A DNA stretch of 64,000 nt, from the NCBI GenBank assembly GCA_904066235.2, contig CAJFCV020000002.1, positions 1,364,001 through 1,428,000 on the forward strand. Direction: 5' to 3'. The notes beneath the pieces were generated by a model. The model was not told where the DNA came from. It saw only the letters and a program-made list of their open reading frames with translations, and did no database searches. Of the stretch, positions 1-64,000 are shown piece by piece (positions within the stretch are counted from its first letter, which is position 1; every line of letters begins with the position of its first letter). The stretch comes from Bursaphelenchus xylophilus (Eukaryota; Nematoda; Chromadorea; Rhabditida; Aphelenchoididae). Both the position numbers and the translations under genes were made by a program.

Positions 1-50
1 ATTTGTGACGAAACGCCACATTGATTAGATCTTGGTCAGCGAATAGATTC
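1..50 (-). pseudogene. Possible UDP-glucuronosyltransferase fragment at the left edge
   Basis: On the minus strand the first bases read LNLFADQDLINVAFRHK. This resembles the conserved UGT segment (P)LFADQ followed three residues later by N-V/A, seen in the complete UGT at 50.0-52.2 kb as LPLFADQEFNAGVAERKG. No flanking UGT exon continues inside the window, so this is either a decayed remnant or the edge of a gene to the left. The match is short and could be chance. Confidence 0.3.
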
Positions 51-440
51 AAACTATGCTGAATTTACGTGAGCTGACAAAAAAGTAATCGTTGAACTTT
101 TTAAAAATTGGAAATTAAAATTATTAGAGCGTCCAAAAAAGCCAAAAAAATTAACAATAAATTAAATTTCCCCCATGTGGGTGTAAATTAAGTTCATCGA
201 CTAACTAATCCGTTCAATCAACAGTAGTAGTGTTGAAAGGTCAAAGAATAAAAAGGAAGTGCCAAGAAAACATGATCTCCATAAAAAAATTTAAGATTCT
301 ATAGCAGAATTGCGTGATATAAGTTATAATCTAGCTAATGTAGCTTTTAGTAAAAGTCAAAAATCACAACCTGACGGCTATACAGAGTAAAAGATGACAT
401 GGACAAATCTGAAATTTGGGAAAAGCCAAGGTAAGTTTCA

Positions 441-896
441 TTAAAAAATAGACGTGTCATCGCGCCTGCGGTTGCCTGTAGTTGGCAGCGAAGAGATTAA
501 CTTGGAAACCTGAGAGTGCCAAAGGTCAGTACTTTCTGCTGTGAAGACTGTATCACCACCCTGATAATGACTTTTTTTAACTTTTTTAATTGCAGCTCGT
601 AAAAATATCCCAAAAAAGATTTCTTTTTTATCTGTCCGTCCCTCCGCATTTTCCATAATCCCTCGCAAAAAGGTCATCGAATTTCCCAGCGACCGTTGCA
701 AAGTGTGAGCTAAGATTTTGAAAAATCTTGGCTTTCTGGCATGTCTAGTGTATGCAAGATTCTTAAAAACATCCGTTGCGTTCCAATCGCCTCTCTGAAA
801 ATGCTCTTCTCCTGATAAGCATTTCATTGATTCCATTGTTATAAAAATAAAACAGGCAAAAATTGTAAACCGCCACGTCCAAAAGCACACTAGCAC
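441..896 (-). CDS. Possible small secreted protein, unrecognised
   Basis: This is an open frame of 151 codons. It starts with a hydrophobic stretch (FTIFACFIFITMES) that could act as a signal sequence and continues with a Lys/Arg-rich body. No family is recognised and no splice structure around it supports it. A second overlapping frame at 763-981 is equally open. It may be chance; transcript data would be needed to call it a gene. Nothing else is visible between 51 and 1403. Confidence 0.18.
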   Translation of the reverse strand: MLVCFWTWRFTIFACFIFITMESMKCLSGEEHFQRGDWNATDVFKNLAYTRHARKPRFFKILAHTLQRSLGNSMTFLRGIMENAEGRTDKKEIFFGIFLRAAIKKVKKSHYQGGDTVFTAESTDLWHSQVSKLISSLPTTGNRRRDDTSIF

Positions 897-1403
897 TATA
901 CTTTCCGGACCCTTTGGACAATAAATCCTTCGTCCAAAAGTTTATCCGAACCGCACATAACCATACCCGTCCCAAGTCCATTCAAGGTAATCCTAGCTAC
1001 GTAATCCTCTCGTCATCGTCATTGGGCAGGAAAAAACAAAATTAATTCTAATCTCCCACTTTCCTCCCTTTATATACACGAACAAAAATAGCGTCTTCGC
1101 GGCTAAGACGGTTATCACAATCGATCGAGGAAGGCGCCAAATGGTACACATTTTTGATCCGAGTGTTTAAACATGACTCATCGAAAACTCCATGGAAAAG
1201 ATTTAGGAACCCCTCGGGAGTTCGGTCTGATATAGCCCAGATATCGCGGGATTAAACCGGGATATGTGTTTGGGAAAGGATGCAAAAGTTTCAGCGACCC
1301 ACATCACAAACCAAACGTTGAAATGTCCGCCTACGTCAAGGGGATTATGGGGAAAACAATGGATTGTGTTGGCTGCCACTTGGTACGGGCCTTATCGATA
1401 AAA

Positions 1404-2892
1404 TATACTCCCCGTACAATGTTTTGACCCCCCTCCTAACTCGGCCCAAAGTGTACCAATTGGGACCAAATTTGGTATGTAGTCTACTCACAGGCTAGTA
1501 ACAAAAAATAACATAGCAAGACATACCTTATGGTTGAATTCCAAAATCCAGGGGCAATTTTCAAAAATCACCTTAAAAAATCGAGGAAAAAGTTTTGACC
1601 CCCCTTAAAAAAAAGTTAGATATCGCCAGCGGATGCCACCCGAACCTATCGTAATCGACGTCCCATGCCTGAATACAGGTTAATAAATGGTTTTCCGTTG
1701 AACACTTCGTTGCATTTGAGGATTCAACGCGTTAAACCGTTTTTGATGTAGAGCTGCCTAAAATGGTAAAAATCATGCCCTAGCGTTTCCAAGAGCTCTA
1801 AATTGGGTTTAGATTATGTGATTTAGACCTGTATTTACCTTCTGCTTTCAATAAAAGTGCATGATGGCCTGGCGGTGTAGATTCGGCAGACACCCTCTTG
1901 TCAAGCCTTGGTGAGCCATTTGCTCTTTGACTCAAGGTCGAGATGTGTTCGTTAGGTCCTCAATGTAATTCTGACACTCCTATTTGCTCTCAGTAATGTA
2001 AAATGTTTCGATTTGACACGTTTTGTAATGGTTTTCATTCACCTTAATCTTGAGTCTCCCGTTACTGTAGATGCCTCCGAGTACGATGACATCCTCACCG
2101 CACATTTGGCGTTTCATACGTCTCCACTGAGTATGGCGGGTGCTGTAGCGTCTTATATTACCTGGTTCATCAAATGAAAGCCGTTTTTGGCGGCTAAAAA
2201 TCCATTTGAAAAACGCGGGTTTTTCGTTAAGGTGCAGATCGGCGAAGTTACGCCTGCAAACCATATGAAACCGTGTCAGCGGGAGTTTATTCTTTGTTTG
2301 AGAGTAAATAGGAGTCTCAGGATTACATTGAGGACCTAACGACCACATCTCGACCTTGAGTCAAAGAGCAAATGGTTCACCAAGGCTGGGCATGACAACA
2401 GGGTATCTGCCGAATCTACACTCCCAGGCCACCATGCACTTTTATCGAAAGGAGAAGGTAAATACAGGTCTAAATCACAAAATATAAACCCAATTTAGAG
2501 CTCTTGGAAAACGCTAGGGGAAGATTTTTACCATTTTGGGCACCTCTACATCAAAAACGGTTTAACGCGTTGAATCCTCAAATGCAACGAAGCATTCAAC
2601 GGAAAACCATTTATTAACCTGTATTCAGGTATGGGACGTCGATTACGATAGGTTCCGGTGGCTTCCGCTGGCGATACCTAACTTTTTTTAAGGGGGGTCA
2701 AAACTTTTTCCTCGATTTTTTAAGGTGATTTTTGAAAATTGCCTCTAGATTTTGAAATTCAACTATAAGGTATGTCCTGCTATGTTATTTTTCGTTACTA
2801 GCCTGTGAGTAGACTGCATACCAAATTTGGTCTCAATTGGGACACTTTGGGCCGAGTTAGGAGGGGGGTCAAAACATTGTACGGGGAGTATA
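1404..2892. mobile_element. Tc3-like (Tc1/mariner) element with ~590 bp terminal inverted repeats
   Basis: The outer sequence TATACTCCCCGTACAATG reappears in reverse complement at the right end. The two arms (about 1404-1993 and 2298-2892) match as inverted repeats along nearly their full length with scattered mismatches. The ~305 bp core holds a transposase remnant. TA dinucleotides flank both tips, as expected for Tc1/mariner insertion. C. elegans Tc3 is the known precedent for inverted repeats of several hundred bases, though its arms are shorter. The core is too short for a full transposase, so the copy is an internal deletion derivative and non-autonomous. Confidence 0.8.
1980..2348 (-). 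pseudogene. Tc3-like transposase remnant
   Basis: The 122-codon open frame contains a stretch reading KWIFSRQKRLSFDEPGNIRR, followed about 25 residues later by VIVLGGIYSNGRLKI. This lines up with the Tc1/Tc3 transposase segment whose hallmarks are (F/I)FSDE(K/S)xF-x-DGPDG and then GGGxVMVWGAF-x-x-x-G-x-L. In that family the first catalytic Asp lies in the FSDE motif; here the positions read S-R-Q-K, so that residue is gone. The N-terminal DNA-binding domain, the second Asp region and the DD34E glutamate region are absent. The frame runs into both inverted-repeat arms. It is a dead remnant. Confidence 0.7.
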
Positions 2893-5800
2893 CTTAAGTG
2901 ATTATGCAGGGAAATTAAAGTAATTTGGGGGAAATTGGTTGTTTATAAAGAAGGGTACACCTTGAGAAAGAAATTGAATAATGATGTATGATGAGTGATT
3001 CGGATTCGAATTTCGTTTGGCAACCTAAGGCAATCCTAGAAATGAGATCATCATCGGAAAACGGAAGCTTGATCTATCCTGTACTGCTACTGTATTCTCA
3101 TCACGTCATTTGGTAGTAAAAACACGTCATTTTTGAACAAAAAGAATGACGGGTGCAGCAGGTACATACCACTATTTCGCAGCTGAGTTATAGTATGAAA
3201 CTGTAAGTAGAGGAAAAAAAGAACGGTATGTTTTGCACTTCGGTATGTTACAAGCCAAATATACATGTATAAATAAACAACCGTCCAGTCCCCACTGTAT
3301 TATGACATCATGATTTTTTCTCTCCGAAACAGTAACGCTGAAGAACAAGCGACCTCATGAAACAAAGCACAATGTACGGGGAAATGATCGCATATAAAAA
3401 AGACTGGTCACAGATTAAAATGTGAGGGTGCTCTTTGCTACAGGGCTGCATATAATATATGGATGATCTTTCAAAGGTTGCGGTCAAAGATTTTTACATT
3501 AAAGGCAATGTTCGACAAGGTTTAATCAAGCTAACGGGCATTTCCTGTTTCTGAAAGACTCATCTGCGTGCTTCGAGGAAGTCCTGTTGCAAAAACTGAA
3601 ATCTACAACTAGGGACTTGTGAACTTAAAAATTATCAGCAGAGATATTCAACTCGATTTTTGTAAGGCACTATGCAACGTGAGGAAGCAGAAAAAAGTTT
3701 TTTTTTGATTTTAGCTTTCCGATCTTGCCTGGGAAAAGTATAACATCTTTTGTAGGACAACATTTTGCAATGCCTTAATAAAATTACTAGTCCGTTCGCA
3801 AAGTCACTGGAGTGATTTTTGCTACATTTTCGGCCTTGAAATCCTGTAGGTCTGAAAAGTGCAAGCTAACATTTTTAATTAATGAAAATTGGCACTAACA
3901 TAAGTTGCGACATTACTAACCCACGCGTTTCACGATCTCTTCTATCCAAAGCAAAACACAAACGAAATCTGAAGAACGCCCAATAACAGAATTATCTTTA
4001 ACTTGCCATAATTCAATTTTCCACATCTCCCCAAAAAGGATCCCACAGCGGATTATCGGCCCAAGACAAATGCCAAATATATACATCAACAGGGCTTGGG
4101 AGGGCGAAAGTTTCGAAAGCGGAATGCGAAAAATATTACGAAAAGGGGCAAGACGATTAAGGAAATTGTCGGAGGGTGGAACACCGGAATGGAAGGAGGA
4201 AACGCAGGAAAAAGAAAAGAAAAGTTTAAAAGTTCGATTGGAGGGGGGAAATGTGGGTTATGGAGAAATGTAGGCATGTTTCTCAACTTTATCAAAAGAA
4301 ATATGAAACAGTTTACAATATTATCAGCCAAATTTTTTAACATAAACGAATACCAGTCCGTTAACAAAGTCGCTGAAGGGATTTCGGCGACATTCACTGT
4401 GCCAAAAAGACAGTGTGCAAGGTACAGCCCAAAAAAGCCAAAAATTGCACAGTGCAAAATGAACTTGCTTGTTCTCACAGACTAAATCATTCTAACGACT
4501 TTAAAAACGGACTAGAAGTTGCTGCCTCCTTTTATTTTCAACTAGAGATTAAAGGATTTTAATTTGAAAAATTTAATTAAAACGCTTTTGCCAAAAATGT
4601 TCTTTTACGTAAAATACAAAGGAGTTTTAAATTTCATTAAAAAAAGCAACAGCTAGACCTTTATTAGTACAAAGTGCGACACTTAGACAGAGCTTCCTTA
4701 AATTCTTCATAGATGATATTTCCATCCCACACATCAGCCGACGATAATTTTAGCCCACGCTTTCCAGGTGCAGCCATTTATTAATCGGTCTAAGAATGTT
4801 GACAAAAAATAGGTGGGTTTATTAGCAAGATTTTTTCAGATTAGACGAAAATATTTGTCATAAGCTTCATTCTTTTATCCTCAAGATCGGAGACTGTTGG
4901 CAATTTCAGTCTGTGAAGCTGTCAATATTTTAATCGTCTTTCCGGCAGCCTAAAAACTCTGAAGACTTCGATACGGTCAATCCAGAAAAACACGATGACA
5001 AAAGTAGAGGCGTGAGACTATACAACATTTAGAAGATATTACGCCACATCTTAGAGCATGTGATCCCATGCGATTTCAAGTACGAAATAATTGTGTTATT
5101 ATGCATAAGAAGGACTGTTTTCGCTACGGGAGCAAAGAAAGAATTTTCGAAAAACGCTTGCTCGAAAAAATACAATTTTTTGTGGCAACTTCCAAAGCTA
5201 GTGCAGCATGTTTAGGTATTCTGTTCGAATCATGAGAGCTTGTTTAGTGTGACTCCGCTATCAGCAGATGATAAGTCACTTCTACGGTAATACAAACACC
5301 AGAATTTTTTGAGTGAACTAATGCTTAAACGTCGCTGAATTATCGTAGGCTGCACAGACTATAAGAAGCTCTAATTTCAGCGTAGGACTTATCTTTTTTT
5401 CTACTCAAGCATGACAGAAGATGTGGCGCTAAAGAAAGACCTTATACGTAAGTATCCAAAAGATAGATTGGAGCGATTCATTAACAACTATACACCCCGA
5501 ATGTGTTCCTGGTTCCTATACACACACTCAAAAGTAATGCTCAAAAATGTAGTAAACATTAGTTACGTGCTATTTATATATGTCAAAAGTTTTTAGTGAA
5601 AAAAACGTGGAGGTTCTTGGAATTATTTATTTTTGGGGTGTTTACATGTGAGATTAGAAAGCTATTCATAAATTCAGATCTCGCTCGTTTTTTTACATAG
5701 TAAGAAATTATCTCATCGTCTCACATACTACGTATGTATTATACACGCAAATTGCGCTGTAGGCGATATTAAAGGCAACTTTATGTATCTGCAGCCTTTC

Positions 5801-6844
5801 AGCTACATTCGAAGGGAAATTGCGAGAATTGGCACCCACCTCCGTTATTTTCAGTAGCCATATATGGCCATAGAGTTCTTTAGGCTAAAAGATAAAAGAA
5901 GTCTGGCAAGAAACAGTTCTTCTTTTAGTCATCGGGTCTGAATTTACTGTGTTGCAAAAAAAGGTTGACGGATATGTCAGCTCTGGCTGTAAAGAGTAAG
6001 CTAGAAGCTTCAATGAAGCTGTATTGGCAAAATCAGGGCAGAAGAAAAGAAGATTGGATTTTCGAGTTTTTCAACTGCTCTATTGTCAGTCTATCGGGAA
6101 AATAATGAGATCAATCGCGTCGCTGAAGCGAAAAAAATTGATTTTGTTTGATTTTTTCGGCGACAATGCATCTTCCCAACAGACTGACACTGATACAGTA
6201 ACCATATTTAAATGCGGCAGAAATACAGGAAAGCCACTTTGATCCATATTTTTTCGCCCTTTAACCCATCAAAAACACTTATGAAAGCAACAACTACAAT
6301 ACAAATTCCTCCAAAATACATCCACAACAGCAAACAAAAGTTCTCAGCACTTTCCTCCTCCAAGAACACAAAGTTTTTTCTGCCACCAACCCCTTAATTA
6401 GTAATTACAATATATCCACTTCACACCACTCCTGTTGCGCCTTTTCGAAAGCTTTTAAAAGGCGATAAAAATGCAGGAAATGACGTTATCTGAAATAGGA
6501 ATTGGCAACGAAGATGAATTCCGAAAGTGGCGGCCTTTTGTAACGTTTATAAGCGATCACGTGCGGCGTCGAAAAATCGAGATGGCCAGATATTTTCGGG
6601 CGATTAAATTCCCGGATATGAGTCAGGGACGGGCAGTTCAGACGGCTGATAATCAGTGTTGTTTTTGATATTTGCATCATATGCATGATGAAATTCGATG
6701 GTGGATACTGTAGAGTATATAAAAGATTACTGTAGATTAACAATCAGTATTTTTTTTGATGACAAATCCACATTCAAATTCATATTTACTCCAAAATATC
6801 CAAATCAGCTCTTCAATGAACTCCTTCATCGCCATTCTCCCGCT
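2893..6844. other. Long stretch without a supportable gene
   Basis: Only short, overlapping open frames occur here. The pair at 4086-4485 is open on both strands because of purine/pyrimidine bias. No exon chain, domain or RNA gene could be supported. One GCACNGTGC palindrome occurs at 4447. Confidence 0.5.
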
Positions 6845-7555
6845 TCACGTCCCACCAGGGCCCTTCGAGAAAACCGGAACACTCAAAGTTTCCGAATCGA
6901 CCCATTTGTCATCGAAAAGAACAGCAGCATGTTCCACGCCAGTATCAGGTCCAAATTCGATCAATAAACTGTCATTGTGAGCGATTGGCTTCTAAAAAAA
7001 CACCAGGACATTGAGGTTGTAAAATACGTACTGTCCCATGTAAAAATATGTAAAATAAGACAGAAAAAGTTCGTACCGGTCGATGGATGACAACGTAAGC
7101 CTTTTCGAAAGGCTTGATGAAGCCGGAGAGCGGAGTCACAGTGAAGATTTTGGAAGATGGAGGCCGGATTTTGAAGCAGAGCTGCTTCGCGCAGGTATTG
7201 ATAATGAAGAGAGTCACGAAGAATTGCCGTGGGTCGAACTGAAAAAAAAAATACAAAGGATTCAAAAATATTTTTTTTCACTTGGCCGTCGAAAAATTTA
7301 CAGTAACTCGGGCGCAGCTTGGAAGAATTAGAAAAAATCATTTTTTAAATTTTTCAAAGACAGGAAATGCTCAAAAAAGGTCTAAAATTGCCAATAATCC
7401 GACAAACTCACAACGATTTGGGTCGGTTTCACCTGAATTGAATAGTTCAAGTCCTGTTGCATGCTCTTGATATAGGAGCGGGGAGCGCCGACCATCCCTC
7501 TTGGCTTCCTCTTGTTTTCCACCGCCTTCGGCTTCATCTTGACTTCATTGGGCAT
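6845..7555 (-). CDS. MSP-domain protein, 150 aa
   Basis: Three exons (7555-7412, 7238-7077, 6991-6845) join in phase 0 with GT-AG junctions to give 150 aa. After a basic N-terminal tail (MPNEVKMKPKAVENKRKPRG) comes an immunoglobulin-like MSP fold: YSIQVKPTQIV, FDPRQFFVTLFIINTCAKQ, LCFKIRPPSSKIFTVTP and SGFIKPFEKAYVVIHRP. This matches the family pattern of P-x-x-I-x-F, L-x-I-x-N, F-K-I(V)-x-x-x-x-P, V-x-P-x-x-G-x-I-x-P. The last exon gives a ~49-residue tail ending SVPVFSKGPGGT. Single-domain MSP-like proteins are abundant in nematodes, with roles in sperm cytoskeleton or VAP-like tethering. Which applies here cannot be told. The gene sits in an otherwise repeat-filled region. Confidence 0.72.
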
Positions 7556-7689
7556 TTTTGGCGATGAAGAGGAACACCGCCGATCAGAGTAGGAGAACAG
7601 CAACAAATGAGTTTCAATAGTTTTGTTCGAAAGAGTACAAAAAGAGTTCGACAAACAAATGTGTGTATTTTGAAGGCAACTTTTCAAAT

Positions 7690-8125
7690 TCACAGAGGAG
7701 GTACCCCAAGTGCGACGCTCAGATTTTGATGAAACTTGGCACAAATTTAGAGTAATTTTTTCTAAAATACATACGAGACTCCTAGCTCGCGTTTTGCAGA
7801 AACAACCGAGATTTTTAGATCGAAAGTGGGTGAAAATTTGACGCTTTTTGCCGAATTTCGGCACGAAAAGTTTCGTGCCTTTTTCTACCATAGAGGTTAA
7901 TGTTTCCACAAAAAATAAATTTTTTTCCGCACGGAACTAGCGAAGATATGACCAAAAAGCGTTTTTCTCTCTGCCCCATCTCCACGTTTAGTGTACTCTC
8001 TCGGCGGCAAAGATCGTCCAATATCTCGGCGGCGCCTGCAAAGCGCGAAATAAAACTTTCAGGAACTTATATTTGGTCTATTCCCGACATGTGTGCAAAA
8101 TTTAAAGAAGATCTGACCCTTGTAA
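7690..8125. repeat. Dispersed palindromic repeat, copy 1
   Basis: It begins near CCCCAAGTGCGACGCTCAG and ends near the phrase GTGTGCAAAATTTAAAGAAG. Internal landmarks are CTAGCTCGCGTTTTGCAGAA, GCCAAT-free AT-rich spacers, and AATATCTCGGCGGCGCCTGC. The same landmarks occur in reverse complement at 9112-9546 and in the same orientation at 8655-9100. Chance open frames over it are not genes. Confidence 0.7.
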
Positions 8126-8654
8126 ATTGAACCCTCAAGTGATATGTAAATTTTCCATTTCTCCTGTTCTTTTTTCCAACAACCCTCGCGGTTGCTAATT
8201 TCCGGCCCTCCGAACAAACACAAATATTATGGCTGGTTCGTTTTATCGGATAAATAACTTCCCTCCTCTCCCTTTAATTCAAACTTGGACCTTTTCGTGA
8301 AACAGCGCCGGAACAGTGTGATTTATATGACCCTTTTGATTGGCAAAACAAATGAGTGGAAGAGGGGTATCCGAAAAAGATTGGCCTCGGGCAAAAAACG
8401 ATAAAGTCTTCCAAGGCTTTGATTTTCGAATTATACTTCGTTTTATTGAACTTTGTCCGGCTTGCGGGTAATAAAGATGATTTTGGAGGTGGGATTTGAA
8501 ACGATGAGTGAAACCGGAGATTTTTTGGGGCTTGATTTATAAATTTCTGGGAACCACGTGATAGGAAATAGCGCTTATTTATTGTTTACCTGCTTTATTA
8601 TTTAGAAGCCTAAAAGTTCTAAAAATAGCAACCCATAAATCTTGATGAAAACGT

Positions 8655-9100
8655 GAGGTATTTTACAATGAAATCCTCAAACTACGACACTCAAATTTTA
8701 TCGAAACTTAGCAGCGATATAGACTGTTTTTTTAAGACTGCGCGTTGCGGAAACAACCCAGATTTGTAATTCTTTTTGCGAGCTTATCTATAAAAAACTT
8801 TATGTCTTATTTTTACCGAAGCAAAGTTACACCGAAAAATAAATTTTTCCGGTTGAAATTAGCCAAAAACTATATAGGCCAAAACACATTGCTCTTTGTC
8901 CGCATTTTTACGGCATTTTTCTCACTAACAGAGATAGTTGCATTTATCAGCTATTTCTGCAAAGCGCGAGCTAAAATTTTCAGAAACTAACATGTGTTTA
9001 CATAGGCTTATCCCAAATGTGTGCAAAATTTTAAGAAAAGCCCTCATTGCAAACACCTTTTTTGCTAGAAAACTGTACACGTTACAAGTTGTCATATTTT
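8655..9100. repeat. Dispersed palindromic repeat, diverged copy 2
   Basis: Same order of landmarks as copy 1: a CTACGACACTCAAATTTTAT start, a GCGCGTTGCGGAAACAACCC segment, and GCAAAGCGCGAGCTAAAATT near the end. It lies head-to-tail with copy 1 and is more diverged. Confidence 0.6.
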
Positions 9101-9111
9101 CTCCTTACAGA

Positions 9112-9546
9112 AGTACTCCAAGTGCGACGCTCAGATTTTCTTTAAATTTTTCACACGTGTCGGGTATAGACTAAATATCAATTCCTGAAAGTTTTAGCTC
9201 GCGCTTTGCGGGCGTCGCCGAGATATCGAACGACATTTGCCGCCGAGAGAGCACGCTAAATGTGGAGAGCGGTCAGAGAGAAAAGCGCTTTTTGGCCATA
9301 ACTTTTGCAGTTTCGTGCGGAAAATTTTGATTTTTTGTAGAAACATTACTCTTGACAGTTGAAATAGGCATGAAACTTTTCGTGCCGAAATTCGGCAAAA
9401 ATTCCAAAATTTTCCCCGACTTTCGATCTAAAAATCTCGGTTGTTTCTGCAAAGCGCGAGCTAGCATTCTTGAATATATATTAGAAAAAATAATTCTAAA
9501 TTTGTGCCAAGTTTCATCAAAATCACAGTGTCGCACTTGGAGTACT
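9112..9546. repeat. Dispersed palindromic repeat, inverted copy 3 with short terminal inverted repeats
   Basis: It starts AGTACTCCAAGTGCGAC and ends with the exact reverse complement GTCGCACTTGGAGTACT, so this copy has clean 17-bp terminal inverted repeats. Its interior is the reverse complement of copy 1 (7690-8125). It is a non-autonomous MITE-like unit without coding capacity. Confidence 0.7.
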
Positions 9547-10021
9547 CCCCTGTTAATCACATTTTAAAATACGTTTTCTCATGCTGACATTTTTATCTTC
9601 AGCACATGAAACTCATCTCAAAACATTCCTTTTCGATTTATAAAACATTGATGTATTATATTATTTGTCATCCTCCGATTTCTATTTTCATTTGTCTCCA
9701 AAATCCCCTTGAGGATACTCACAATACAAGCTCGCCTCCTCCTCCTTTCTTGCTCTTCGTATGACTTATTTGTCTTGTCAAAAAATTACGGAAGACGCCT
9801 TTAAAGATTGCGAAAAATTTTCCGATTTTTATGGTTTGACACTTTCGTAAACCCTCAAAATAACTCCCCTGAAGGCTTGTATTTTACTTCCTAAAAATTT
9901 GTCTACTGCTTATCGGAGATTTGTCACTTTTTTTACGAAACTTTGGATACAAAAAATTTCGAAAATAATGTCCATGCAAATCCCAAAAGATCAAAATTTG
10001 AATATTGGCAGACGCAAGGCA

Positions 10022-13000
10022 ATGACAGAGCCCAGAAAACCGTTCCGATTCCTTCTCGTCTTATGTGCTGCAACACAGTTTGTGGGATTTCTACTGGCAG
10101 TAAAGCTACTGTACAATCAAACGGGAGATGTCAGCATTTTCAAAAAATTTCAAGTTGCTACTGTAAGTTTATTTGAACCTTGTTGGCTTCGAAAAAAATC
10201 GGGAATGAAAAAACTAGATTTTCAGTTGATGTTCATGGTGATTTTTCAAATAATCACGACAATTATCGCATTTTTCGCCACGATAAATTTGTTCGAAATG
10301 GCGTGGAAAGGGTCGTATGGAACCGGAGAGGATCGTACGACTAAAATCATGTGCTATTTGGGTATGTCACTCATTTTTAAGTAATTGTTGCAAGGTCACT
10401 CTGGGCTGTGATTCAGTTCGCGAAAATCTTAGCTCGTGTTCTGCACAGACAGTCGGGATTTTCGACGATCTTGTTTTCGCTTTTTTGCGCATGGGAAGGC
10501 CTTATTATACATGTATACATAAAAACAATTTTAACGAAGGTCTCCCCATCTTGATTTTCTCAAAATTTTCAATCCATATTACACACATTCTACACATCAA
10601 CCATATACAATTTTAGCTCATTCTTTGCAGAAACAGCCGAGATATTCAACAATTTTTTTGTGGATACAGGAATTGAGGAGAGTCAGCCTGACAAAGAACT
10701 TTTTTAGTATAAACAATTTTTCACATTTCGGAAATCGATCATTTTGTCGGGAAAATAATGAGCACAATGTCGCTATGCCAATCGCGTCGCTGAAGTGAAA
10801 AGCAATTTGAGTTTTCCGAAACACTAATCATTTTCTCAGCTGTGATTTTCTATGAGACGTTGCGCTCGCTATTTTCCCGACATGCTGATAGTAAAAAATT
10901 TTGACCTAACGTTCTTGGTCAAGGTGATAGATAAGTATTTTTCGATCGCTCCGGCAAGGCTTGAGCTAAAATTTCCGTTACTTTGTAAGCCTAGTGAAAC
11001 CCAAAATTTCAAGAAAATCTGACGACTGAATTTTGAGGGATGGGCGTCTATGTTTCGTTCAGGCCGCTCAGCAGGTCTCTGTTATAGCCTTTGGACATTT
11101 AGTAGCGAAAATTTTTCAGATTTCCTGCGGGAATGGGTGCGCTGACCCGGCAACTTCAAGCAACCATATTCCCGCAACTTCTGCAACTAGCAAACAATTT
11201 TTTCAGTGAAAATGTTCACAAAACGTAGTAGTTTCATGCCATGGGTAGCTCTTTCCGATAAACGTTCAAAGCCAAGAAAAATTAAAGAAAGAAAAATGTG
11301 CTTTTTTGAATCACCCTGTCTTAAAGTGCTGAGATTAGAAAATTTTTAGAACCCTCTCAACCTCTCGTACTCAACTTTGATTTCAGGCTTTATTGCTTGT
11401 TGCATTTTCCTGTCCGCTGGCGGGTATCTTCGTTGGAGGCATGCCGAGAACTTCCGTTATCATGGAGTCTTCTTCTGGTTGATTGGGACGACCTGTTTTC
11501 TGTATGCGATCGTTTGGTTCCGAAGGTTTCGACTGGTAAGATACTGTACTCTACACACGATACCTTGCATTTCTCACCAATTTTCAGACAAATCAATTCG
11601 TTTCCGATGCGCTTCACGCCAATGGACTCAATTGTATTCCGTTGACCGAGCAGAACGCCCGAGATTTATATCAAATCCGGGATTATGATATGGAAGTCCA
11701 TACGTATATTCATAGTTCAGCGTGGATGGGCTATAGACGACATTATTGTGCCGTCCGGCACTCGGAATATTACGCAATTCAAAAATGGATCGCGCAGTTG
11801 GAACGTTTGGTTCATTTGGATGATAATAAGGAGTCTTTGAACTGTCTTATTAGAGTAAGTTGGGACTTTATCTTTGATTCTTATGGGCTATCAGAAAAAC
11901 AGAAAAATATTAGGGCCTAACTCAGCGTAATTCTTATGTTTTAGGCATTAGTTTTTTTTCGAAAATTCAAATTTTTTTGGAAATCTAGCACCTAGCAAAA
12001 AATATCATACAGCAGCGGACCTGATCCAGTGGCAAAAAATTTACCATTTTGCATCCGGGAAGTATCAAAAATGTAGCAAAATGCCTCCCCTTCCAAGTAA
12101 AAAACTCCGCTTTGAAGGGAGCGCTTTCGAAAGCAGAGTTTTTTACTTGGAACATGGAGGTATTTTGCTACATTTTTGATACTTTTCTGATGTAAAATAG
12201 CACGTTTTTTGCCACTGGATCAGGGCCGGCACTCTATTTTAAAAATAAAACCCATAGGAATTTACTGGATATTCATCACAATCCTACCTCAAACTTTACT
12301 CTCCCTTTTGGCCTTCAATTTTCCCGATTTCAGAGTCAAAAACTGTTTTGCAGACCAAAAATTACCTAAACTTAACAAAAATTTTATTTTTTTTTTTTTT
12401 TTAAGAAAATAAATTTCTCTCTCAAAATTATACTGGTCCTCTCTTACCACACCCTGGACGAAAAAATCCAGTCATTTCCTCTTGTTCTCCCGTTATTAAC
12501 GCTCCTTTTCCGCCTTTAATAGCGCTAAAATAAGGAATACGCCAAGTTGCACCGTGCAGCCAACCCAATTTCCGTCGCACAGTGCAATCACCGAAATTTC
12601 ACCGCACCATGCGAAAGGCACTCCAGCGACAAAATTGTATAGGGTATTCTAGGCATATTTTCGAGACGATTACGACTGTGCAAGAAGAGCGACTTCAATT
12701 GCACAGTGCGCGCACCAATTCCAGCCAATCTTTGGGTTGCGCAGTGCAAAAAGAGCGACAAACGCCGAATGCACGGTGCAGTTTGTGTGTCGCTTTTGCA
12801 CTGTTTCTGTCGGCAAAATTTGCCGGTTTTTTGCCGAAATCGGGAAAATGGGGGTCGCAAAAATTTGCACGGTGCGGTCAAAATTCGCTTTCCGCACTGA
12901 ACCCAATCCCAAGAGGGTTTCGCACGGTGCGGCGGACGGGAACTGTTCCAGCGACGTGCGTGCGTCCCGCCGCGAAAATTTAGGGTGCAAAAAAATCTTG

Positions 13001-13229
13001 GGATACAAAACAATGTTTAATTTAGATGTTAACAAAAATATTATTCGTGGTTGACAAAATTTTTATATTATACATGACATCTTTTTAGGAGATGATAGAC
13101 CGCTGTCATCAATTCAAAATCCCCGAAGACACCGAATTCCGCTACAAACAGCTCGCTCAGATGCCACTAATCTTTGTGCCAGTCGACGAATGCTCTTGTA
13201 ATCATGACGATGAGGATAATGAGAGCTAG
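10022..13229 (+). CDS. Four-transmembrane protein of unknown function, ~277 aa
   Basis: Five exons (10022-10162, 10226-10361, 11387-11535, 11588-11854, 13089-13229) join in frame. The N-terminal half has four hydrophobic segments: FRFLLVLCAATQFVGFLLAV, LMFMVIFQIITTIIAFFATI, GFIACCIFLSAGGYL, and GVFFWLIGTTCFLYAIVWF. A hydrophilic ~130-residue C-terminal tail follows, rich in Tyr/His/Arg and ending in an acidic HDDEDNES. The start MTEPRKPF is chosen because the first membrane segment follows directly; in-frame Mets at 9899 and 9968 are alternatives. Intron 2 (1.0 kb) holds decayed repeat pieces. Intron 4 (1.2 kb) holds a MITE and a GC-rich palindrome cluster. No family was recognised; a four-pass topology with a cytosolic tail is inferred only from hydrophobicity. 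Confidence 0.7.
12010..12234. repeat. CAGTG-type palindromic MITE, copy 1
   Basis: Diverged termini CAGCAGCGGACCTGATCC and GGATCAGGGCCGGCACTC with flanking TA on both sides. The two halves are near-perfect inverted repeats built on TGGCAAAAAA...ACCATTTTGCATCCGGGAAG. It lies in the last intron of the four-membrane-segment protein gene. Confidence 0.8.
12545..12975. repeat. GC-rich cluster of GCACNGTGC palindromes
   Basis: Six exact GCACNGTGC 9-mers start at 12549, 12577, 12701, 12771, 12867 and 12922, with several one-mismatch relatives (GCACCATGC, GCGCAGTGC). The tract is much richer in G+C than its surroundings. It lies wholly inside an intron. Overlapping open frames on both strands here look like by-products of the base composition. 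Confidence 0.6.
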
Positions 13230-13364
13230 TTGGATTTGTTATTTTTTGTTGTTATTGAAAACAAGACATAATATTGGTCAAAAAACAAGTATTTCTTTGT
13301 AAAATACGCTCTAATTTTCTAGATTTATAACAAAAATTATCACGCTAAAACAATGTGAAAGTGG

Positions 13365-14640
13365 CTAAAGTACCGGTATTTTGTCCTCTTCAAACTGAGC
13401 GGGCTCCGAAGTTTCGGCTTTTTGGATTTGCTCCGAGAACGCGAGGACTGGCTGATCTTTGCGGACTTGGAGATTAATCCAGGGGTCTTGATCTATAAGT
13501 TGTTGGCGATAATTGGATGATTGTTCCCGGCGTTTCTTCTGCCATTCCGTTTCCTGGCGGGCGAAGCGGATGCGGACTGGATTTGCGACGGATGGAGCGT
13601 TGAGTTGAGCCAATTTCTCGTCGTCTGAAAGGAAAATTTTTCAATTAAAGGTCATGGATAATATGAAAATTAGTAAACCGGTAAATTCTACGGAAATCCC
13701 AGCCTGTTTAAACAAGTATATCAAACGCTTTTACCAAAAAAATATTCAGGATACCACATTCACCTTTATCAACCTAAAAATGAAACATAAAAATACAAAA
13801 GCCTACCAAGTTTCGCCTTCTCCACTTCATTTTGCTCCTTTTGGCTGAAGACTCGCCTCTGCATGTCGTAAGTGTTCTGTATCGGGACCAAATACATCTT
13901 TCCTAAATTTAAAACCTTTAAAAAGTTAGGCAATACACTTACCATCATGATAAAAAGCGCAGGCATGTGTTTCTAACTGATTTGAGGACGCTGTGGACTC
14001 ACCAAAATATTGCCCGTCGAAAACGTTTCTAAAAGACGTCAAAATTAGTCAAAGTATAAATTCAGCAGCTTGGAAATCAAAGATGAAGTCTTCTTTGGAC
14101 TTATTAATGACACCAACTTACTTTTTATCGGAGAAACGATCATCAGTCTTAGAGGTATAAGTTATTTCAACATGTTTGACTTTAGATTTATGTTTTGCTG
14201 TGCAATTCTCTAAACTAGCCGGCCTAGGGTGGTTGAATAATAACCTATCAACTGTCTGGTTCTCTGACGGCCTCAGTAGGATCAAAGGTATCTGAAAAGA
14301 ATCGATTTGAAGACGAACATCAAATAAAATATATCTATATTTTTAGAACTTCTTTCATGCTCAAGAAAATTCTTCGATAAGCTCGCCTAAACATCAAACA
14401 TAACAAAAAAATGTGTATTACCTCAGAAACAACGGTTTCATCGTCCTCATTGATGTGATTCTTAACTTCTTTTACTTCACCATTTATTTTGGGCTCGAGA
14501 TCTTGCTCGTGGTTTATTTTTGGGGTTTCTTGAGGTGCGGAAGCTGCCGATGCAGAGGGCTGCTCGTCAATTTCCATTTCTTCTTCATCTTCTTCTACGA
14601 TTTTCCGCTGTTTGGTCTTTCGAGCCGGACGACGAGACAT
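13365..14640 (-). CDS. POLR3E: RNA polymerase III subunit RPC5 (POLR3E / Rpc37 homologue), 266 aa
   Basis: Six exons (14640-14422, 14291-14122, 14029-14004, 13973-13944, 13902-13807, 13624-13365) join in frame. The ORF has an acidic N-terminus (MSRRPARKTKQRK then EEDEEEMEID). A core follows with IPLILLRPS, KVKHVEITYTSKTDDRFSDK, THACAFYHDGKMYLVPIQ, and IRFARQETEWQKKRREQSSN leading to QDPWINLQV. This order matches POLR3E: LYLFQYPVRP, KVELE, Y-x-G-x-L-x-L-x-P-L, V-x-F-x-R-x-E-(S)-E-x-x-R-x-R. RPC5 pairs with RPC4 in the TFIIF-like subcomplex of Pol III and acts in initiation and termination. The length resembles yeast Rpc37 rather than the long human protein. The start follows a TTTAG acceptor by nine bases, consistent with trans-splicing. 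It is divergent from the REEP-MSP gene. Confidence 0.85.
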
Positions 14641-14770
14641 TCTGCTACCTAAAGTGATATAAAAAAAATTATTTTCTGCCAAAATGATGTAAAAGTAAAG
14701 GAAACCAAGGCAAATATGTCGAAACTGACAAGATGTCACATCAGAAACTAAAAAAATAAAATCCCACAAT

Positions 14771-14785
14771 TCCCAAGCTGCGCCC
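14771..14785. promoter_or_regulatory. Conserved motif in a divergent promoter (copy 1)
   Basis: TCCCAAGCTGCGCCC lies between the divergent starts of RPC5 (131 bp away) and the REEP-MSP gene (243 bp away). The identical 15-mer sits at a similar position between SCO1 and NOC4. Surrounding bases are also similar. The regulatory role is inferred. Confidence 0.4.
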
Positions 14786-15027
14786 GAGATTCTCGCGGCT
14801 TGGATGACCATTTTATACGATCAAACGTTCCGAAGGTTTTTCGCACGGTGCACTTTGATCAACGTTCCAAATTTTGCAAGTGGAAGGTTCAATTATGCAA
14901 ATGAGACGTTACAATGGAATAGAATTTTGTGGCAAATTCATCAATTGGTTTTATTACCTCCTCTTTCTTGCCGACGATTGGTGGTTTCTGTTGAAGTGAT
15001 CGGATCTTTGTTTTCAAGGTTTCGAGC

Positions 15028-17218
15028 ATGCAAGAAGCTCAAGAGCATGTGTTGGAGATCATCAAGAATCCGGTGAGGACTTTAATGCACTCGTGAGGTC
15101 TTTCTTTGCATAAAAAGACGAGGTTTTCATCAAAGCCTGCCTTCTCCACCAAGTCCAATATTCATTTCTCTCTGTTTTAGGTTCATTTCCCGGCCAGATG
15201 GCTGCGAGAGGCCAGAGCAAGAATCGGACTTGAGGAAGAGCACATTGCGGTCATTTTAGTTGCCGTTCTGTCAATGTATTTGGCGGTGGGAGAGCACGCT
15301 CAATTCTTGGCCAATGCCATCGGCGTTGCTGTTCCACTGTTGTTGTGCTACGTCTACGTGGATGAAAAACCGTCCACTCAGAATCTTCAAGTCTATTGGT
15401 CGGTGTTTGGACTGCTCACCGTGTTGGACACCGGCTTTGAGAACTGTATTCCGCTCTATTACATCGTCAAGGTATGTGAAGATAAAATAAGGTCGAAACT
15501 TGTGGGAGAACGGCCGGGTTTTGAGAGATTATGGTAGGAATAGCTGTAAAATACCTCTGGCTTTGAGATGGCGCCATTTTGTCTGCAGAATTGCCCGAGC
15601 TGTCTGTTATTTCTCTAAAACAATGTTTTAGTTGGTCCTGCTGGCTCTCTTGTTCCTGAAACCGTTTACATACGCCGAGAAGCTTCTTGAATTGACTAAG
15701 CAGTTCGAACAGAAGGAGAAGAAGCTCGAGGACGCTATCAGCGAGATTGAGCAGAAATCTAAGGGTCGAAAATCACCGCCGCCAGAGAAGCCAGAAGAAG
15801 AAGCTGCCAAGATTGTCAAGGAGAACCCTTCTTCTCGAGTAAGCCGGTTAAACAAGAGTAATATAAGATGGCTAACGTTAGAACCTTGAATAAAATAGAC
15901 CTTTTGACGAGGTCCATTTAAATTTTTACCGCTTTTTTCAGCCTCAAGAATCTCCTTCCGTCAAGGACAACGCCCCTGCTCAACAGTCGTCTGTCACGAC
16001 TGCAATCGAAAATAGTAAAAGCGAACCCGCTCCCCAGCCCGAGACAGCTTCTCAGCCAACTGCAGAAAGCCCATCTGCAACGTCTGTTCCGTCTGGTAAG
16101 AAAGTTTGGAAAAAGTTCCTTATTCTGGCCACAACAAAGGTACTCTGTAAACTGCGCCCAAGCTTGGGAGCTAAAGTTAGGGAAAAAGGTTTCGCCCTAG
16201 CTGCCACTGAATTACTGTAATAGCTCTGTAGTTTTAAAGGTACCTACGAGGGCTATGACGACTCATTTAGTTCTACACGAAGGCAATAAGTTTAGTTCCG
16301 GACATGTTTCATCGTATAAAGTGTGAAAGCGCAGGCTGCAGCCGTTTTTGAAGGGTAAGGTGGTATGTAAAAAAGAAGAACCTCACTAACTAAATCCACT
16401 CTCTGGGCATTGACAACGATGAATTGAGCCTGTACGCCGAATCTGGACTAATTCTGACCAGTTTCCGCAAGGTTATAAGTTGTGGCAAGAAAAAGGAACT
16501 TTTACCCGCAAATGAGTATTCCATAGCCTAAAGTTTTATTTTTAGGAACTACCCGTGATGCTGATGGTCATCCGCAGCAGAACAGCAATTACCGCGATGA
16601 GATGGCCAAGAACGCATCGCAGTACAGACTCAGCTCGGATGAGAACGGCCTCAACTTCCGTGGGGCCGCAATGCCCGTTGCTGCCAATGATTTCATCACC
16701 GAACCCACGAACAGCCTGGTCTTCAACGCTCCCTTTGAAGACGGGGTTCTGTCCTACTATTTGACGATCAAAAATAACACCCCCAGAACTATGGCGTTTG
16801 CCATGAAAAGTAACGCAATTCCCAGACTCACCGCCAATCCCCCGTGTGGGATCCTGAAGCCCAGGCAGAGAGTTCTCATCTGGATCAATATGCAGGTAAA
16901 GGGATCAGAAAGAAATGCAAAGTTCCACTTTTGGCTAAAAAATTATGTTATTTTAGGTAATAATTACGTAATTTCACACCTAAAGTCTTTAGGAACGGAT
17001 TTTTTGACAAGAATAGAATAAAAATGCCTTAATTTTCATGGATTAACAATTTTCGATTTTTTTAGCCCTTCAAATGGGGGGAAATTGACGTTAGCCGCGA
17101 CAGAATTGCCTTTGACTACGTGCTTTGTCCAGCCGACACCAAGAAATTCACCCACAAGTTGTTCCAAGGAGATGAACCAAGACGCCGAAAGAACATCCAC
17201 GTCCTTTATAATCCATAG
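15028..17218 (+). CDS. REEP/TB2-DP1-HVA22 protein fused to a C-terminal MSP domain, 399 aa
   Basis: Six exons (15028-15072, 15181-15471, 15632-15838, 15942-16095, 16546-16895, 17066-17218) keep one frame throughout. Residues ~15-140 carry the REEP/Yop1 hairpin domain: HIAVILVAVLSMYLAVGEHA, AIGVAVPLLLCYVYVDEKPS, YWSVFGLLTVLDTG, IPLYYIVKLVLLALLFLKP. A charged coiled coil follows (~140-180, ELTKQFEQKEKKLEDAISEI) and then a Pro/Gln/Ser-rich linker. The C-terminal ~120 residues are an MSP domain: SLVFNAPFEDGVLSYYLTIK, NPPCGILKPRQRVL and a terminal GDEPRRRKNIHVLYNP, very close to the sperm MSP ending. REEP proteins bend ER membrane and MSP domains bind FFAT-like peptides or polymerise. The combined role, an ER-shaping tether, is inference. 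Canonical REEPs lack an MSP domain. Confidence 0.85.
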
Positions 17219-17472
17219 AAAGGTCAATTTTCATGGTTTACTGACTTCATTTCACTTCTTCGATCTCACCCATGATCTTTCATGTATAAGTAAACGATTT
17301 CTCAGAATTCCTGAATACATGCTTTTTCCTACGTAGGAGCTAATAATATATATTGATACCCCATCCAATAAAAAAATCGAAAACGTTATTACTTCATCAA
17401 CAAAAAATCAACAACTCATGGACAACATACAACAGAAACAAATATTAATATTGGTAAAGGGATAAAATGTGC

Positions 17473-18064
17473 TCAAGCCTCGGTATCAACCTTGCTCTTC
17501 TTCTCCGGAACATCATTGGTCTCATCACCCTCGCCTTGGGCTTCCTCGACCTGGCGCTTCTTGGTGAAGGCATCTGGAGCCAGTTCCTGATCACCGGCCT
17601 GAAATTTAAAGACATTAGCGGAATTATAAAACTATCTTATCTATAATTATATCCAATACAGCTATTTTTATAAAAAATCATGGACGGATTTATAATTCTT
17701 TTCTAAAATTGTTACCTAAAATTATGAAACTCAAGAAAAACATCCTCACCTCAGTAGTGGTGGCATCCTTGTTCTCCTGATCCTCCTCCTCGGCAGACTC
17801 GTCCTCTACCTCATCGGACTTCTCGGTCGGAGCATTCTCATCAGCCTCGTCGGCAACTTCAACTTCAGCATCCTTTCCTTCTTCGGCGGCTTTGTTCTCC
17901 TCCTCGGTCTTCTTCTGAGGGGTCTCCTGGACGGCCTGTTCGGCAGCCGAAGCGGTGGACTCGTTCAAGGTGGTGTTACCCTGGTTGGAGTCCTCTTCTT
18001 GCTGTTGCTGCTCATCGGCCTTTCGCTGCTTTCCTCTGCGAGCTTGTTGGGCGGAACGGGCCAT
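17473..18064 (-). CDS. Small acidic low-complexity protein, 146 aa
   Basis: Two exons (18064-17750 and 17598-17473) join in frame. The protein starts MARSAQQARRGKQRKADEQQ, then is dominated by Glu, Asp, Ala and Lys. It ends FTKKRQVEEAQGEGDETNDV followed by EKKSKVDTEA. The composition and basic patches recall acidic nuclear proteins of prothymosin or histone-chaperone type, but no domain is recognisable. The ATG follows TTTTAG by eight bases, which suggests trans-splicing. It lies 386 bp downstream of the isopentenyltransferase gene on the same strand, so a shared operon is possible. The 3' end faces the REEP-MSP gene. Confidence 0.65.
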
Positions 18065-18450
18065 TTCGATGCCTAAAACGAAACATTGTCTACTTCCTAA
18101 TCCCGTTATGACAAAAAAATCAAAAAAACCGAATAAACTTACAAAAAAATCCGATTGAACGAAGGAAGTATGCGAACAAGTTATTAGCGAAAATCGACCA
18201 CAAAACTTTGTCGAAACCTCCCACTCTTTGCGGAAATATTCTTACTGTCGACTGTTTTCGCTTCGAGACGTAAGTTTCCGCGTCAAACCGATAAAGCGAC
18301 AATTTATACGATGAAACCTGCAAAAACATTCCCGAAAAGTACGGATTTTACCGCCAAACCAAGTAAAACTCCTTCAATTTATGTCAAATGCAACAAAAAT
18401 ATTACAATAGTTTTATATTTCTCAACAATAACAATAAAAAACAACTATTT

Positions 18451-20237
18451 TTACAAGCTTTGTTCGAGTTTCTGCCTTTTCTCGGGAATTTCTGGCTCTT
18501 CCACTACCTCCCCTTGGCTTGCTCCCTGTTTTCTTACATTGTAAAGGTGTTTTTTGCCCATAAGATGTCTTTGCCAACAAACTTCTCCATGAATATCACG
18601 TTTACACACCTGAAATTTGAGATTTTTACCTTATCCATGAGGCTCAAACAACATACCTCACAATGTTGCATTTGATTGGCTTTTTGGGCGTAATTTGGGT
18701 CAGTAATGGGGACAAGGTCTCCAGTATCAATTACACAACTATTTTTAATGGATTTGTCGAATTCACTCGTCTGGAAGAACGTTTCAAGTTGTTGTAGGGC
18801 AAAAGGAACAACTTGTTCGAAAAATCTGGTCGAAGTGTTGAGAACGATGAGATTAGGTACCTGGAAATAATCTACGTTATTTTATGTTCTATTTACAAGC
18901 TTTAGTCGTGATAAAAAAAACAAAAAAATCCGCCATTTTTTCAAAATAATACCATCAGATATCAAGTGCAATATAAAAAAACTCTCGTTACCTCTCTTAA
19001 CTCGGTCCTCCGGACAAATCTCATAGTAAACCAGTTTCTCTGTTTCCTAGCGTACTTCCTGGTGTTGATTTTCAAGACGTCGGCACATCTTTTCTTGATC
19101 TTTTCGCCTTTCTTTGTCTCCCTCTCATCTTCCGGCAGGTTCAAATAGGGCAAAAACTCCTTGATTCCGATGGATTGTTTAATTCCGTGGGACTTCAGGG
19201 ATTCTCCATACTGTAAATAGACTTATTACAAAGACTAAGATTTTATTTCGGAGGTTTTAAGAACCTTTGACCTTACTTTAGTATAAAAATCGGTGAGTTC
19301 TTTCATTAGCCCTTTTGCCTCCATTTTATCGACCCGCCCATCCAACCTGTTGTCCAAAACTTCCGTATCTGCATCAAGAATGAAAAGCGCGGTATTCGGG
19401 AAACTCAACTTTCCTTGCTCTCCAATGAGATCATTTTTATTGGAGTTGCCCAAGGTGCAGATCTCGAGTGATCGCTGAACTCGTGCTCGATTATTTGGAT
19501 GAACTTGTGCTGCTGCTTGAGGGTCCTTGTCTTTAAGCATCTGATAAAGCTCTTCGGTTGTCTTATTTTTGGTTTCTTCGCGCAGATTTTCTAAAAAATA
19601 TAAAAATTTATATTAGACTTGATTCCGGATAAAAGATTGTTGACTTTGAGGGAAAATCTAATAAAAATTAAATATCTCAGGTCTTGCCAAAGTAAAAATA
19701 TGACCTTTTGCATCTCTTAGAATTCTATTTTCAACCTACCAACTTCTCCTACAGATCCAACTTTGACAATCGAGTCTTTGTAGATAACTGATTCAATATA
19801 ATAGGCAGTTCCGCCGACTATAACCGGTAGTTTTCGTCGGCTCCAGATGTCGTTCAGACATTCCAAACACTTTTCTTGAAATTTATGGACATTAAATTCG
19901 TCCGCCGGTTCGAGAAATCCAATAAGATGATGAGGAATCCCTTGCGCTTCTTCATCAGTGATTTTATTCGTCACAATGTCCAAACCTAAACATAAAACCA
20001 AACAAAACAGACTTCCATACCTTTATAAAGCTGCATAGAGTCGGCATTGATCACTTCTCCATCGAATTTCTTGGCAATTTCCACTCCAAGATCCGATTTC
20101 CCGGTTCCAGTGCAGCCAGCTACTACAACAAGGAAATTTTGTTCGGCCAACGCGCTGGTGGTGGGTACGGGCATTCTCAGGAGACTTTTCGTAAATTTTG
20201 GGAGTAAATTAGTAACCCATCGAGTGGAAAATCCCAT
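18451..20237 (-). CDS. gro-1: tRNA dimethylallyltransferase (GRO-1 / TRIT1), 452 aa
   Basis: Six exons (20237-20021, 19985-19740, 19590-19277, 19210-18992, 18860-18657, 18609-18451) join in frame. The enzyme transfers dimethylallyl from DMAPP to A37 of tRNAs reading UNN codons. Seen: P-loop GCTGTGKSDLG, GEVINADSMQLYKGLDIVTN, the IPHHLIGF segment, PVIVGGTAYYIESV, the HPNNRARVQRSLEI motif, LDNRLDGRVDKM, and a basic KINTRKYARKQRNWF. A C-terminal matrin-type C2H2 finger reads HCEVCKRDIHGEVCWQRHLM plus GKKH. Two in-frame starts fit dual targeting: the upstream Met at 20237 adds a basic, mitochondrial-type leader, and the second Met at 20174 (MPVPTT) directly precedes the enzyme. In C. elegans gro-1 also makes mitochondrial and nuclear/cytosolic forms and lies in an operon. 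Confidence 0.92.
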
Positions 20238-20497
20238 AAATTCAAGGGGTTTTTTGGAAAATTTATTTATTTTTCGGGAGAGACGGAATGCCAAGAATTT
20301 TTGGCGTTCATTGTTTTCCAGATAAGAGGTATGATATTCTTTGTAAGTGATACAGTAGGAAATGCATTGTGGCGTATAAAACATATATCATTTCCAAGTA
20401 CTTCGATCTACTCATTTCGCATAACTTAAACTACTCATTTCGCATAACTTAAATTCCAAATTCACCATCAATATTTACTGTTATACAAAAAATTTTG

Positions 20498-20905
20498 TTA
20501 CACTGAGACCCGATATGGCGGCACAAGAGTAATTTTCTGGTTTTCTGGACGAAGTGCGGCGTCATCATCTTCAAGAGGATTCCTAGCAAGATATGAGACA
20601 ATTCCGGCCATAACATTCGGATCAACTTCGACTGGCTGGCGCATAATTGGAGTATGAGGGAGGCTGACCTAAAATTATTAGGTTTTTATTGTCTCTAACG
20701 TTGGGAGATGATGGACTTACGTCTGTGGACTTGCTGTCCACGTCCTTGGTCACATACGGGGACTTTATCACTGCCACTGAAAATAAAAAAGTAATAAGCT
20801 TCCATTTTATTTATCCAAAAATGCTATTTTCACTCTAAATCGACGTCTAATTCACCAAAAAGTCCATCAAAAACCAAAATCCCACCCTGTCGAAGAATCA
20901 CTCAT
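20498..20905 (-). CDS. Small conserved-looking protein, unrecognised, ~85 aa
   Basis: Two firm exons (20776-20721 and 20668-20498) encode VIKSPYVTKDVDSKSTD, MRQPVEVDPNVMAGIVSYLA and a C-terminus KITLVPPYRVSV. An upstream exon from 20905 (MSDSSTGWDF) with a weak GTTTTT donor at 20874 would close the phase and give 85 aa. Alternatively translation starts at the internal Met of the last exon. The gene ends 260 bp before the GRO-1 start on the same strand and could be its operon partner. No domain or membrane segment is evident, and no function is proposed. Confidence 0.5.
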
Positions 20906-20951
20906 CGATTACAGCTTTAATTTCCACCAAAACCCGCACAAAAAAAGAGGA

Positions 20952-21023
20952 TGCCCAAGACAGGAATCGAACCTGTGTCGCCACGGCCACAACGTGGAGT
21001 ACTAACCACTATACTACTTGGGC
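20952..21023 (-). tRNA. tRNA-His (GTG)
   Basis: The minus strand folds into a full cloverleaf. The acceptor stem is GCCCAAG/CTTGGGC with discriminator A. The D arm is TAGTATAGTGGTTAGTAC. The anticodon stem is CCACG/CGTGG around loop TTGTGGC, giving anticodon GTG. The T arm is ACAGG-TTCGATT-CCTGT. Box A (TAGTATAGTGG) and box B (GGTTCGATTCC) are intact. The base before the acceptor stem is also G, although eukaryotic tRNA-His normally gains its G-1 after transcription. The gene lies just upstream of the small-protein/GRO-1 cluster. Confidence 0.97.
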
Positions 21024-21779
21024 CGGCAGCTTGGTTCGCAAAAGAGAGAGAAGAGGCGAGCCGAGCGGGGCGAGGGAAAGGGGAAAGGGTGTTATTCCAA
21101 TGTCTAGGAGAATTTGCTGACTTTTTTCGCTTTTAAAAAAGGAAGTGTATCGAAATGAAGGGATTAATGGTGTGTAAAATGTCGGGAATTCTATAAATGT
21201 TCAATTTTTAGGAGGCAAATTGAGACTTTTAGTCGAAAAAACCGGGAATTTCATCGTTTTTGAGTGAATTTTGTCATCAGACTTATTCTGCTGCTGGGAA
21301 ATTGATACAAAATATAAATACTTTCTTACTACTGCCAAAAGTCCTTCAAAAAAGGCCGCCGAAAAAAGCATTTTCCCCATAAGGCAGTCTTGGCCAAAAA
21401 ATAATACATATTAAAGTATTGTAAATAAATGCAGTAGCTTTCTTATACTTTATGGGATTTCTTACAATATCTCTCAATCCTTTATTACACAATCCGGTCA
21501 TTCACATGATCTCCATTCGAGGACAGCGCGGTCCATCCGCGACCTCGGCCTCTGCCCACCACACTTCTCCTTTCCCGTTTTTGTTTTCTGATAAGAAAAA
21601 GCAATTGCTCTGCGTCTAGCGGGCGATCAACAAAAGTGGCGTTCTTCTTGTATTTTCGAGGGAATTTTGATGTTAATTTATATTGTAATGGACCATAAGG
21701 CAATACCAATATTCCTTTATAAAATTTAAAGTGTAGATGTTATAATTCTCTGATTTAGCATATTTTGCGTCCTAGTTGG

Positions 21780-22400
21780 CCTAGTTAAACATTTTGAAAA
21801 CTTTTTAAGCCATAGTCATTTCCGATTTTAGGTTATATTATCCATGATGACTTTATACAAGTAATCGTCGTATTTCATGACAGAAATGTTCTAGATTCCA
21901 ATAAGAGCTTCCGTAATAAAGTAAATATCATATGACTTCAATACGAACACTTTTTAGCCCATCAGAATTCCTGTTCTTCAAGTTGCGGGACTAAGTTTAT
22001 ATTATCCATGACTCCAAATTTTTTTCTATTTCTATTGCAAAGTACTTCCTAGATTGCTAGCTACTTATGCAGTAAACATCCGATAAGTGTAAGCAGATAA
22101 TCCTGTTTCTCCGAATTGACTTGCTTTCCAATTGGCTTTAGCTTTATTATCCTTGGGTCCAAGAAGTTCTGATTACTACAATAAATAACCACTTCATAGA
22201 CTCCCAACTTATCTCTTGATGGCTCCTCCATACCTTACAAACTCTAAATTTGATAGAATCATCATTCTACAACGAACCATTTTTCTGTCTCACGTCAATT
22301 TATATTATTCATGACCATTACCCAAAAATGCAAACTATTGGCAAACTGCATGTCCAACATCTCTATTTTCCTTTCAATTTTGTTGCAAAGACCCTAAAAT
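21780..22400. repeat. Degenerate ~155 bp tandem repeat, four units
   Basis: The phrase TTATATTATCCATGA and close variants recur near 21836, 21993, 22143 and 22303, spaced about 150-160 bp. Similar flanking phrases occur in each unit (TTCCTAGATT, AAGAACTTCTGATT-like). The same unit occurs in reverse orientation at 26.7-27.2 kb, on the other side of the oxidoreductase gene. The rest of the 21.0-23.3 kb stretch shows only weak open frames. Confidence 0.45.
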
Positions 22401-22466
22401 CTGTCATAAACAACCTTCCTCCACTTTGATCACATTGTAAACTCCAAAGATCGCCTCGAAACCCAT

Positions 22467-22801
22467 TTATTTATCAGCTCCTTTCCATAAAGGTTTTGCC
22501 GTACTTTGGATTTCCCTCCCCCTTTCTATTGTGATCGCCCAATAACAAAAGCGGTAAAGCACAAATTTTCGGAGGTAATCTTGTTCACTCTTTGGGGTTT
22601 TGCACGTATTCCAGGGGGTTCCTCCTTTGAAGGGACCGATTGAATCATATGGTTGGTAAAACCGGGAGGGAGATTGTTTATTCCGTTTACTGGAGGGAAC
22701 TTCCAGACGCCTTGTAGTAGGTTTGAGGTGAATTTTGCAAAAACGAGGGGTTGATGACATTTTGAAAAATATTTTTGGTCAAAAATAAAAATTTGTCGCA
22801 T
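22467..22801 (-). CDS. Doubtful open reading frame, unrecognised
   Basis: Two overlapping frames are open on the minus strand, one ending KPLWKGADK at 22467 and the other ending FTAFVIGRSQ at 22526. The first includes FYQPYDSIGPFKGGTPWNTC and the second includes NGINNLPPGFTNHMIQSVPS. Both look more protein-like than nearby noise, but no family is recognised and only one can be coding. It lies in a gene-poor interval, and a transcript is needed to decide. Confidence 0.25.
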
Positions 22802-23278
22802 AATTTTTGAGATTTTTTAAATTTTCAATCATTTTTCGCCATTTTTGATTAAAAGAAAATAAAAATAATAGTAAACTACGGTCTCTGCTTTCTTTTTAAT
22901 CCATCAAATGAAATTTTCCAGTATGAAAAATGAGGAAAATTAAATATTTGGCCAAAAATCATCAATTTTTGCCCATCTTTCTGTTATTTTTGCTATTTTT
23001 CGATTAGAAAGAGTAAGAAAAACCATAAAATACGGCAAAATGAGCTCTTTTCCTCAATAAGCTCCTGTTTTCAATTAGCAAAACCAGTCGAAGTATTCAA
23101 TTTTCGCTAATTTTTACATAAAACCTTTTGTTATTTTCCTTTTTTTACATGTATTTGTATTTCAAGAATTGTAAAATACAAGTAAGACGTTTCGAACATT
23201 AAAATAGTCATCATTTTTCATTCGTGCCGAAAATTTTCGAAAAAAATTGTAAAATACAAACTTGATCATTTTTCAGAA

Positions 23279-26200
23279 ATGTCGATCAGATATATGGCCA
23301 AGAGGCCCAAAAACCTGCACGTCCTCAAAGACACTTTGTATGCGGGCAGTACGAAGAAGCCAATCCCGAACCGACTACTGAAAGTAGGTGATTTTTATTT
23401 AAATCAAGGTTTTGAGGGGAAAAAGTTAATTTAAGTGCTGAAAACAGTACTGTTATAATTAATGTGCAAAGTCCAAGTGGTTGAAAATTGGGCCAAAAAA
23501 GTTCAAAACCCTCCCTTTTTTGGTAAAAAGTACATTTTAGAGAGCAAAGTCATCTAATTTTACCTAAAACCCATTTTAAATACGAATTTTCCTTTCCAGG
23601 CAGCTCTCACCGAACGAACAGCCTCTTACGACCCCAAAAATCTCGAATATTCAGGACTACCAACTCAAAAGATCCTAAATCTCTATGAAAAATGGTCCAA
23701 AGGAGGGTTTGGCCTGGTCGTTACGGGAAATATCCCAGTCGATCATGTAAGTCATCACATTTTTTCCAAAATTATTTTTTTCCAATTTTAGAGACATTTG
23801 GAATGTGGAGGAAATATCTGGCTGGACAATGAATTCATGACAGAAGAAAGGGCAAGGAAGTTCAAAATGTTGGCACGCGCTATGAAATCGAATGGGGATA
23901 CGGTAGCTTTGGCGCAACTAAGTCATGTAAGTGGTACAGCGACAAAAAAATTAACATTTTCGAAGATTTATAAACAAGTTTCTGAACGTTCTACTGATTT
24001 TTTTCTTGAAATTTTTGCAAATTTTTAAAAGCGTACTCTATTTTCACAGTCCAAAATTTCTTTAAGTTTTGCACACGTACCCTTCAGTGACGGACCTAAT
24101 CCAAGGGCTCAAAACGTTTTATTTTGCATCCGGGATGTATCAAAAGATGCAGCAAAGCGTCTCCCTCTCCAACTACAACAACTCCGTTTTGAAGGGCGAG
24201 CCCTTTCCCTCACAAAAAGAGCGGTCGCGCTTGGAGAAGGAGTTATTTTGCAACATTTTTTGATGCTTCCCGGATGCAAAATGTTGCTTTTTTTGCCATT
24301 AAATCAGGTCCGTCGCTGTAGGTAGGCGGCAAATCCATAAAAATTTTAGCTGTTACTTCGCAATTTTAGTCGAGACACCGGCCCGTATTTTGCATTTTTA
24401 AGATTATAAAAAAATAAAAAAAATGAACAAAAAAACGAATAAAAAACATTATTTTTCGAAATTGACTAACCTAAATTGTGCCAAAACCCTCTCTAAAACC
24501 CCCTCAAAATTCTCATTTTTTAGGCAGGCCACAAAACCCCGGCAGCGATAAACCCCGCCCCTTACAGCGCTTCCAACTTCGGCATCACTCAAGCCCATCA
24601 TGGAGTTCGTTTCGGGACTCCAGTCGCACTAACCGAAGACCAAATCAAAACCGAAATTGTGGACAAATTCGAGTTCGCGGCCAAGGTCTGCCGAGAGAGC
24701 GGGTTCGACGGCATCGAGCTGAACTCCGCCCATGGCGATATTTTCGCTCAATTCTTCTCTCCGCAATACAATAACCGGACGGATCGATACGGAAATGTGG
24801 GCGGGGATCGGCTCAACATCCTGAGGGAGGTCATTCAGGCAGTCAGGTGGGTGAAGCACAGACTTTTTTTGTTTGCAAAAATAGTCATAAAAATTGGAAA
24901 ATTTTTTTTTTAATATTTTGATGCAACTTGGTGTATAATATGTAAATGAAATTTTTAAGCGTATCAAAATTTGAAAATGCTATTTTTTGAGTTTAGATTT
25001 CAAAATTTCAAAAAAAAATTGCCAAAAGACGTTATTTGTCTGGCCGACTCTCCTCATTTTACGTGCTCTCTCGCAAAAATCGTTGAATATCTCGTCGGCT
25101 TCATTAAAATTTATGCTAAAATTTTTCAAGAATTTACTTATGGCCTATTTACAGTTCGTATGCAAAATTTAAAAAAAAAAAATGAAAAATAAAATCCCAT
25201 AAAAAATAAAAAAATTTCTATCTCCAATTTTTACAGGAATTCCAACCCCGCGGACACCGGATTCCTCGTCGCTCTAAAAGTGAATCTAATGGAATTCATT
25301 CAAGATGGAAAAAACGTCGACGAGGCCATTCTAACATGCCACAAATTCGGAGAAATTGGAATCGATTTGATCGAAATCACCGGGGCTTACATTGAAATGC
25401 CTCCAGGCATCGAAAGGAATATCGCCGGCAAACAGCAGTTCGATTATACAATCAACGTCGCCAAAAGTGTAAGGAAAAGTTGATTTAAACCATTAGGACG
25501 ATTTTTGGAGCAAAAATTTTAAAAAATTATATTACACTTGCTTTTTTTGGTTTTAAAAATTATTTTCAGGTCAAATCTTCAGTGCCAAACACTCTTGTCT
25601 ATCTTACTGGAGGATTCCGGACAGCTGAGAATATGATCCGAGCTGTTGAGGACAAGTGGACTGATGGGGTTGGATTGGGAAGACCGGCTTGCGCTGAACC
25701 GGGTGAGTTAATATTTTTTGATGTAAATGTCGGATTGATAAGTCCGTTGAACAACTGGCAATCTCCAAGCTCTCTAACATCCCAAATTAACCTTTATTTT
25801 TTCCGAAAATCGATTTTTTAAGCTGAGAATTTTACTAATGGCAAAAAAAAATTATTTTGATGACTATAACAATTAGACACCCTCAGATTTCTTTCAACGG
25901 TTGTGTACAGATTCTAAATATCTCACAGATCCACTTCCGAGAATTTTAGCCTACCCTTTCTGCGAGAGATCATGAAAAATGAGGAGAGTCAGCCAGACAA
26001 AAGCAATTTTTGCCAAAAACTTTTTGAGCTCTCCTATGAAAACAATGATTTTTTATAGAAACATTGATCATCTCACTTCTAATACAACCTGAAATTTTCA
26101 AAACAAAATCCTATATGTAATTTTGGGATTTTTAAAAATTTTTCTTTTTTTGGGGTACCCTAATTTTTTTTTTTATTTTTTAAAAATGCCTACAATATTC

Positions 26201-26558
26201 TTAGAACTATCTCAAATTCTTTTCACACCCTAAATTTTCTATTACAACCCTTTAAAAATCCGTCTCATTTTCTTTTTCAGACTTTGCCAACAAAATCCTG
26301 CAAGGCCAAGAAGCCGGAGCGCTCGCCAATTCCTTCGAATACGACTTTGATCTCGCTCAGCTGGCCGCCAACTCTCAGATGGAGCAAGCCGGCCGTAAAC
26401 CGCTGGAGAAGAGTGGATTTTGCGATGGAATCACAAATTTGAGTACCATAAAGGGATCGAAAAAGTTCAAAGAAGGGCTGGAAAAGTATTACGAGGAGAT
26501 GGTTAAACGGGCAGAAAGAGGCGAAGTCCTCTGCGGAGTATTCGAATTCCACGAGTAA
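23279..26558 (+). CDS. NADH:flavin oxidoreductase, old yellow enzyme family, 450 aa
   Basis: Seven exons (23279-23383, 23600-23746, 23792-23926, 24524-24846, 25237-25468, 25570-25702, 26281-26558) join in frame. The TIM-barrel landmarks occur in order: RPKNLHVLKDTLYAGST and a PIPNRL strand, GGFGLVVTGNIPVDH, VALAQLSHAGHKTPAAINP, CRESGFDGIELNSAHGDIFA, QFFSPQYNNRTDRYGNVGGD, GIDLIEITGAYIE, TGGFRTAENM and GVGLGRPACAEPDFANKIL. The HxGR-type and SPxxNxRxDxYGG-type segments bind FMN and substrate in this family. It is likely a cytosolic FMN enzyme reducing activated C=C bonds with NAD(P)H; the substrate is unknown. The ATG lies two bases after TTTTTCAG, a strong trans-splice site. An AATAAA signal lies at 26619. 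Intron 3 holds a MITE and introns 4 and 6 hold decayed repeats. Confidence 0.9.
24085..24318. repeat. CAGTG-type palindromic MITE, copy 2
   Basis: It begins CAGTGACGGACCTAATCC and ends with the CAGGTCCGTCGCTG counterpart next to TA. The arms around GCATCCGGGA/TCCCGGATGC are inverted. It sits in intron 3 of the oxidoreductase gene. Confidence 0.75.
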
Positions 26559-26679
26559 ATTGAAGTCAATAGGGTTGCAAAAAAATCCGAAGTGGATTTG
26601 TCTATAACTAGTATATTTAATAAAGTATTGAAGGAATGAAATCAAAAAATCGGGATTTTTGAAGAAGTTTGTGATTTTT

Positions 26680-27200
26680 CATAAATTGCCGGAGGCAATA
26701 AGAACTTTCGGGTCTGAAATGGTATGAAAATGAACTAACGAAGAATTTATAATCTGAATCAGTCAAAAGCTTTGACTTCGTGAGGCGCGGGTATACGTTT
26801 TGAACTTATTTTATAAATCAAGGTATAAGTCATCACAAATAATATAAAGAACGTAAAAATTGTTACAGAAAACGCTTCGAAAAAAAGAATAGGTCAGTAA
26901 AAGACATTACAAATCAAAATTTGACAAATTTTACCGGAGTAGCATAACATATGATCATATTTTAGGTTCAGGCATAAGTCATCATTGGTGATTAATAGGA
27001 ACTGATTTTTTTTAAAAAAAAGTTCTCAATAAACCCACAGGCAAGAAAAAAACATATATAAGTCAAAACTTGACAGTTGTTTAGACCAGAAATTGCATTT
27101 ACTGTCTTATTTTAAGCCCAAGTATAGGTCATTATGGATAATATAAAATTACTCGTAAATTTTGACGCAATAAGTTAAGAAACACTTCTCATCTTACTTT
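26680..27200. repeat. Degenerate ~150 bp tandem repeat, three units
   Basis: GTCATxxxxxATAATATAAA-like phrases recur near 26829, 26977 and 27129. They are the reverse complement of the TTTATATTATCCATGAC units at 21.8-22.4 kb. No gene is seen between 26559 and 27280. Confidence 0.4.
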
Positions 27201-27280
27201 ACGCCTTTAAAAACTCCATACAGCAGTTATCTAGAACTTCTAGCCACATCTTTACACCCAACACATCTACTCCAACCTAG

Positions 27281-28113
27281 TTACTTACATCTCGCCAAAT
27301 CCGGGCGTCGTCGCTCCTCCAGTTGAAGAATCCGCTCTTTCCTCTTCTCAATCTTCAACTGACAATCCCTCTTGACATAATGACGAACACAGTAGAGCCA
27401 GCAGCTCCAGAAACACATCAGAAACAGGACGAATACAATGAATACGTACAGAAGGGCATACCCCGTTCCGGAACTGACGCAACAAGCTGAATAAATGAGT
27501 TAGAGACTTAATCTGGTCTACTATTATATGTACAGTGGTCTATTGACAAAAAACGTACCATTTTGGATCCGAGAAGTATCAAAAAATGCAGCAAAATACC
27601 TCCATCTCCAAGTGAAAAAACTCCGATTTCAAAAACGCGCCACTCTTTTTGTGAGAGAAAAGGCGCGCAGTTCAAAACGGAGTTTTCTTTAGTTGGAGAG
27701 GGAGGCATTTTGCCACATTTTTCATATTTTCCCGGATGCAAAATGATACGCTTTTGCCGCCGGACCAGGTCTAAAATTTTCAAATCAAAAATCAATGAAA
27801 ATTTTGATTTGTATATTATAATATCTGCACGGTGCAGTGCGAAAAACGCCTTTATTTTGGCGTCTGCACTGTGCGGCCAAATTTTTTTCACTTTTTTCCA
27901 AAAAATTTTAAAAAATCTGCCGGAACAGTTATCAATGAAAATTTTGAGTATACTAAAAATTTTTGGCTGGCAAAATAAACCCAATTATGACGAAAACTAT
28001 GAATAAATTGAGGTAAACTTACGGTCATGGATGGTCACTTTCAGCGTGGTGTCTTCATGAACAGCAATGGTTGTAGTTTCGATAATGTCACTCTCGTCAA
28101 TAGTTTGCGACAT
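27281..28113 (-). CDS. Small single-pass membrane protein, ~98 aa
   Basis: Exon 28113-28023 (MSQTIDESDIIETTTIAVHE, then DTTLKVTIHD) joins 27486-27281. The second exon encodes a Cys-rich membrane segment (ALLYVFIVFVLFLMCFWSCW) and a basic tail (KIEKRKERILQLEERRRPDL). The frame ends in TAA, but the preceding bases GCGAGAT/GTAAGTAA form a perfect splice donor. A further 3' exon in 26.6-27.2 kb is therefore possible and the C-terminus may be incomplete. The topology suggests an acidic outer N-terminus and a basic cytosolic tail. It is divergent from the next gene, with starts 102 bp apart, so they probably share a promoter. The intron carries a MITE. No family recognised. Confidence 0.6.
27533..27771. 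repeat. CAGTG-type palindromic MITE, copy 3, 3' end eroded
   Basis: It starts TA-CAGTGGTC and keeps the CCATTTTG...GAGAAGTATC and TTTTCCCGGATGCAAAATG arms. The right tip stops at GACCAGGTC and lacks the terminal CACTG. It lies in the intron of the preceding membrane protein gene. Confidence 0.65.
27821..27880. repeat. Short hairpin of two GCACNGTGC palindromes
   Basis: CTGCACGGTGCAGTGCG is followed ~30 bases later by GCACTGTGCGG, so the two 9-mers and their flanks can pair. It lies just beyond a MITE in an intron and is related by motif to the cluster at 12.5-13.0 kb. Confidence 0.4.
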
Positions 28114-28214
28114 GACCGATCAATGGGAAGAATGAATTACTCAATTTTTTGGTTGAAAATCAATTGATGAAGAAACAAAAAAAATTTTTTTTTGATTTTT
28201 TCAATTTTTTCGTC

Positions 28215-28732
28215 ATGGCAAACCCGGTTAACCCTGAGCTTCATGGAGAGGGATTTACGGTGGATTACAAGGATGTGGATCAAAAATTGTACGAGCAATA
28301 TCACAGTAAGTCCTCAAAAAATAATTTTTTTTTGATGTCATCTTGCCCTTGACTTGGGACAAAAACCAAAAAAAAAACAATTTTTTTAAAATTAATTATG
28401 AACTTTTATTCCCCTATTTTACATTTCCTAACACTTCAGCGTCTTTTTTCTCCAATTGGACTCCGATTCACACGGAATGGGCTCTTCTGTTTGGAATTAT
28501 TTCGTTTCTCATCCTTATTTGTCTCTTTTTCTCGGCACTCGCCGCAATTCTTCGATATTTCACGAAAAAGAAGGCCAAAGCTGATGCGAAACTTTGGCAA
28601 CACACGATTTATGAGCGGACTACGGGGCAGTTCAATGGGTGGCTGAAGGATTTCCAAGAAATTTTGAGTAATACCGACACTACCGTATCCGTAGCGAGCA
28701 TTCAAGGAGAAGATTTGAAGGAAACGGTGTGA
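28215..28732 (+). CDS. Small single-pass membrane protein, 127 aa
   Basis: Two exons (28215-28305 and 28440-28732) join in frame. A polar N-terminus (MANPVNPELHGEGFTVDYKD) leads to one strong membrane segment (WALLFGIISFLILICLFFSA). A basic juxtamembrane patch (RYFTKKKAKADAKL) follows, then a ~60-residue tail ending IQGEDLKETV. The absence of a signal peptide and the basic patch after the segment suggest a cytosolic C-terminus. It is divergent from the membrane protein gene on the left. Two small single-pass proteins under one promoter could be functional partners, but that is speculation. No family recognised. Confidence 0.65.
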
Positions 28733-28870
28733 ATAATTTTTTTGGTGTTTTTTTAGCAAAATACGATCGCTCTTGTTGATAATGCCATAATAAATCATCG
28801 TAACAAAGCTGGCTAATTTTACTAAAACACCAATGCAAAAAATCTCACATTTTCTCTAAAATCGAATGTG

Positions 28871-29130
28871 CAGTGGGGGACCTGATCCAGTAGCAAAAAA
28901 CATACCATTTTGCATCCAGGAAGCATCAAAAAATGTGGCAAAATGCTTCCCTCTCCAAGTGAAAAAAACACAGATTTCAAAACCGCGCTAGTTCTTTCTG
29001 TGAGGAAAAAGGGCGCGTCCTTCAAAACGAAGTTTTTTTTCACATGGAGAGGGAAGCGTTTTGCCACATTTTTGATACTTCCCGGATGCAAAATGGCACG
29101 TTTTTTGCCACTGGGTCAGGTCCCCCACTG
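28871..29130. repeat. CAGTG-type palindromic MITE, copy 4 (near-intact)
   Basis: Termini CAGTGGGGGACCTGATCC and GGTCAGGTCCCCCACTG, with TA following the right end. The halves are near-perfect inverted repeats. It lies between the membrane protein gene and the 3' end of the TFIIF alpha gene. Confidence 0.85.
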
Positions 29131-29439
29131 TACGCGACAGTAAATTCATATTAATTCCAAATTTTCATCTACTCGTATTTATTTCACCAAAAAAATATTT
29201 CATATCTAAAAGTGGGTCCCCGAGGTAAAATAAGGTAATTTCAGTCAATCAACAGGAGCTTAAACCCACTTTTTATCCCAAAACTAACTTCATCATACCT
29301 TAATTACCCTTCTTTAGTAATTTCCAGCCTAGGACCGCCTTACTTTGCCTTCAAATACCAAAATCTTACATCACACTACCACAAAAATAAATACCATCAT
29401 CATTATGAACTTGCATGCAAAAATCAATCTGTTTTAATA

Positions 29440-32400
29440 TTACTGTGGCGGCTTAAGTGAGAAGAACAGCACTTCCTTTCTGTTTACACTTTGCCTGAAC
29501 TGATGAGGTTCGATTTTCCGCAGAATATCAGCTAATCTGGCCACAATATCCGTCTTGGACATATCTCCGCAATGGGGTCGGATCTTGTTGAGTAGTTCCT
29601 TCGTAGTGTGAGGTTTTCTGAGAAGTAAGCGTCTAACAGTTTCCTCGTCCAGTCGGTCAACTGGAGGTGCGGCAGCAGGAGGGGGAGCTGATGTTGTTGT
29701 TGGTGGTGGAGCTGGTGCGGAGGGCTCATTTTGGGCGGTTGATGGTGTGTTTTCTCGGCTGAACATAGCATTTTCATTAGCTTATATGCATCAGCAAAAA
29801 AATTCAGAGCCAAAAATCAACTTACGATTCAGTTTTGGCCTTCTTGGCGTCGCTTCCATTCGTTTTTTCGGTCTCATCAGATGCTCTTTTGCGTTTTTTC
29901 TATAAATCAAAGACAATTACTGTTTTACATCACCTCTATTTTATATGAAAACATCTCAAAGACCAACAAAATTTTGAAAAATCTCATAAATTGATGAAAA
30001 AGTTAGTGAACTCGTCGCAAAAACGAAACGTATTTTACCTGCATGAACAAGACGGAAGTCTTGACCGTTGGATTGTCGGGATCGTCCGAGTCCGAGCCCG
30101 ACGAATCTCTTTCTTCCACTTGGTCTACAACCCTCATGGACTGATCCGCGTCCTTCTCTTCGTTCTGTTCCTTCAATTTCTTCACTGAAAAGAGGAGAAA
30201 TGTCGTCATCTTTACCATAATAAAAGAAAATTTCAAGTTTCAAGTACTACAGTGGCGTACCTGATCCAGTGTAAAAAAAGTACCATTCTGCTTCCGGGAA
30301 GTATCAAAAAATGCGGCAAAATACCACACTCTCCAAGTAAAAACCCCTATTTCAAACGCTTCCGATCTCGCCTTTTGTGAGGGAGAGGGCCTTCAAAATG
30401 AAGTATTTTTAGTTGAAGAGGGAGGCATTTTGCCACATTTTTTCAATACTTTCCAGATTTAAAATGGTACGTTTTTTGTGATTGGATCAGATCCGTCACT
30501 GTATTAAACTCAAAAACCTCAAAGAAAGTGCAATAAAAAGCATAATAAAAATACATTTTCATAGAAATCTGAATAAAGCTCACTCAATTTTTCCTTGGCC
30601 GCCTTCTTTTCCTCGCTTTCTTCTTCCTCGTCTTCGTCCTCGGAGGAATCGCGCATTCCATGCTCATCGCCGACGGCCACCATCTCCTTGTCCAACTTCT
30701 CATCCAAGTTCTCCTCCTCGCGGCTAAAAATAGCCGAAATTACTTTTTTTAATGAAAATTACGATTCATCACGATGCAAGAACAAAGGGGATTATCTTTC
30801 ATTTGACAGAAAAGATATGGATTTGTTGACTCCAAGCGTGGCTTTTCCGTGAATAATCCAACATGCTATATATGAATTACCGAAAAATTCGGCTTCATTT
30901 AGAATGTTGAAGCCGGAGCCGAGACATTCAGCGATCTTTTCGCAAGAGAACACGTAAAATGAAGAGAGCAAGTCAGACTAAAAACGCTTTTTCACGAAGG
31001 AGACTGTAAGTTTTTTTTTGTTTTTTTTTCAGAAACATATACCGTAATTGAAAAAAAATCATGGCTAAAACTTTATTCGTCTGTCCGACTCTCCTCATCT
31101 TATAATGACGGACCTGACCCAGAGGCAAAAAATACACCATTTTGCATCCGGGAAGTATCAAAAAATGTATCAAAATACCTCCATCTCCAAGTGAAAAAAC
31201 TGTGATTTGAAGAAATCGGAGTTTTTTCACTTGGAGAGGGAGGTATTTTGCTACATTCTTTGATACTTTCCGGATGCAAAATGGTATATTTTTTGCCACT
31301 GGAACAGGTCCGTCACTGTATGATGAAGAGTCGGACAGATGAATAAAGTTTTTCAGCCATGACTTTTTTTGCCATTGACCAGGTCCGCCACTGTACGGTC
31401 ATTTTCGCAAAAAGATCGTTGAATATCTTGGCTACTGCCTCAAACGCCAAGGGATCACCATTTTCTTGATTTTTGACCTAATTCCCGCCCATCTTGACCT
31501 TTTCATTACAACTCGCACATTACAGTCCAAGAATCCGCTCGAGAAAGGAGATAAATCACGGAGATCGTCTGGTTCCTTCGCAAAATTTTTGGTTTCCCAT
31601 CCATCTTTGTTACTTTATCAACGGAAAGCCCCCACTTTCATCATCTTCGTCAAACCAAAAGCCAACTTTAAAGGTTATTTTTTACTTTCTTCTGGTTATT
31701 AATGCTATTTCTTGGTATTTACGTGCTGATTTATAGTTCTTTCCGGAACATTTAGGGGCATACGTAAAGGATTGGTTTGAAAATGTGGTCTAGAAGAATA
31801 ATTCCTCAAAAATGAGGAAAATTGAATCTTGCACATTTTTTTGTGATGGAGAAGGTAAAATCTTGGCTGGATTTGCCTTATTTTCGCGATTATCTTAAAG
31901 TATCTTCAGCTACTTTTTGATACTACAACAAAATTAAAAATTTCAAAATCAAACAAAAAATGAGTAATAAAAAGGGGGGGGAGGGTGTTGTAACACGCAA
32001 TATTTCGAAAATTCCGTAGTAACCTGGGGGTCTAAAGAGAAACTTTAAACTCTTTTTCATGGCATCTTTGCCCATTTGAACGCGTGACTTTCACCAGATA
32101 ATCGGGAAATTCATAAAAATTTTTTGTTTTCCAAAAAATTCGACCTTTTTTTCAGAATTTCGCTCTCGAACCACTATTTTTCCTTTTTCCACTATATTTT
32201 TTTTAGGTTTCTTTGAGGAAATAAAGGTATCCGATATTTCAGAGATCATAAAAAGTTCAATTGCCCCATTATTCGAAGTCAGCTGCGACATTTTTTATTT
32301 GAAACCCGTTTTTGCGTAGTTCACAACATTCATTTTGCGTTTTTTTGACGTTCAGGATTTTGTGGGGTTTGTTCAAGCGTTTCAAGGGTCGTTTGGATTG

Positions 32401-35400
32401 TTTTGGAAATTTCAAAGACTGTTAGGGCGGCTAAATTGCTTGACCGTGCGAAATCAGCCAATTCAAAAAGATTTTGCAATTTTTCAAGAAGTTTTGACGT
32501 TTATAAAAACATTTTGGAGCAAAAATATTTGGCTCCAACTGATTTTCTCTCAAATTTTCCTTGGACTAGGGGCCATTTCAAAACCAATAATACTTGGCAA
32601 AGTATCTTCGTGTTCCATAAAACCCAATAAATTTTATGTGAAATGAGTCCACTCTTAACGTAATTCAAAAACTTTGCCCAATAATCCAGTCTAACTACCT
32701 TTCAGTCATAATTCTCATGAATGCCCTATTTACAAAAAGTTGGCTTGAAACCCCCCATCAAACTTCTCCATCTTCAGTACTAATCAATCTACTATTCCGC
32801 ATCCCATGCATTTCGGATCCGATTAGATATTCTCATTTCCTAATCCCATTGCCCTTTCTCACAAATCCACGTCCGCGTTTTCGTCTAACTGTTTTGTTCA
32901 CTTTTTAATCGCACAAAGTACGCGTACGGCCCTCTTTTGCGTGTGCCTTTGGCCAGACAGGCGGGGTGTTCGGGGTGGTGATATGCCTCGTCCAAGTCTC
33001 TGCCTCTGTGGACGTCTCTCCTTCGTCTGGTGGCGCTAGTTTCGAGTAGACAAAAAACCTCCGTCAATTCGTGGCTAATTTTGTTTTTCGCATTGCATCA
33101 TTTTGACTGTGCGTGCGTGCAGGGACTGTACTTCCTTTCTGTGGCAGGTTTAGACGGAATTTCTTTTCAGTTTTGAATTTACACTAATTTTTATTGACTT
33201 ATGGTGATATTTCGGGAAAATTCGTATTATTTTTAGATAAATTTGAAATGCCAAAATCCGTTCTTTGTCAGCCATTCCTAAAATAAATTCAACTGGAATT
33301 TTCCAAAGAAATTTAGTTTTCTCTTCCTTTTGTTCAAAGTTAAACGAGTATTTTACCCATTCAATATAACTTTCAACGTCTTTTAACCCTTTATTCTCCT
33401 ATTGAAAGCATTTCTAAATTCTCATTCAACCAATCCACAAACAAAACTTCCCATTTTTCAACCTTTTTTGTTTTCCCAAGTTCTTACACGTGTTTTCTAA
33501 AATCCGCTTGTTTACGTGGAGTAGGCCATACGACTTGCTTTGCATACCTCCCACAGATCACGAAACGTACTTCTTGGTCAGAAAAACGATTTACGCCCTC
33601 TAAACCTTACCGCTAACAAAAAATTGAACTTCCCACGTCATTAAAAAGTTGCCTAGTCCTTGAAAAAACAAATGTTTTCTATACTTTTTTTCGTTTGATA
33701 AGCCTTCGAACTTAGGTTTCCGTTAAAATCCGGGGAACAAATAATCACATGAACACAAAGCATATAAACAATGAGAACCACGTAAGGTTGGGGCTATTTT
33801 TAGTGGGTTATTACTTATTTAATGGCCTCATATAAGAGACCAATGTTTTTGATGATTTCTTATCAGTCTGGTCTAAATTAAGGCGAGACTTTGGGCAATC
33901 AACTCTACTTTATTTATTAAACTCTTAAGTTTATAATCCACGGGTTTATTTGTTTTAGGGTACTTGGACTGAACTTCGTCGCATTCTTTGAGGTTTTCAT
34001 TAATTCTTCTTTAAACTACCATATCCTCTAAAATTCAAATCCTTTTTCGTGAGACCTACAGAAATTTCTCGGAAAACACTTTAAAAAAATATTAAAATAT
34101 AAAATTTTCTTGTCTTTTTAGGATCCTCACGTAATTTCTGGGCCTTCTCCGTTTCGTATCGCCAATTTTCGGACTTTAAAAATTCCTGTTGCTTCCGGAT
34201 GGCTCTTTACAACAAAAAAAATTAAAAACAAAGGTCAAAATGGCGAGACATTTCCTCATTTGCCATTTAAGACTCAACAAATCAGACAAGTCTCCCCTTT
34301 GACTTTCACAGAATTTGTTTTTTTACTTCCCTAAACAATAAAGCGAAATTAGAAGTTCCTCATGTCATTTCCTCTACAAATACCCTTGCATGTGCGTGGT
34401 TAATCAAGTGTTTCGACGTCTTTTTGTGGGAAACAAAATTCAAAAATTGGCTGTTAGTCTAAAAAAGCGTCCTACATTTAAATTCTGGGCCAAAATTAGA
34501 GCTTTCCGGCCAAAATTTTGATTACACTTGACTAGTGTAATCTACAATTTGTGTTATCTTTGAGTCACTATATATTCAGAGTTTATTTACTTGAACTCAG
34601 AATGTCCCACGCATTTAAAACCAGTCAATATTCACTCTAAACATCATTCCCATATCTCCTTAGCATTTTTTTTCTCACCATTCCCCAAATCGCAGCCACT
34701 TTACACAGCGTACTTTTGCAGGTTTGAGTACTCCAGCCCTTGTTTTTTTAATTTATAAATCCAATTTCTTCGTTTTTTTATCAATTGATGGCGTAATTTC
34801 TCTTCGGTTCTTGTACAAGGGGGTATAAAAGGATTCACTTTTACGTGTTCTTTGCACTCGTTATTGGAGACGAAAAATCCCCAGCACGTGATGACTCGCG
34901 GCGCTTGCGTTTTCATGATTTTTATCGCTCCTTTCAGGCCTTATCACTCGGTTCGTGCGGCCGAAATTAGCTCATTCATTCCGAAACTGACTCCAATGAC
35001 CGGTGGACTTCGATCGATTTGGATTGTGCGGCATGGCGAACGCGTGGACAACATTGACCCCAGCTGGCGGCAGAATCCGCCCCGAGGGGCGTGGGACGAT
35101 CCCACTCTCAGGTAAGTTGAATCCTCTCTTTTTCCAAGCTAGGATACCCTTAGATCCCGAGGAACATTGGTGAGCAACTGATGGTGAATGTTGTTCGATG
35201 CGCAACAAGTTCGTTCTCTTCTTATTTTTTCGTTTCCTCACTCACAAGACTTCACACACTTCCCAAAATCCTAGCCACCTCTAATCGTCGGAATTTTCAG
35301 TGCTCGAGGCCATCAACAAGCCAGAGAAGTCGGAGCTCAATTAGCGAAGCAGCATGAGCGAATTGATCATGTTTTTGTTTCCCCTTTCACCCGGACAGTT

Positions 35401-38400
35401 CAGACCGCAAATGGGATTCTAGAGGAGATCGAGAGAGCGAATCCAGAGATCTACAGGAACACCGGAGTCCCAAAGATGAATCTGGAGCCCGGGTTCTCAG
35501 AATCACTTCATGTTTGTCAAGCTACTCCCGGCCATTTGAGTCCTGAGGAGCTCAAGTAAGCGTGTTATTACTATACAGTGGGGGACCTGATCCAGTGGCA
35601 AAAAACCTACCATTTTGCATCCGGGAAGTATCAAAAATGTGGCAAAATACCTCCCTCTCCAAGTGAAAAAACTTCGTTTTGAAGGGCGCGCCCTTTTCCT
35701 CACAAAAACAGCGGGCTCGCTTTTGAAATCTGAGTTTTTTCACTTGTAGAGGGAGGTATTTTACCGCATTTTTTATGCTTCCTGGATGCAAAATGGTACG
35801 CTTTTGCCACTGAATCAGGTCCCTCACTGTATCAGATCGGATGTCAAAATACTAGGACATCATCCCCAGCCGATTTTATCCTTTAATCTTTGCAGAGCTC
35901 AATTCCCCCGTATTGACCTCACCTACAAGCCTTTCCACACAAAACACTACGTCGAAACCACCTCCATGTGCTGCCAGAAACGTATATCCCAAACTTTGGA
36001 GCACGTTCTGAGTAACTACAGCGGTAAGTGGATATGAATAAACACATGGGTCGAATTTTCGGAAACCCGTTTGTCAAAATATCGACTAAACCAGACCGCA
36101 ACCGGTGTTATAAATAACTAGATTCACTCGTCCCAAAAAACATAAAATATAACTGAAATTTTCCAGGAAACATTCTGATTGTCTCTCACGGATCTCCTAT
36201 CGGCGCTTGCCACGTAGCCTTGTCGGGTAAATACTCTTACGTTGGCCAATGCACCATCTCCAAATATCGCGTCCACGAGCACAACGACAACCCCACTGAC
36301 AACCGAGAGAACGAGGAGGAGGTGGACAAAGTGGCCAGAGATTGGATGGTTCTCAGCGATAAATACTTGTTCAAACCCCACTGTATTGGCGACTCGTCGC
36401 ATCTCTCCGATCGCACCAATTTGCGGGACAAAGAGTGAGGAATATAACCCGATTCTACTAGGGATACTAACCGAATAAAGGGCTGCGGACCTTGAACATG
36501 GCTTTACTAACCATCCTAGAGAAATTTAGAACCAAATGTTATTTATGACCTTAAACTAGGACCATTAGCTGAACTTGCATAATATTCGATAAGTAAACGA
36601 GATAACCGAATGGCGTAACCCTCTGTAATGCTTCCTTAGGCTATAACAAACCACGAAAATCATCGTATTTACACTTCGTCCAGTGGGGGACCTGATCCAG
36701 TGGCAAAAAACGTACCATTTTGCATCCGGGAAGTATCAGAAAAGTAGCAAAATGTATCCCCGTCCAAGTGAAAAAAACTTCGTTTTGAAGGGCGCGTGTT
36801 TGAAATCAAAATTTTTTTCACTTGGAGAGTGAGGTATTTTGCTACATTTTTGATGCTTCCCGGACGCAAAATGGTACGTTTTTTGCCACTGGATCAGGTC
36901 CCCCACTGTATCTTATTTTACTCAGATGGGGTATACGCGAGATTTTAGCTCGCTAAGGCCTAACTACATCATTAGTTATCACTACCACACCAAATGTTTT
37001 ATTTTCACCTTGCATTAGACCACTTAAGACCTTACACATCCCTTTAACTCCTAAATTTTCCTCTTTAGACGCCACTCTTCCAAATTACCCGCCCGTTTCT
37101 AGCATCCACCAGGTCCTTCATAGGCTCTCATCGCTCAAAAAACTGATACATTCACTTGTCTCTAAACTTTCAATTCTATGAAATCATCGACTAGAATAAA
37201 CATTTCAACAGTGTTCTCGAGTCCTCAAACTTTTCAATTCAAAAAATTTTCAAAGATTCGATAAAGTTCGAACAAAAAACTCGCTTCAATCTATAACATA
37301 ACTCAGCTACAGCCTGTATATAACGGCAATGCTTACAATTTCCACCGATTTCTTTCCTTTCCTGCCTTCTAACCTTCCTTTCATAACTACAGATGGGTAA
37401 CTGATCGAGTGGCAAAAAAACGTACCATTTTGCATCCGGGAAGTATCAAAAATGTGGCAAAATGCTTCCCTCTTCAAGTGAAAAAAACTCCGATTCAAAA
37501 CGAAGTTTTTTCACTTGGAGAGGGAAGCCTTTTGCCACATTTTTGATGTTTCCCGGATGCAAAATGGTACGTTTTTTGCCGCTGGATCAGGTCCCTCATT
37601 GTATTTTTTGACGTTTTCACTGGATTTTTTTGCATTTTTCGCATTTTCAGATCGCGTTCGGCTTTGCTCATAATGCAGAAGCTGCTGTCGTTGCCGCTGA
37701 GGTCGACCTTTGACAAGTTGCACAATATTAACCCCGAGCCCATTACGCATGGAATTGCTGGACATTAATTTATCGTTTTCTTCACTTCTCTCACTTATTC
37801 AAAAGCTTTTCTTGTAAATGACTTCCTTTGATTGTATTTTCTGTGATTTCTGTTTAGTTTGCGGTAAAATTGCGTCAAATTGAGGCATCTATTTATCTCT
37901 AACTTAAGCTTTCTTGTGTGGCACTTTAATCCCTTTAAATTAACTCCTATTTAAATTATCTTATAACCACTCTAATTCACTCCACTCATCTTCAACTGCT
38001 CCAAAAATAGAACGAAATTCTGCAGGATCTATTACATTTTATTGGTGCACTGTTTGTATCATAATTACGAGTAAATCAACGCATGAAAATAAAGCAAATT
38101 TAATTTCTATTCGTGCCAAATTACTTTAGGAGAAAATCTTGTTACAAATCCCAAAAAACTTCAAGAATTATCCAAAACAAAAACTTTTAAAACTTTTTTG
38201 GTCAAAAATCCCATGGGTAACATCGAAAATGACGAAACAACCAAAAACAGCCATAAATTCCAAGCAAAATCAATGTTTCCAAAAAAGTTCATCAAATACC
38301 ACCACTTCAAAAGCACATCACTTTAAAAAAAACTTTGTTTATACCTACTTTTTCCAGGTCCCATCAGATGTCATGTATAACATAAAAAACATCTACATCA

Positions 38401-40341
38401 CTTCTAAACCCCTAAGCACAAATTCTCAGCCTCCGCGAGACCATAATCGATCAACAGACTTAATTATCATGCCAAAAACTGCTATAAACCACCCACTTTT
38501 TCAACCTTCCTTCAAACCTCATGGGTAATATCCCAAATTTCTTTATTACATGTTCCAACCCAAAAATCCCACAAAATCGTTCACCAACCTTGTATCCGAT
38601 CCAGAGTCGCTCATGTAGTCGTATTCTCGGCCTTCATCTTCCCCATCTTCCGACTCGTATCGAGCAACTTCATCCGAATTCTCGACTCGAACTCTCTTGT
38701 CTTTCTTTCCCTTGCCTCCCTTCTTTTTCTTCCCATTTTTGGAAACTTCAGCGCTAGCATCAAGAATTCCCTGGCTTTCGTCCTTGTCTGCGCCACCCTC
38801 ATCATCCGAGTCTGATCCGGCATCTTTGATTTTCTGAAAGAATTTTCGAAATCATCAAAAATCAAAAAAAAAAAAAAAAAATCAAATTCTTACCAATCCA
38901 CCGGGTTTTGAGACCATGCCGTTGTCTTCATCAGCATCTTTGAGGGTCTGTTGGATTTTGGCTTTCAGGGCAAACTGATTAAGAACTTTATTACGGAGCT
39001 GGAATTGCTCCTCTGCTTGGTCAATATCAAGTGTTTTGTGGCGAGCGGTGGGCATGAAACGGTACCAATCATCGACTTTATGGGCTTCGAATGAGTCACC
39101 GCGCTGAAAAAATTTATTTTAGACATCAAAAAAACAAATTTTTTCCAAAAAAGTGTCAAAAGGGATCAAAAAGTATCCAAAAGTTTCCAAAAGTACTCAG
39201 AAATCCGAAAGTCCACTCAAAACGACCCAAAAATACTCCATATAACAAAAAAAAATCAAAAAGAATAAAAAGCATCCAAAGCCCTCAAAAAGTATCCAAA
39301 TGCCTCCAAAGTGATCCCCCTCCTAAAATCCTCTCTAAAACCGCCGAAAATTCTCTTACCTTCGAGAAAATCCAATAATCCGAATGTTCACCGGCTCCAC
39401 CTTCACACACCGATCTGAATCGTCGTTCCTGCGGTTCTTTACTCGGATCCTTCAACAGCATCTTCCATGGTTGTCGATCATGTTGATATTTCTTGGACTG
39501 TCGGCCATACTTCTTTCTTCGGGCTTCTTCTCGGGCTGCCCGACCGTATTCCGAGCCTTCGCCGTAGTCTTGGACAATCGCCGAGGTCCCAACAGCCTAA
39601 ACCAAAGAAAAATCAGATTTATTTTGGTGAAATACGTCCATCTTGTTAGACATAAAAATCAGAAGAGAAAACTTCTGATGAAACTTGCTTAAACTTTTAA
39701 AAAAATAAACTAAAATTTCTCAGGATTTCCATGTACAAATTCGAACAAAATCATCATTTTTGACTAAAAAAACGTCAAAATTTTGAACAATTCGAGGTAC
39801 AGCGGGGGACCTGATCCAGTGGCAAAAAAATTAACTATTTTTCATCCAGGAAGATTCAAAAAATGTGGCAAAATGCTTCCCTCTCCAAGTGAAAGACTCC
39901 GATTTCAAAAGCGCAAAGTTTTTTCACTTGGAGAGGAAAGCATTTTTCCACATTTTTGATGCTTCCCGGATGCAAAATGGTACGTTTTTTGCCACTGGAC
40001 AAGGCCCCCAACTGTAATGCTAATATTTTATCTTACAACCTCCACTTACATGTGCTCTATTATCTTCTCGGAACATTTTCAGCTCGCAGCTGGTCCACCT
40101 CGCCGGATCAATATTCAACGGGCCATTGAATTGGAGAATCGAATATCGAACGGCATCTTTGCTCCTAAAACAACCAAAAAATAAGCTCGCAGCATCAACA
40201 CTCATCTTTTTTTCTCCATTCGATCCTAAATTCACACAAAAAAAAGAAAGGAACTTACTCTGGGATCACAACTTTGAATTCGTTTACCGTTTTTGGGGCT
40301 TGATTTGGTGGGGGTTGAGATCTTTGAGGAGGTGCGGACAT
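29440..40341 (-). CDS. GTF2F1: TFIIF alpha subunit (RAP74 / GTF2F1), 522 aa, over a 7.9 kb intron
   Basis: Nine exons (40341-40259, 40164-40050, 39596-39360, 39103-38894, 38833-38589, 30723-30584, 30184-30039, 29899-29826, 29758-29440) close in phase and give 522 aa, the size of human RAP74. TFIIF escorts RNA polymerase II to promoters and supports elongation. The N-terminal dimerisation half shows VNEFKVVIPE, RYSILQFNG, AAREEARRKKYGRQSKKY, DRQPWKMLL, DDWYRFMPTARHKTL and EEQFQLRNKVLNQFALK. The centre is acidic/basic with EGREYDYMSDSGSDT. The C-terminal winged helix reads LDEETVRRLLLRKPHTTKEL through LADILRKI to LFFSLKPPQ. Exon 5 uses a GTTGGT donor. The 7.9 kb intron contains a whole gene on the other strand. 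The ATG follows a TTTTAG acceptor and lies 244 bp after the SCO1 stop, so an SCO1-GTF2F1 operon is plausible. Confidence 0.93.
30250..30501. repeat. CAGTG-type palindromic MITE, copy 5
   Basis: CAGTGGCGTACCTGATCC start and GGATCAGATCCGTCACTG end, each flanked by TA. It lies in the intron between TFIIF alpha exons 6 and 7. Confidence 0.8.
31061..31393. repeat. MITE copy 6 nested in another inverted repeat, plus a half-MITE
   Basis: A MITE (about 31104-31318, ending GGTCCGTCACTG-TA) interrupts an inverted pair: ATGGCTAAAACTTTATTCGT at 31061 and its reverse-complement relative at 31320-31362. Immediately after comes a second MITE right end (TGACCAGGTCCGCCACTG, 31373-31393) without a left half. 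Insertions have therefore stacked here. It lies in the giant TFIIF alpha intron. Confidence 0.6.
31394..34995. other. Gene-poor part of the TFIIF alpha intron
   Basis: There is no exon chain with support here. A minus-strand stretch at about 34100-34205 reads AIRKQQEFLKSENWRYETEK and looks coding, but it has no clear partners or good splice sites. Several AT-rich chance frames occur on both strands. Confidence 0.4.
34996..37768 (+). CDS. Histidine phosphatase (phosphoglycerate-mutase-like, UBASH3/STS-type), 294 aa, nested gene
   Basis: Six exons (34996-35111, 35301-35555, 35896-36023, 36167-36434, 37651-37768, closing in phase; the third intron holds a MITE) give 294 aa; the count is five coding exons as listed plus a possible leader. 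The catalytic RHG loop is IWIVRHGERVDN (His nucleophile). Further landmarks are ARGHQQAREVG, HVFVSPFTRTVQTANGIL (second active-site Arg), LEPGFSESLH and NILIVSHGSPIGACHVAL (second catalytic His), ending EPITHGIAGH. The order and the PRIDLTYKPF stretch match the phosphatase domain of UBASH3/STS and ecdysteroid-phosphate phosphatase. The substrate is unknown. The start MTGGLRSIW follows a CTTTCAG acceptor at 34938; an in-frame ATG at 34852 is an alternative. The whole gene lies inside a TFIIF alpha intron on the opposite strand. Confidence 0.88.
35576..35829. repeat. CAGTG-type palindromic MITE, copy 7 (intact ends)
   Basis: Termini CAGTGGGGGACCTGATCC and GAATCAGGTCCCTCACTG lie between two TA dinucleotides. 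The arms are near-perfect inverted repeats. It lies in an intron of the histidine phosphatase gene. Confidence 0.85.
36681..36908. repeat. CAGTG-type palindromic MITE, copy 8
   Basis: Termini CAGTGGGGGACCTGATCC and GGATCAGGTCCCCCACTG are exact reverse complements. TA follows the right end. It lies in the last intron of the histidine phosphatase gene. Confidence 0.85.
37390..37601. repeat. CAGTG-type palindromic MITE, copy 9
   Basis: Left end TA-CAGATGGGTAACTGATC and right end GGATCAGGTCCCTCATTG-TA, with inverted arms. It lies ~50 bp before the last exon of the histidine phosphatase gene. Confidence 0.8.
37769..38588. other. Remainder of the TFIIF alpha giant intron, no gene seen
   Basis: AT-rich sequence downstream of the nested phosphatase gene. 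AATAAA-type signals near 38089 may serve that gene. A 129-codon plus-strand frame at 38139 has low-complexity Lys/Asn content and no support. Confidence 0.45.
39800..40014. repeat. CAGTG-type palindromic MITE, copy 10
   Basis: CAGCGGGGGACCTGATCC start and a diverged right end reading GACAAGGCCCCCAACTG, with TA on both sides. It lies in intron 2 of TFIIF alpha. Confidence 0.8.
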
Positions 40342-40584
40342 CTTTCTACTCTGGATTTATACCCTAAAATACATTTACAATCACAGATTGTGAAATAATC
40401 TTCGATATAAAATCGTTTTTCAACGAAATCATCAGCAATATCAAATAAATTTTTCATTTTATTAGGAATAATATTAAAAACTGAAGAAAGAAATAACAAG
40501 AACAAAGAAAATCAAGTCCTAATAAGTTCCATCATCAAGAAACATTAATTTCCTGGCAGATCACATCAAATTCGCCTAAATTTC

Positions 40585-43548
40585 CTATCCAAGCCAGCTG
40601 ACTTTCTTCTTCCTTTCATACTGTAGCACTTTTGATTTGATGACATTTGCAATTTCCGAAGCCCTCCTGTTCTGTCCATAGTAATCGAAGAAGTTTCCTT
40701 CTGGATCAATCAGGTACATCATGACAGTGTGATCTACAATATAATCATCGGGAACTTTCTTGTCGGCGGGACCTTGTGAATGATAGATTCGGAAAGTCTT
40801 GAGGACAGATTCAATTTCTTCTTTACTTCCGGTATACCCTCGGATTTTTGGGGAGAATTCTTGGCAATACTTCTTTACTCGGTCCACAGTGTCACGGGCC
40901 GGATCTACACTGTAAATTGGCAAAAATTATATTACACTAGACATCTTATGACACATAAATCCAAAAAATAAGCTAAAAATAGGGTCTTGCAGACACCTGC
41001 TACCTCAAAACCAAAAATTTAGCAAACATTTTTGCCATATTATCTATGACATCAAAGATTGTCAAAATCTGTGGAAAAATTCCAATTTCTTACCCTAACA
41101 AGGGCTCGGCAAAACCTCGTCCCCTGGTTTCTTCTTAAAACATATACCATTTGAAAGAGCGCAAAAAACTGGTCTAGGATCACCTATAATTAGCTGCTAA
41201 GATTCTCTTACACACTAGCTAGCGAGCATTTTTTAGTTCTAAGCCAGCCTCACCCTTCTTTCAAGAAAACAAAAGCGATCGATTTCAAAAGCACAGCGGA
41301 GCAGTGCTTCGGTGGCCTAGTGGGGTAAGGCGCTCTACAAGGAGGACCTGCGGACCAGGTTCGACTCCTCTTTTGAATTTTTGGATTTTTTTTGGCTGTT
41401 ATGGAATGAAGAAGGCTAGCATGTAGTCTTTAATTTTAAATTGATTTTTAGGGTACCCTAGATTAGTTTTACTAGAAAAATCGACAGGTTTTTAAATTTT
41501 TTTTGATATAGGTGTCTTTGACCCTGCAGTGGGCATCCAAGATGGTTGAAACTTTCAACGGCTTTAATATTTTTTGCCAGGAATGCCCATTTACGGACAG
41601 TACGTGAAAAACGAGCCTGAAAACGGTATACATATTTGAAACCTCCTAGTATGTCTCGGGTTACAAGACCTAAAACATCGCCTAATCACTCGTTCAGGGC
41701 ATCGACCTGAGAGTTTCAAGCTCGGAAAAAACTTTATGTTTTTTGATCTTGATTGAAGCCTCCAATGTCATAGGTGACTAATATTTGTATGAAAAGTGAT
41801 TATTCGATCTCGTTGGCATCTCAGAAGAAAAGGTTCCCAAAGTCTAATTGGGAATTTTGAAAAAAAGTTCGCTAGCTAGCACGTAAGTGAATCTTAGCAG
41901 CTAATTGAAGGTGATCCTAGACCAGTTTTTTGCGCTCTTTCAAATGGTATATGTTTCAAGAAGAAACCAGGGGACGAGGTTTTGCCGAGCCCTTGTAAAA
42001 TCAGAAAAAAAATAAAAATCAAAACATCGCTTACGTTATAAACACTGGTACCACAGGCACCGGATCTTTCTCGCTGTCCAATTTATCCACAACATCCACC
42101 ATTTTTTCGATTTCGTCCGGACAAATATCGGGGCAATTGGTGAACCCAAAATACATGAGAACCCAATTGCCAAGAAGCTCCTTTGACCCTTCTCTTTTCC
42201 CATCCTGATTCGTCAATTCCCATTCACCACCAATCCTAGCTTTTCCAGCCAACAGCTTTCTTTGCCTTTTCTCTTCATCAAGCCTCTGAAAAAGGTAAAA
42301 AAAGGTGAAAAAATTGAAAAATACAATCAGTAAATCCGAGCAATAGGCTAAAATTTGTCGCAAATTAAATTCCATGCCCAAAAATAAACAAAAATTCCGT
42401 GTCAACCTCAAATTTCATCAATTTTTCTTTCATTTTCATCAAAAAACCTCATAATTGGTCAAAAACCCCCGAAAAATCGGTCGACTATCATGTGCACCAA
42501 CGGAAAATGCCGTATCGAGAAGCTGGTAGAAGAGGCATTCTCTAACCTCGACGCTCAAATCGAATCCATCCGAAAATCTGGCCGAAAAGGACATGCTTCG
42601 ATCCACATTCAATATGATTGCAAGCATAAGGAAAACAGCTCCAAAAGCACTGCAACCTCATTAAATTCCAACACCACATGCTCCCTGGACAATGTAAAGA
42701 CCAGAAACAACAAGAAGAGTGAATCTAGAAAGTCCAGGAGTAGCCGAACATCTAGCCGGTAGGTTCAACTAAAGTAATATAATTTCTAAGCCGAAAATCC
42801 TTTTTTTCAAAACTTGTTAAACGATCAAGTCTTAGTATTCATATTTCAGCTCTTCTAAATGTTCCGTTTCCTCACATAAATCCGACTCTTCTTTCGCCAG
42901 CACCTCGACCAACCTCAGCTGGAGCAAGTTGAAAGATCGCCGTAAACTACTTGATGGGTTCTTGGAAAAGAGCAACAGCACTCAGAACCGCAATTCACGT
43001 AACTAAGCCTCGTCAAAAATCCGGAATTTTCAGTAAATTTTGATCTTTCGGATATTATACTTGATGAATAAATTTTTTAACGAATATGCAAGACAAGATT
43101 GCACTCACAGTCTTCCGGAGGTACAACAGAACCACGCTGGTAATTCCAGCCAATCCCAGGGTAAATACCGCCGACTTCCACCCAAAAATGTAACTTCTTT
43201 CGTGAGCTGCCTCCTGAAACAGCAAGTGTAATATAATCGGCTTGTTTCCGTATAATTAGTTCCTCTAAACATTGAAAAACAATAGTCAAAGTTTTGACAT
43301 ACCTCTCTCTTCTGCTTGAAACTCATAAAGTCCTTTCTCGGGTTAAATTCAGGCTGTTCGTTGATGGGCTTCTCTAAGGCTTCATCCAACTTTTTTGTCA
43401 ACTCGTTTACATCAATATTTAGGTCTTTCCCAACATCCTTATCCTTACCATCAGTTGACTTTAATCGTATTTGGCCTGAAGAAGTGATTGACGCCCGAAG
43501 AAACCGAGGAAACGCTGGTGTTCGAAGGAGGATTTGAAGTCCTCGCAT
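40585..43548 (-). CDS. sco-1: SCO1, mitochondrial copper chaperone for cytochrome c oxidase, 308 aa
   Basis: Four exons (43548-43303, 43213-43109, 42285-42035, 40909-40585) join in frame. SCO1 is an inner-membrane protein with a thioredoxin fold that delivers copper to the CuA site of COX2. Seen: a basic mitochondrial leader (MRGLQILLRTPAFPRFLRAS), one membrane segment (AVFTLGLAGITSVVLLYL), the NWVLMYFGFTNCPDICPDEI strand-loop with the copper-binding CxxxC, FITVDPARDT, EFSPKIRGYTGSKEEI, and the DYIVDHTVMMYLIDPEGNFF segment with the conserved copper-ligand His in VDHT. The length equals that of animal SCO1. The ATG follows TTTTAG by five bases. Intron 2 contains a plus-strand gene and intron 3 contains a tRNA-carrying transposon. 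The gene is divergent from NOC4 and upstream of TFIIF alpha. Confidence 0.95.
41099..41995. mobile_element. CAAGG-ended DNA element with tRNA-like module (element A)
   Basis: The left end CAAGGGCTCGGCAAAACC is the reverse complement of the right end. The two arms (41099-41233 and 41868-41995) are inverted repeats of about 130 bp. TAA flanks the element on both sides (41096-41098 and 41996-41998), a 3-bp target-site duplication. No transposase frame is present, so it is non-autonomous. The interior holds a Pol III-type module (41287-41374). The element lies in SCO1 intron 3. A 3-bp duplication fits PIF/Harbinger or CACTA-like elements among known superfamilies, but the CAAGG tips do not settle it. 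Confidence 0.8.
41287..41374 (+). other. tRNA-like Pol III module inside element A (probable pseudo-tRNA)
   Basis: Box A TGGCCTAGTGG (41313) and box B GGTTCGACTCC (41358) match the internal Pol III promoter consensus, and a T4 terminator follows at 41371. Acceptor and anticodon stems do not pair well, so a working tRNA is unlikely. A lead sequence AAAAGCACAGCGG is shared in form with element B at 62.7-63.3 kb. Confidence 0.6.
42490..43006 (+). CDS. Ser/Lys-rich protein nested in a SCO1 intron, 141 aa
   Basis: Two exons (42490-42758 and 42850-43006) join in frame. The N-terminus (MCTNGKCRIEKLVEEAFSNL) looks helical and has two cysteines. The remainder is rich in Ser, Lys, Asn and Arg (ESRKSRSSRTSSRSSKCSVS), then LSWSKLKDRRKLLDGFLEKS. 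Composition suggests a disordered basic protein. The whole gene lies within SCO1 intron 2 on the other strand. No domain recognised. The frame is supported by good GT-AG junctions and an in-phase join, not by homology. Confidence 0.55.
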
Positions 43549-43709
43549 TTGGCCTAAAATAAGTTAAATTTAAGGATTCTCTTGAAAAAACGATCGTTTA
43601 AAAGTCAAAGTTAACTAACTCCTTGACGAATAAATGACTGAACAGCTAGTATTCACAAGTTTCCAGTTTATTTCGACCACAAAACATGCAAAAAATAAAA
43701 TTTCGCAAA

Positions 43710-43724
43710 TCCCAAGCTGCGCCC
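43710..43724. promoter_or_regulatory. Conserved motif in a divergent promoter (copy 2)
   Basis: TCCCAAGCTGCGCCC lies 162 bp from the SCO1 start and 282 bp before the NOC4 start. It is identical to the motif at 14771, which is also in a divergent promoter, and in the same orientation. Confidence 0.4.
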
Positions 43725-44005
43725 AATTTTCCGCAGGCTGCGGGAGTGTTATACGAAAAAAGCGTTTTGGCATTGAGGCCAACTTATGTAAAACAGGCAA
43801 AACAACTCTTGAAGTTGTTTTAGACGTCTAATTTATCCTACAAAATGCAAAAATTTAGTTTTCACTTGAACAGAAGTTAGAAATCTAACCGAATAATTTT
43901 GTGACACTTCGTTTTACCCAATACATTTGTGACACTTCGTCCTTCAGTTATTTTTATTCTTTTTGTCAATTTTCTTGACTGTTTCTTGTTGTAAAACATC
44001 ATAAA

Positions 44006-45143
44006 ATGTCCTCTACCCCAGTGCGGAAAGGAAATCGCAAGCAGCAAGAATTTGACGAGATATTCACGAAATTTACAGCATTGGTAAGATCTCCTTTAGT
44101 TTTTATTGTTGTTTTTAGGAAGGAACTTCTTCATTTCACAAATTCGTAGACAACTTCGTGGACAATGAAATCAGACAATTAGAGAAGCCGGAGCTTTTTG
44201 CCGATTTATTGCTGAAAGCTTTGAAATCCGGAGGTCTGGCTTCGATTCCTGCCTTCAGAGGCTTGTTGTTCTTGGTGTTGGAGAAGAACTTGTAAGTTTT
44301 GTGCCTTAATAGTTGCCTTGGATCTTTAGGAAGGCTCTGGTTGTGCTGCTCTCACTTGCAAATGATAAAGTATTTTCCTTCCTCATCTAGTATAACATAA
44401 TTTTTAATTCTCCTTTCCAGCGCCGTCGACAATCTGTATGAAGAAGTTTACAAGCTTCTGAGGCCGACTACAGTGTTTTCAAACCAATCACAGAAGCTTC
44501 TTGAGCTGGTTGGCAGTTCTTTGAGCTCACCTTACCTACCTCAATATACATTAGCTGCGTTCGCTAAAAAGTTGGCCCGGCTTTTGCTGATTGCCCCCGT
44601 ACAACAACAGTTGATGATTCTCAACGTTTTGAAGAACATTTGCCACACACATCCTGCGATATTTGATCTTCTAGCTAACAGAAGCGAACCAGGTAGGATT
44701 TTGGTGGTGAATTCATTTGATTTTTGAGTTTTTAGGTAAAATATGGCTGTCTAAACGAATATAGGGTTGATACAGAGGTATTTTGACGTCTGTCGGTATT
44801 GTTACAACCGCTATTACCTTATTTTGTCGTCAACTTTGGTCTAAATTTCCAATTTTCAGCTACCCTAGCATCAGATCCATATGACCCAGAAGCCCCAATC
44901 ACCGAATCCAAAGCCTCCGAATCCTCTCTCTGGGAATTAAAAGCAATTCATCATCACTGGTATATCCGTGTTGCTGACCGATCCAAATTCATTCATGGAA
45001 ATCGACCAGAACAGCGCGTAAAAATCGTTGGTGAAGATGTCGCCGAGGCCATCTTGAACAAACTGAAGACCGACAACGCTGCTTTGAATCCTAAATTTGG
45101 CCTGAAACCTCTTGAAGCCACAAGGGATTTGATTTGCGATTGA
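44006..45143 (+). CDS. NOC4 (nucleolar complex protein 4 / UTP19) homologue, short form, 268 aa
   Basis: Four exons (44006-44083, 44119-44291, 44421-44692, 44860-45143) join in frame. The CBF/Mak21-type helical repeat region is clear: SIPAFRGLLFLVLEKN, YEEVYKLLRPTTVF, SSPYLPQYTLAAFAKKLARL, NICHTHPAIFDLLANRS, LASDPYDPEAPITESKASES and SSLWELKAIHHHWYIRVADR. These match NOC4L in the same order, including the DPYDP and ALESSLWEL-type motifs. NOC4 with NOP14 acts in 40S subunit assembly in the nucleolus. Human and yeast proteins are around 500-550 aa. Here the N-terminal half is missing and replaced by a short basic start (MSSTPVRKGNRKQQEFDEIF). An unseen upstream exon is possible but the start looks clean. 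Confidence 0.85.
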
Positions 45144-45377
45144 TTTTTTCGAATTTTGTGGGATATGTCATGTTATCCATGAAATTTTTTATTTTTCATT
45201 TTTTTGTTGCTTGTTTATTGTTGAAACTCCTGTTTTTATTGATTGTTGGTAAATGATTTTTAATTTAGAAGGTCTAGAAAGTTAGTTGAAATTTAGAAAA
45301 AGCGCTTTTTCCATGATTTTTGACAAAATTGGAATTTCCCTTCATTTTTTTATTTTCTCACTCAAAAATCGGCTGAT

Positions 45378-48300
45378 ATGCCTCGATTATTCTTCATTAT
45401 TCTTCTTTTTTCATCATCAATGATCCTCAGATCATATGATCATACCGATACAACTGAGCTATTCAATACAACCGGCATTCCCATCGCTGAAATCGAGAGT
45501 GTTTGGAATGAGACCACCAAATTCCACGAATATGACTTTGAATTCTCATTCAATTATGGGATAAGGTACGAAATATCAACTGGATTGAGGAATCAGGATC
45601 CCAACGACACGGAGAGTCATCATTGTGTTGGGTTGTACAGCAAAGAGAAGCCGAAAATACGGATTGCCGCGTGTGTTATACGGGAAAATGAGGAGGCATA
45701 TCGAGTTTATACGTTTGGAAATTTACGTAAGCAGTCCTTCTTGAATAGATGTTTCTAAAACAGAGATTTTAAGGCTCAAAATTAGAGTGGGGGACCTGAT
45801 TCATTGGCCAAAGACGTACCATTTTGCATCCGGGAAGTATCAAAAATGTGGCAAAATACCTCCCTCTCCAAGTGAAAAAACTCCGATTTCAAAAGCGCGC
45901 CCGCTCTTTTTATGAGGGGAAGGCGCGCCCTTCAAAACGAAGTTTTTTCACTTGGAGAGGGAAGCATTTTGCCACATTTTTGATACTTCCCGGATGCAAA
46001 ATGGTACGTCTTTTGCCAATGGATCAGGTCCTCTACTGTAGTAAGAAATAGTTTTCCGTCCAGCCGTCTTTTCACTTCACGTGCTATCTCTAAAAAATAC
46101 CGCCGAAAAAGGCGTCGCGACTTGCGAGTAACCACTTTGCGGGCAACCAACATTAGTCGATTAGAATTACGACCAGAGATTGCCACGGTCAAAATGTTGG
46201 CTCCGGCTCCGGCTCTTAGCTCCCAGAGCCGGAGCCGAAGCCAAATTTGCAGCTCCGGCTCCGGCTCTTGGCTCCGTGCAAAATTTAGAAAAGCCTCCGG
46301 CTCCGAATCTCGGCTCCTATGCAAAATGTGTTTTAAAATTATTTTTCCAAAAATAAAAGTTATTAGTGCCAGAAATCATAGAGCCAACGTTTTTGCAGTC
46401 AAGTCACATCCTCCGCAGTGTTTTTTAAAACAATTTGGTTTAACAAGATCGCGAAATTTTTACTTTTCTGACCGCTGGGAAGCCTGGCTCCGACTTTGAG
46501 CTCGGGAGCCGGAGCCTACCCCAAAATTTCCGGCTCCGGCTCTGGCTCTCGGCTCGGAGCCGGAGCCGCTCAGAGCCGGAGCCAAGAGCCGGCTCCGGAG
46601 CCGTGGCAATCTCTGATTACGACTTTTCTATCGTAATCTACGTAGTATGATAGAAATTTTTCATTAGTAACTACCCGATACAGATAAGTAAACAAAATTC
46701 GGGAATCTGTCGAATTCATCCGCCGCTTTCAAAGTTTTGGGAGTTTGTTTTCAAAAAACAGTTTCTGCACCTTTAAAAATGCTTGGTTAACCTTATGGAA
46801 ACTATTCAAGCCATTTATACACTCGTAAACTTAATTCGCAACATCAACTGCCAAAGCCATCGTTATAATTTCCTGTTGTAAGCAAATGTTGGCTGATTTC
46901 CAAACATCCCCCGTAGAGTCTCCGTGGTCCTTTTAACTTCCCGAAAAACGGTTGCGTCTGGGGCCGGCCCAAAAAAATTATGAAAATCGAAGACTCACAC
47001 TTTTACACTACCACTTTTCTCTTTTCAGATGAGACTTCATACTACTACAAGTTCGACCATCAACCCAATCTCACCACATTTTCAATACACGGCTCGGTCC
47101 TAGCAATGACAATTGATGGACTAGTTCTTCGAATACCCCAGGCGGCACTTTTTAAGTTTGAAACAAAGTTGAAAAGCTCACGAAGTTACAAGCTAATTTT
47201 CACGACAGATAATCAAAACCTCACAAGCGGCACCCTTTGGCATACATTTCGAAATGTAAGTAAAAATAATGATGACTATCACAAAAGACGTCAAAGTAAA
47301 CGTTTTTTCGACTAAATTTCTCTTTTGCCTACAGTTTTCCGGAGGCAATTTTAATCGAAATTGAAGGTTCATATCTCAAATTTGGATAGAAGATAAAAAC
47401 TTTGGGTATTTCTAATCTCTCAAGCGAATATTTTTTCTGATGAATAGAAAAACATGACTTTATTTTCAGAAAACATTTATCTACCCTGCTAATCCGTTCC
47501 CAGTTACTGATGACGGAAAGGACTCGTTAAGCAAGAGGTTTCGTGTGATAGAAGAAGAAGAATCGCGCGCAGCTGTAACGCTCTTCAGGAAGATCAGGAT
47601 TTTCGTTGTGACTTTGTAAGCATCTTCTTTATTCCGTCTTCTTCTTGAAATTACCCGACGTAGGAGATCTCATAGAATTTTTTGTTACATTTTGCCTATC
47701 TGGATGTAAACATCCGTTACAAAACCTCGCCCATCGTGGCAAACGCCCAAGAAGGTATACATCCAGCCACCCCCTTCCTGAAGCACTTGCAAGGTGGAGA
47801 GTTTGTAACAGAAACGAAAAACTCACTGAATTACAAAAGTCCTCACGACACTTTCAGCTGGGGAGACGCAATTTCTCTAACGTTTAGCGGTCTCTTTTTT
47901 CCAAGCATCTTTTTTTAAAACACAACTGATTTTGGGCGCAAAGAAAAGTTCTTTCTGAGCTGCGCCCGAGTTTAAATTTCAAGTTATTTTTTTTGGCTAG
48001 CTGAATTTTTTATTTTTTTAGATCGAGGCGTGGTCAAGGGTACTTTCAAGGGTTTCCAATATTTTTATTCAAAAATTTTTCTTATTTTCTTTTGAGGTTC
48101 ATGGCCATTCACAGGGAACTCAAAATCACTTATAAAAACTTTTATTTACTTATAAAAACTTCAAGTTTTTATAAGTAAATAAAAGTTCTTATAAGTGATT
48201 TTCAAATCACTTATAGGTAATTTTTATTTTCGGCGCCCGGGAAATTCACTTATAGGTAATTATAAATACTTATAGGTAACAGAAAATTATGCACAGTGCA

Positions 48301-49584
48301 GGATAGATAAAAATTTATTCAAACAAAGTAAAAAACAACTTGACTCTGATATATTACCGGTTACACATGTGGTTAGCGCATCTTCTGTGTCCTGACGGGG
48401 CTAACTTGCTTCTGTGCGGATTTTCTATGGGTACTCTGCGGCTAGATGCACTGAAAATAGTCAAAGATAAAGAAAAAGTAAATAAAATTGTCGGAGATAG
48501 TTTATTATGAGCTGTCCTTGAACTCATTTTTTTTTTTGCTTTCCCATCCCAAAAATTAGTTTGAGGATCAGAAATTTGGCAATGAGATTTTGAGACATCA
48601 AGTTTTTTATGTTGTACTAGGTCTAGGTGAATATTATCGACATACCTGAGGCATCCGAGAGTCATTTTTTCCAGACATTGTGTACACGTTGTCCATTTAC
48701 TTCCTCCACGAACATTTTGTGATTATCTGAAATAGTGGGTTCACCTGGACCTAGTACAATGTAAGAAAACTATGTCTTGAAAAGTTTCTGGCCTTCTGAA
48801 ATGTGGAAGCAGTTTAAAACACCTACCAAAATCGAGGAAAGAGTTCTCCATCCAAATTCTTGATTGATCATGCTTGTTCCTAGATCTTCCCAGGCTGTCT
48901 GCTCTTCCATTTTGACTTGTTTCCTAATCGGGAAGTTTCTTATGTTCCGGATTTTTCATCTACCCACTGTTTACAGTCCTGTAAAATAAAATAACTCACT
49001 AGAAACACCTTACCTTGTTCCATCCAACGTTTAAATACCCTCTTTGACCAGTACTGCTACGAAAAACTTAGAATTTCTAAGTCTCGCCCATGCGTTCAAA
49101 AAGCCAAAAGCGTCTTTGGCGCTCAACTGTTTTCTTTTCGGAGTCCTTATTGGTAATTATAAGTAAATATAATTTCTTATAAGTAAATCAAAATAGGCTC
49201 CGCCTTTTTTTAACTTATAAGTGAATTTTTGGGAAATATTTTTACCTATAAGTAAATAAAAGTTTTTATAAGTAAATCCGAATCCCCTGTGTTATACAAC
49301 TTACACCTTTTTTTAGCATAGTCTCCGCTTTTGTCATTGCAATTCTCGTCTGCGTCCTCCTATCTTGTGTTATCCATGATTTGCGCCGCAATAAACGACA
49401 TGTAAAACGCAATTTCAAGATGGAAGGCCAATTGAGAGACCTGAATAACCTGGCAACCGGCCGGATCGAGATTCGGCATTTTAAAGACGTCGAAGTTCAA
49501 GAAGCCATTCAGAAGTTCAGACAGAACATCCAGAACAAAACTCTCCGATTTTACATTGTTGAAGGAAATAAAAATGAAGTTTGA
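45378..49584 (+). CDS. Type I membrane glycoprotein of unknown function, 329 aa
   Basis: Four exons (45378-45726, 47029-47255, 47470-47615, 49317-49584) join in frame. A signal peptide (MPRLFFIILLFSSSMILRSY) leads to a ~200-residue outer region with several N-x-S/T sites (NTTG, NETT, NDTE, NLTT, NLTS) and few cysteines. One membrane segment (FVVTLFIVSAFVIAILVCVL, then LSCVI) follows, split by the last intron. A basic cytosolic tail comes next (HDLRRNKRHVKRNFK) ending FYIVEGNKNEV. The introns are swollen by insertions: a CAGTG MITE and a hAT MITE in intron 1, and a ~1.15 kb inverted-repeat element in intron 3. No family recognised. Confidence 0.7.
45785..46038. repeat. CAGTG-type palindromic MITE, copy 11
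   Basis: Left end (TA)GAGTGGGGGACCTGATTC and right end GGATCAGGTCCTCTACTG followed by TA, with inverted arms. It lies in intron 1 of the membrane glycoprotein gene. Confidence 0.8.
46174..46615. mobile_element. hAT-type MITE with 8-bp target duplication and GGCTCC repeats
   Basis: The element starts CAGAGATTGCCACGG and ends CCGTGGCAATCTCTG (exact inverted repeats). It is flanked by the 8-bp direct repeat ATTACGAC (46166-46173 and 46616-46623). An 8-bp duplication and CAGRG-type tips are hallmarks of hAT transposons. Subterminal regions on both sides are filled with GGCTCC/GGAGCC hexamers (46198-46310 and 46500-46605). The centre is AT-rich and non-coding. It lies in intron 1 of the membrane glycoprotein gene, 136 bp after a MITE. 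Confidence 0.85.
47676..47918 (+). CDS. Possible unassigned exon or gene fragment within an intron
   Basis: An open stretch reads YLDVNIRYKTSPIVANAQEG, then IHPATPFLKHLQGGEFV and SPHDTFSWGDAISLTF, and has balanced, protein-like composition. It lies in intron 3 of the membrane glycoprotein gene and cannot be joined in frame to the neighbouring exons with confidence. It may be a decayed fragment of another gene or an alternative exon. Confidence 0.25.
   Translation, partial: NFLLHFAYLDVNIRYKTSPIVANAQEGIHPATPFLKHLQGGEFVTETKNSLNYKSPHDTFSWGDAISLTFSGLFFPSIFF
48126..49285. repeat. Inverted-repeat element with CTTATAAGTAAAT-rich ends
   Basis: The left end (ACTTATAAAAACTTTTATTT) matches the reverse complement of the right end (AAATAAAAGTTTTTATAAGT). 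The terminal ~170 bp on each side repeat variants of CTTATA(A/G)GTAA(A/T). A weaker inverted pair inside (48575-48628 and 48737-48790, around ACCTAGTACAA) adds secondary structure. A 103-codon minus-strand frame at 48354 has no recognisable domain. It lies in intron 3 of the membrane glycoprotein gene. Superfamily unknown. Confidence 0.5.
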
Positions 49585-49850
49585 CTATTTTAAAGGCGCT
49601 ATGACTTTTCGGGTCAACGATACTATGGGAGTTATGGCCAAAAAATGTTTTTATCTCTTACCGCTCTCCGCGTCTCACGTACGCTCTCGCCCAGGAAAAC
49701 CGTTGAATATCTCGACCACCCCTTCAAAGAGTGAGCTCAGATTTTCAGCGAAGAATATGTGGCCTATGTCCAAAATATGCGCAAAATTTAAAGACACTCT
49801 GAAAGTCGCCCTTAGGGCAGTTGCCAAATCATTCGAAAAATGAACCCCGA
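49585..49850. repeat. Decayed copy of the 7.7-9.5 kb repeat family
   Basis: It contains TGGCCAAAAAATGTTTTTAT, CCGTTGAATATCTCGACC and GAGTGAGCTCAGATTTTCAG in the family order. It directly follows the stop of the membrane glycoprotein gene. The 95-codon frame over it is a by-product. Confidence 0.5.
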
Positions 49851-49979
49851 GATTTTTCCGGATTGTTTATTGCTTACAATAATAATGCACCCTGAATATA
49901 TATGCGTACCTAGAAAAGATATGTACAATGTCTAACAAACTTTTTCGACTTTGCAGCAATGAATGGCCTTGTCTTAGCT

Positions 49980-52211
49980 CTATTCCGTTTTCCTCTTGTC
50001 CCTTCGGACATATGGCACAATCACGGCAATCAGCTTCCAGATAATTGCCGCAGAAACCACTAGTAAAGTTAGTCCACATACAGCGAAAAATCCGATGACA
50101 TCATACGAATTAAACACCCAGAAATCCAGCTCCGTTGAAGGTAGATTTAGCACATCATGAATCATCGGATATTGCATCGCATATTCAACGTATTTAACAA
50201 AAGTTTCGCTCGGCTTGTTGGGCTGATTTCTTAGCATTCGCGAATACATTTTTGCGGTCTCATCGTATTTTGGATCATTCAAAACTTTGTTCAAAGCGTC
50301 GGTGACAGTGTCTTCAGTGACTTTGGTTCGATGAATTGTAATTCCAAGGCCTTTGCGTTCCGCAACGCCCGCATTGAACTCTTGATCAGCGAATAGTGGA
50401 AGCATTATCGTCGGAACTCCGGCGTAGGCGAGCTCGGTGTACGAATTGAGCCCCATGTGGGTGATGAAACAGCGAATTCGGCGGTCAGCTGAAAAGAGTA
50501 TTCTATCACACGTCATTCTTTGAAAACTTATAAATACAGTTTTACAATTTAATAAAAAATTATTGGAAAGTAAAATTGCCACTTACCAAGCAGCTCCTTT
50601 TGAGGCAGCCACTTCTTGAAGAAGACATTTGTAGAATTATTCAGTCCAACTGATTCTGGTTGGTCATGTTTCCAGATGAAACTGTATTCCGGGAATTTGG
50701 CAAATGATTTTAAAAGAGCCTGCTTGATCTCCACTGGCACAACGCCCATCATAATTTGTGAGCCAAGGGAAAATATGACGGTTCCTTTTGGCCGTGACGA
50801 CAAAATCTTCTCGTATTCCTAAAATAAACACAAAATTTGCTTTTGAACCGTTGCTACTTACCTCCGGCAGTTCCTTAACCGGCTTCTTCAACTCATCTTC
50901 CATCTGAATTCCCCCAATAAACTTGATTTTCGAGGAGATTGGGCGACCAATGTCCAGGAGTTCCGGCATGTTAAGAAAGACAAAGGAGAGCTTTTTGAAC
51001 AGTTCGGTGTACGTAGGGGTTCCGGGATAGTACTTGTTAACAATGGGATGCTCAACGTTGCGCAATGCGCGGTACCAATCACTCTCGCGTTGGAGCCAGC
51101 GATAGTAGCTTTTAACGCGCTCGGCGAAGGTTAGTTGACGGCCTGGTGCAATGGGGACAAAGACGTCTGAAAGAATGATATTGTAAATCATAGAGCATGT
51201 AAAATCGGGAGGGGTGTCCAATATGTTATGACATTATTTTTGACCTGTTTTCTGGGCTGAACTTAAATTGAGAACTTATATTTCCAATAAATAAAAGCTC
51301 CTGTTAAAGAATTCACTACACAGTCTCGGTCTATGCTATTCATAAAGCCCCTTTAACGTTTCTGATATATGGCTTTGCTTACTGCTCAGATAGCTTGGTG
51401 GCGCTGGAATTCCAAATCCCTCAGCCACATAATCAGCACTGGAAGTGGCCACATACAACGCAGTACTTGGAATCCCCAGAATATGAGCCAAACTGATGCC
51501 ACAGCCATCGAATGCTGACAATAATATTATGTCATACGCCTCCGCTCGAAGCTGATTAATCAATTCCGTGTTGGACATGAGCTCTTCGCAGAACAGTACT
51601 CGGCATTGTGTGAAAATATCGAAGGCGTTGACCGGCCCAACCTTGAAGGGATTGATGAGATGCGTTGCGTTTAGGTACGGGGTATTTTCATGGTCAACGT
51701 GAATAACTTTTCTGGCTTTTTTGGAGATCTTAATTCGAGCTTCCGGATTCCAATTCAACACAAGTTTGTCCTGAAAATACATGGTGTAGGGTAGGTTAAA
51801 AATCGGTGTAGATCATAACTGGCAACTCTTATGTTGACGTTTTAGAAAACGTCATTCCTTTCTGCGAAGCGCAAGTTGGAAACCTCAAATAGTTAAGTTA
51901 CATAAAATAGTTACATAATTAACCTATATTTGTGTCAATTTTTACCAATATCCGGAGTCTCGCTTCAAAAACTTGCAATGTCAGATAGACCAAATCTAAC
52001 GATGCCTATCGCAAAAACATTGGTTTGCTAGAATTCCTAAGTTGATACTTACCACAATATGTCCACGGTCGGCCAGTTTATCAACCAAAGCGTTACTATA
52101 GTACACATGGCTTTTTCCCATTGCTGTCTGTGATATTAGGACCTTCTTTCCATCGGCGATAGTGATCAGCATCATGATAAAGCATATTGCCAGACATATC
52201 CTTAAAACCAT
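49980..52211 (-). CDS. UDP-glucuronosyltransferase (GT1 family), complete, 530 aa
   Basis: Five exons (52211-52053, 51770-51383, 51166-50862, 50818-50587, 50488-49980) join in frame. UGTs transfer glucuronic acid or glucose from UDP-sugars to small lipophilic molecules in the ER lumen. Seen: a signal peptide (MVLRICLAICFIMMLITIAD), the N-terminal acceptor half (SAFDGCGISLAHILGIPSTA), KGTVIFSLGSQI, FFKKWLPQKELL and the donor-site signature (CFITHMGLNSYTELAYAGVP, then LPLFADQEFN). A C-terminal membrane anchor (FFAVCGLTLLVVSAAIIWKL) is followed by a basic tail RRDKRKTE. The signature has HMG where HGG is usual. The ATG follows CTTTCAG by three bases. Two TTGATAA sites lie ~200 bp upstream. Confidence 0.95.
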
Positions 52212-52410
52212 GGTCTGAAAGACGACTATTATTTTTTGTCTTTAAAGTTGAGCTCTCTGCACGATCCTAGAAACGATTCTTTTTTCGGTAGGTGACACGG
52301 CTTCATGAGATGGGTAAAAACCTCCCCTATCAGTACTAAAAAAAGGTATAATATATTATTTGGGATCGGTGAAAAATAAAAAATCTTAAATGTCTGATCA
52401 GACCCGGTTT

Positions 52411-52438
52411 GTTGATAAATAAATGTTATAGTTGATAA
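52411..52438 (-). promoter_or_regulatory. Paired TTGATAA sites upstream of the UGT
   Basis: TTGATAA occurs twice 20 bp apart, about 200-230 bp upstream of the UGT start, and TGATAA occurs again at 52618. In C. elegans, intestinal genes including UGTs are driven by the GATA factor ELT-2 through TGATAA. A role here is inferred from motif and position only. Confidence 0.35.
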
Positions 52439-54189
52439 GATTGGTGAATTCACAAACCAGAAAATACATTTTGATGTCACCTGTGGCACTCAAAACACAA
52501 ATGATTTCGTATTTTGAGTGATGGGCAAGGCGCATCGCTAATACGAAATTTCTGATAGTATTTTGAAACTTGGCAGAAAACTTTAAGGCTCCAATCTTTT
52601 ACCAAAATTTCAGAAGCTGATAAAGTTGACAGATAGCACGTATTCAGTCGTATTGCGGTCATGCTTCTATGAAATAGAACCCCTCAAAAACAAAGGTGGT
52701 TGGTAGCCACCACAGAAAAAAACAAAACGATTTAGAAAATATAATATCTGCTTTGTTCCGGCTGTAGCAAAATAACAGTAGTTTCAGCGGAAAGTCATAA
52801 AAAAATTGACGTATGTCGTTATAAATAAAATTCTTGATTTGGGCCAAGTTTTATAAAATTTAAAAGTTTTTTCTAATGAAAAACGAAAAAAAGATCCGCG
52901 TTATCCTCAAAAATACAAAAATTGTTCTCCACTGGCTGACTTATCAGCGTCATCGCCCATTTGAGTTACATAGATAACAGCTCTACATTGCACTAATACA
53001 ACAATTTTTACGAAAACGAGCATGTGACACAAATTCAAAAAAAAAGATTTACTTTTATCAACATTAAAAGAAACTTTTTGGAATCGAGCTCAACCATATT
53101 TTGAGTTGCCACAAGTTGTTAGAAACATCATGAGAGCGGGTGGATGACGCCACGAGTGCGCCCAAGTCCACGCCTTCCACTCATGTCAATAACATGTATC
53201 AATAATCGGACACTGAACATGCGACTTTGAGACAGCTTATTTTTTAATAAAAGTGATAAGTATCGTTTTCAGAACTAAAGGAAGGTCCAATTTTCCTATA
53301 AATAATAAATATTTTGGTCTAAGTTAAGAGCAGATAAGAGCTAGTAACCAAACAGTTTTTTGATATTCAACTTGTATTTATAGTGAATGCAAGGTATGTC
53401 TGTGGGTTGTGTCATGTCTGTTGGAGGCTCTTTGAACCTTCGTCGACGTTCAAGGTGCATCAAATGGATGCTCTTTAAACGCCGCTGTGAACCAATAAGA
53501 TCGCACATCGATGGGCGTGAGAAGGTGTCCTGTTCATCGACGGTTCATGTGATTTACTGCCGAACGCAAAAGTTACAAAGAATTCGGGTTTAACAATGCT
53601 CTTAATCGGGTGCACGGTGATCGTCTACGGTGGGAGTAATGGATTGGTGTGTAGTTTGAGATTTATTGTCGGAGGAAAAATCTAATCGGTCGTTTAGCAA
53701 GCTTGGAGAAGAAGGGGTAGTAAAAAAGGCCATCATGTCTTGATGAAAGCGGAAAAAAGTTAAGGAGAATCTGCAAGCTGCTGCTAAGGACCAGTGAGCA
53801 AATGTGCATATTACAGATAATAGGAAAAGGGATCCATGTTTTTATGTACTATCCAATTAGCCCTCAAACTATCTTAATTTTAACCTCTACAGGAGACCCG
53901 GCATTTTGAGTTTTTATAAAACGGCATCTATAGTATGTGTTTCAGAAGTTTTATGGGTCAACCAAGTGAATTTCAGGTCACAAGAGGCTATAAATGAGGC
54001 TTTTGTGAGGTTGGACTAAAATGAGTTGAAAGAGACTATAATGAGTTGCAGGCTGTATCAGTATCGCCGCCATATCAAACATAAGACTGATAAATCTAAT
54101 TATCTCTCAAAATTCCGACTTTGAACGAATGAGATAGCCATTTATTCGTAATTATTATAAAGTATTCAATAAATAATATTCAATTACCC
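52439..54189. other. Intergenic interval between UGT and nuclear receptor A
   Basis: No exon chain is supported. Short frames on both strands (e.g. 53387-53593) have no splice or domain support. The UGT promoter side contains scattered TGATAA/TTATCA motifs. Confidence 0.45.
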
Positions 54190-56028
54190 TTACGGCCGAT
54201 AAAGGCCGTCGTGTATGTCGAGGTTGTCCCAGACTTCAGTACCGGCATCGGGGAAGAATATTCTCGCAATTACCATAGATTCTCGGAACTCGGATGCTTG
54301 TTTCTGAAACAATCCGCATTAAAGTGTGTTCATTATGATTTCTGCGCCTTATTTTTACACCAAACTTACGACAATATGCTGCATGAGGCGCTGAAAGTAT
54401 CCTATCCGAGGCCCAATATTGGGGACTCCATACTGTGAAGCGAGGTAAAACAAAAATTCGGTATGAATATCGTCCGCAGCCTTTCGGGTTTCCGGAGTGT
54501 CCAGACCGAGGTCATGAACTAAAATTGACAAATATTATTACTATGTGCCAACTTGCTTGATGAACTTACGGATGTTATAGAAATTCAACACAACAGTCTT
54601 CATGAGCTCCGGTTCGGTCAAATTAACTTCTCTCATTTTTCTCACCGTAACCAGAAAACTCTCAATAATCGGAATCATAAACTTTGCATTCTCCTCCGGC
54701 TTTTTTGAGCCCTCAAAGAAACCAAGCGCCGATTCCACATCCCAATAATATCCATAGTTTAAAATGACCCTTGGCTTGTCTTCTCGGTAAACTCTGGCAG
54801 AGACAAAAGCTCGATGGAGACAAATGAATTCGTAGAGGAAGATTTTCATGAGCTTTACTTTGTTGTCATGCGATAACTCGCGATATATTGGAGCGGTGTC
54901 TAGGAGAAGCCGATGCACAAGTGGGACGGTACCACGTTCCATTCGGATCTGCTCGGAGCGAGTTATTGGCTTGAATTTTACGGTCTAAAATTTACAAACT
55001 TTTACTAAATTTAAATTTGGTGTTAAAGGAAGACATTTAATGTTCTGTTTATTTATGGCGTGGCGATTATTGTTAGGCGTTCCTCAAATTCTGAATGCGC
55101 GGTTTATGGAGTCTCTATAAGGACCAGTTTTCGCTTTACCAACCCATGCTATCCAATCACTGCCAGAGAATACCCATAACGAAGAAAGCGTCCTGTCAAT
55201 AAGCAGTTTGCCTGTAACTGTGTATAAGTTCCTTTCTGAATGACGACTGATTTTTGGAGCATAATAAAAGTCATCTTTTACTAGAGGAGTCAAGCCCTCA
55301 AATTGGCGTGTCAGTCGCATTGCTCAATCACTATTTGCGCAAAGGTTAATCAATACATAAGCGTCGCATACTTATGTAGCAATTCCCTTTATAAATTCCA
55401 GACAAATGCGCAGCTTCTTTGGACATGCCTAGTTGCTTTCTTAACGGTTTGTCTAAACAACAAAAACAAAGATGTCAAAGCCCTTACCTCAAAGGTGCTG
55501 AACAAGTCCTCTGGATTCTCAGTGATATACATTGACCTCTCTGCGTTACAAAAGTTTCGATAATGCGCAACGAACTTTTCGAGTTCATTGGTGGGACAAT
55601 TTGCCGGCTGAAATATGCATTATTGTTTCAAAAAATCATCATTCTCCTGTCCCAAAGTTAAACTGAAATTTAAAACGTACATTAAGATACTGCTTGATCA
55701 GATCAGTTGTTGGCTTTGCAGCTCCAGTTGTTTTCGAATGCTCTTTCGAACATTCCGGCCGTTCCTCATCATACTCGAGATAGCGGATCCGACTCTCCGT
55801 CATTCCGATGCGCTTACAGCGCTCCAACCGACAGGCTCGGCAATCATTCCGCAGCTCTTTTGACAATTGACAATTCCCTGTTCCTCGGCATTTGTACACC
55901 TTCCCTTCGACCAACGACCGGCGATAAAACGAGGCGCATGCGCGACAAGCCTGCACTCCAAAGTGCTTTCCTTTGTGCTTTTGACCGCAGACTGAGCAAG
56001 TATAAGTTATGTTGAGCCCGCGTTTCAT
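54190..56028 (-). CDS. Nuclear hormone receptor A of a tandem trio, 381 aa
   Basis: Five exons (56028-55681, 55607-55488, 54984-54570, 54518-54370, 54303-54190) join in frame. Zinc finger 1 reads [20 protein letters not shown] followed by CASFYRRS, so the P-box is [10 protein letters not shown], typical of the nematode-expanded receptors. Zinc finger 2 has [20 protein letters not shown] and [11 protein letters not shown] hinge follows, then a ligand-binding domain beginning [20 protein letters not shown]. It includes [14 protein letters not shown] and [18 protein letters not shown] and ends [15 protein letters not shown]. The ATG follows GTTTCAG by one base, a strong trans-splice site. The ligand and targets are unknown. 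It is the most 3' member of three same-strand paralogues. Confidence 0.93.
55084..55320 (-). other. Unexplained open frame inside a nuclear receptor A intron
   Basis: A 78-codon frame ([20 protein letters not shown] then [18 protein letters not shown]) fills part of the intron that is much longer here (503 bp) than in paralogues B (165 bp) and C (80 bp). Its composition is protein-like. It might be a fragment captured by insertion, or chance. Confidence 0.2.
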
Positions 56029-56815
56029 GCTGAAACAACTAATTTCACTATCAGAGGAAAAGAGGAATTTTAATCGAAAACAGGGAAGGAGTGTGCGAGC
56101 GACTATGCGCTATCTAAACGAGAGGTTTTTTTGGGGGCAAGGGGGGGGGGGTGTCGCTATTAGGCTACACAACCCAGTTTAGACTACATACTATGATTTG
56201 CAAACGGTTAAACACTCTAAAATCTTGCGGGCGGGTGACAATCAAAGAAATTTTCCCGTACAGCAAAACCTATAAATAACAAATAAATTTTTTTGGTATC
56301 CTGTGGATTGTGGTGGTAGTTTGACATGCCACTAGTCAGCCTAAGGGGAGTCCGTAGCCACTTCGGTAGGCTCTAAATATTGCCCTGAAGGAAGATCGTC
56401 CCTGTATTTCAACTTCCTTTTCGGCTCTCTGAAATCGCGGACTGAAAGGAGGCTGCTTACAGTTAGAGATTGCGTCATAGTTTAAAGAATCAAAACTAGC
56501 AACTTTTGAAAGCGTTAAAGACTGCTTGTATTAAATTTGTTAAACGCATGTCGACCAATTAATGCGCGCAGTAGAAGAGGGCAATCTGAAGGGATTGAAC
56601 TAGAGACTACGCAGAAGTTTCATTAATTTGCTGGTGAAAAGAGCACTTCTCAGATTAGTAACACAAACTTAACTTAACCTTTGTTTTTAGCGAAACTCTT
56701 TTCAAGAAAACGGTTTATTGCATACATTTTTTTTATCGTATCTTCTTTATATATAAATAGTATTAGAATAATAGAAAAAACGAATTTATTAGAAGACAAC
56801 TTGAAATCCGGGCTT

Positions 56816-58294
56816 TCAAGTGCTGCTACTTCCACCTCGATATCTGAATTCTTGTAAAGGCTTGGAAAGGTCGTCGTAGATGTCCAAGTTTTCCCAGACC
56901 TCAGTTCCGGCGTCAGGGAAGAAGATCCTGGCCAAGAACATTGATTCACGGAAATCGGAAGCTTGCTTCTGCAAAATATTGATTATAAAAGGCAAAACAG
57001 CAGGAAACTTACCACAATATGATGCATAAACCTTTGAAGACATCCCAGCCTCGGCCCGAGACTCGTAATCCCGTAATGCGACGAGATATAATACATGAAT
57101 TCGGTGTGAATATCGTCTACAACTTTCTGCGCCTCCGGCGTGTCCATTTGCAGGTTATGTAGGTTGTTGTAGAACATCAGCATCGCCATCATCATCAACT
57201 CCGTCTCGGTTAGATTCAGATCCTTCATCTTATTCACCGTGACAAGCAGACTTTCAATTATCGGCACAATAAATTTCATATGCTCGTCCAGCCGCTCACA
57301 GCCCTCGAAGAAGATTTCGGCGGAGCCGACGTCCCAGTAATACCCGTAATGCAATATTATCCTTGGCTGCGCTTCTTTCCTGTAGGCTTTGGCTGAGACA
57401 AAAGCTCGATGAAGGCAGAGAAACTCGTAGAGGAAGATTTTCATGATCTTGACTTTGTTATCGTGCGTTAACTCTTGATACACGGTGGTGGTGTCAAGGA
57501 GGAAGCGGTGGACCAACGAGACGGTGCCGCGCTCCATTCGCATCTGCTCGGAACGAGTTATGGGCTTGAATTTCATACTCTGAAAACGTGGAGGTTAAAC
57601 ATTCAAGACGGTTAATTTTCTTGGCTGTAACTCCCTCTACATCGTAGAAAGACAGTTGATTTTCCATCCCTGATGTAAGATGCGCAGTAGCTTCTTTGAG
57701 CTTGATTTTTTGACTAAATGGCAAGAGCAAATTAAAGAACTCACCTCAAACGTACTGAACAAGTCTTCAGGATTCTCAATGATATACATTGATCTCTCAG
57801 CGCTGCAAAAGTTTCGGTAATGAGCCTCGAATTTCTCGAGATAATTGGTAGGGCAGTTGGAGGGCTAAAATCATATTCTTGGGATGAAAATGCATACATA
57901 ATAATATATAATAGCAACCATGAACTTTTCATTTAGAGATCTCCCTTACATGAAAGAAGATCTGACTCGGATTCTCCATGTTTTTAGTAATATCCAGCGC
58001 CGTGGACCCATCTTTCGAGCATGACGGAGATTCCTCCACAATCTCAACTGATCGAATTCGAGCTCCAATCATCCCGACCTGCTTACAACGCCTTAGGCGG
58101 CAGGCTCGACAAGAATTTCGCATTTCATTCGACACTGGACATTTCCCGTTTCCTCGGCATTTGTAAACTTTGCGTTCAACCAGCGAGCGGCGATAGAATG
58201 ATGAGCAGGCACGGCAGGCTTGAACCCCAAAATGCTTGCCATTGTGTTTCTCGCCGCAAACGGCGCATTCGTAAGTTGGGGAGCCTTGGCTCAT
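56816..58294 (-). CDS. Nuclear hormone receptor B of a tandem trio, 394 aa
   Basis: Four exons (58294-57950, 57864-57745, 57579-57013, 56968-56816) join in frame. Zinc finger 1 is [20 protein letters not shown] with CSSFYRRS, and zinc finger 2 is [20 protein letters not shown] with [10 protein letters not shown]. The ligand-binding half closely matches receptor [74 protein letters not shown]. The exon encoding [14 protein letters not shown] is continuous, whereas A and C have an intron at that point, so B has lost it. A longer C-terminal tail ([13 protein letters not shown]) is unique to B. The start lies 12 bases after an AATTCAG acceptor. Confidence 0.93.
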
Positions 58295-59877
58295 TAAGGT
58301 TGGGAACTGAATTACGACGTGATGAAAAGGATGAAAAATAAGCACTAAAACCCGCAATAAGGAAACCGAAGATTGAAAGAATTAAAAGAACCTTCAATAA
58401 TCAAAAATAACGCTTGAAAAAGTTCAAATCAATAGTAATTTTATTATACCAACGACGAGCGGCGACACACGCTCCGTGTCTAAAGCTGCCCATTAGACCC
58501 GTTATCATCAAAAGGTCAACGAATGATTTTTGAACGATGAAAGCGGGTTCTTCAGAGTTTGTGGCGACCTTTAACGCGAGTCTAGGACGAATTGCCAAGT
58601 ATAAAAAACCAAACTAATCATACATGATAATTATCCTTCATCAGTAAAAAGACGCTCTTTTCGGTGTTAAAAAGCAAAGTCTATACTCCGGGCTGTCTGC
58701 TGTGTAATAAAACGGCAATTCTTAACCGATAAGGCTTTTGGAAAAAGAGCGAAAATGCGATGACTTTATACTACAGACTCCACATGGAGTTGGGGACTCC
58801 ATTTGAGAAATTTCTGAGTAATATGGGACTTAAAACAACAAAGAATCAAGAAGGAAAGTTGATTCGAGTTTTGATTAATTCAAAAATAAATAAAGATTAT
58901 TCTAAACCGAGGTCTTTTATTTCATAGCAGCCTATTACATATTTCTTGCCAATGATCATAAAAAACTTCGACTTTTTTCAAGGGCCCTGACGCAAAAGCC
59001 TTTAAGTCCAGCCAAATGATTTTTACCATTAAATTCTCCGCGCTTTTCCTAGCCCTTTGATTTTCATGTCCGTATTGATTACTTAACGTTCCCAAAAATT
59101 TTCCCACTTTCAGAAAACCTTTTGATCGCCAAAGGTAATTACATACGGAAAAGTTATTTACAGAAGGGGAAGAGAAGTCAGACAAAGCATGGTCGACACA
59201 CTCTTCATTATCACGACGGGTCGATCGGGAGTGAGAGGCAAGTGAAAGCAAAGTGACGAAAACTTCCCTGCTCTGAAGACCAAAATTGAAATAGCGGATG
59301 GGAAAAACAATGGCGTTCGGACAGCTTTTTACTTTTCAATATCTGCAGGGTTACGTTGCAACGTTCCTACACATTAGCTTGAAATAGCAATGGTGTGAAA
59401 ATAGAGTTGAAATTGGTTGAAAAACAAACAAGGAAGTTTGCGAGGTTAAACTACATTTCTCTTTTGCTCGTAACGGAAAATAGAGGTGTAAGGCAATGTT
59501 AAGAAGTCTGCCGCAACGTCGTAGTGTGTGAGCAGAGCCCACATCACAACTTTATTTTAATACCTATGGCGTCTTTTACTTCCCCGCAAGAGGCGTAACA
59601 AGGATAGTGTGTGGGCCAGCCGGTAAGAAGTTAGGCCTTGCAAAACTAAAAAAAATAATGTGGATATAGCAACGGTTTGGTTTACCAACGTTTGCGGAAG
59701 GACCAAGTATAATAATTTATTTGCGAGTCTACTTTGCTCTCCATATCTTCCTGAAACAATTTGTAACCCATTCATTGGACCCTTATATACATGCCACAAG
59801 TTTTTTGCGTTTAATGAATTTTGAGGTATGCATACAGTAGTATTATTTCATAGATTTAAAAGATGTTTAAGTTTGCT
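58295..59877. other. Intergenic interval between nuclear receptors B and C
   Basis: No coding chain is supported. The 109-codon minus-strand frame at 58922-59251 and others nearby lack domains or splice partners. The downstream part contains the 3' flank of receptor C. Confidence 0.4.
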
Positions 59878-61278
59878 CTAGTAAACCGACGGTGTTGGAG
59901 TAGCACACTGGTTTAGATCTTCCCAGACTTCAGATGTCGCATACGGAAAGAAGACCTTGGCCATGACCATCAACTCCTGCAGCTCGCTGGCTCTCTTCTG
60001 AAGAGACTAATTGCCAAGTGCGTTTCCAGACTTACCACAACATGATGAGCAAACCGTTGAATATTACCAAGTCTTGGGCCCAGATTACCAACTCCAAAGT
60101 GTGAAACAACATTATATACAAGTTCATGGTTCATGGAGTCGGATGCGGCTTGAATTTCCGGTGTCATTAGGTGTAGATCGTGAACTAAAACGGGTTATAT
60201 GTTTCCATAATTTTTTCAGCATATGATTACCGAATACAAGTCAACCAATAACAGGAGTAAAACTTACGATTGTTGTAAAACATAATCATAGCTATGGCCA
60301 TCAGCTCCATCTCGGTAACTCTCAACTCCTTCATTGCAGCAACAGTATGGATCATGCCTTGAATAAACGGTCGAGTAAACGCCGTATGCTCTTCTATTTT
60401 GTCTGAGCCTTCAAAGAATGTACTCGCGTAATCGTCGTCCCAATAATAGCCATAATGAACCACCAGCGCCAGTGGCTGGCCAGGCTTCGAGATCTTGGTC
60501 GAGGCGAATGCTCGGTGTACACATACAAACTCGTAGTAGAAAGTTCGCATTATCTGCAATTTGGTCTCTCTAGGAAATGCTTTGAAGAATGCAGAAGCGT
60601 CCATAAGAAACGAGAAAACCAATGCAATTGTTCCACGTTCCATTCGAATGTGCTCGGTGCGTCTAAGAGGCTTAAAGTTCATGTCCTGCAAATCATATAG
60701 TAATTTGCGGAATACAGAGCAGACACGGAGAGGGCGGCCAGATTGGAAAGTATTTCTAGCCTTACCTCTAATGTGTTGAATAAGTCATCCGGATTCTCCA
60801 ACATGTACATCGATCGCTCGGCGCTACAAAAGGTCTTATAGTGCGCTGCTAGCCTCTCCAGCTCCCTTGTGGGACAAGCTGCTGGCTAAAGAACAATTTT
60901 CAGCCGTTTAGTGGCACCTACATCAACACAGATAACATTCGGGTTTGACAAATCCAACGGTAGGCTGTCCTCGACGTTGATCACACCTTCGTGCTCCGAG
61001 CAGGATGGAGTATCTTCGTGAATATCTGCTGAGGGTACTTCAACTTTCATCCCGACTTGACGACATTTTTCCAGACGACATGCTCTGCAAGCATTGCGCA
61101 TTTCTGCCCTTTCGACTTGACAGTTGCCGTTCCCTCGACATTTGTAGCGTTTTCTCTCAACCAACGATCGTCGCCAAAAAGACGAACACGCACGGCAAGC
61201 CAGAACTCCAAAATGCTTTCCATGGTGACGCTCGCCACAAACGGCGCAACCGCTTGTTGATGAAGCATTCAGGCTCAT
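59878..61278 (-). CDS. Nuclear hormone receptor C of a tandem trio, 387 aa
   Basis: Five exons (61278-60922, 60885-60766, 60685-60268, 60184-60036, 59997-59878) join in frame, with the same intron positions as receptor A. Zinc finger 1 is [20 protein letters not shown] with CSSFWRRS. Zinc finger 2 is [20 protein letters not shown], one residue longer between its second and third cysteines than in A and B. The hinge is acidic ([20 protein letters not shown]). The ligand-binding domain shows [40 protein letters not shown], and [16 protein letters not shown], with a divergent end ([18 protein letters not shown]). It is the most diverged of the three. Confidence 0.92.
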
Positions 61279-62353
61279 TTTGCGACTTGAAATTTAAGGT
61301 TTATTACGAAATTTAAATTCGTATAGACTGAGTTGCCTTATTATAATGGCCAGATGAAGAAAATCTTTCTTTACTCCCGGAAGAAAAACAGTCCTGATAA
61401 ATACATTTGCTGCAGTTATAAAGAAACTCGGAATTAAAAGGACGCGATGTAAGCTGAAGAACAAAATCATCAAAAATTTTTAGAGAATCCCACAGTTCCT
61501 TCGAAATATGTACTTTCAAAGACTGGAGTCTAAAATTATACTTGAAAGACTTTTTTCAGCCTTGAAAACAATAAAATGTGTCTGCGCAACGACAATGTCA
61601 CGCGCTACGAAACGCCCGTTTGTAAAAGACATCCAAATCGTCAATAGTTCAATTAAAGAAGAAAATATCCTTAAGAAACGTGAACTGCATAAACAACAAA
61701 AAGAAACGTTGAGGGATCGATAAATGAAAAAAGTGCTTGTTTGAACGATCCCAAAGTTTTTACAGCTGAATTTTTCTAGTTTCAAAGCATACGTTATGTT
61801 TTGGGTCAGGTTTGCGTTGTTTTCCGCGATTTTGTGGAGAAGGATAACATTGTTACGTGAAATTATGAAAAAATTGCAAAGGGCCAATTAGGAATAAATT
61901 ACAAGCCAAACGGAAATTGTTGGACTCCTACTCTTTGACATCCTTTCCAACCCTTCGGTTAGCTTTTTTCGAGGCTTCCAAGCTATTCTGACACTTGAGC
62001 CATTTAGGAAACGTGTCTGTCATTTCAGCTGATTGGCTATCTGGCGAAACAATTTTTCAACATTAGCTATACTTATTGGGCCAATGACCGGTCTACTCCA
62101 AATGAAACACCCCAACGGCAGACAATTCAGTCAAAAAGAGAATGCAGAAAGTTTTCAAACCTAGAAATTGTTAAAACATGGAAACATTGCGCAACAGAAA
62201 AATTAAAAACTTGGCAGAAAAGATCAAAAATTTAATCAAGCAATGCAGAAATTTTCAAAAATTCGTAAGCTCAGAATTCTTCTTATTCATTCGTACTTGC
62301 CTTCCTCAAGTCAACGCGTTCCACCTTCCATTTCTTCGACGATCTCCATCATC
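61279..62353. other. Intergenic interval, no gene supported
   Basis: It spans the divergent space between receptor C and the C8 zinc protein gene. Short chance frames occur on both strands (61316-61887). An in-frame upstream ATG of the zinc protein at 62243 could extend that gene into this interval. Confidence 0.4.
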
Positions 62354-63516
62354 ATGTCCTCTCCGATGGTCCCCGACTCCTCGGTTGAAGAAATGAAGGC
62401 CTTTCTGGCGGCCAACATGGATTATCTTCCATCGCGCCCATTCGACCACGATCAGCATCGAAGAAACGTGGAAAAAATGATTGAGATAATGGATGAGATA
62501 GAAGAAATAATGCCAATCATTCTGGATCCGGGAATGATGCACCCAGAGGACGACGTGAATACGATTATGAATGTATTCGGCAACATGATCGGCGAATATA
62601 ATAAGTGAGTTTTTATTTTATTTTCAATTTTTGTATTAGTTTTTTTTGAGTCCAACAATTTTAAGTTTGATTATTTTCACAAGGAAAGTACTTTTATGGG
62701 GGCTCCTACTTTTTGACGGGACATATCTCAAAAAATCAGCAAAAATGTGCTGATCAAGGATATATAAATCTTAGCTGCCCATTTTAGGTTTTTAGGGGTG
62801 AAAACTCAATCGGAAGTTGACTTAAAGTCCTATATGAACCCCTTTTCGTCTAATTTTTCACGGGTTTACAATTTTTATTTTGGCTTAAAATGATGTTTAT
62901 TGAGTTTCTAAGACGTAATAGATCAGTCTTGGCCCAAAAATTTATTTTTCCGACCTTCAACTTCAAAAAAGTTGATTCAGCCCAAAAGGGAAATCGAACC
63001 CGTGCGGCGTCCCCCCTCTTGATTCCCCGACTACGGCACTAACCACTCGGCCACACCGCTCTCTTCCGAAGGAAGAGACCGACTGCGCTTTTTATCGTTT
63101 CGAATGCATGCGCCTTTTGTAGGGAAATTGAGCCAGTTTTTGGGCATTTTCACCCCTAAAAGCCCAAAATGGGCAGCTAAGATTTATATATCCTTGATCA
63201 GCACATTTTTTCTGATTTTTTGAGGTATGTCCCGTCAAAAAGTAGGAGCCCCCATAAAAGTACTTTCCTTGTCAGAATGTTCTTGGACCTCGTCAACTCG
63301 ACACAGAGAGAAGTCAAGATTGAGAACGATGTGTGTCATGTATGCCTAGAAGACGAAGCCAAGGACCCCATGTACTGCCTCCAGTGCCTGAAGGTGGTTG
63401 GTTGTGCAACATGCATCGCCGAACTTGTGTCCCACCACGGGATTTTCGTGAAATGTTTGAATTGTCAACGAAAGTCTTGTGTTGACAACCCATTATTTTT
63501 CCCAGCCAAATTGTAA
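62354..63516 (+). CDS. C8 zinc-binding (RING-like) protein, ~163 aa
   Basis: Exons 62354-62604 and 63276-63516 join in frame. Exon 1 gives MSSPMVPDSSVEEMKAFLAA and an acidic helical region (KMIEIMDEIEEIMPIILDPG). Exon 2 gives CHVCLEDEAKDPMYCLQC then CATCIAELVSHHG and CLNC: four CxxC pairs with spacings of 10, 5 and 12 residues, enough to bind two zinc ions. The layout recalls RING-type domains but lacks the usual His ligand. An E3-ligase role would be a guess. An in-frame ATG at 62243 could add 37 residues. The single intron is almost entirely a transposon (see element B), which sits across its 3' splice site. Confidence 0.72.
62680..63271. mobile_element. CAAGG-ended DNA element with tRNA-like module (element B), inserted in a 3' splice site
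   Basis: The left end CAAGGAAAGTACTTTTATGG is the reverse complement of the right end, with arms of ~125 bp (62680-62806 and 63146-63271). TCA flanks both sides (62677-62679 and 63272-63274), a 3-bp target duplication. There is no transposase. A tRNA-like module lies inside on the minus strand. The right-hand TCA plus the next G form the acceptor TTGTCAG used by exon 2. Removing the element and one TCA restores a normal 79-bp intron ending ATTATTTTCAG. Confidence 0.85.
62984..63094 (-). other. tRNA-like Pol III module inside element B (probable pseudo-tRNA)
   Basis: On the minus strand box A TGGCCGAGTGG (63053-63043) and box B GGTTCGATTTCC (63000-62989) are followed by T4 at 62987-62984. The T arm is imperfect and the 3' acceptor strand has no partner. 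Instead GCGGTGT before box A can pair with ACGCCGC before box B. A functional tRNA is unlikely; a Pol III-transcribed SINE-like RNA is possible. Confidence 0.6.
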
Positions 63517-63737
63517 TATCATTTATTGCGGTTGTATTTTAATAATAATATCTGTAAATAAATAAATGTTATAAAAATATTTTGTGGAGTTATAACTAAT
63601 CCAAGTTTCCCACACAGAAAAATTTTAGTCCAACTTCTTTTGTAAGTCAAAACAACTCGAAGATATTTACAATTTATTGATATTCCATAATATGTACATA
63701 AACAAACATAATAAATATAATATTAAAGTTATTTTCT

Positions 63738-64000
63738 CTATTCTACTTTTTTCTTGGATTCCCTAAGGATACGATATTGAGAAAGCCACCGAAATGCGAC
63801 ACGCAACGTCAATGCTGCCAAAACAGCCGCAAAAAGCACACATCCAGCGAAGAATGCGAGTACATCGTATGAGTTGAACACCCAAAAGCTCAGTTCAGTT
63901 GAAGGCAATGAGATCACTTCCGCCAACGCCGGATACTCCGCAGCGTATTCGACGTATCGGACAAAGGTTTCGCTCGGTTTGTCCGGTTGATTTCTCAGCA
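63738..64000 (-). CDS. Second UDP-glucuronosyltransferase, 3' end only
   Basis: The frame is open to the window edge and encodes the C-terminal ~87 residues: LRNQPDKPSETFVRYVEYAA, ISLPSTELSFWVFNSYDVLA, a membrane anchor (FFAGCVLFAAVLAALTLRVA) and a basic tail ending RESKKKVE. It is a close paralogue of the complete UGT at 50.0-52.2 kb, identical over NQPxKPSETFV and LPSTEL, with the same tail type. The catalytic part lies beyond the window. Confidence 0.9.
   Translation of the reverse strand, partial: LRNQPDKPSETFVRYVEYAAEYPALAEVISLPSTELSFWVFNSYDVLAFFAGCVLFAAVLAALTLRVAFRWLSQYRILRESKKKVE

What the first reader, a model, noticed from the sequence alone, without database searches (positions are those of the whole stretch)
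41099..63271. A family of DNA elements that carry tRNA-like Pol III modules between long inverted repeats
Two unrelated-in-sequence elements (41099-41995 and 62680-63271) share one architecture. Both have CAAGG...CCTTG tips, arms of 125-135 bp, a 3-bp target duplication (TAA and TCA) and no transposase. Each has an internal module of lead sequence, box A, box B and T4. Cut-and-paste elements normally do not carry Pol III promoters, so this could be a tRNA-derived SINE captured by a transposon, or a transposon group that uses Pol III transcripts.
Basis: partly seen in the sequence, partly recalled or inferred. Interest (0 to 1): 0.8.

Follow-up and report, generated by a model that had tools for sequence, protein, structure and literature searches.

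The report
Tc5-type transposons with tRNA-promoter modules
In the pinewood nematode, a lineage of cut-and-paste transposons carries a tRNA-gene-like promoter (box A plus box B) about 200 bases in from its ends, which suggests that these jumping genes use the cell's RNA polymerase III factors and may seed such binding sites around worm genomes.

Summary
Both elements are repeats with CAAGG…CCTTG tips and TNA duplications, short members of Tc5-type families. Element-2 tips also bound a transposase element (L067); element-1 tips bound one with a Tc5 C-terminal domain (L072). The module is not a separate SINE insertion. Box A starts 195–218 bp from the tip, pointing inward, in 10 of 12 CAAGG-tipped families whose inverted repeats I could inspect. 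Seven of the ten have it in both arms, including the four Tc5_C-transposase families identified. Between families only tips and boxes are alike on average (boxes about 80% identical, other stretches 30–40%). Genome-wide, CAAGGG followed 188–218 bp later by TGGCCGAGTGG occurs 233 times, against 0 and 3 at two control distances. In family 1 the boxes are the most conserved interior sequence. The tRNA fold is not kept, which points to a TFIIIC site rather than a tRNA. Two CAAGG-tipped families lack the module. TFIIIC binding and Pol III transcription are untested. Host: Bursaphelenchus xylophilus. In C. elegans many extra-TFIIIC sites fall in the tRNA-like repeat CeRep3; whether CeRep3 is related was not tested.

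The parts
41096..41098 (.). target-site duplication TAA, left (right copy at 41996-41998)
41099..41995 (+). element 1: non-autonomous Tc5-type element, 897 bp
   Evidence: tips, TNA duplication, 33 near-full-length copies among the candidates scored
41099..41234 (+). left terminal inverted repeat of element 1
41860..41995 (-). right terminal inverted repeat of element 1
41313..41324 (+). box A (TGGCCTAGTGGG), 214 bp from the left tip
   Evidence: conservation
41358..41368 (+). box B (GGTTCGACTCC), 33 nt after box A
   Evidence: conservation
41371..41374 (+). T4 run after box B (possible Pol III terminator)
   Evidence: T runs are common in this DNA, no control run
62677..62679 (.). target-site duplication TCA, left (right copy at 63272-63274)
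62680..63271 (-). element 2: non-autonomous Tc5-type element, 592 bp; tips shared with transposase-bearing L067 and L065
62680..62804 (+). left terminal inverted repeat of element 2
63147..63271 (-). right terminal inverted repeat of element 2 (module-side arm)
63042..63053 (-). box A (TGGCCGAGTGGT), 218 bp from the right tip
62990..63000 (-). box B (GGTTCGATTTC), 41 nt after box A
62984..62987 (-). T4 run after box B

Best explanation
Elements 1 and 2 are non-autonomous members of a Tc5-type (Tc4/Tc5 group of Tc1/mariner) transposon lineage in Bursaphelenchus xylophilus. Shown: the lineage carries, about 200 bp inside its ends and pointing inward, a tRNA-like module that keeps box A and box B but not a recognisable tRNA fold. 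Shown: the module belongs to the transposon, being in both arms of the four Tc5_C-transposase families identified. Inferred: it is kept because TFIIIC binds it and helps the element. My preferred function is a boundary or road-block set just inside each end. A bound TFIIIC (with or without Pol III) would keep the ends open, resist spreading silent chromatin, and stop Pol II read-through from making long hairpin RNA of the inverted repeats, which worms use to silence transposons (this last step is recalled, not tested). Short inward Pol III transcripts are possible but not required.
For: Tc5-type: CAAGG tips and TNA duplications; Pfam Transp_Tc5_C (E 1.4e-15) and HTH_Tnp_Tc5 (E 4.7e-5) in L067, whose tips are those of element 2; element-1 tips around a Tc5_C match in L072. 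Position: box A offsets 214, 218, 201, 198, 199, 199, 199, 195, 204, 195 in ten families. Checks that do not start from tips: five m5-like loci picked by the box pattern alone all lie in CAAGG elements, offset 204-206 in four; the fifth is 362 with a 159-bp inverted repeat between tip and module. Genome-wide 233 hits at the predicted distance versus 0 and 3 at control distances. Conservation in 25 family-1 copies: box A 0.026, box B 0.007, interior 0.173; 0 of 560 interior window pairs of the same shape are as low; consensus columns 0.004 versus degenerate columns 0.061. Between nine families box A averages 81% and box B 79% identity while other stretches average 30-40% (boxes were located by consensus, so compare shuffles: at most 2 mismatches in 10 of 1800 shuffled arms, 7 of 9 real ones). 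tRNA fold lost: no Rfam or ARAGORN tRNA in the modules of the ten families. Precedent: C. elegans TFIIIC sites with both boxes but no Pol III fall, where they overlap repeats, mostly in the tRNA-like repeat CeRep3 (214 of 225; PMC6950938, passages and discussion read).
Against: No binding, transcript or chromatin data were available. Two CAAGG-tipped families lack the module (L039 group, L074). Elements 1 and 2 and m5 have it at one end only. Family-2 insertions do not follow CTNAG (C and G on the outer sides in 2 of 29 copies), although their duplications are TNA. The m4 module (4 mismatches) is not distinguishable from shuffles by score alone, although its box A and position fit. L072 box B has 2 changes in each arm. 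Of three unpaired family-1 tips, one has lost the start of box A and two show no module at the place. Common descent could explain part of the fixed position without present function. The ten families are not independent: tips group e2, auto1 and m5; e1 with auto4; m3 with m6.
Confidence: 0.55

Rival explanations
1. Pol III transcription is the function: each module makes a short inward RNA of about 100 nt that acts for the element, for example as a small-RNA source or decoy.
For: Box A, box B and inward orientation; a T4 or longer run starts within 82 bases after box B in ten of ten arms examined; C. elegans mir-1829 shows that box A/B units can drive Pol III hairpins (PMC12157501, passages read).
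Against: No control was run for T runs, which are frequent in AT-rich DNA; in auto2, auto3, m3 and m6 the first T4 lies 56-82 bases downstream; the sequence downstream of box B is not conserved between families.
Confidence: 0.2
2. Passenger by descent: an ancestral Tc5-type element captured a tRNA once, and the families inherited it without present use.
For: Common position; present in the Tc5_C clade; two other CAAGG families lack it.
Against: The boxes are conserved far above the rest within family 1 and between families whose remaining sequence is unalike; elements 1 and 2 kept a module although most of their interior does not match their transposase-bearing partners.
Confidence: 0.15
3. 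The boxes are transposase-binding sites inside long inverted repeats that happen to resemble tRNA promoters.
For: Fixed distance from the tip and presence in both arms of seven of ten families.
Against: Box spacing is tRNA-like (31-33 nt in seven families) and m5 has 25 bases identical to a tRNA-Ser-like sequence; elements 1, 2 and m5 have the module at one end only.
Confidence: 0.07
4. Independent SINE insertions into transposons.
For: tRNA-like sequence in repeats.
Against: Near-constant offset in the families and copies examined; no stand-alone copy among the 8 pattern hits fetched.
Confidence: 0.03

Closest known systems
Tc4/Tc5 transposons (described from Caenorhabditis; Tc4 also in arthropods and tardigrades)
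   Same: Transposase domains PF04236 and PF03221, TNA duplication, CTNAG target in family 1 (22 of 25 copies), long inverted repeats; Tc4 target rule as stated in PMC11071193 (passages).
   Different: I know of no description of box A/B modules in their arms; Tc4 and Tc5 DNA could not be examined, and the two original papers are not held. Family 2 does not keep CTNAG (2 of 29).
CeRep3 repeats / extra-TFIIIC sites of C. elegans
   Same: Dispersed nematode repeats suspected to be tRNA pseudogenes; sites with box A and box B, TFIIIC-bound without Pol III (PMC6950938, passages and discussion).
   Different: Whether CeRep3 has CAAGG tips or TNA duplications was not tested; different species.
MER6/MER6A MITE carrying a SINE V domain (mammals)
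   Same: A mariner-derived MITE that carries a SINE-derived conserved domain (PMC6887750, abstract read).
   Different: That is a V domain in one MITE group, not a box A/B promoter at a near-constant distance from the tips of many families including transposase-bearing ones.
tRNA-derived SINEs
   Same: tRNA-like box A and box B.
   Different: Module is inside CAAGG elements whose TNA duplications fit cut-and-paste movement.

Membership tests
Tc4/Tc5 group of Tc1/mariner | TNA target-site duplication | tested here: met
   24 of 25 family-1 and 29 of 29 family-2 copies with exact tips (of 30 loci each); all four TNA forms
Tc4/Tc5 group of Tc1/mariner | CTNAG target | tested here: inconclusive
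   C and G on the outer sides in 22 of 25 family-1 copies but in 2 of 29 family-2 copies: met in family 1, not in family 2
Tc4/Tc5 group of Tc1/mariner | transposase with Tc5 domains in an element with the same tips | tested here: met
   L067 shares element-2 tips: PF04236 E 1.4e-15, PF03221 E 4.7e-5; L072 shares element-1 tips and holds a PF04236 match
Tc4/Tc5 group of Tc1/mariner | catalytic acidic triad of the transposase | not tested
   no catalytic-residue alignment made
MITE (non-autonomous TIR element) | short, many copies, inverted repeats, no transposase, tips shared with a transposase-bearing element | tested here: met
tRNA-derived SINE | stand-alone copies outside the transposon | tested here: not met
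   none among the 8 box-pattern hits fetched, of 87; own duplications or a 3' tail around the module were not searched for separately
functional tRNA gene | cloverleaf scored by tRNA models | tested here: not met
   no Rfam or ARAGORN tRNA at the modules; 2-5 of 7 acceptor positions pair
extra-TFIIIC site | box A and box B in tRNA-like geometry | tested here: met
extra-TFIIIC site | TFIIIC bound without Pol III | not testable with these tools
   no chromatin data

The most novel reading that the evidence does not exclude
TFIIIC is a standing host partner of Tc5-type transposons. The lineage has turned tRNA promoters into architectural elements set about 200 bp inside its ends and, by spreading, supplies nematode genomes with extra-TFIIIC sites such as those now mapped to CeRep3 in C. 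elegans.
Probability: 0.3. Interest if true: 0.88.

Novelty: new variant of a known kind. Interest (0 to 1): 0.72.

Why it matters
DNA transposons are not known (to me) to need Pol III factors, and the listings of five paper searches on such combinations showed no such case (lists capped, papers not read apart from the abstract of PMC6887750). If TFIIIC binds these modules, a transposon lineage has built a host chromatin factor into its ends. That would give a source for the puzzling TFIIIC sites without Pol III in worms, and an explanation for tRNA-like repeats in nematode genomes. The claim can be checked directly in existing C. elegans TFIIIC maps.

Tried and rejected
Rejected: a functional tRNA gene (Rfam and ARAGORN negative at the modules); microRNA or snoRNA (only matches below the families' own cut-offs); separate SINE insertion; 'the shared architecture is coincidence'.

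Three unpaired family-1 tips (L073-L075): L074 keeps box B but lost the start of box A; L073 and L075 show no module at the expected place. The m7 and m8 families could not be fetched and rest on tip and distance in the listing only (a capped list of the 233 places, letters shown for part of it). The total copy number of element 2 was not obtained (780 first-look candidates, best 40 scored).

Against my reading and kept: the L039 group and L074 583-2031 lack the module. Family 2 does not follow CTNAG. A fold-back of another type in L069 has better-preserved tRNA sequences in both arms, so tRNA capture by long inverted repeats is not confined to Tc5-type elements.

Mistakes found on checking: one family-1 copy (L025) was aligned in the wrong orientation; one search repeats the test with it turned, and without it, and those figures are used here. 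The automatic sorting mis-filed CAAGG elements whose matched arms run past the tip; I read that table by eye. Dropped before counts: family-1 loci L008, L010, L011, L012, L016 and family-2 locus L059 had no exact tip pair of the expected size (L011 and L012 have tips further apart; L011 carries an element-2 insertion) and were left out.
Full report
WHAT IS THERE. Both elements exist as described. Element 1 (41099-41995) and element 2 (62680-63271) have CAAGG…CCTTG tips and 3-bp duplications (TAA, TCA). Copies elsewhere in the genome show all four TNA duplications. Of 30 family-1 loci examined, 25 have both exact tips at the expected size and 24 of these have equal duplications (L029 does not); of 30 family-2 loci, 29 have tips and all 29 have equal duplications. 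Family 1 sits in CTNAG, the target stated for Tc4 elements (PMC11071193, passages), in 22 of 25 copies; family 2 does so in only 2 of 29. Family 1 has 33 near-full-length copies at 75-100% identity among the candidates scored (40 of 142). Family 2 has 780 first-look candidates, of which the best 40 were scored and match over nearly the full length at 96-100%.

HOST. Two proteins in the public set lie on a contig of 12,140,115 bases, the length of the contig that holds the window; one of them (P0008) is labelled Bursaphelenchus xylophilus, the pinewood nematode. The genome has 78.25 Mb in 8 contigs.

PARTNERS WITH TRANSPOSASE. L067 (722-2967) has the tips of element 2, inverted repeats of about 305 bp and a 449-codon open frame with Pfam Transp_Tc5_C (E 1.4e-15) and HTH_Tnp_Tc5. 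L065 is a shorter relative. L072 (1451-2725) has the tips of element 1, TCA duplications and a Tc5_C match. Two further transposase families were read: L068 (35% identity to L067) and L069/L070/L071. The genome has 12 Tc5_C matches, 11 over the cut-off. By similarity they appear to fall into these four families; I read five of the twelve loci (L067, L068, L069, L070, L072), not the other seven.

THE MODULE IS PART OF THE TRANSPOSON. In L067, L068, L069-L071 and L072 both arms carry box A and box B pointing inward. So do the non-autonomous m3 (L015), m4 (L053) and m6 (L030, whose right tip has one changed base and whose left tip lies outside the fetched stretch). Elements 1 and 2 and m5 have it at one end. 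Box A begins at these distances from the tip: e1 214, e2 218, auto1 201, auto2 198, auto3 199, auto4 199, m3 199, m4 195, m5 204, m6 195. The gap from box A to box B is 31-33 nt in seven families and 41-44 nt in three, the range of short and long tRNAs (tRNA ranges recalled).

CONTROLS. (1) Shuffled arms reach at most 2 mismatches in 10 of 1800 trials; 7 of 9 real arms do, with m4 at 4 and L072 at 3. (2) A search by box pattern alone found 87 hits and none for the reversed pattern. By eye, 32 look like family 1, 43 are a new module family (m5), 5 are element-2-like and 7 look like Ser or Leu tRNA genes. I fetched 5 of the 43: all five lie in CAAGG elements, box A at 204-206 in four and at 362 in L080, where a 159-bp inverted repeat lies between tip and module. 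I fetched 3 of the 5 element-2-like hits: they are relics that match element 2 at 79-88%; one keeps one exact tip, the far one, and two have none. (3) CAAGGG, then 188-218 bases, then TGGCCGAGTGG: 233 hits genome-wide, 0 in the reversed control. At 88-118 bases: 0 hits. At 288-318 bases: 3 hits, with 1 in the reversed control. The capped listing also shows two families not otherwise seen (m7, m8). (4) Among 21 partly overlapping rows of other inverted repeats in the window, one has a box pair with 3 mismatches and none has fewer.

CONSERVATION OF THE BOXES. In 25 aligned family-1 copies, with one mis-oriented copy turned, mean pairwise divergence is 0.026 in box A, 0.007 in box B, 0.152 between the boxes and 0.173 in the interior. 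No interior window is as conserved as box A (0 of 559) or box B (0 of 562), and no window pair of the same shape (0 of 560). Consensus columns of the boxes vary less (0.004) than degenerate ones (0.061). The earlier run with that copy mis-oriented gave box A 0.084, box B 0.043, interior 0.204, and 12 of 559, 0 of 562, 0 of 560. In family 2, whose sampled copies are nearly identical, the module is not more conserved than its surroundings; one 20-base block beside box B (63000-63019) is the most variable of the element (0.103). Between nine families the sequences that stand out are the tip, box A (81%) and box B (79%); other stretches average 30-40% without gaps, with higher values for related pairs. 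The boxes were found by consensus, so this figure must be read with control 1; control 3 fixes motif and compares distances.

A tRNA ORIGIN, BUT NOT A tRNA. The m5 module matches a Ser-tRNA-like sequence of the same genome over its first 25 bases and lacks the long variable arm. Rfam and ARAGORN find no tRNA at the modules of the ten families, and only 2-5 of 7 acceptor positions can pair. What is kept is the promoter.

COUNTER-EVIDENCE. Two CAAGG-tipped families lack a module: the L039 group (related tips in L028 and in L061; L061 has HTH_Tnp_Tc5 but did not appear in the Tc5_C search) and L074 583-2031; in each, one of the two tips is changed. The rule therefore holds for 10 of 12 inspected CAAGG families; it may follow the Tc5_C clade. 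A fold-back of another type in L069 carries better-preserved tRNA sequences (32.2 and 28.2 bits) in both arms, about 440 bp from its ends by my arithmetic, so capture of tRNA sequence by long inverted repeats is wider than Tc5-type elements.

MECHANISM. Shown: structure, position, conservation. Inferred: TFIIIC binding. Preferred function: a boundary or road-block inside each end that keeps the ends accessible and blocks read-through. It is inferred from properties of TFIIIC sites (insulator roles summarised in PMC6950938, discussion read) and from recalled work on read-through hairpin silencing of worm transposons. Pol III transcription is a rival, not excluded.

KNOWN OR NEW. In C. elegans half of TFIIIC sites lack Pol III yet have both boxes, and 214 of the 225 that overlap repeats fall in CeRep3, suspected tRNA pseudogenes (PMC6950938, passages). 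The word 'transposon' does not occur in that paper's text. A search for 'cerep3' in the library found only that paper. Searches for Pol III or tRNA modules in inverted-repeat transposons gave no matching case in their listings (capped lists). The original Tc4 and Tc5 papers are not held. I therefore call it a new variant of a known kind.

Noticed in passing
L069 428-3845 (G000:C3): A long fold-back element of another type carries in each arm a tRNA-like sequence that scores 32.2 and 28.2 bits in Rfam (cut-off 29), about 440 bp from its ends; an auto3 Tc5-type element has inserted into it.
   Followed up: partly
L067 1-95 (start of contig C7): The contig with the transposase-bearing auto1 element begins with GCCTAA telomere-type repeats; the element lies about 0.6 kb from them.
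   Followed up: no
L039 282-2668, L028, L061, L074 583-2031: CAAGG-tipped families without the module; L061 has HTH_Tnp_Tc5 but did not appear in the Tc5_C search, hinting that the module follows one transposase clade.
   Followed up: partly
window 20952-21023 (-): A tRNA-His gene (Rfam 67.3 bits).
   Followed up: no
window 1404-2892 and 7688-9557: Two other long inverted-repeat elements (arms about 595 and 433 bp) with different tips and no box pair with fewer than 4 mismatches.
   Followed up: partly
L011, L029, L055, L080: Nesting and side-by-side repeats: element 2 inside family 1, family 1 inside an m5-tipped copy, two element-2 copies in tandem, another repeat inside m5.
   Followed up: no
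63060-63079 (element 2) and m5 in L076: A hairpin-forming stretch just upstream of box A is shared by element 2 and m5 (55 bp at about 95%), though the rest of their interiors differs.
   Followed up: no
L076 335-406 (-): A tRNA-like sequence of 26.8 bits (below the Rfam cut-off of 29) outside the m5 element.
   Followed up: no
L030 1208-1345: A strong hairpin with matches below the cut-offs to several microRNA families.
   Followed up: no
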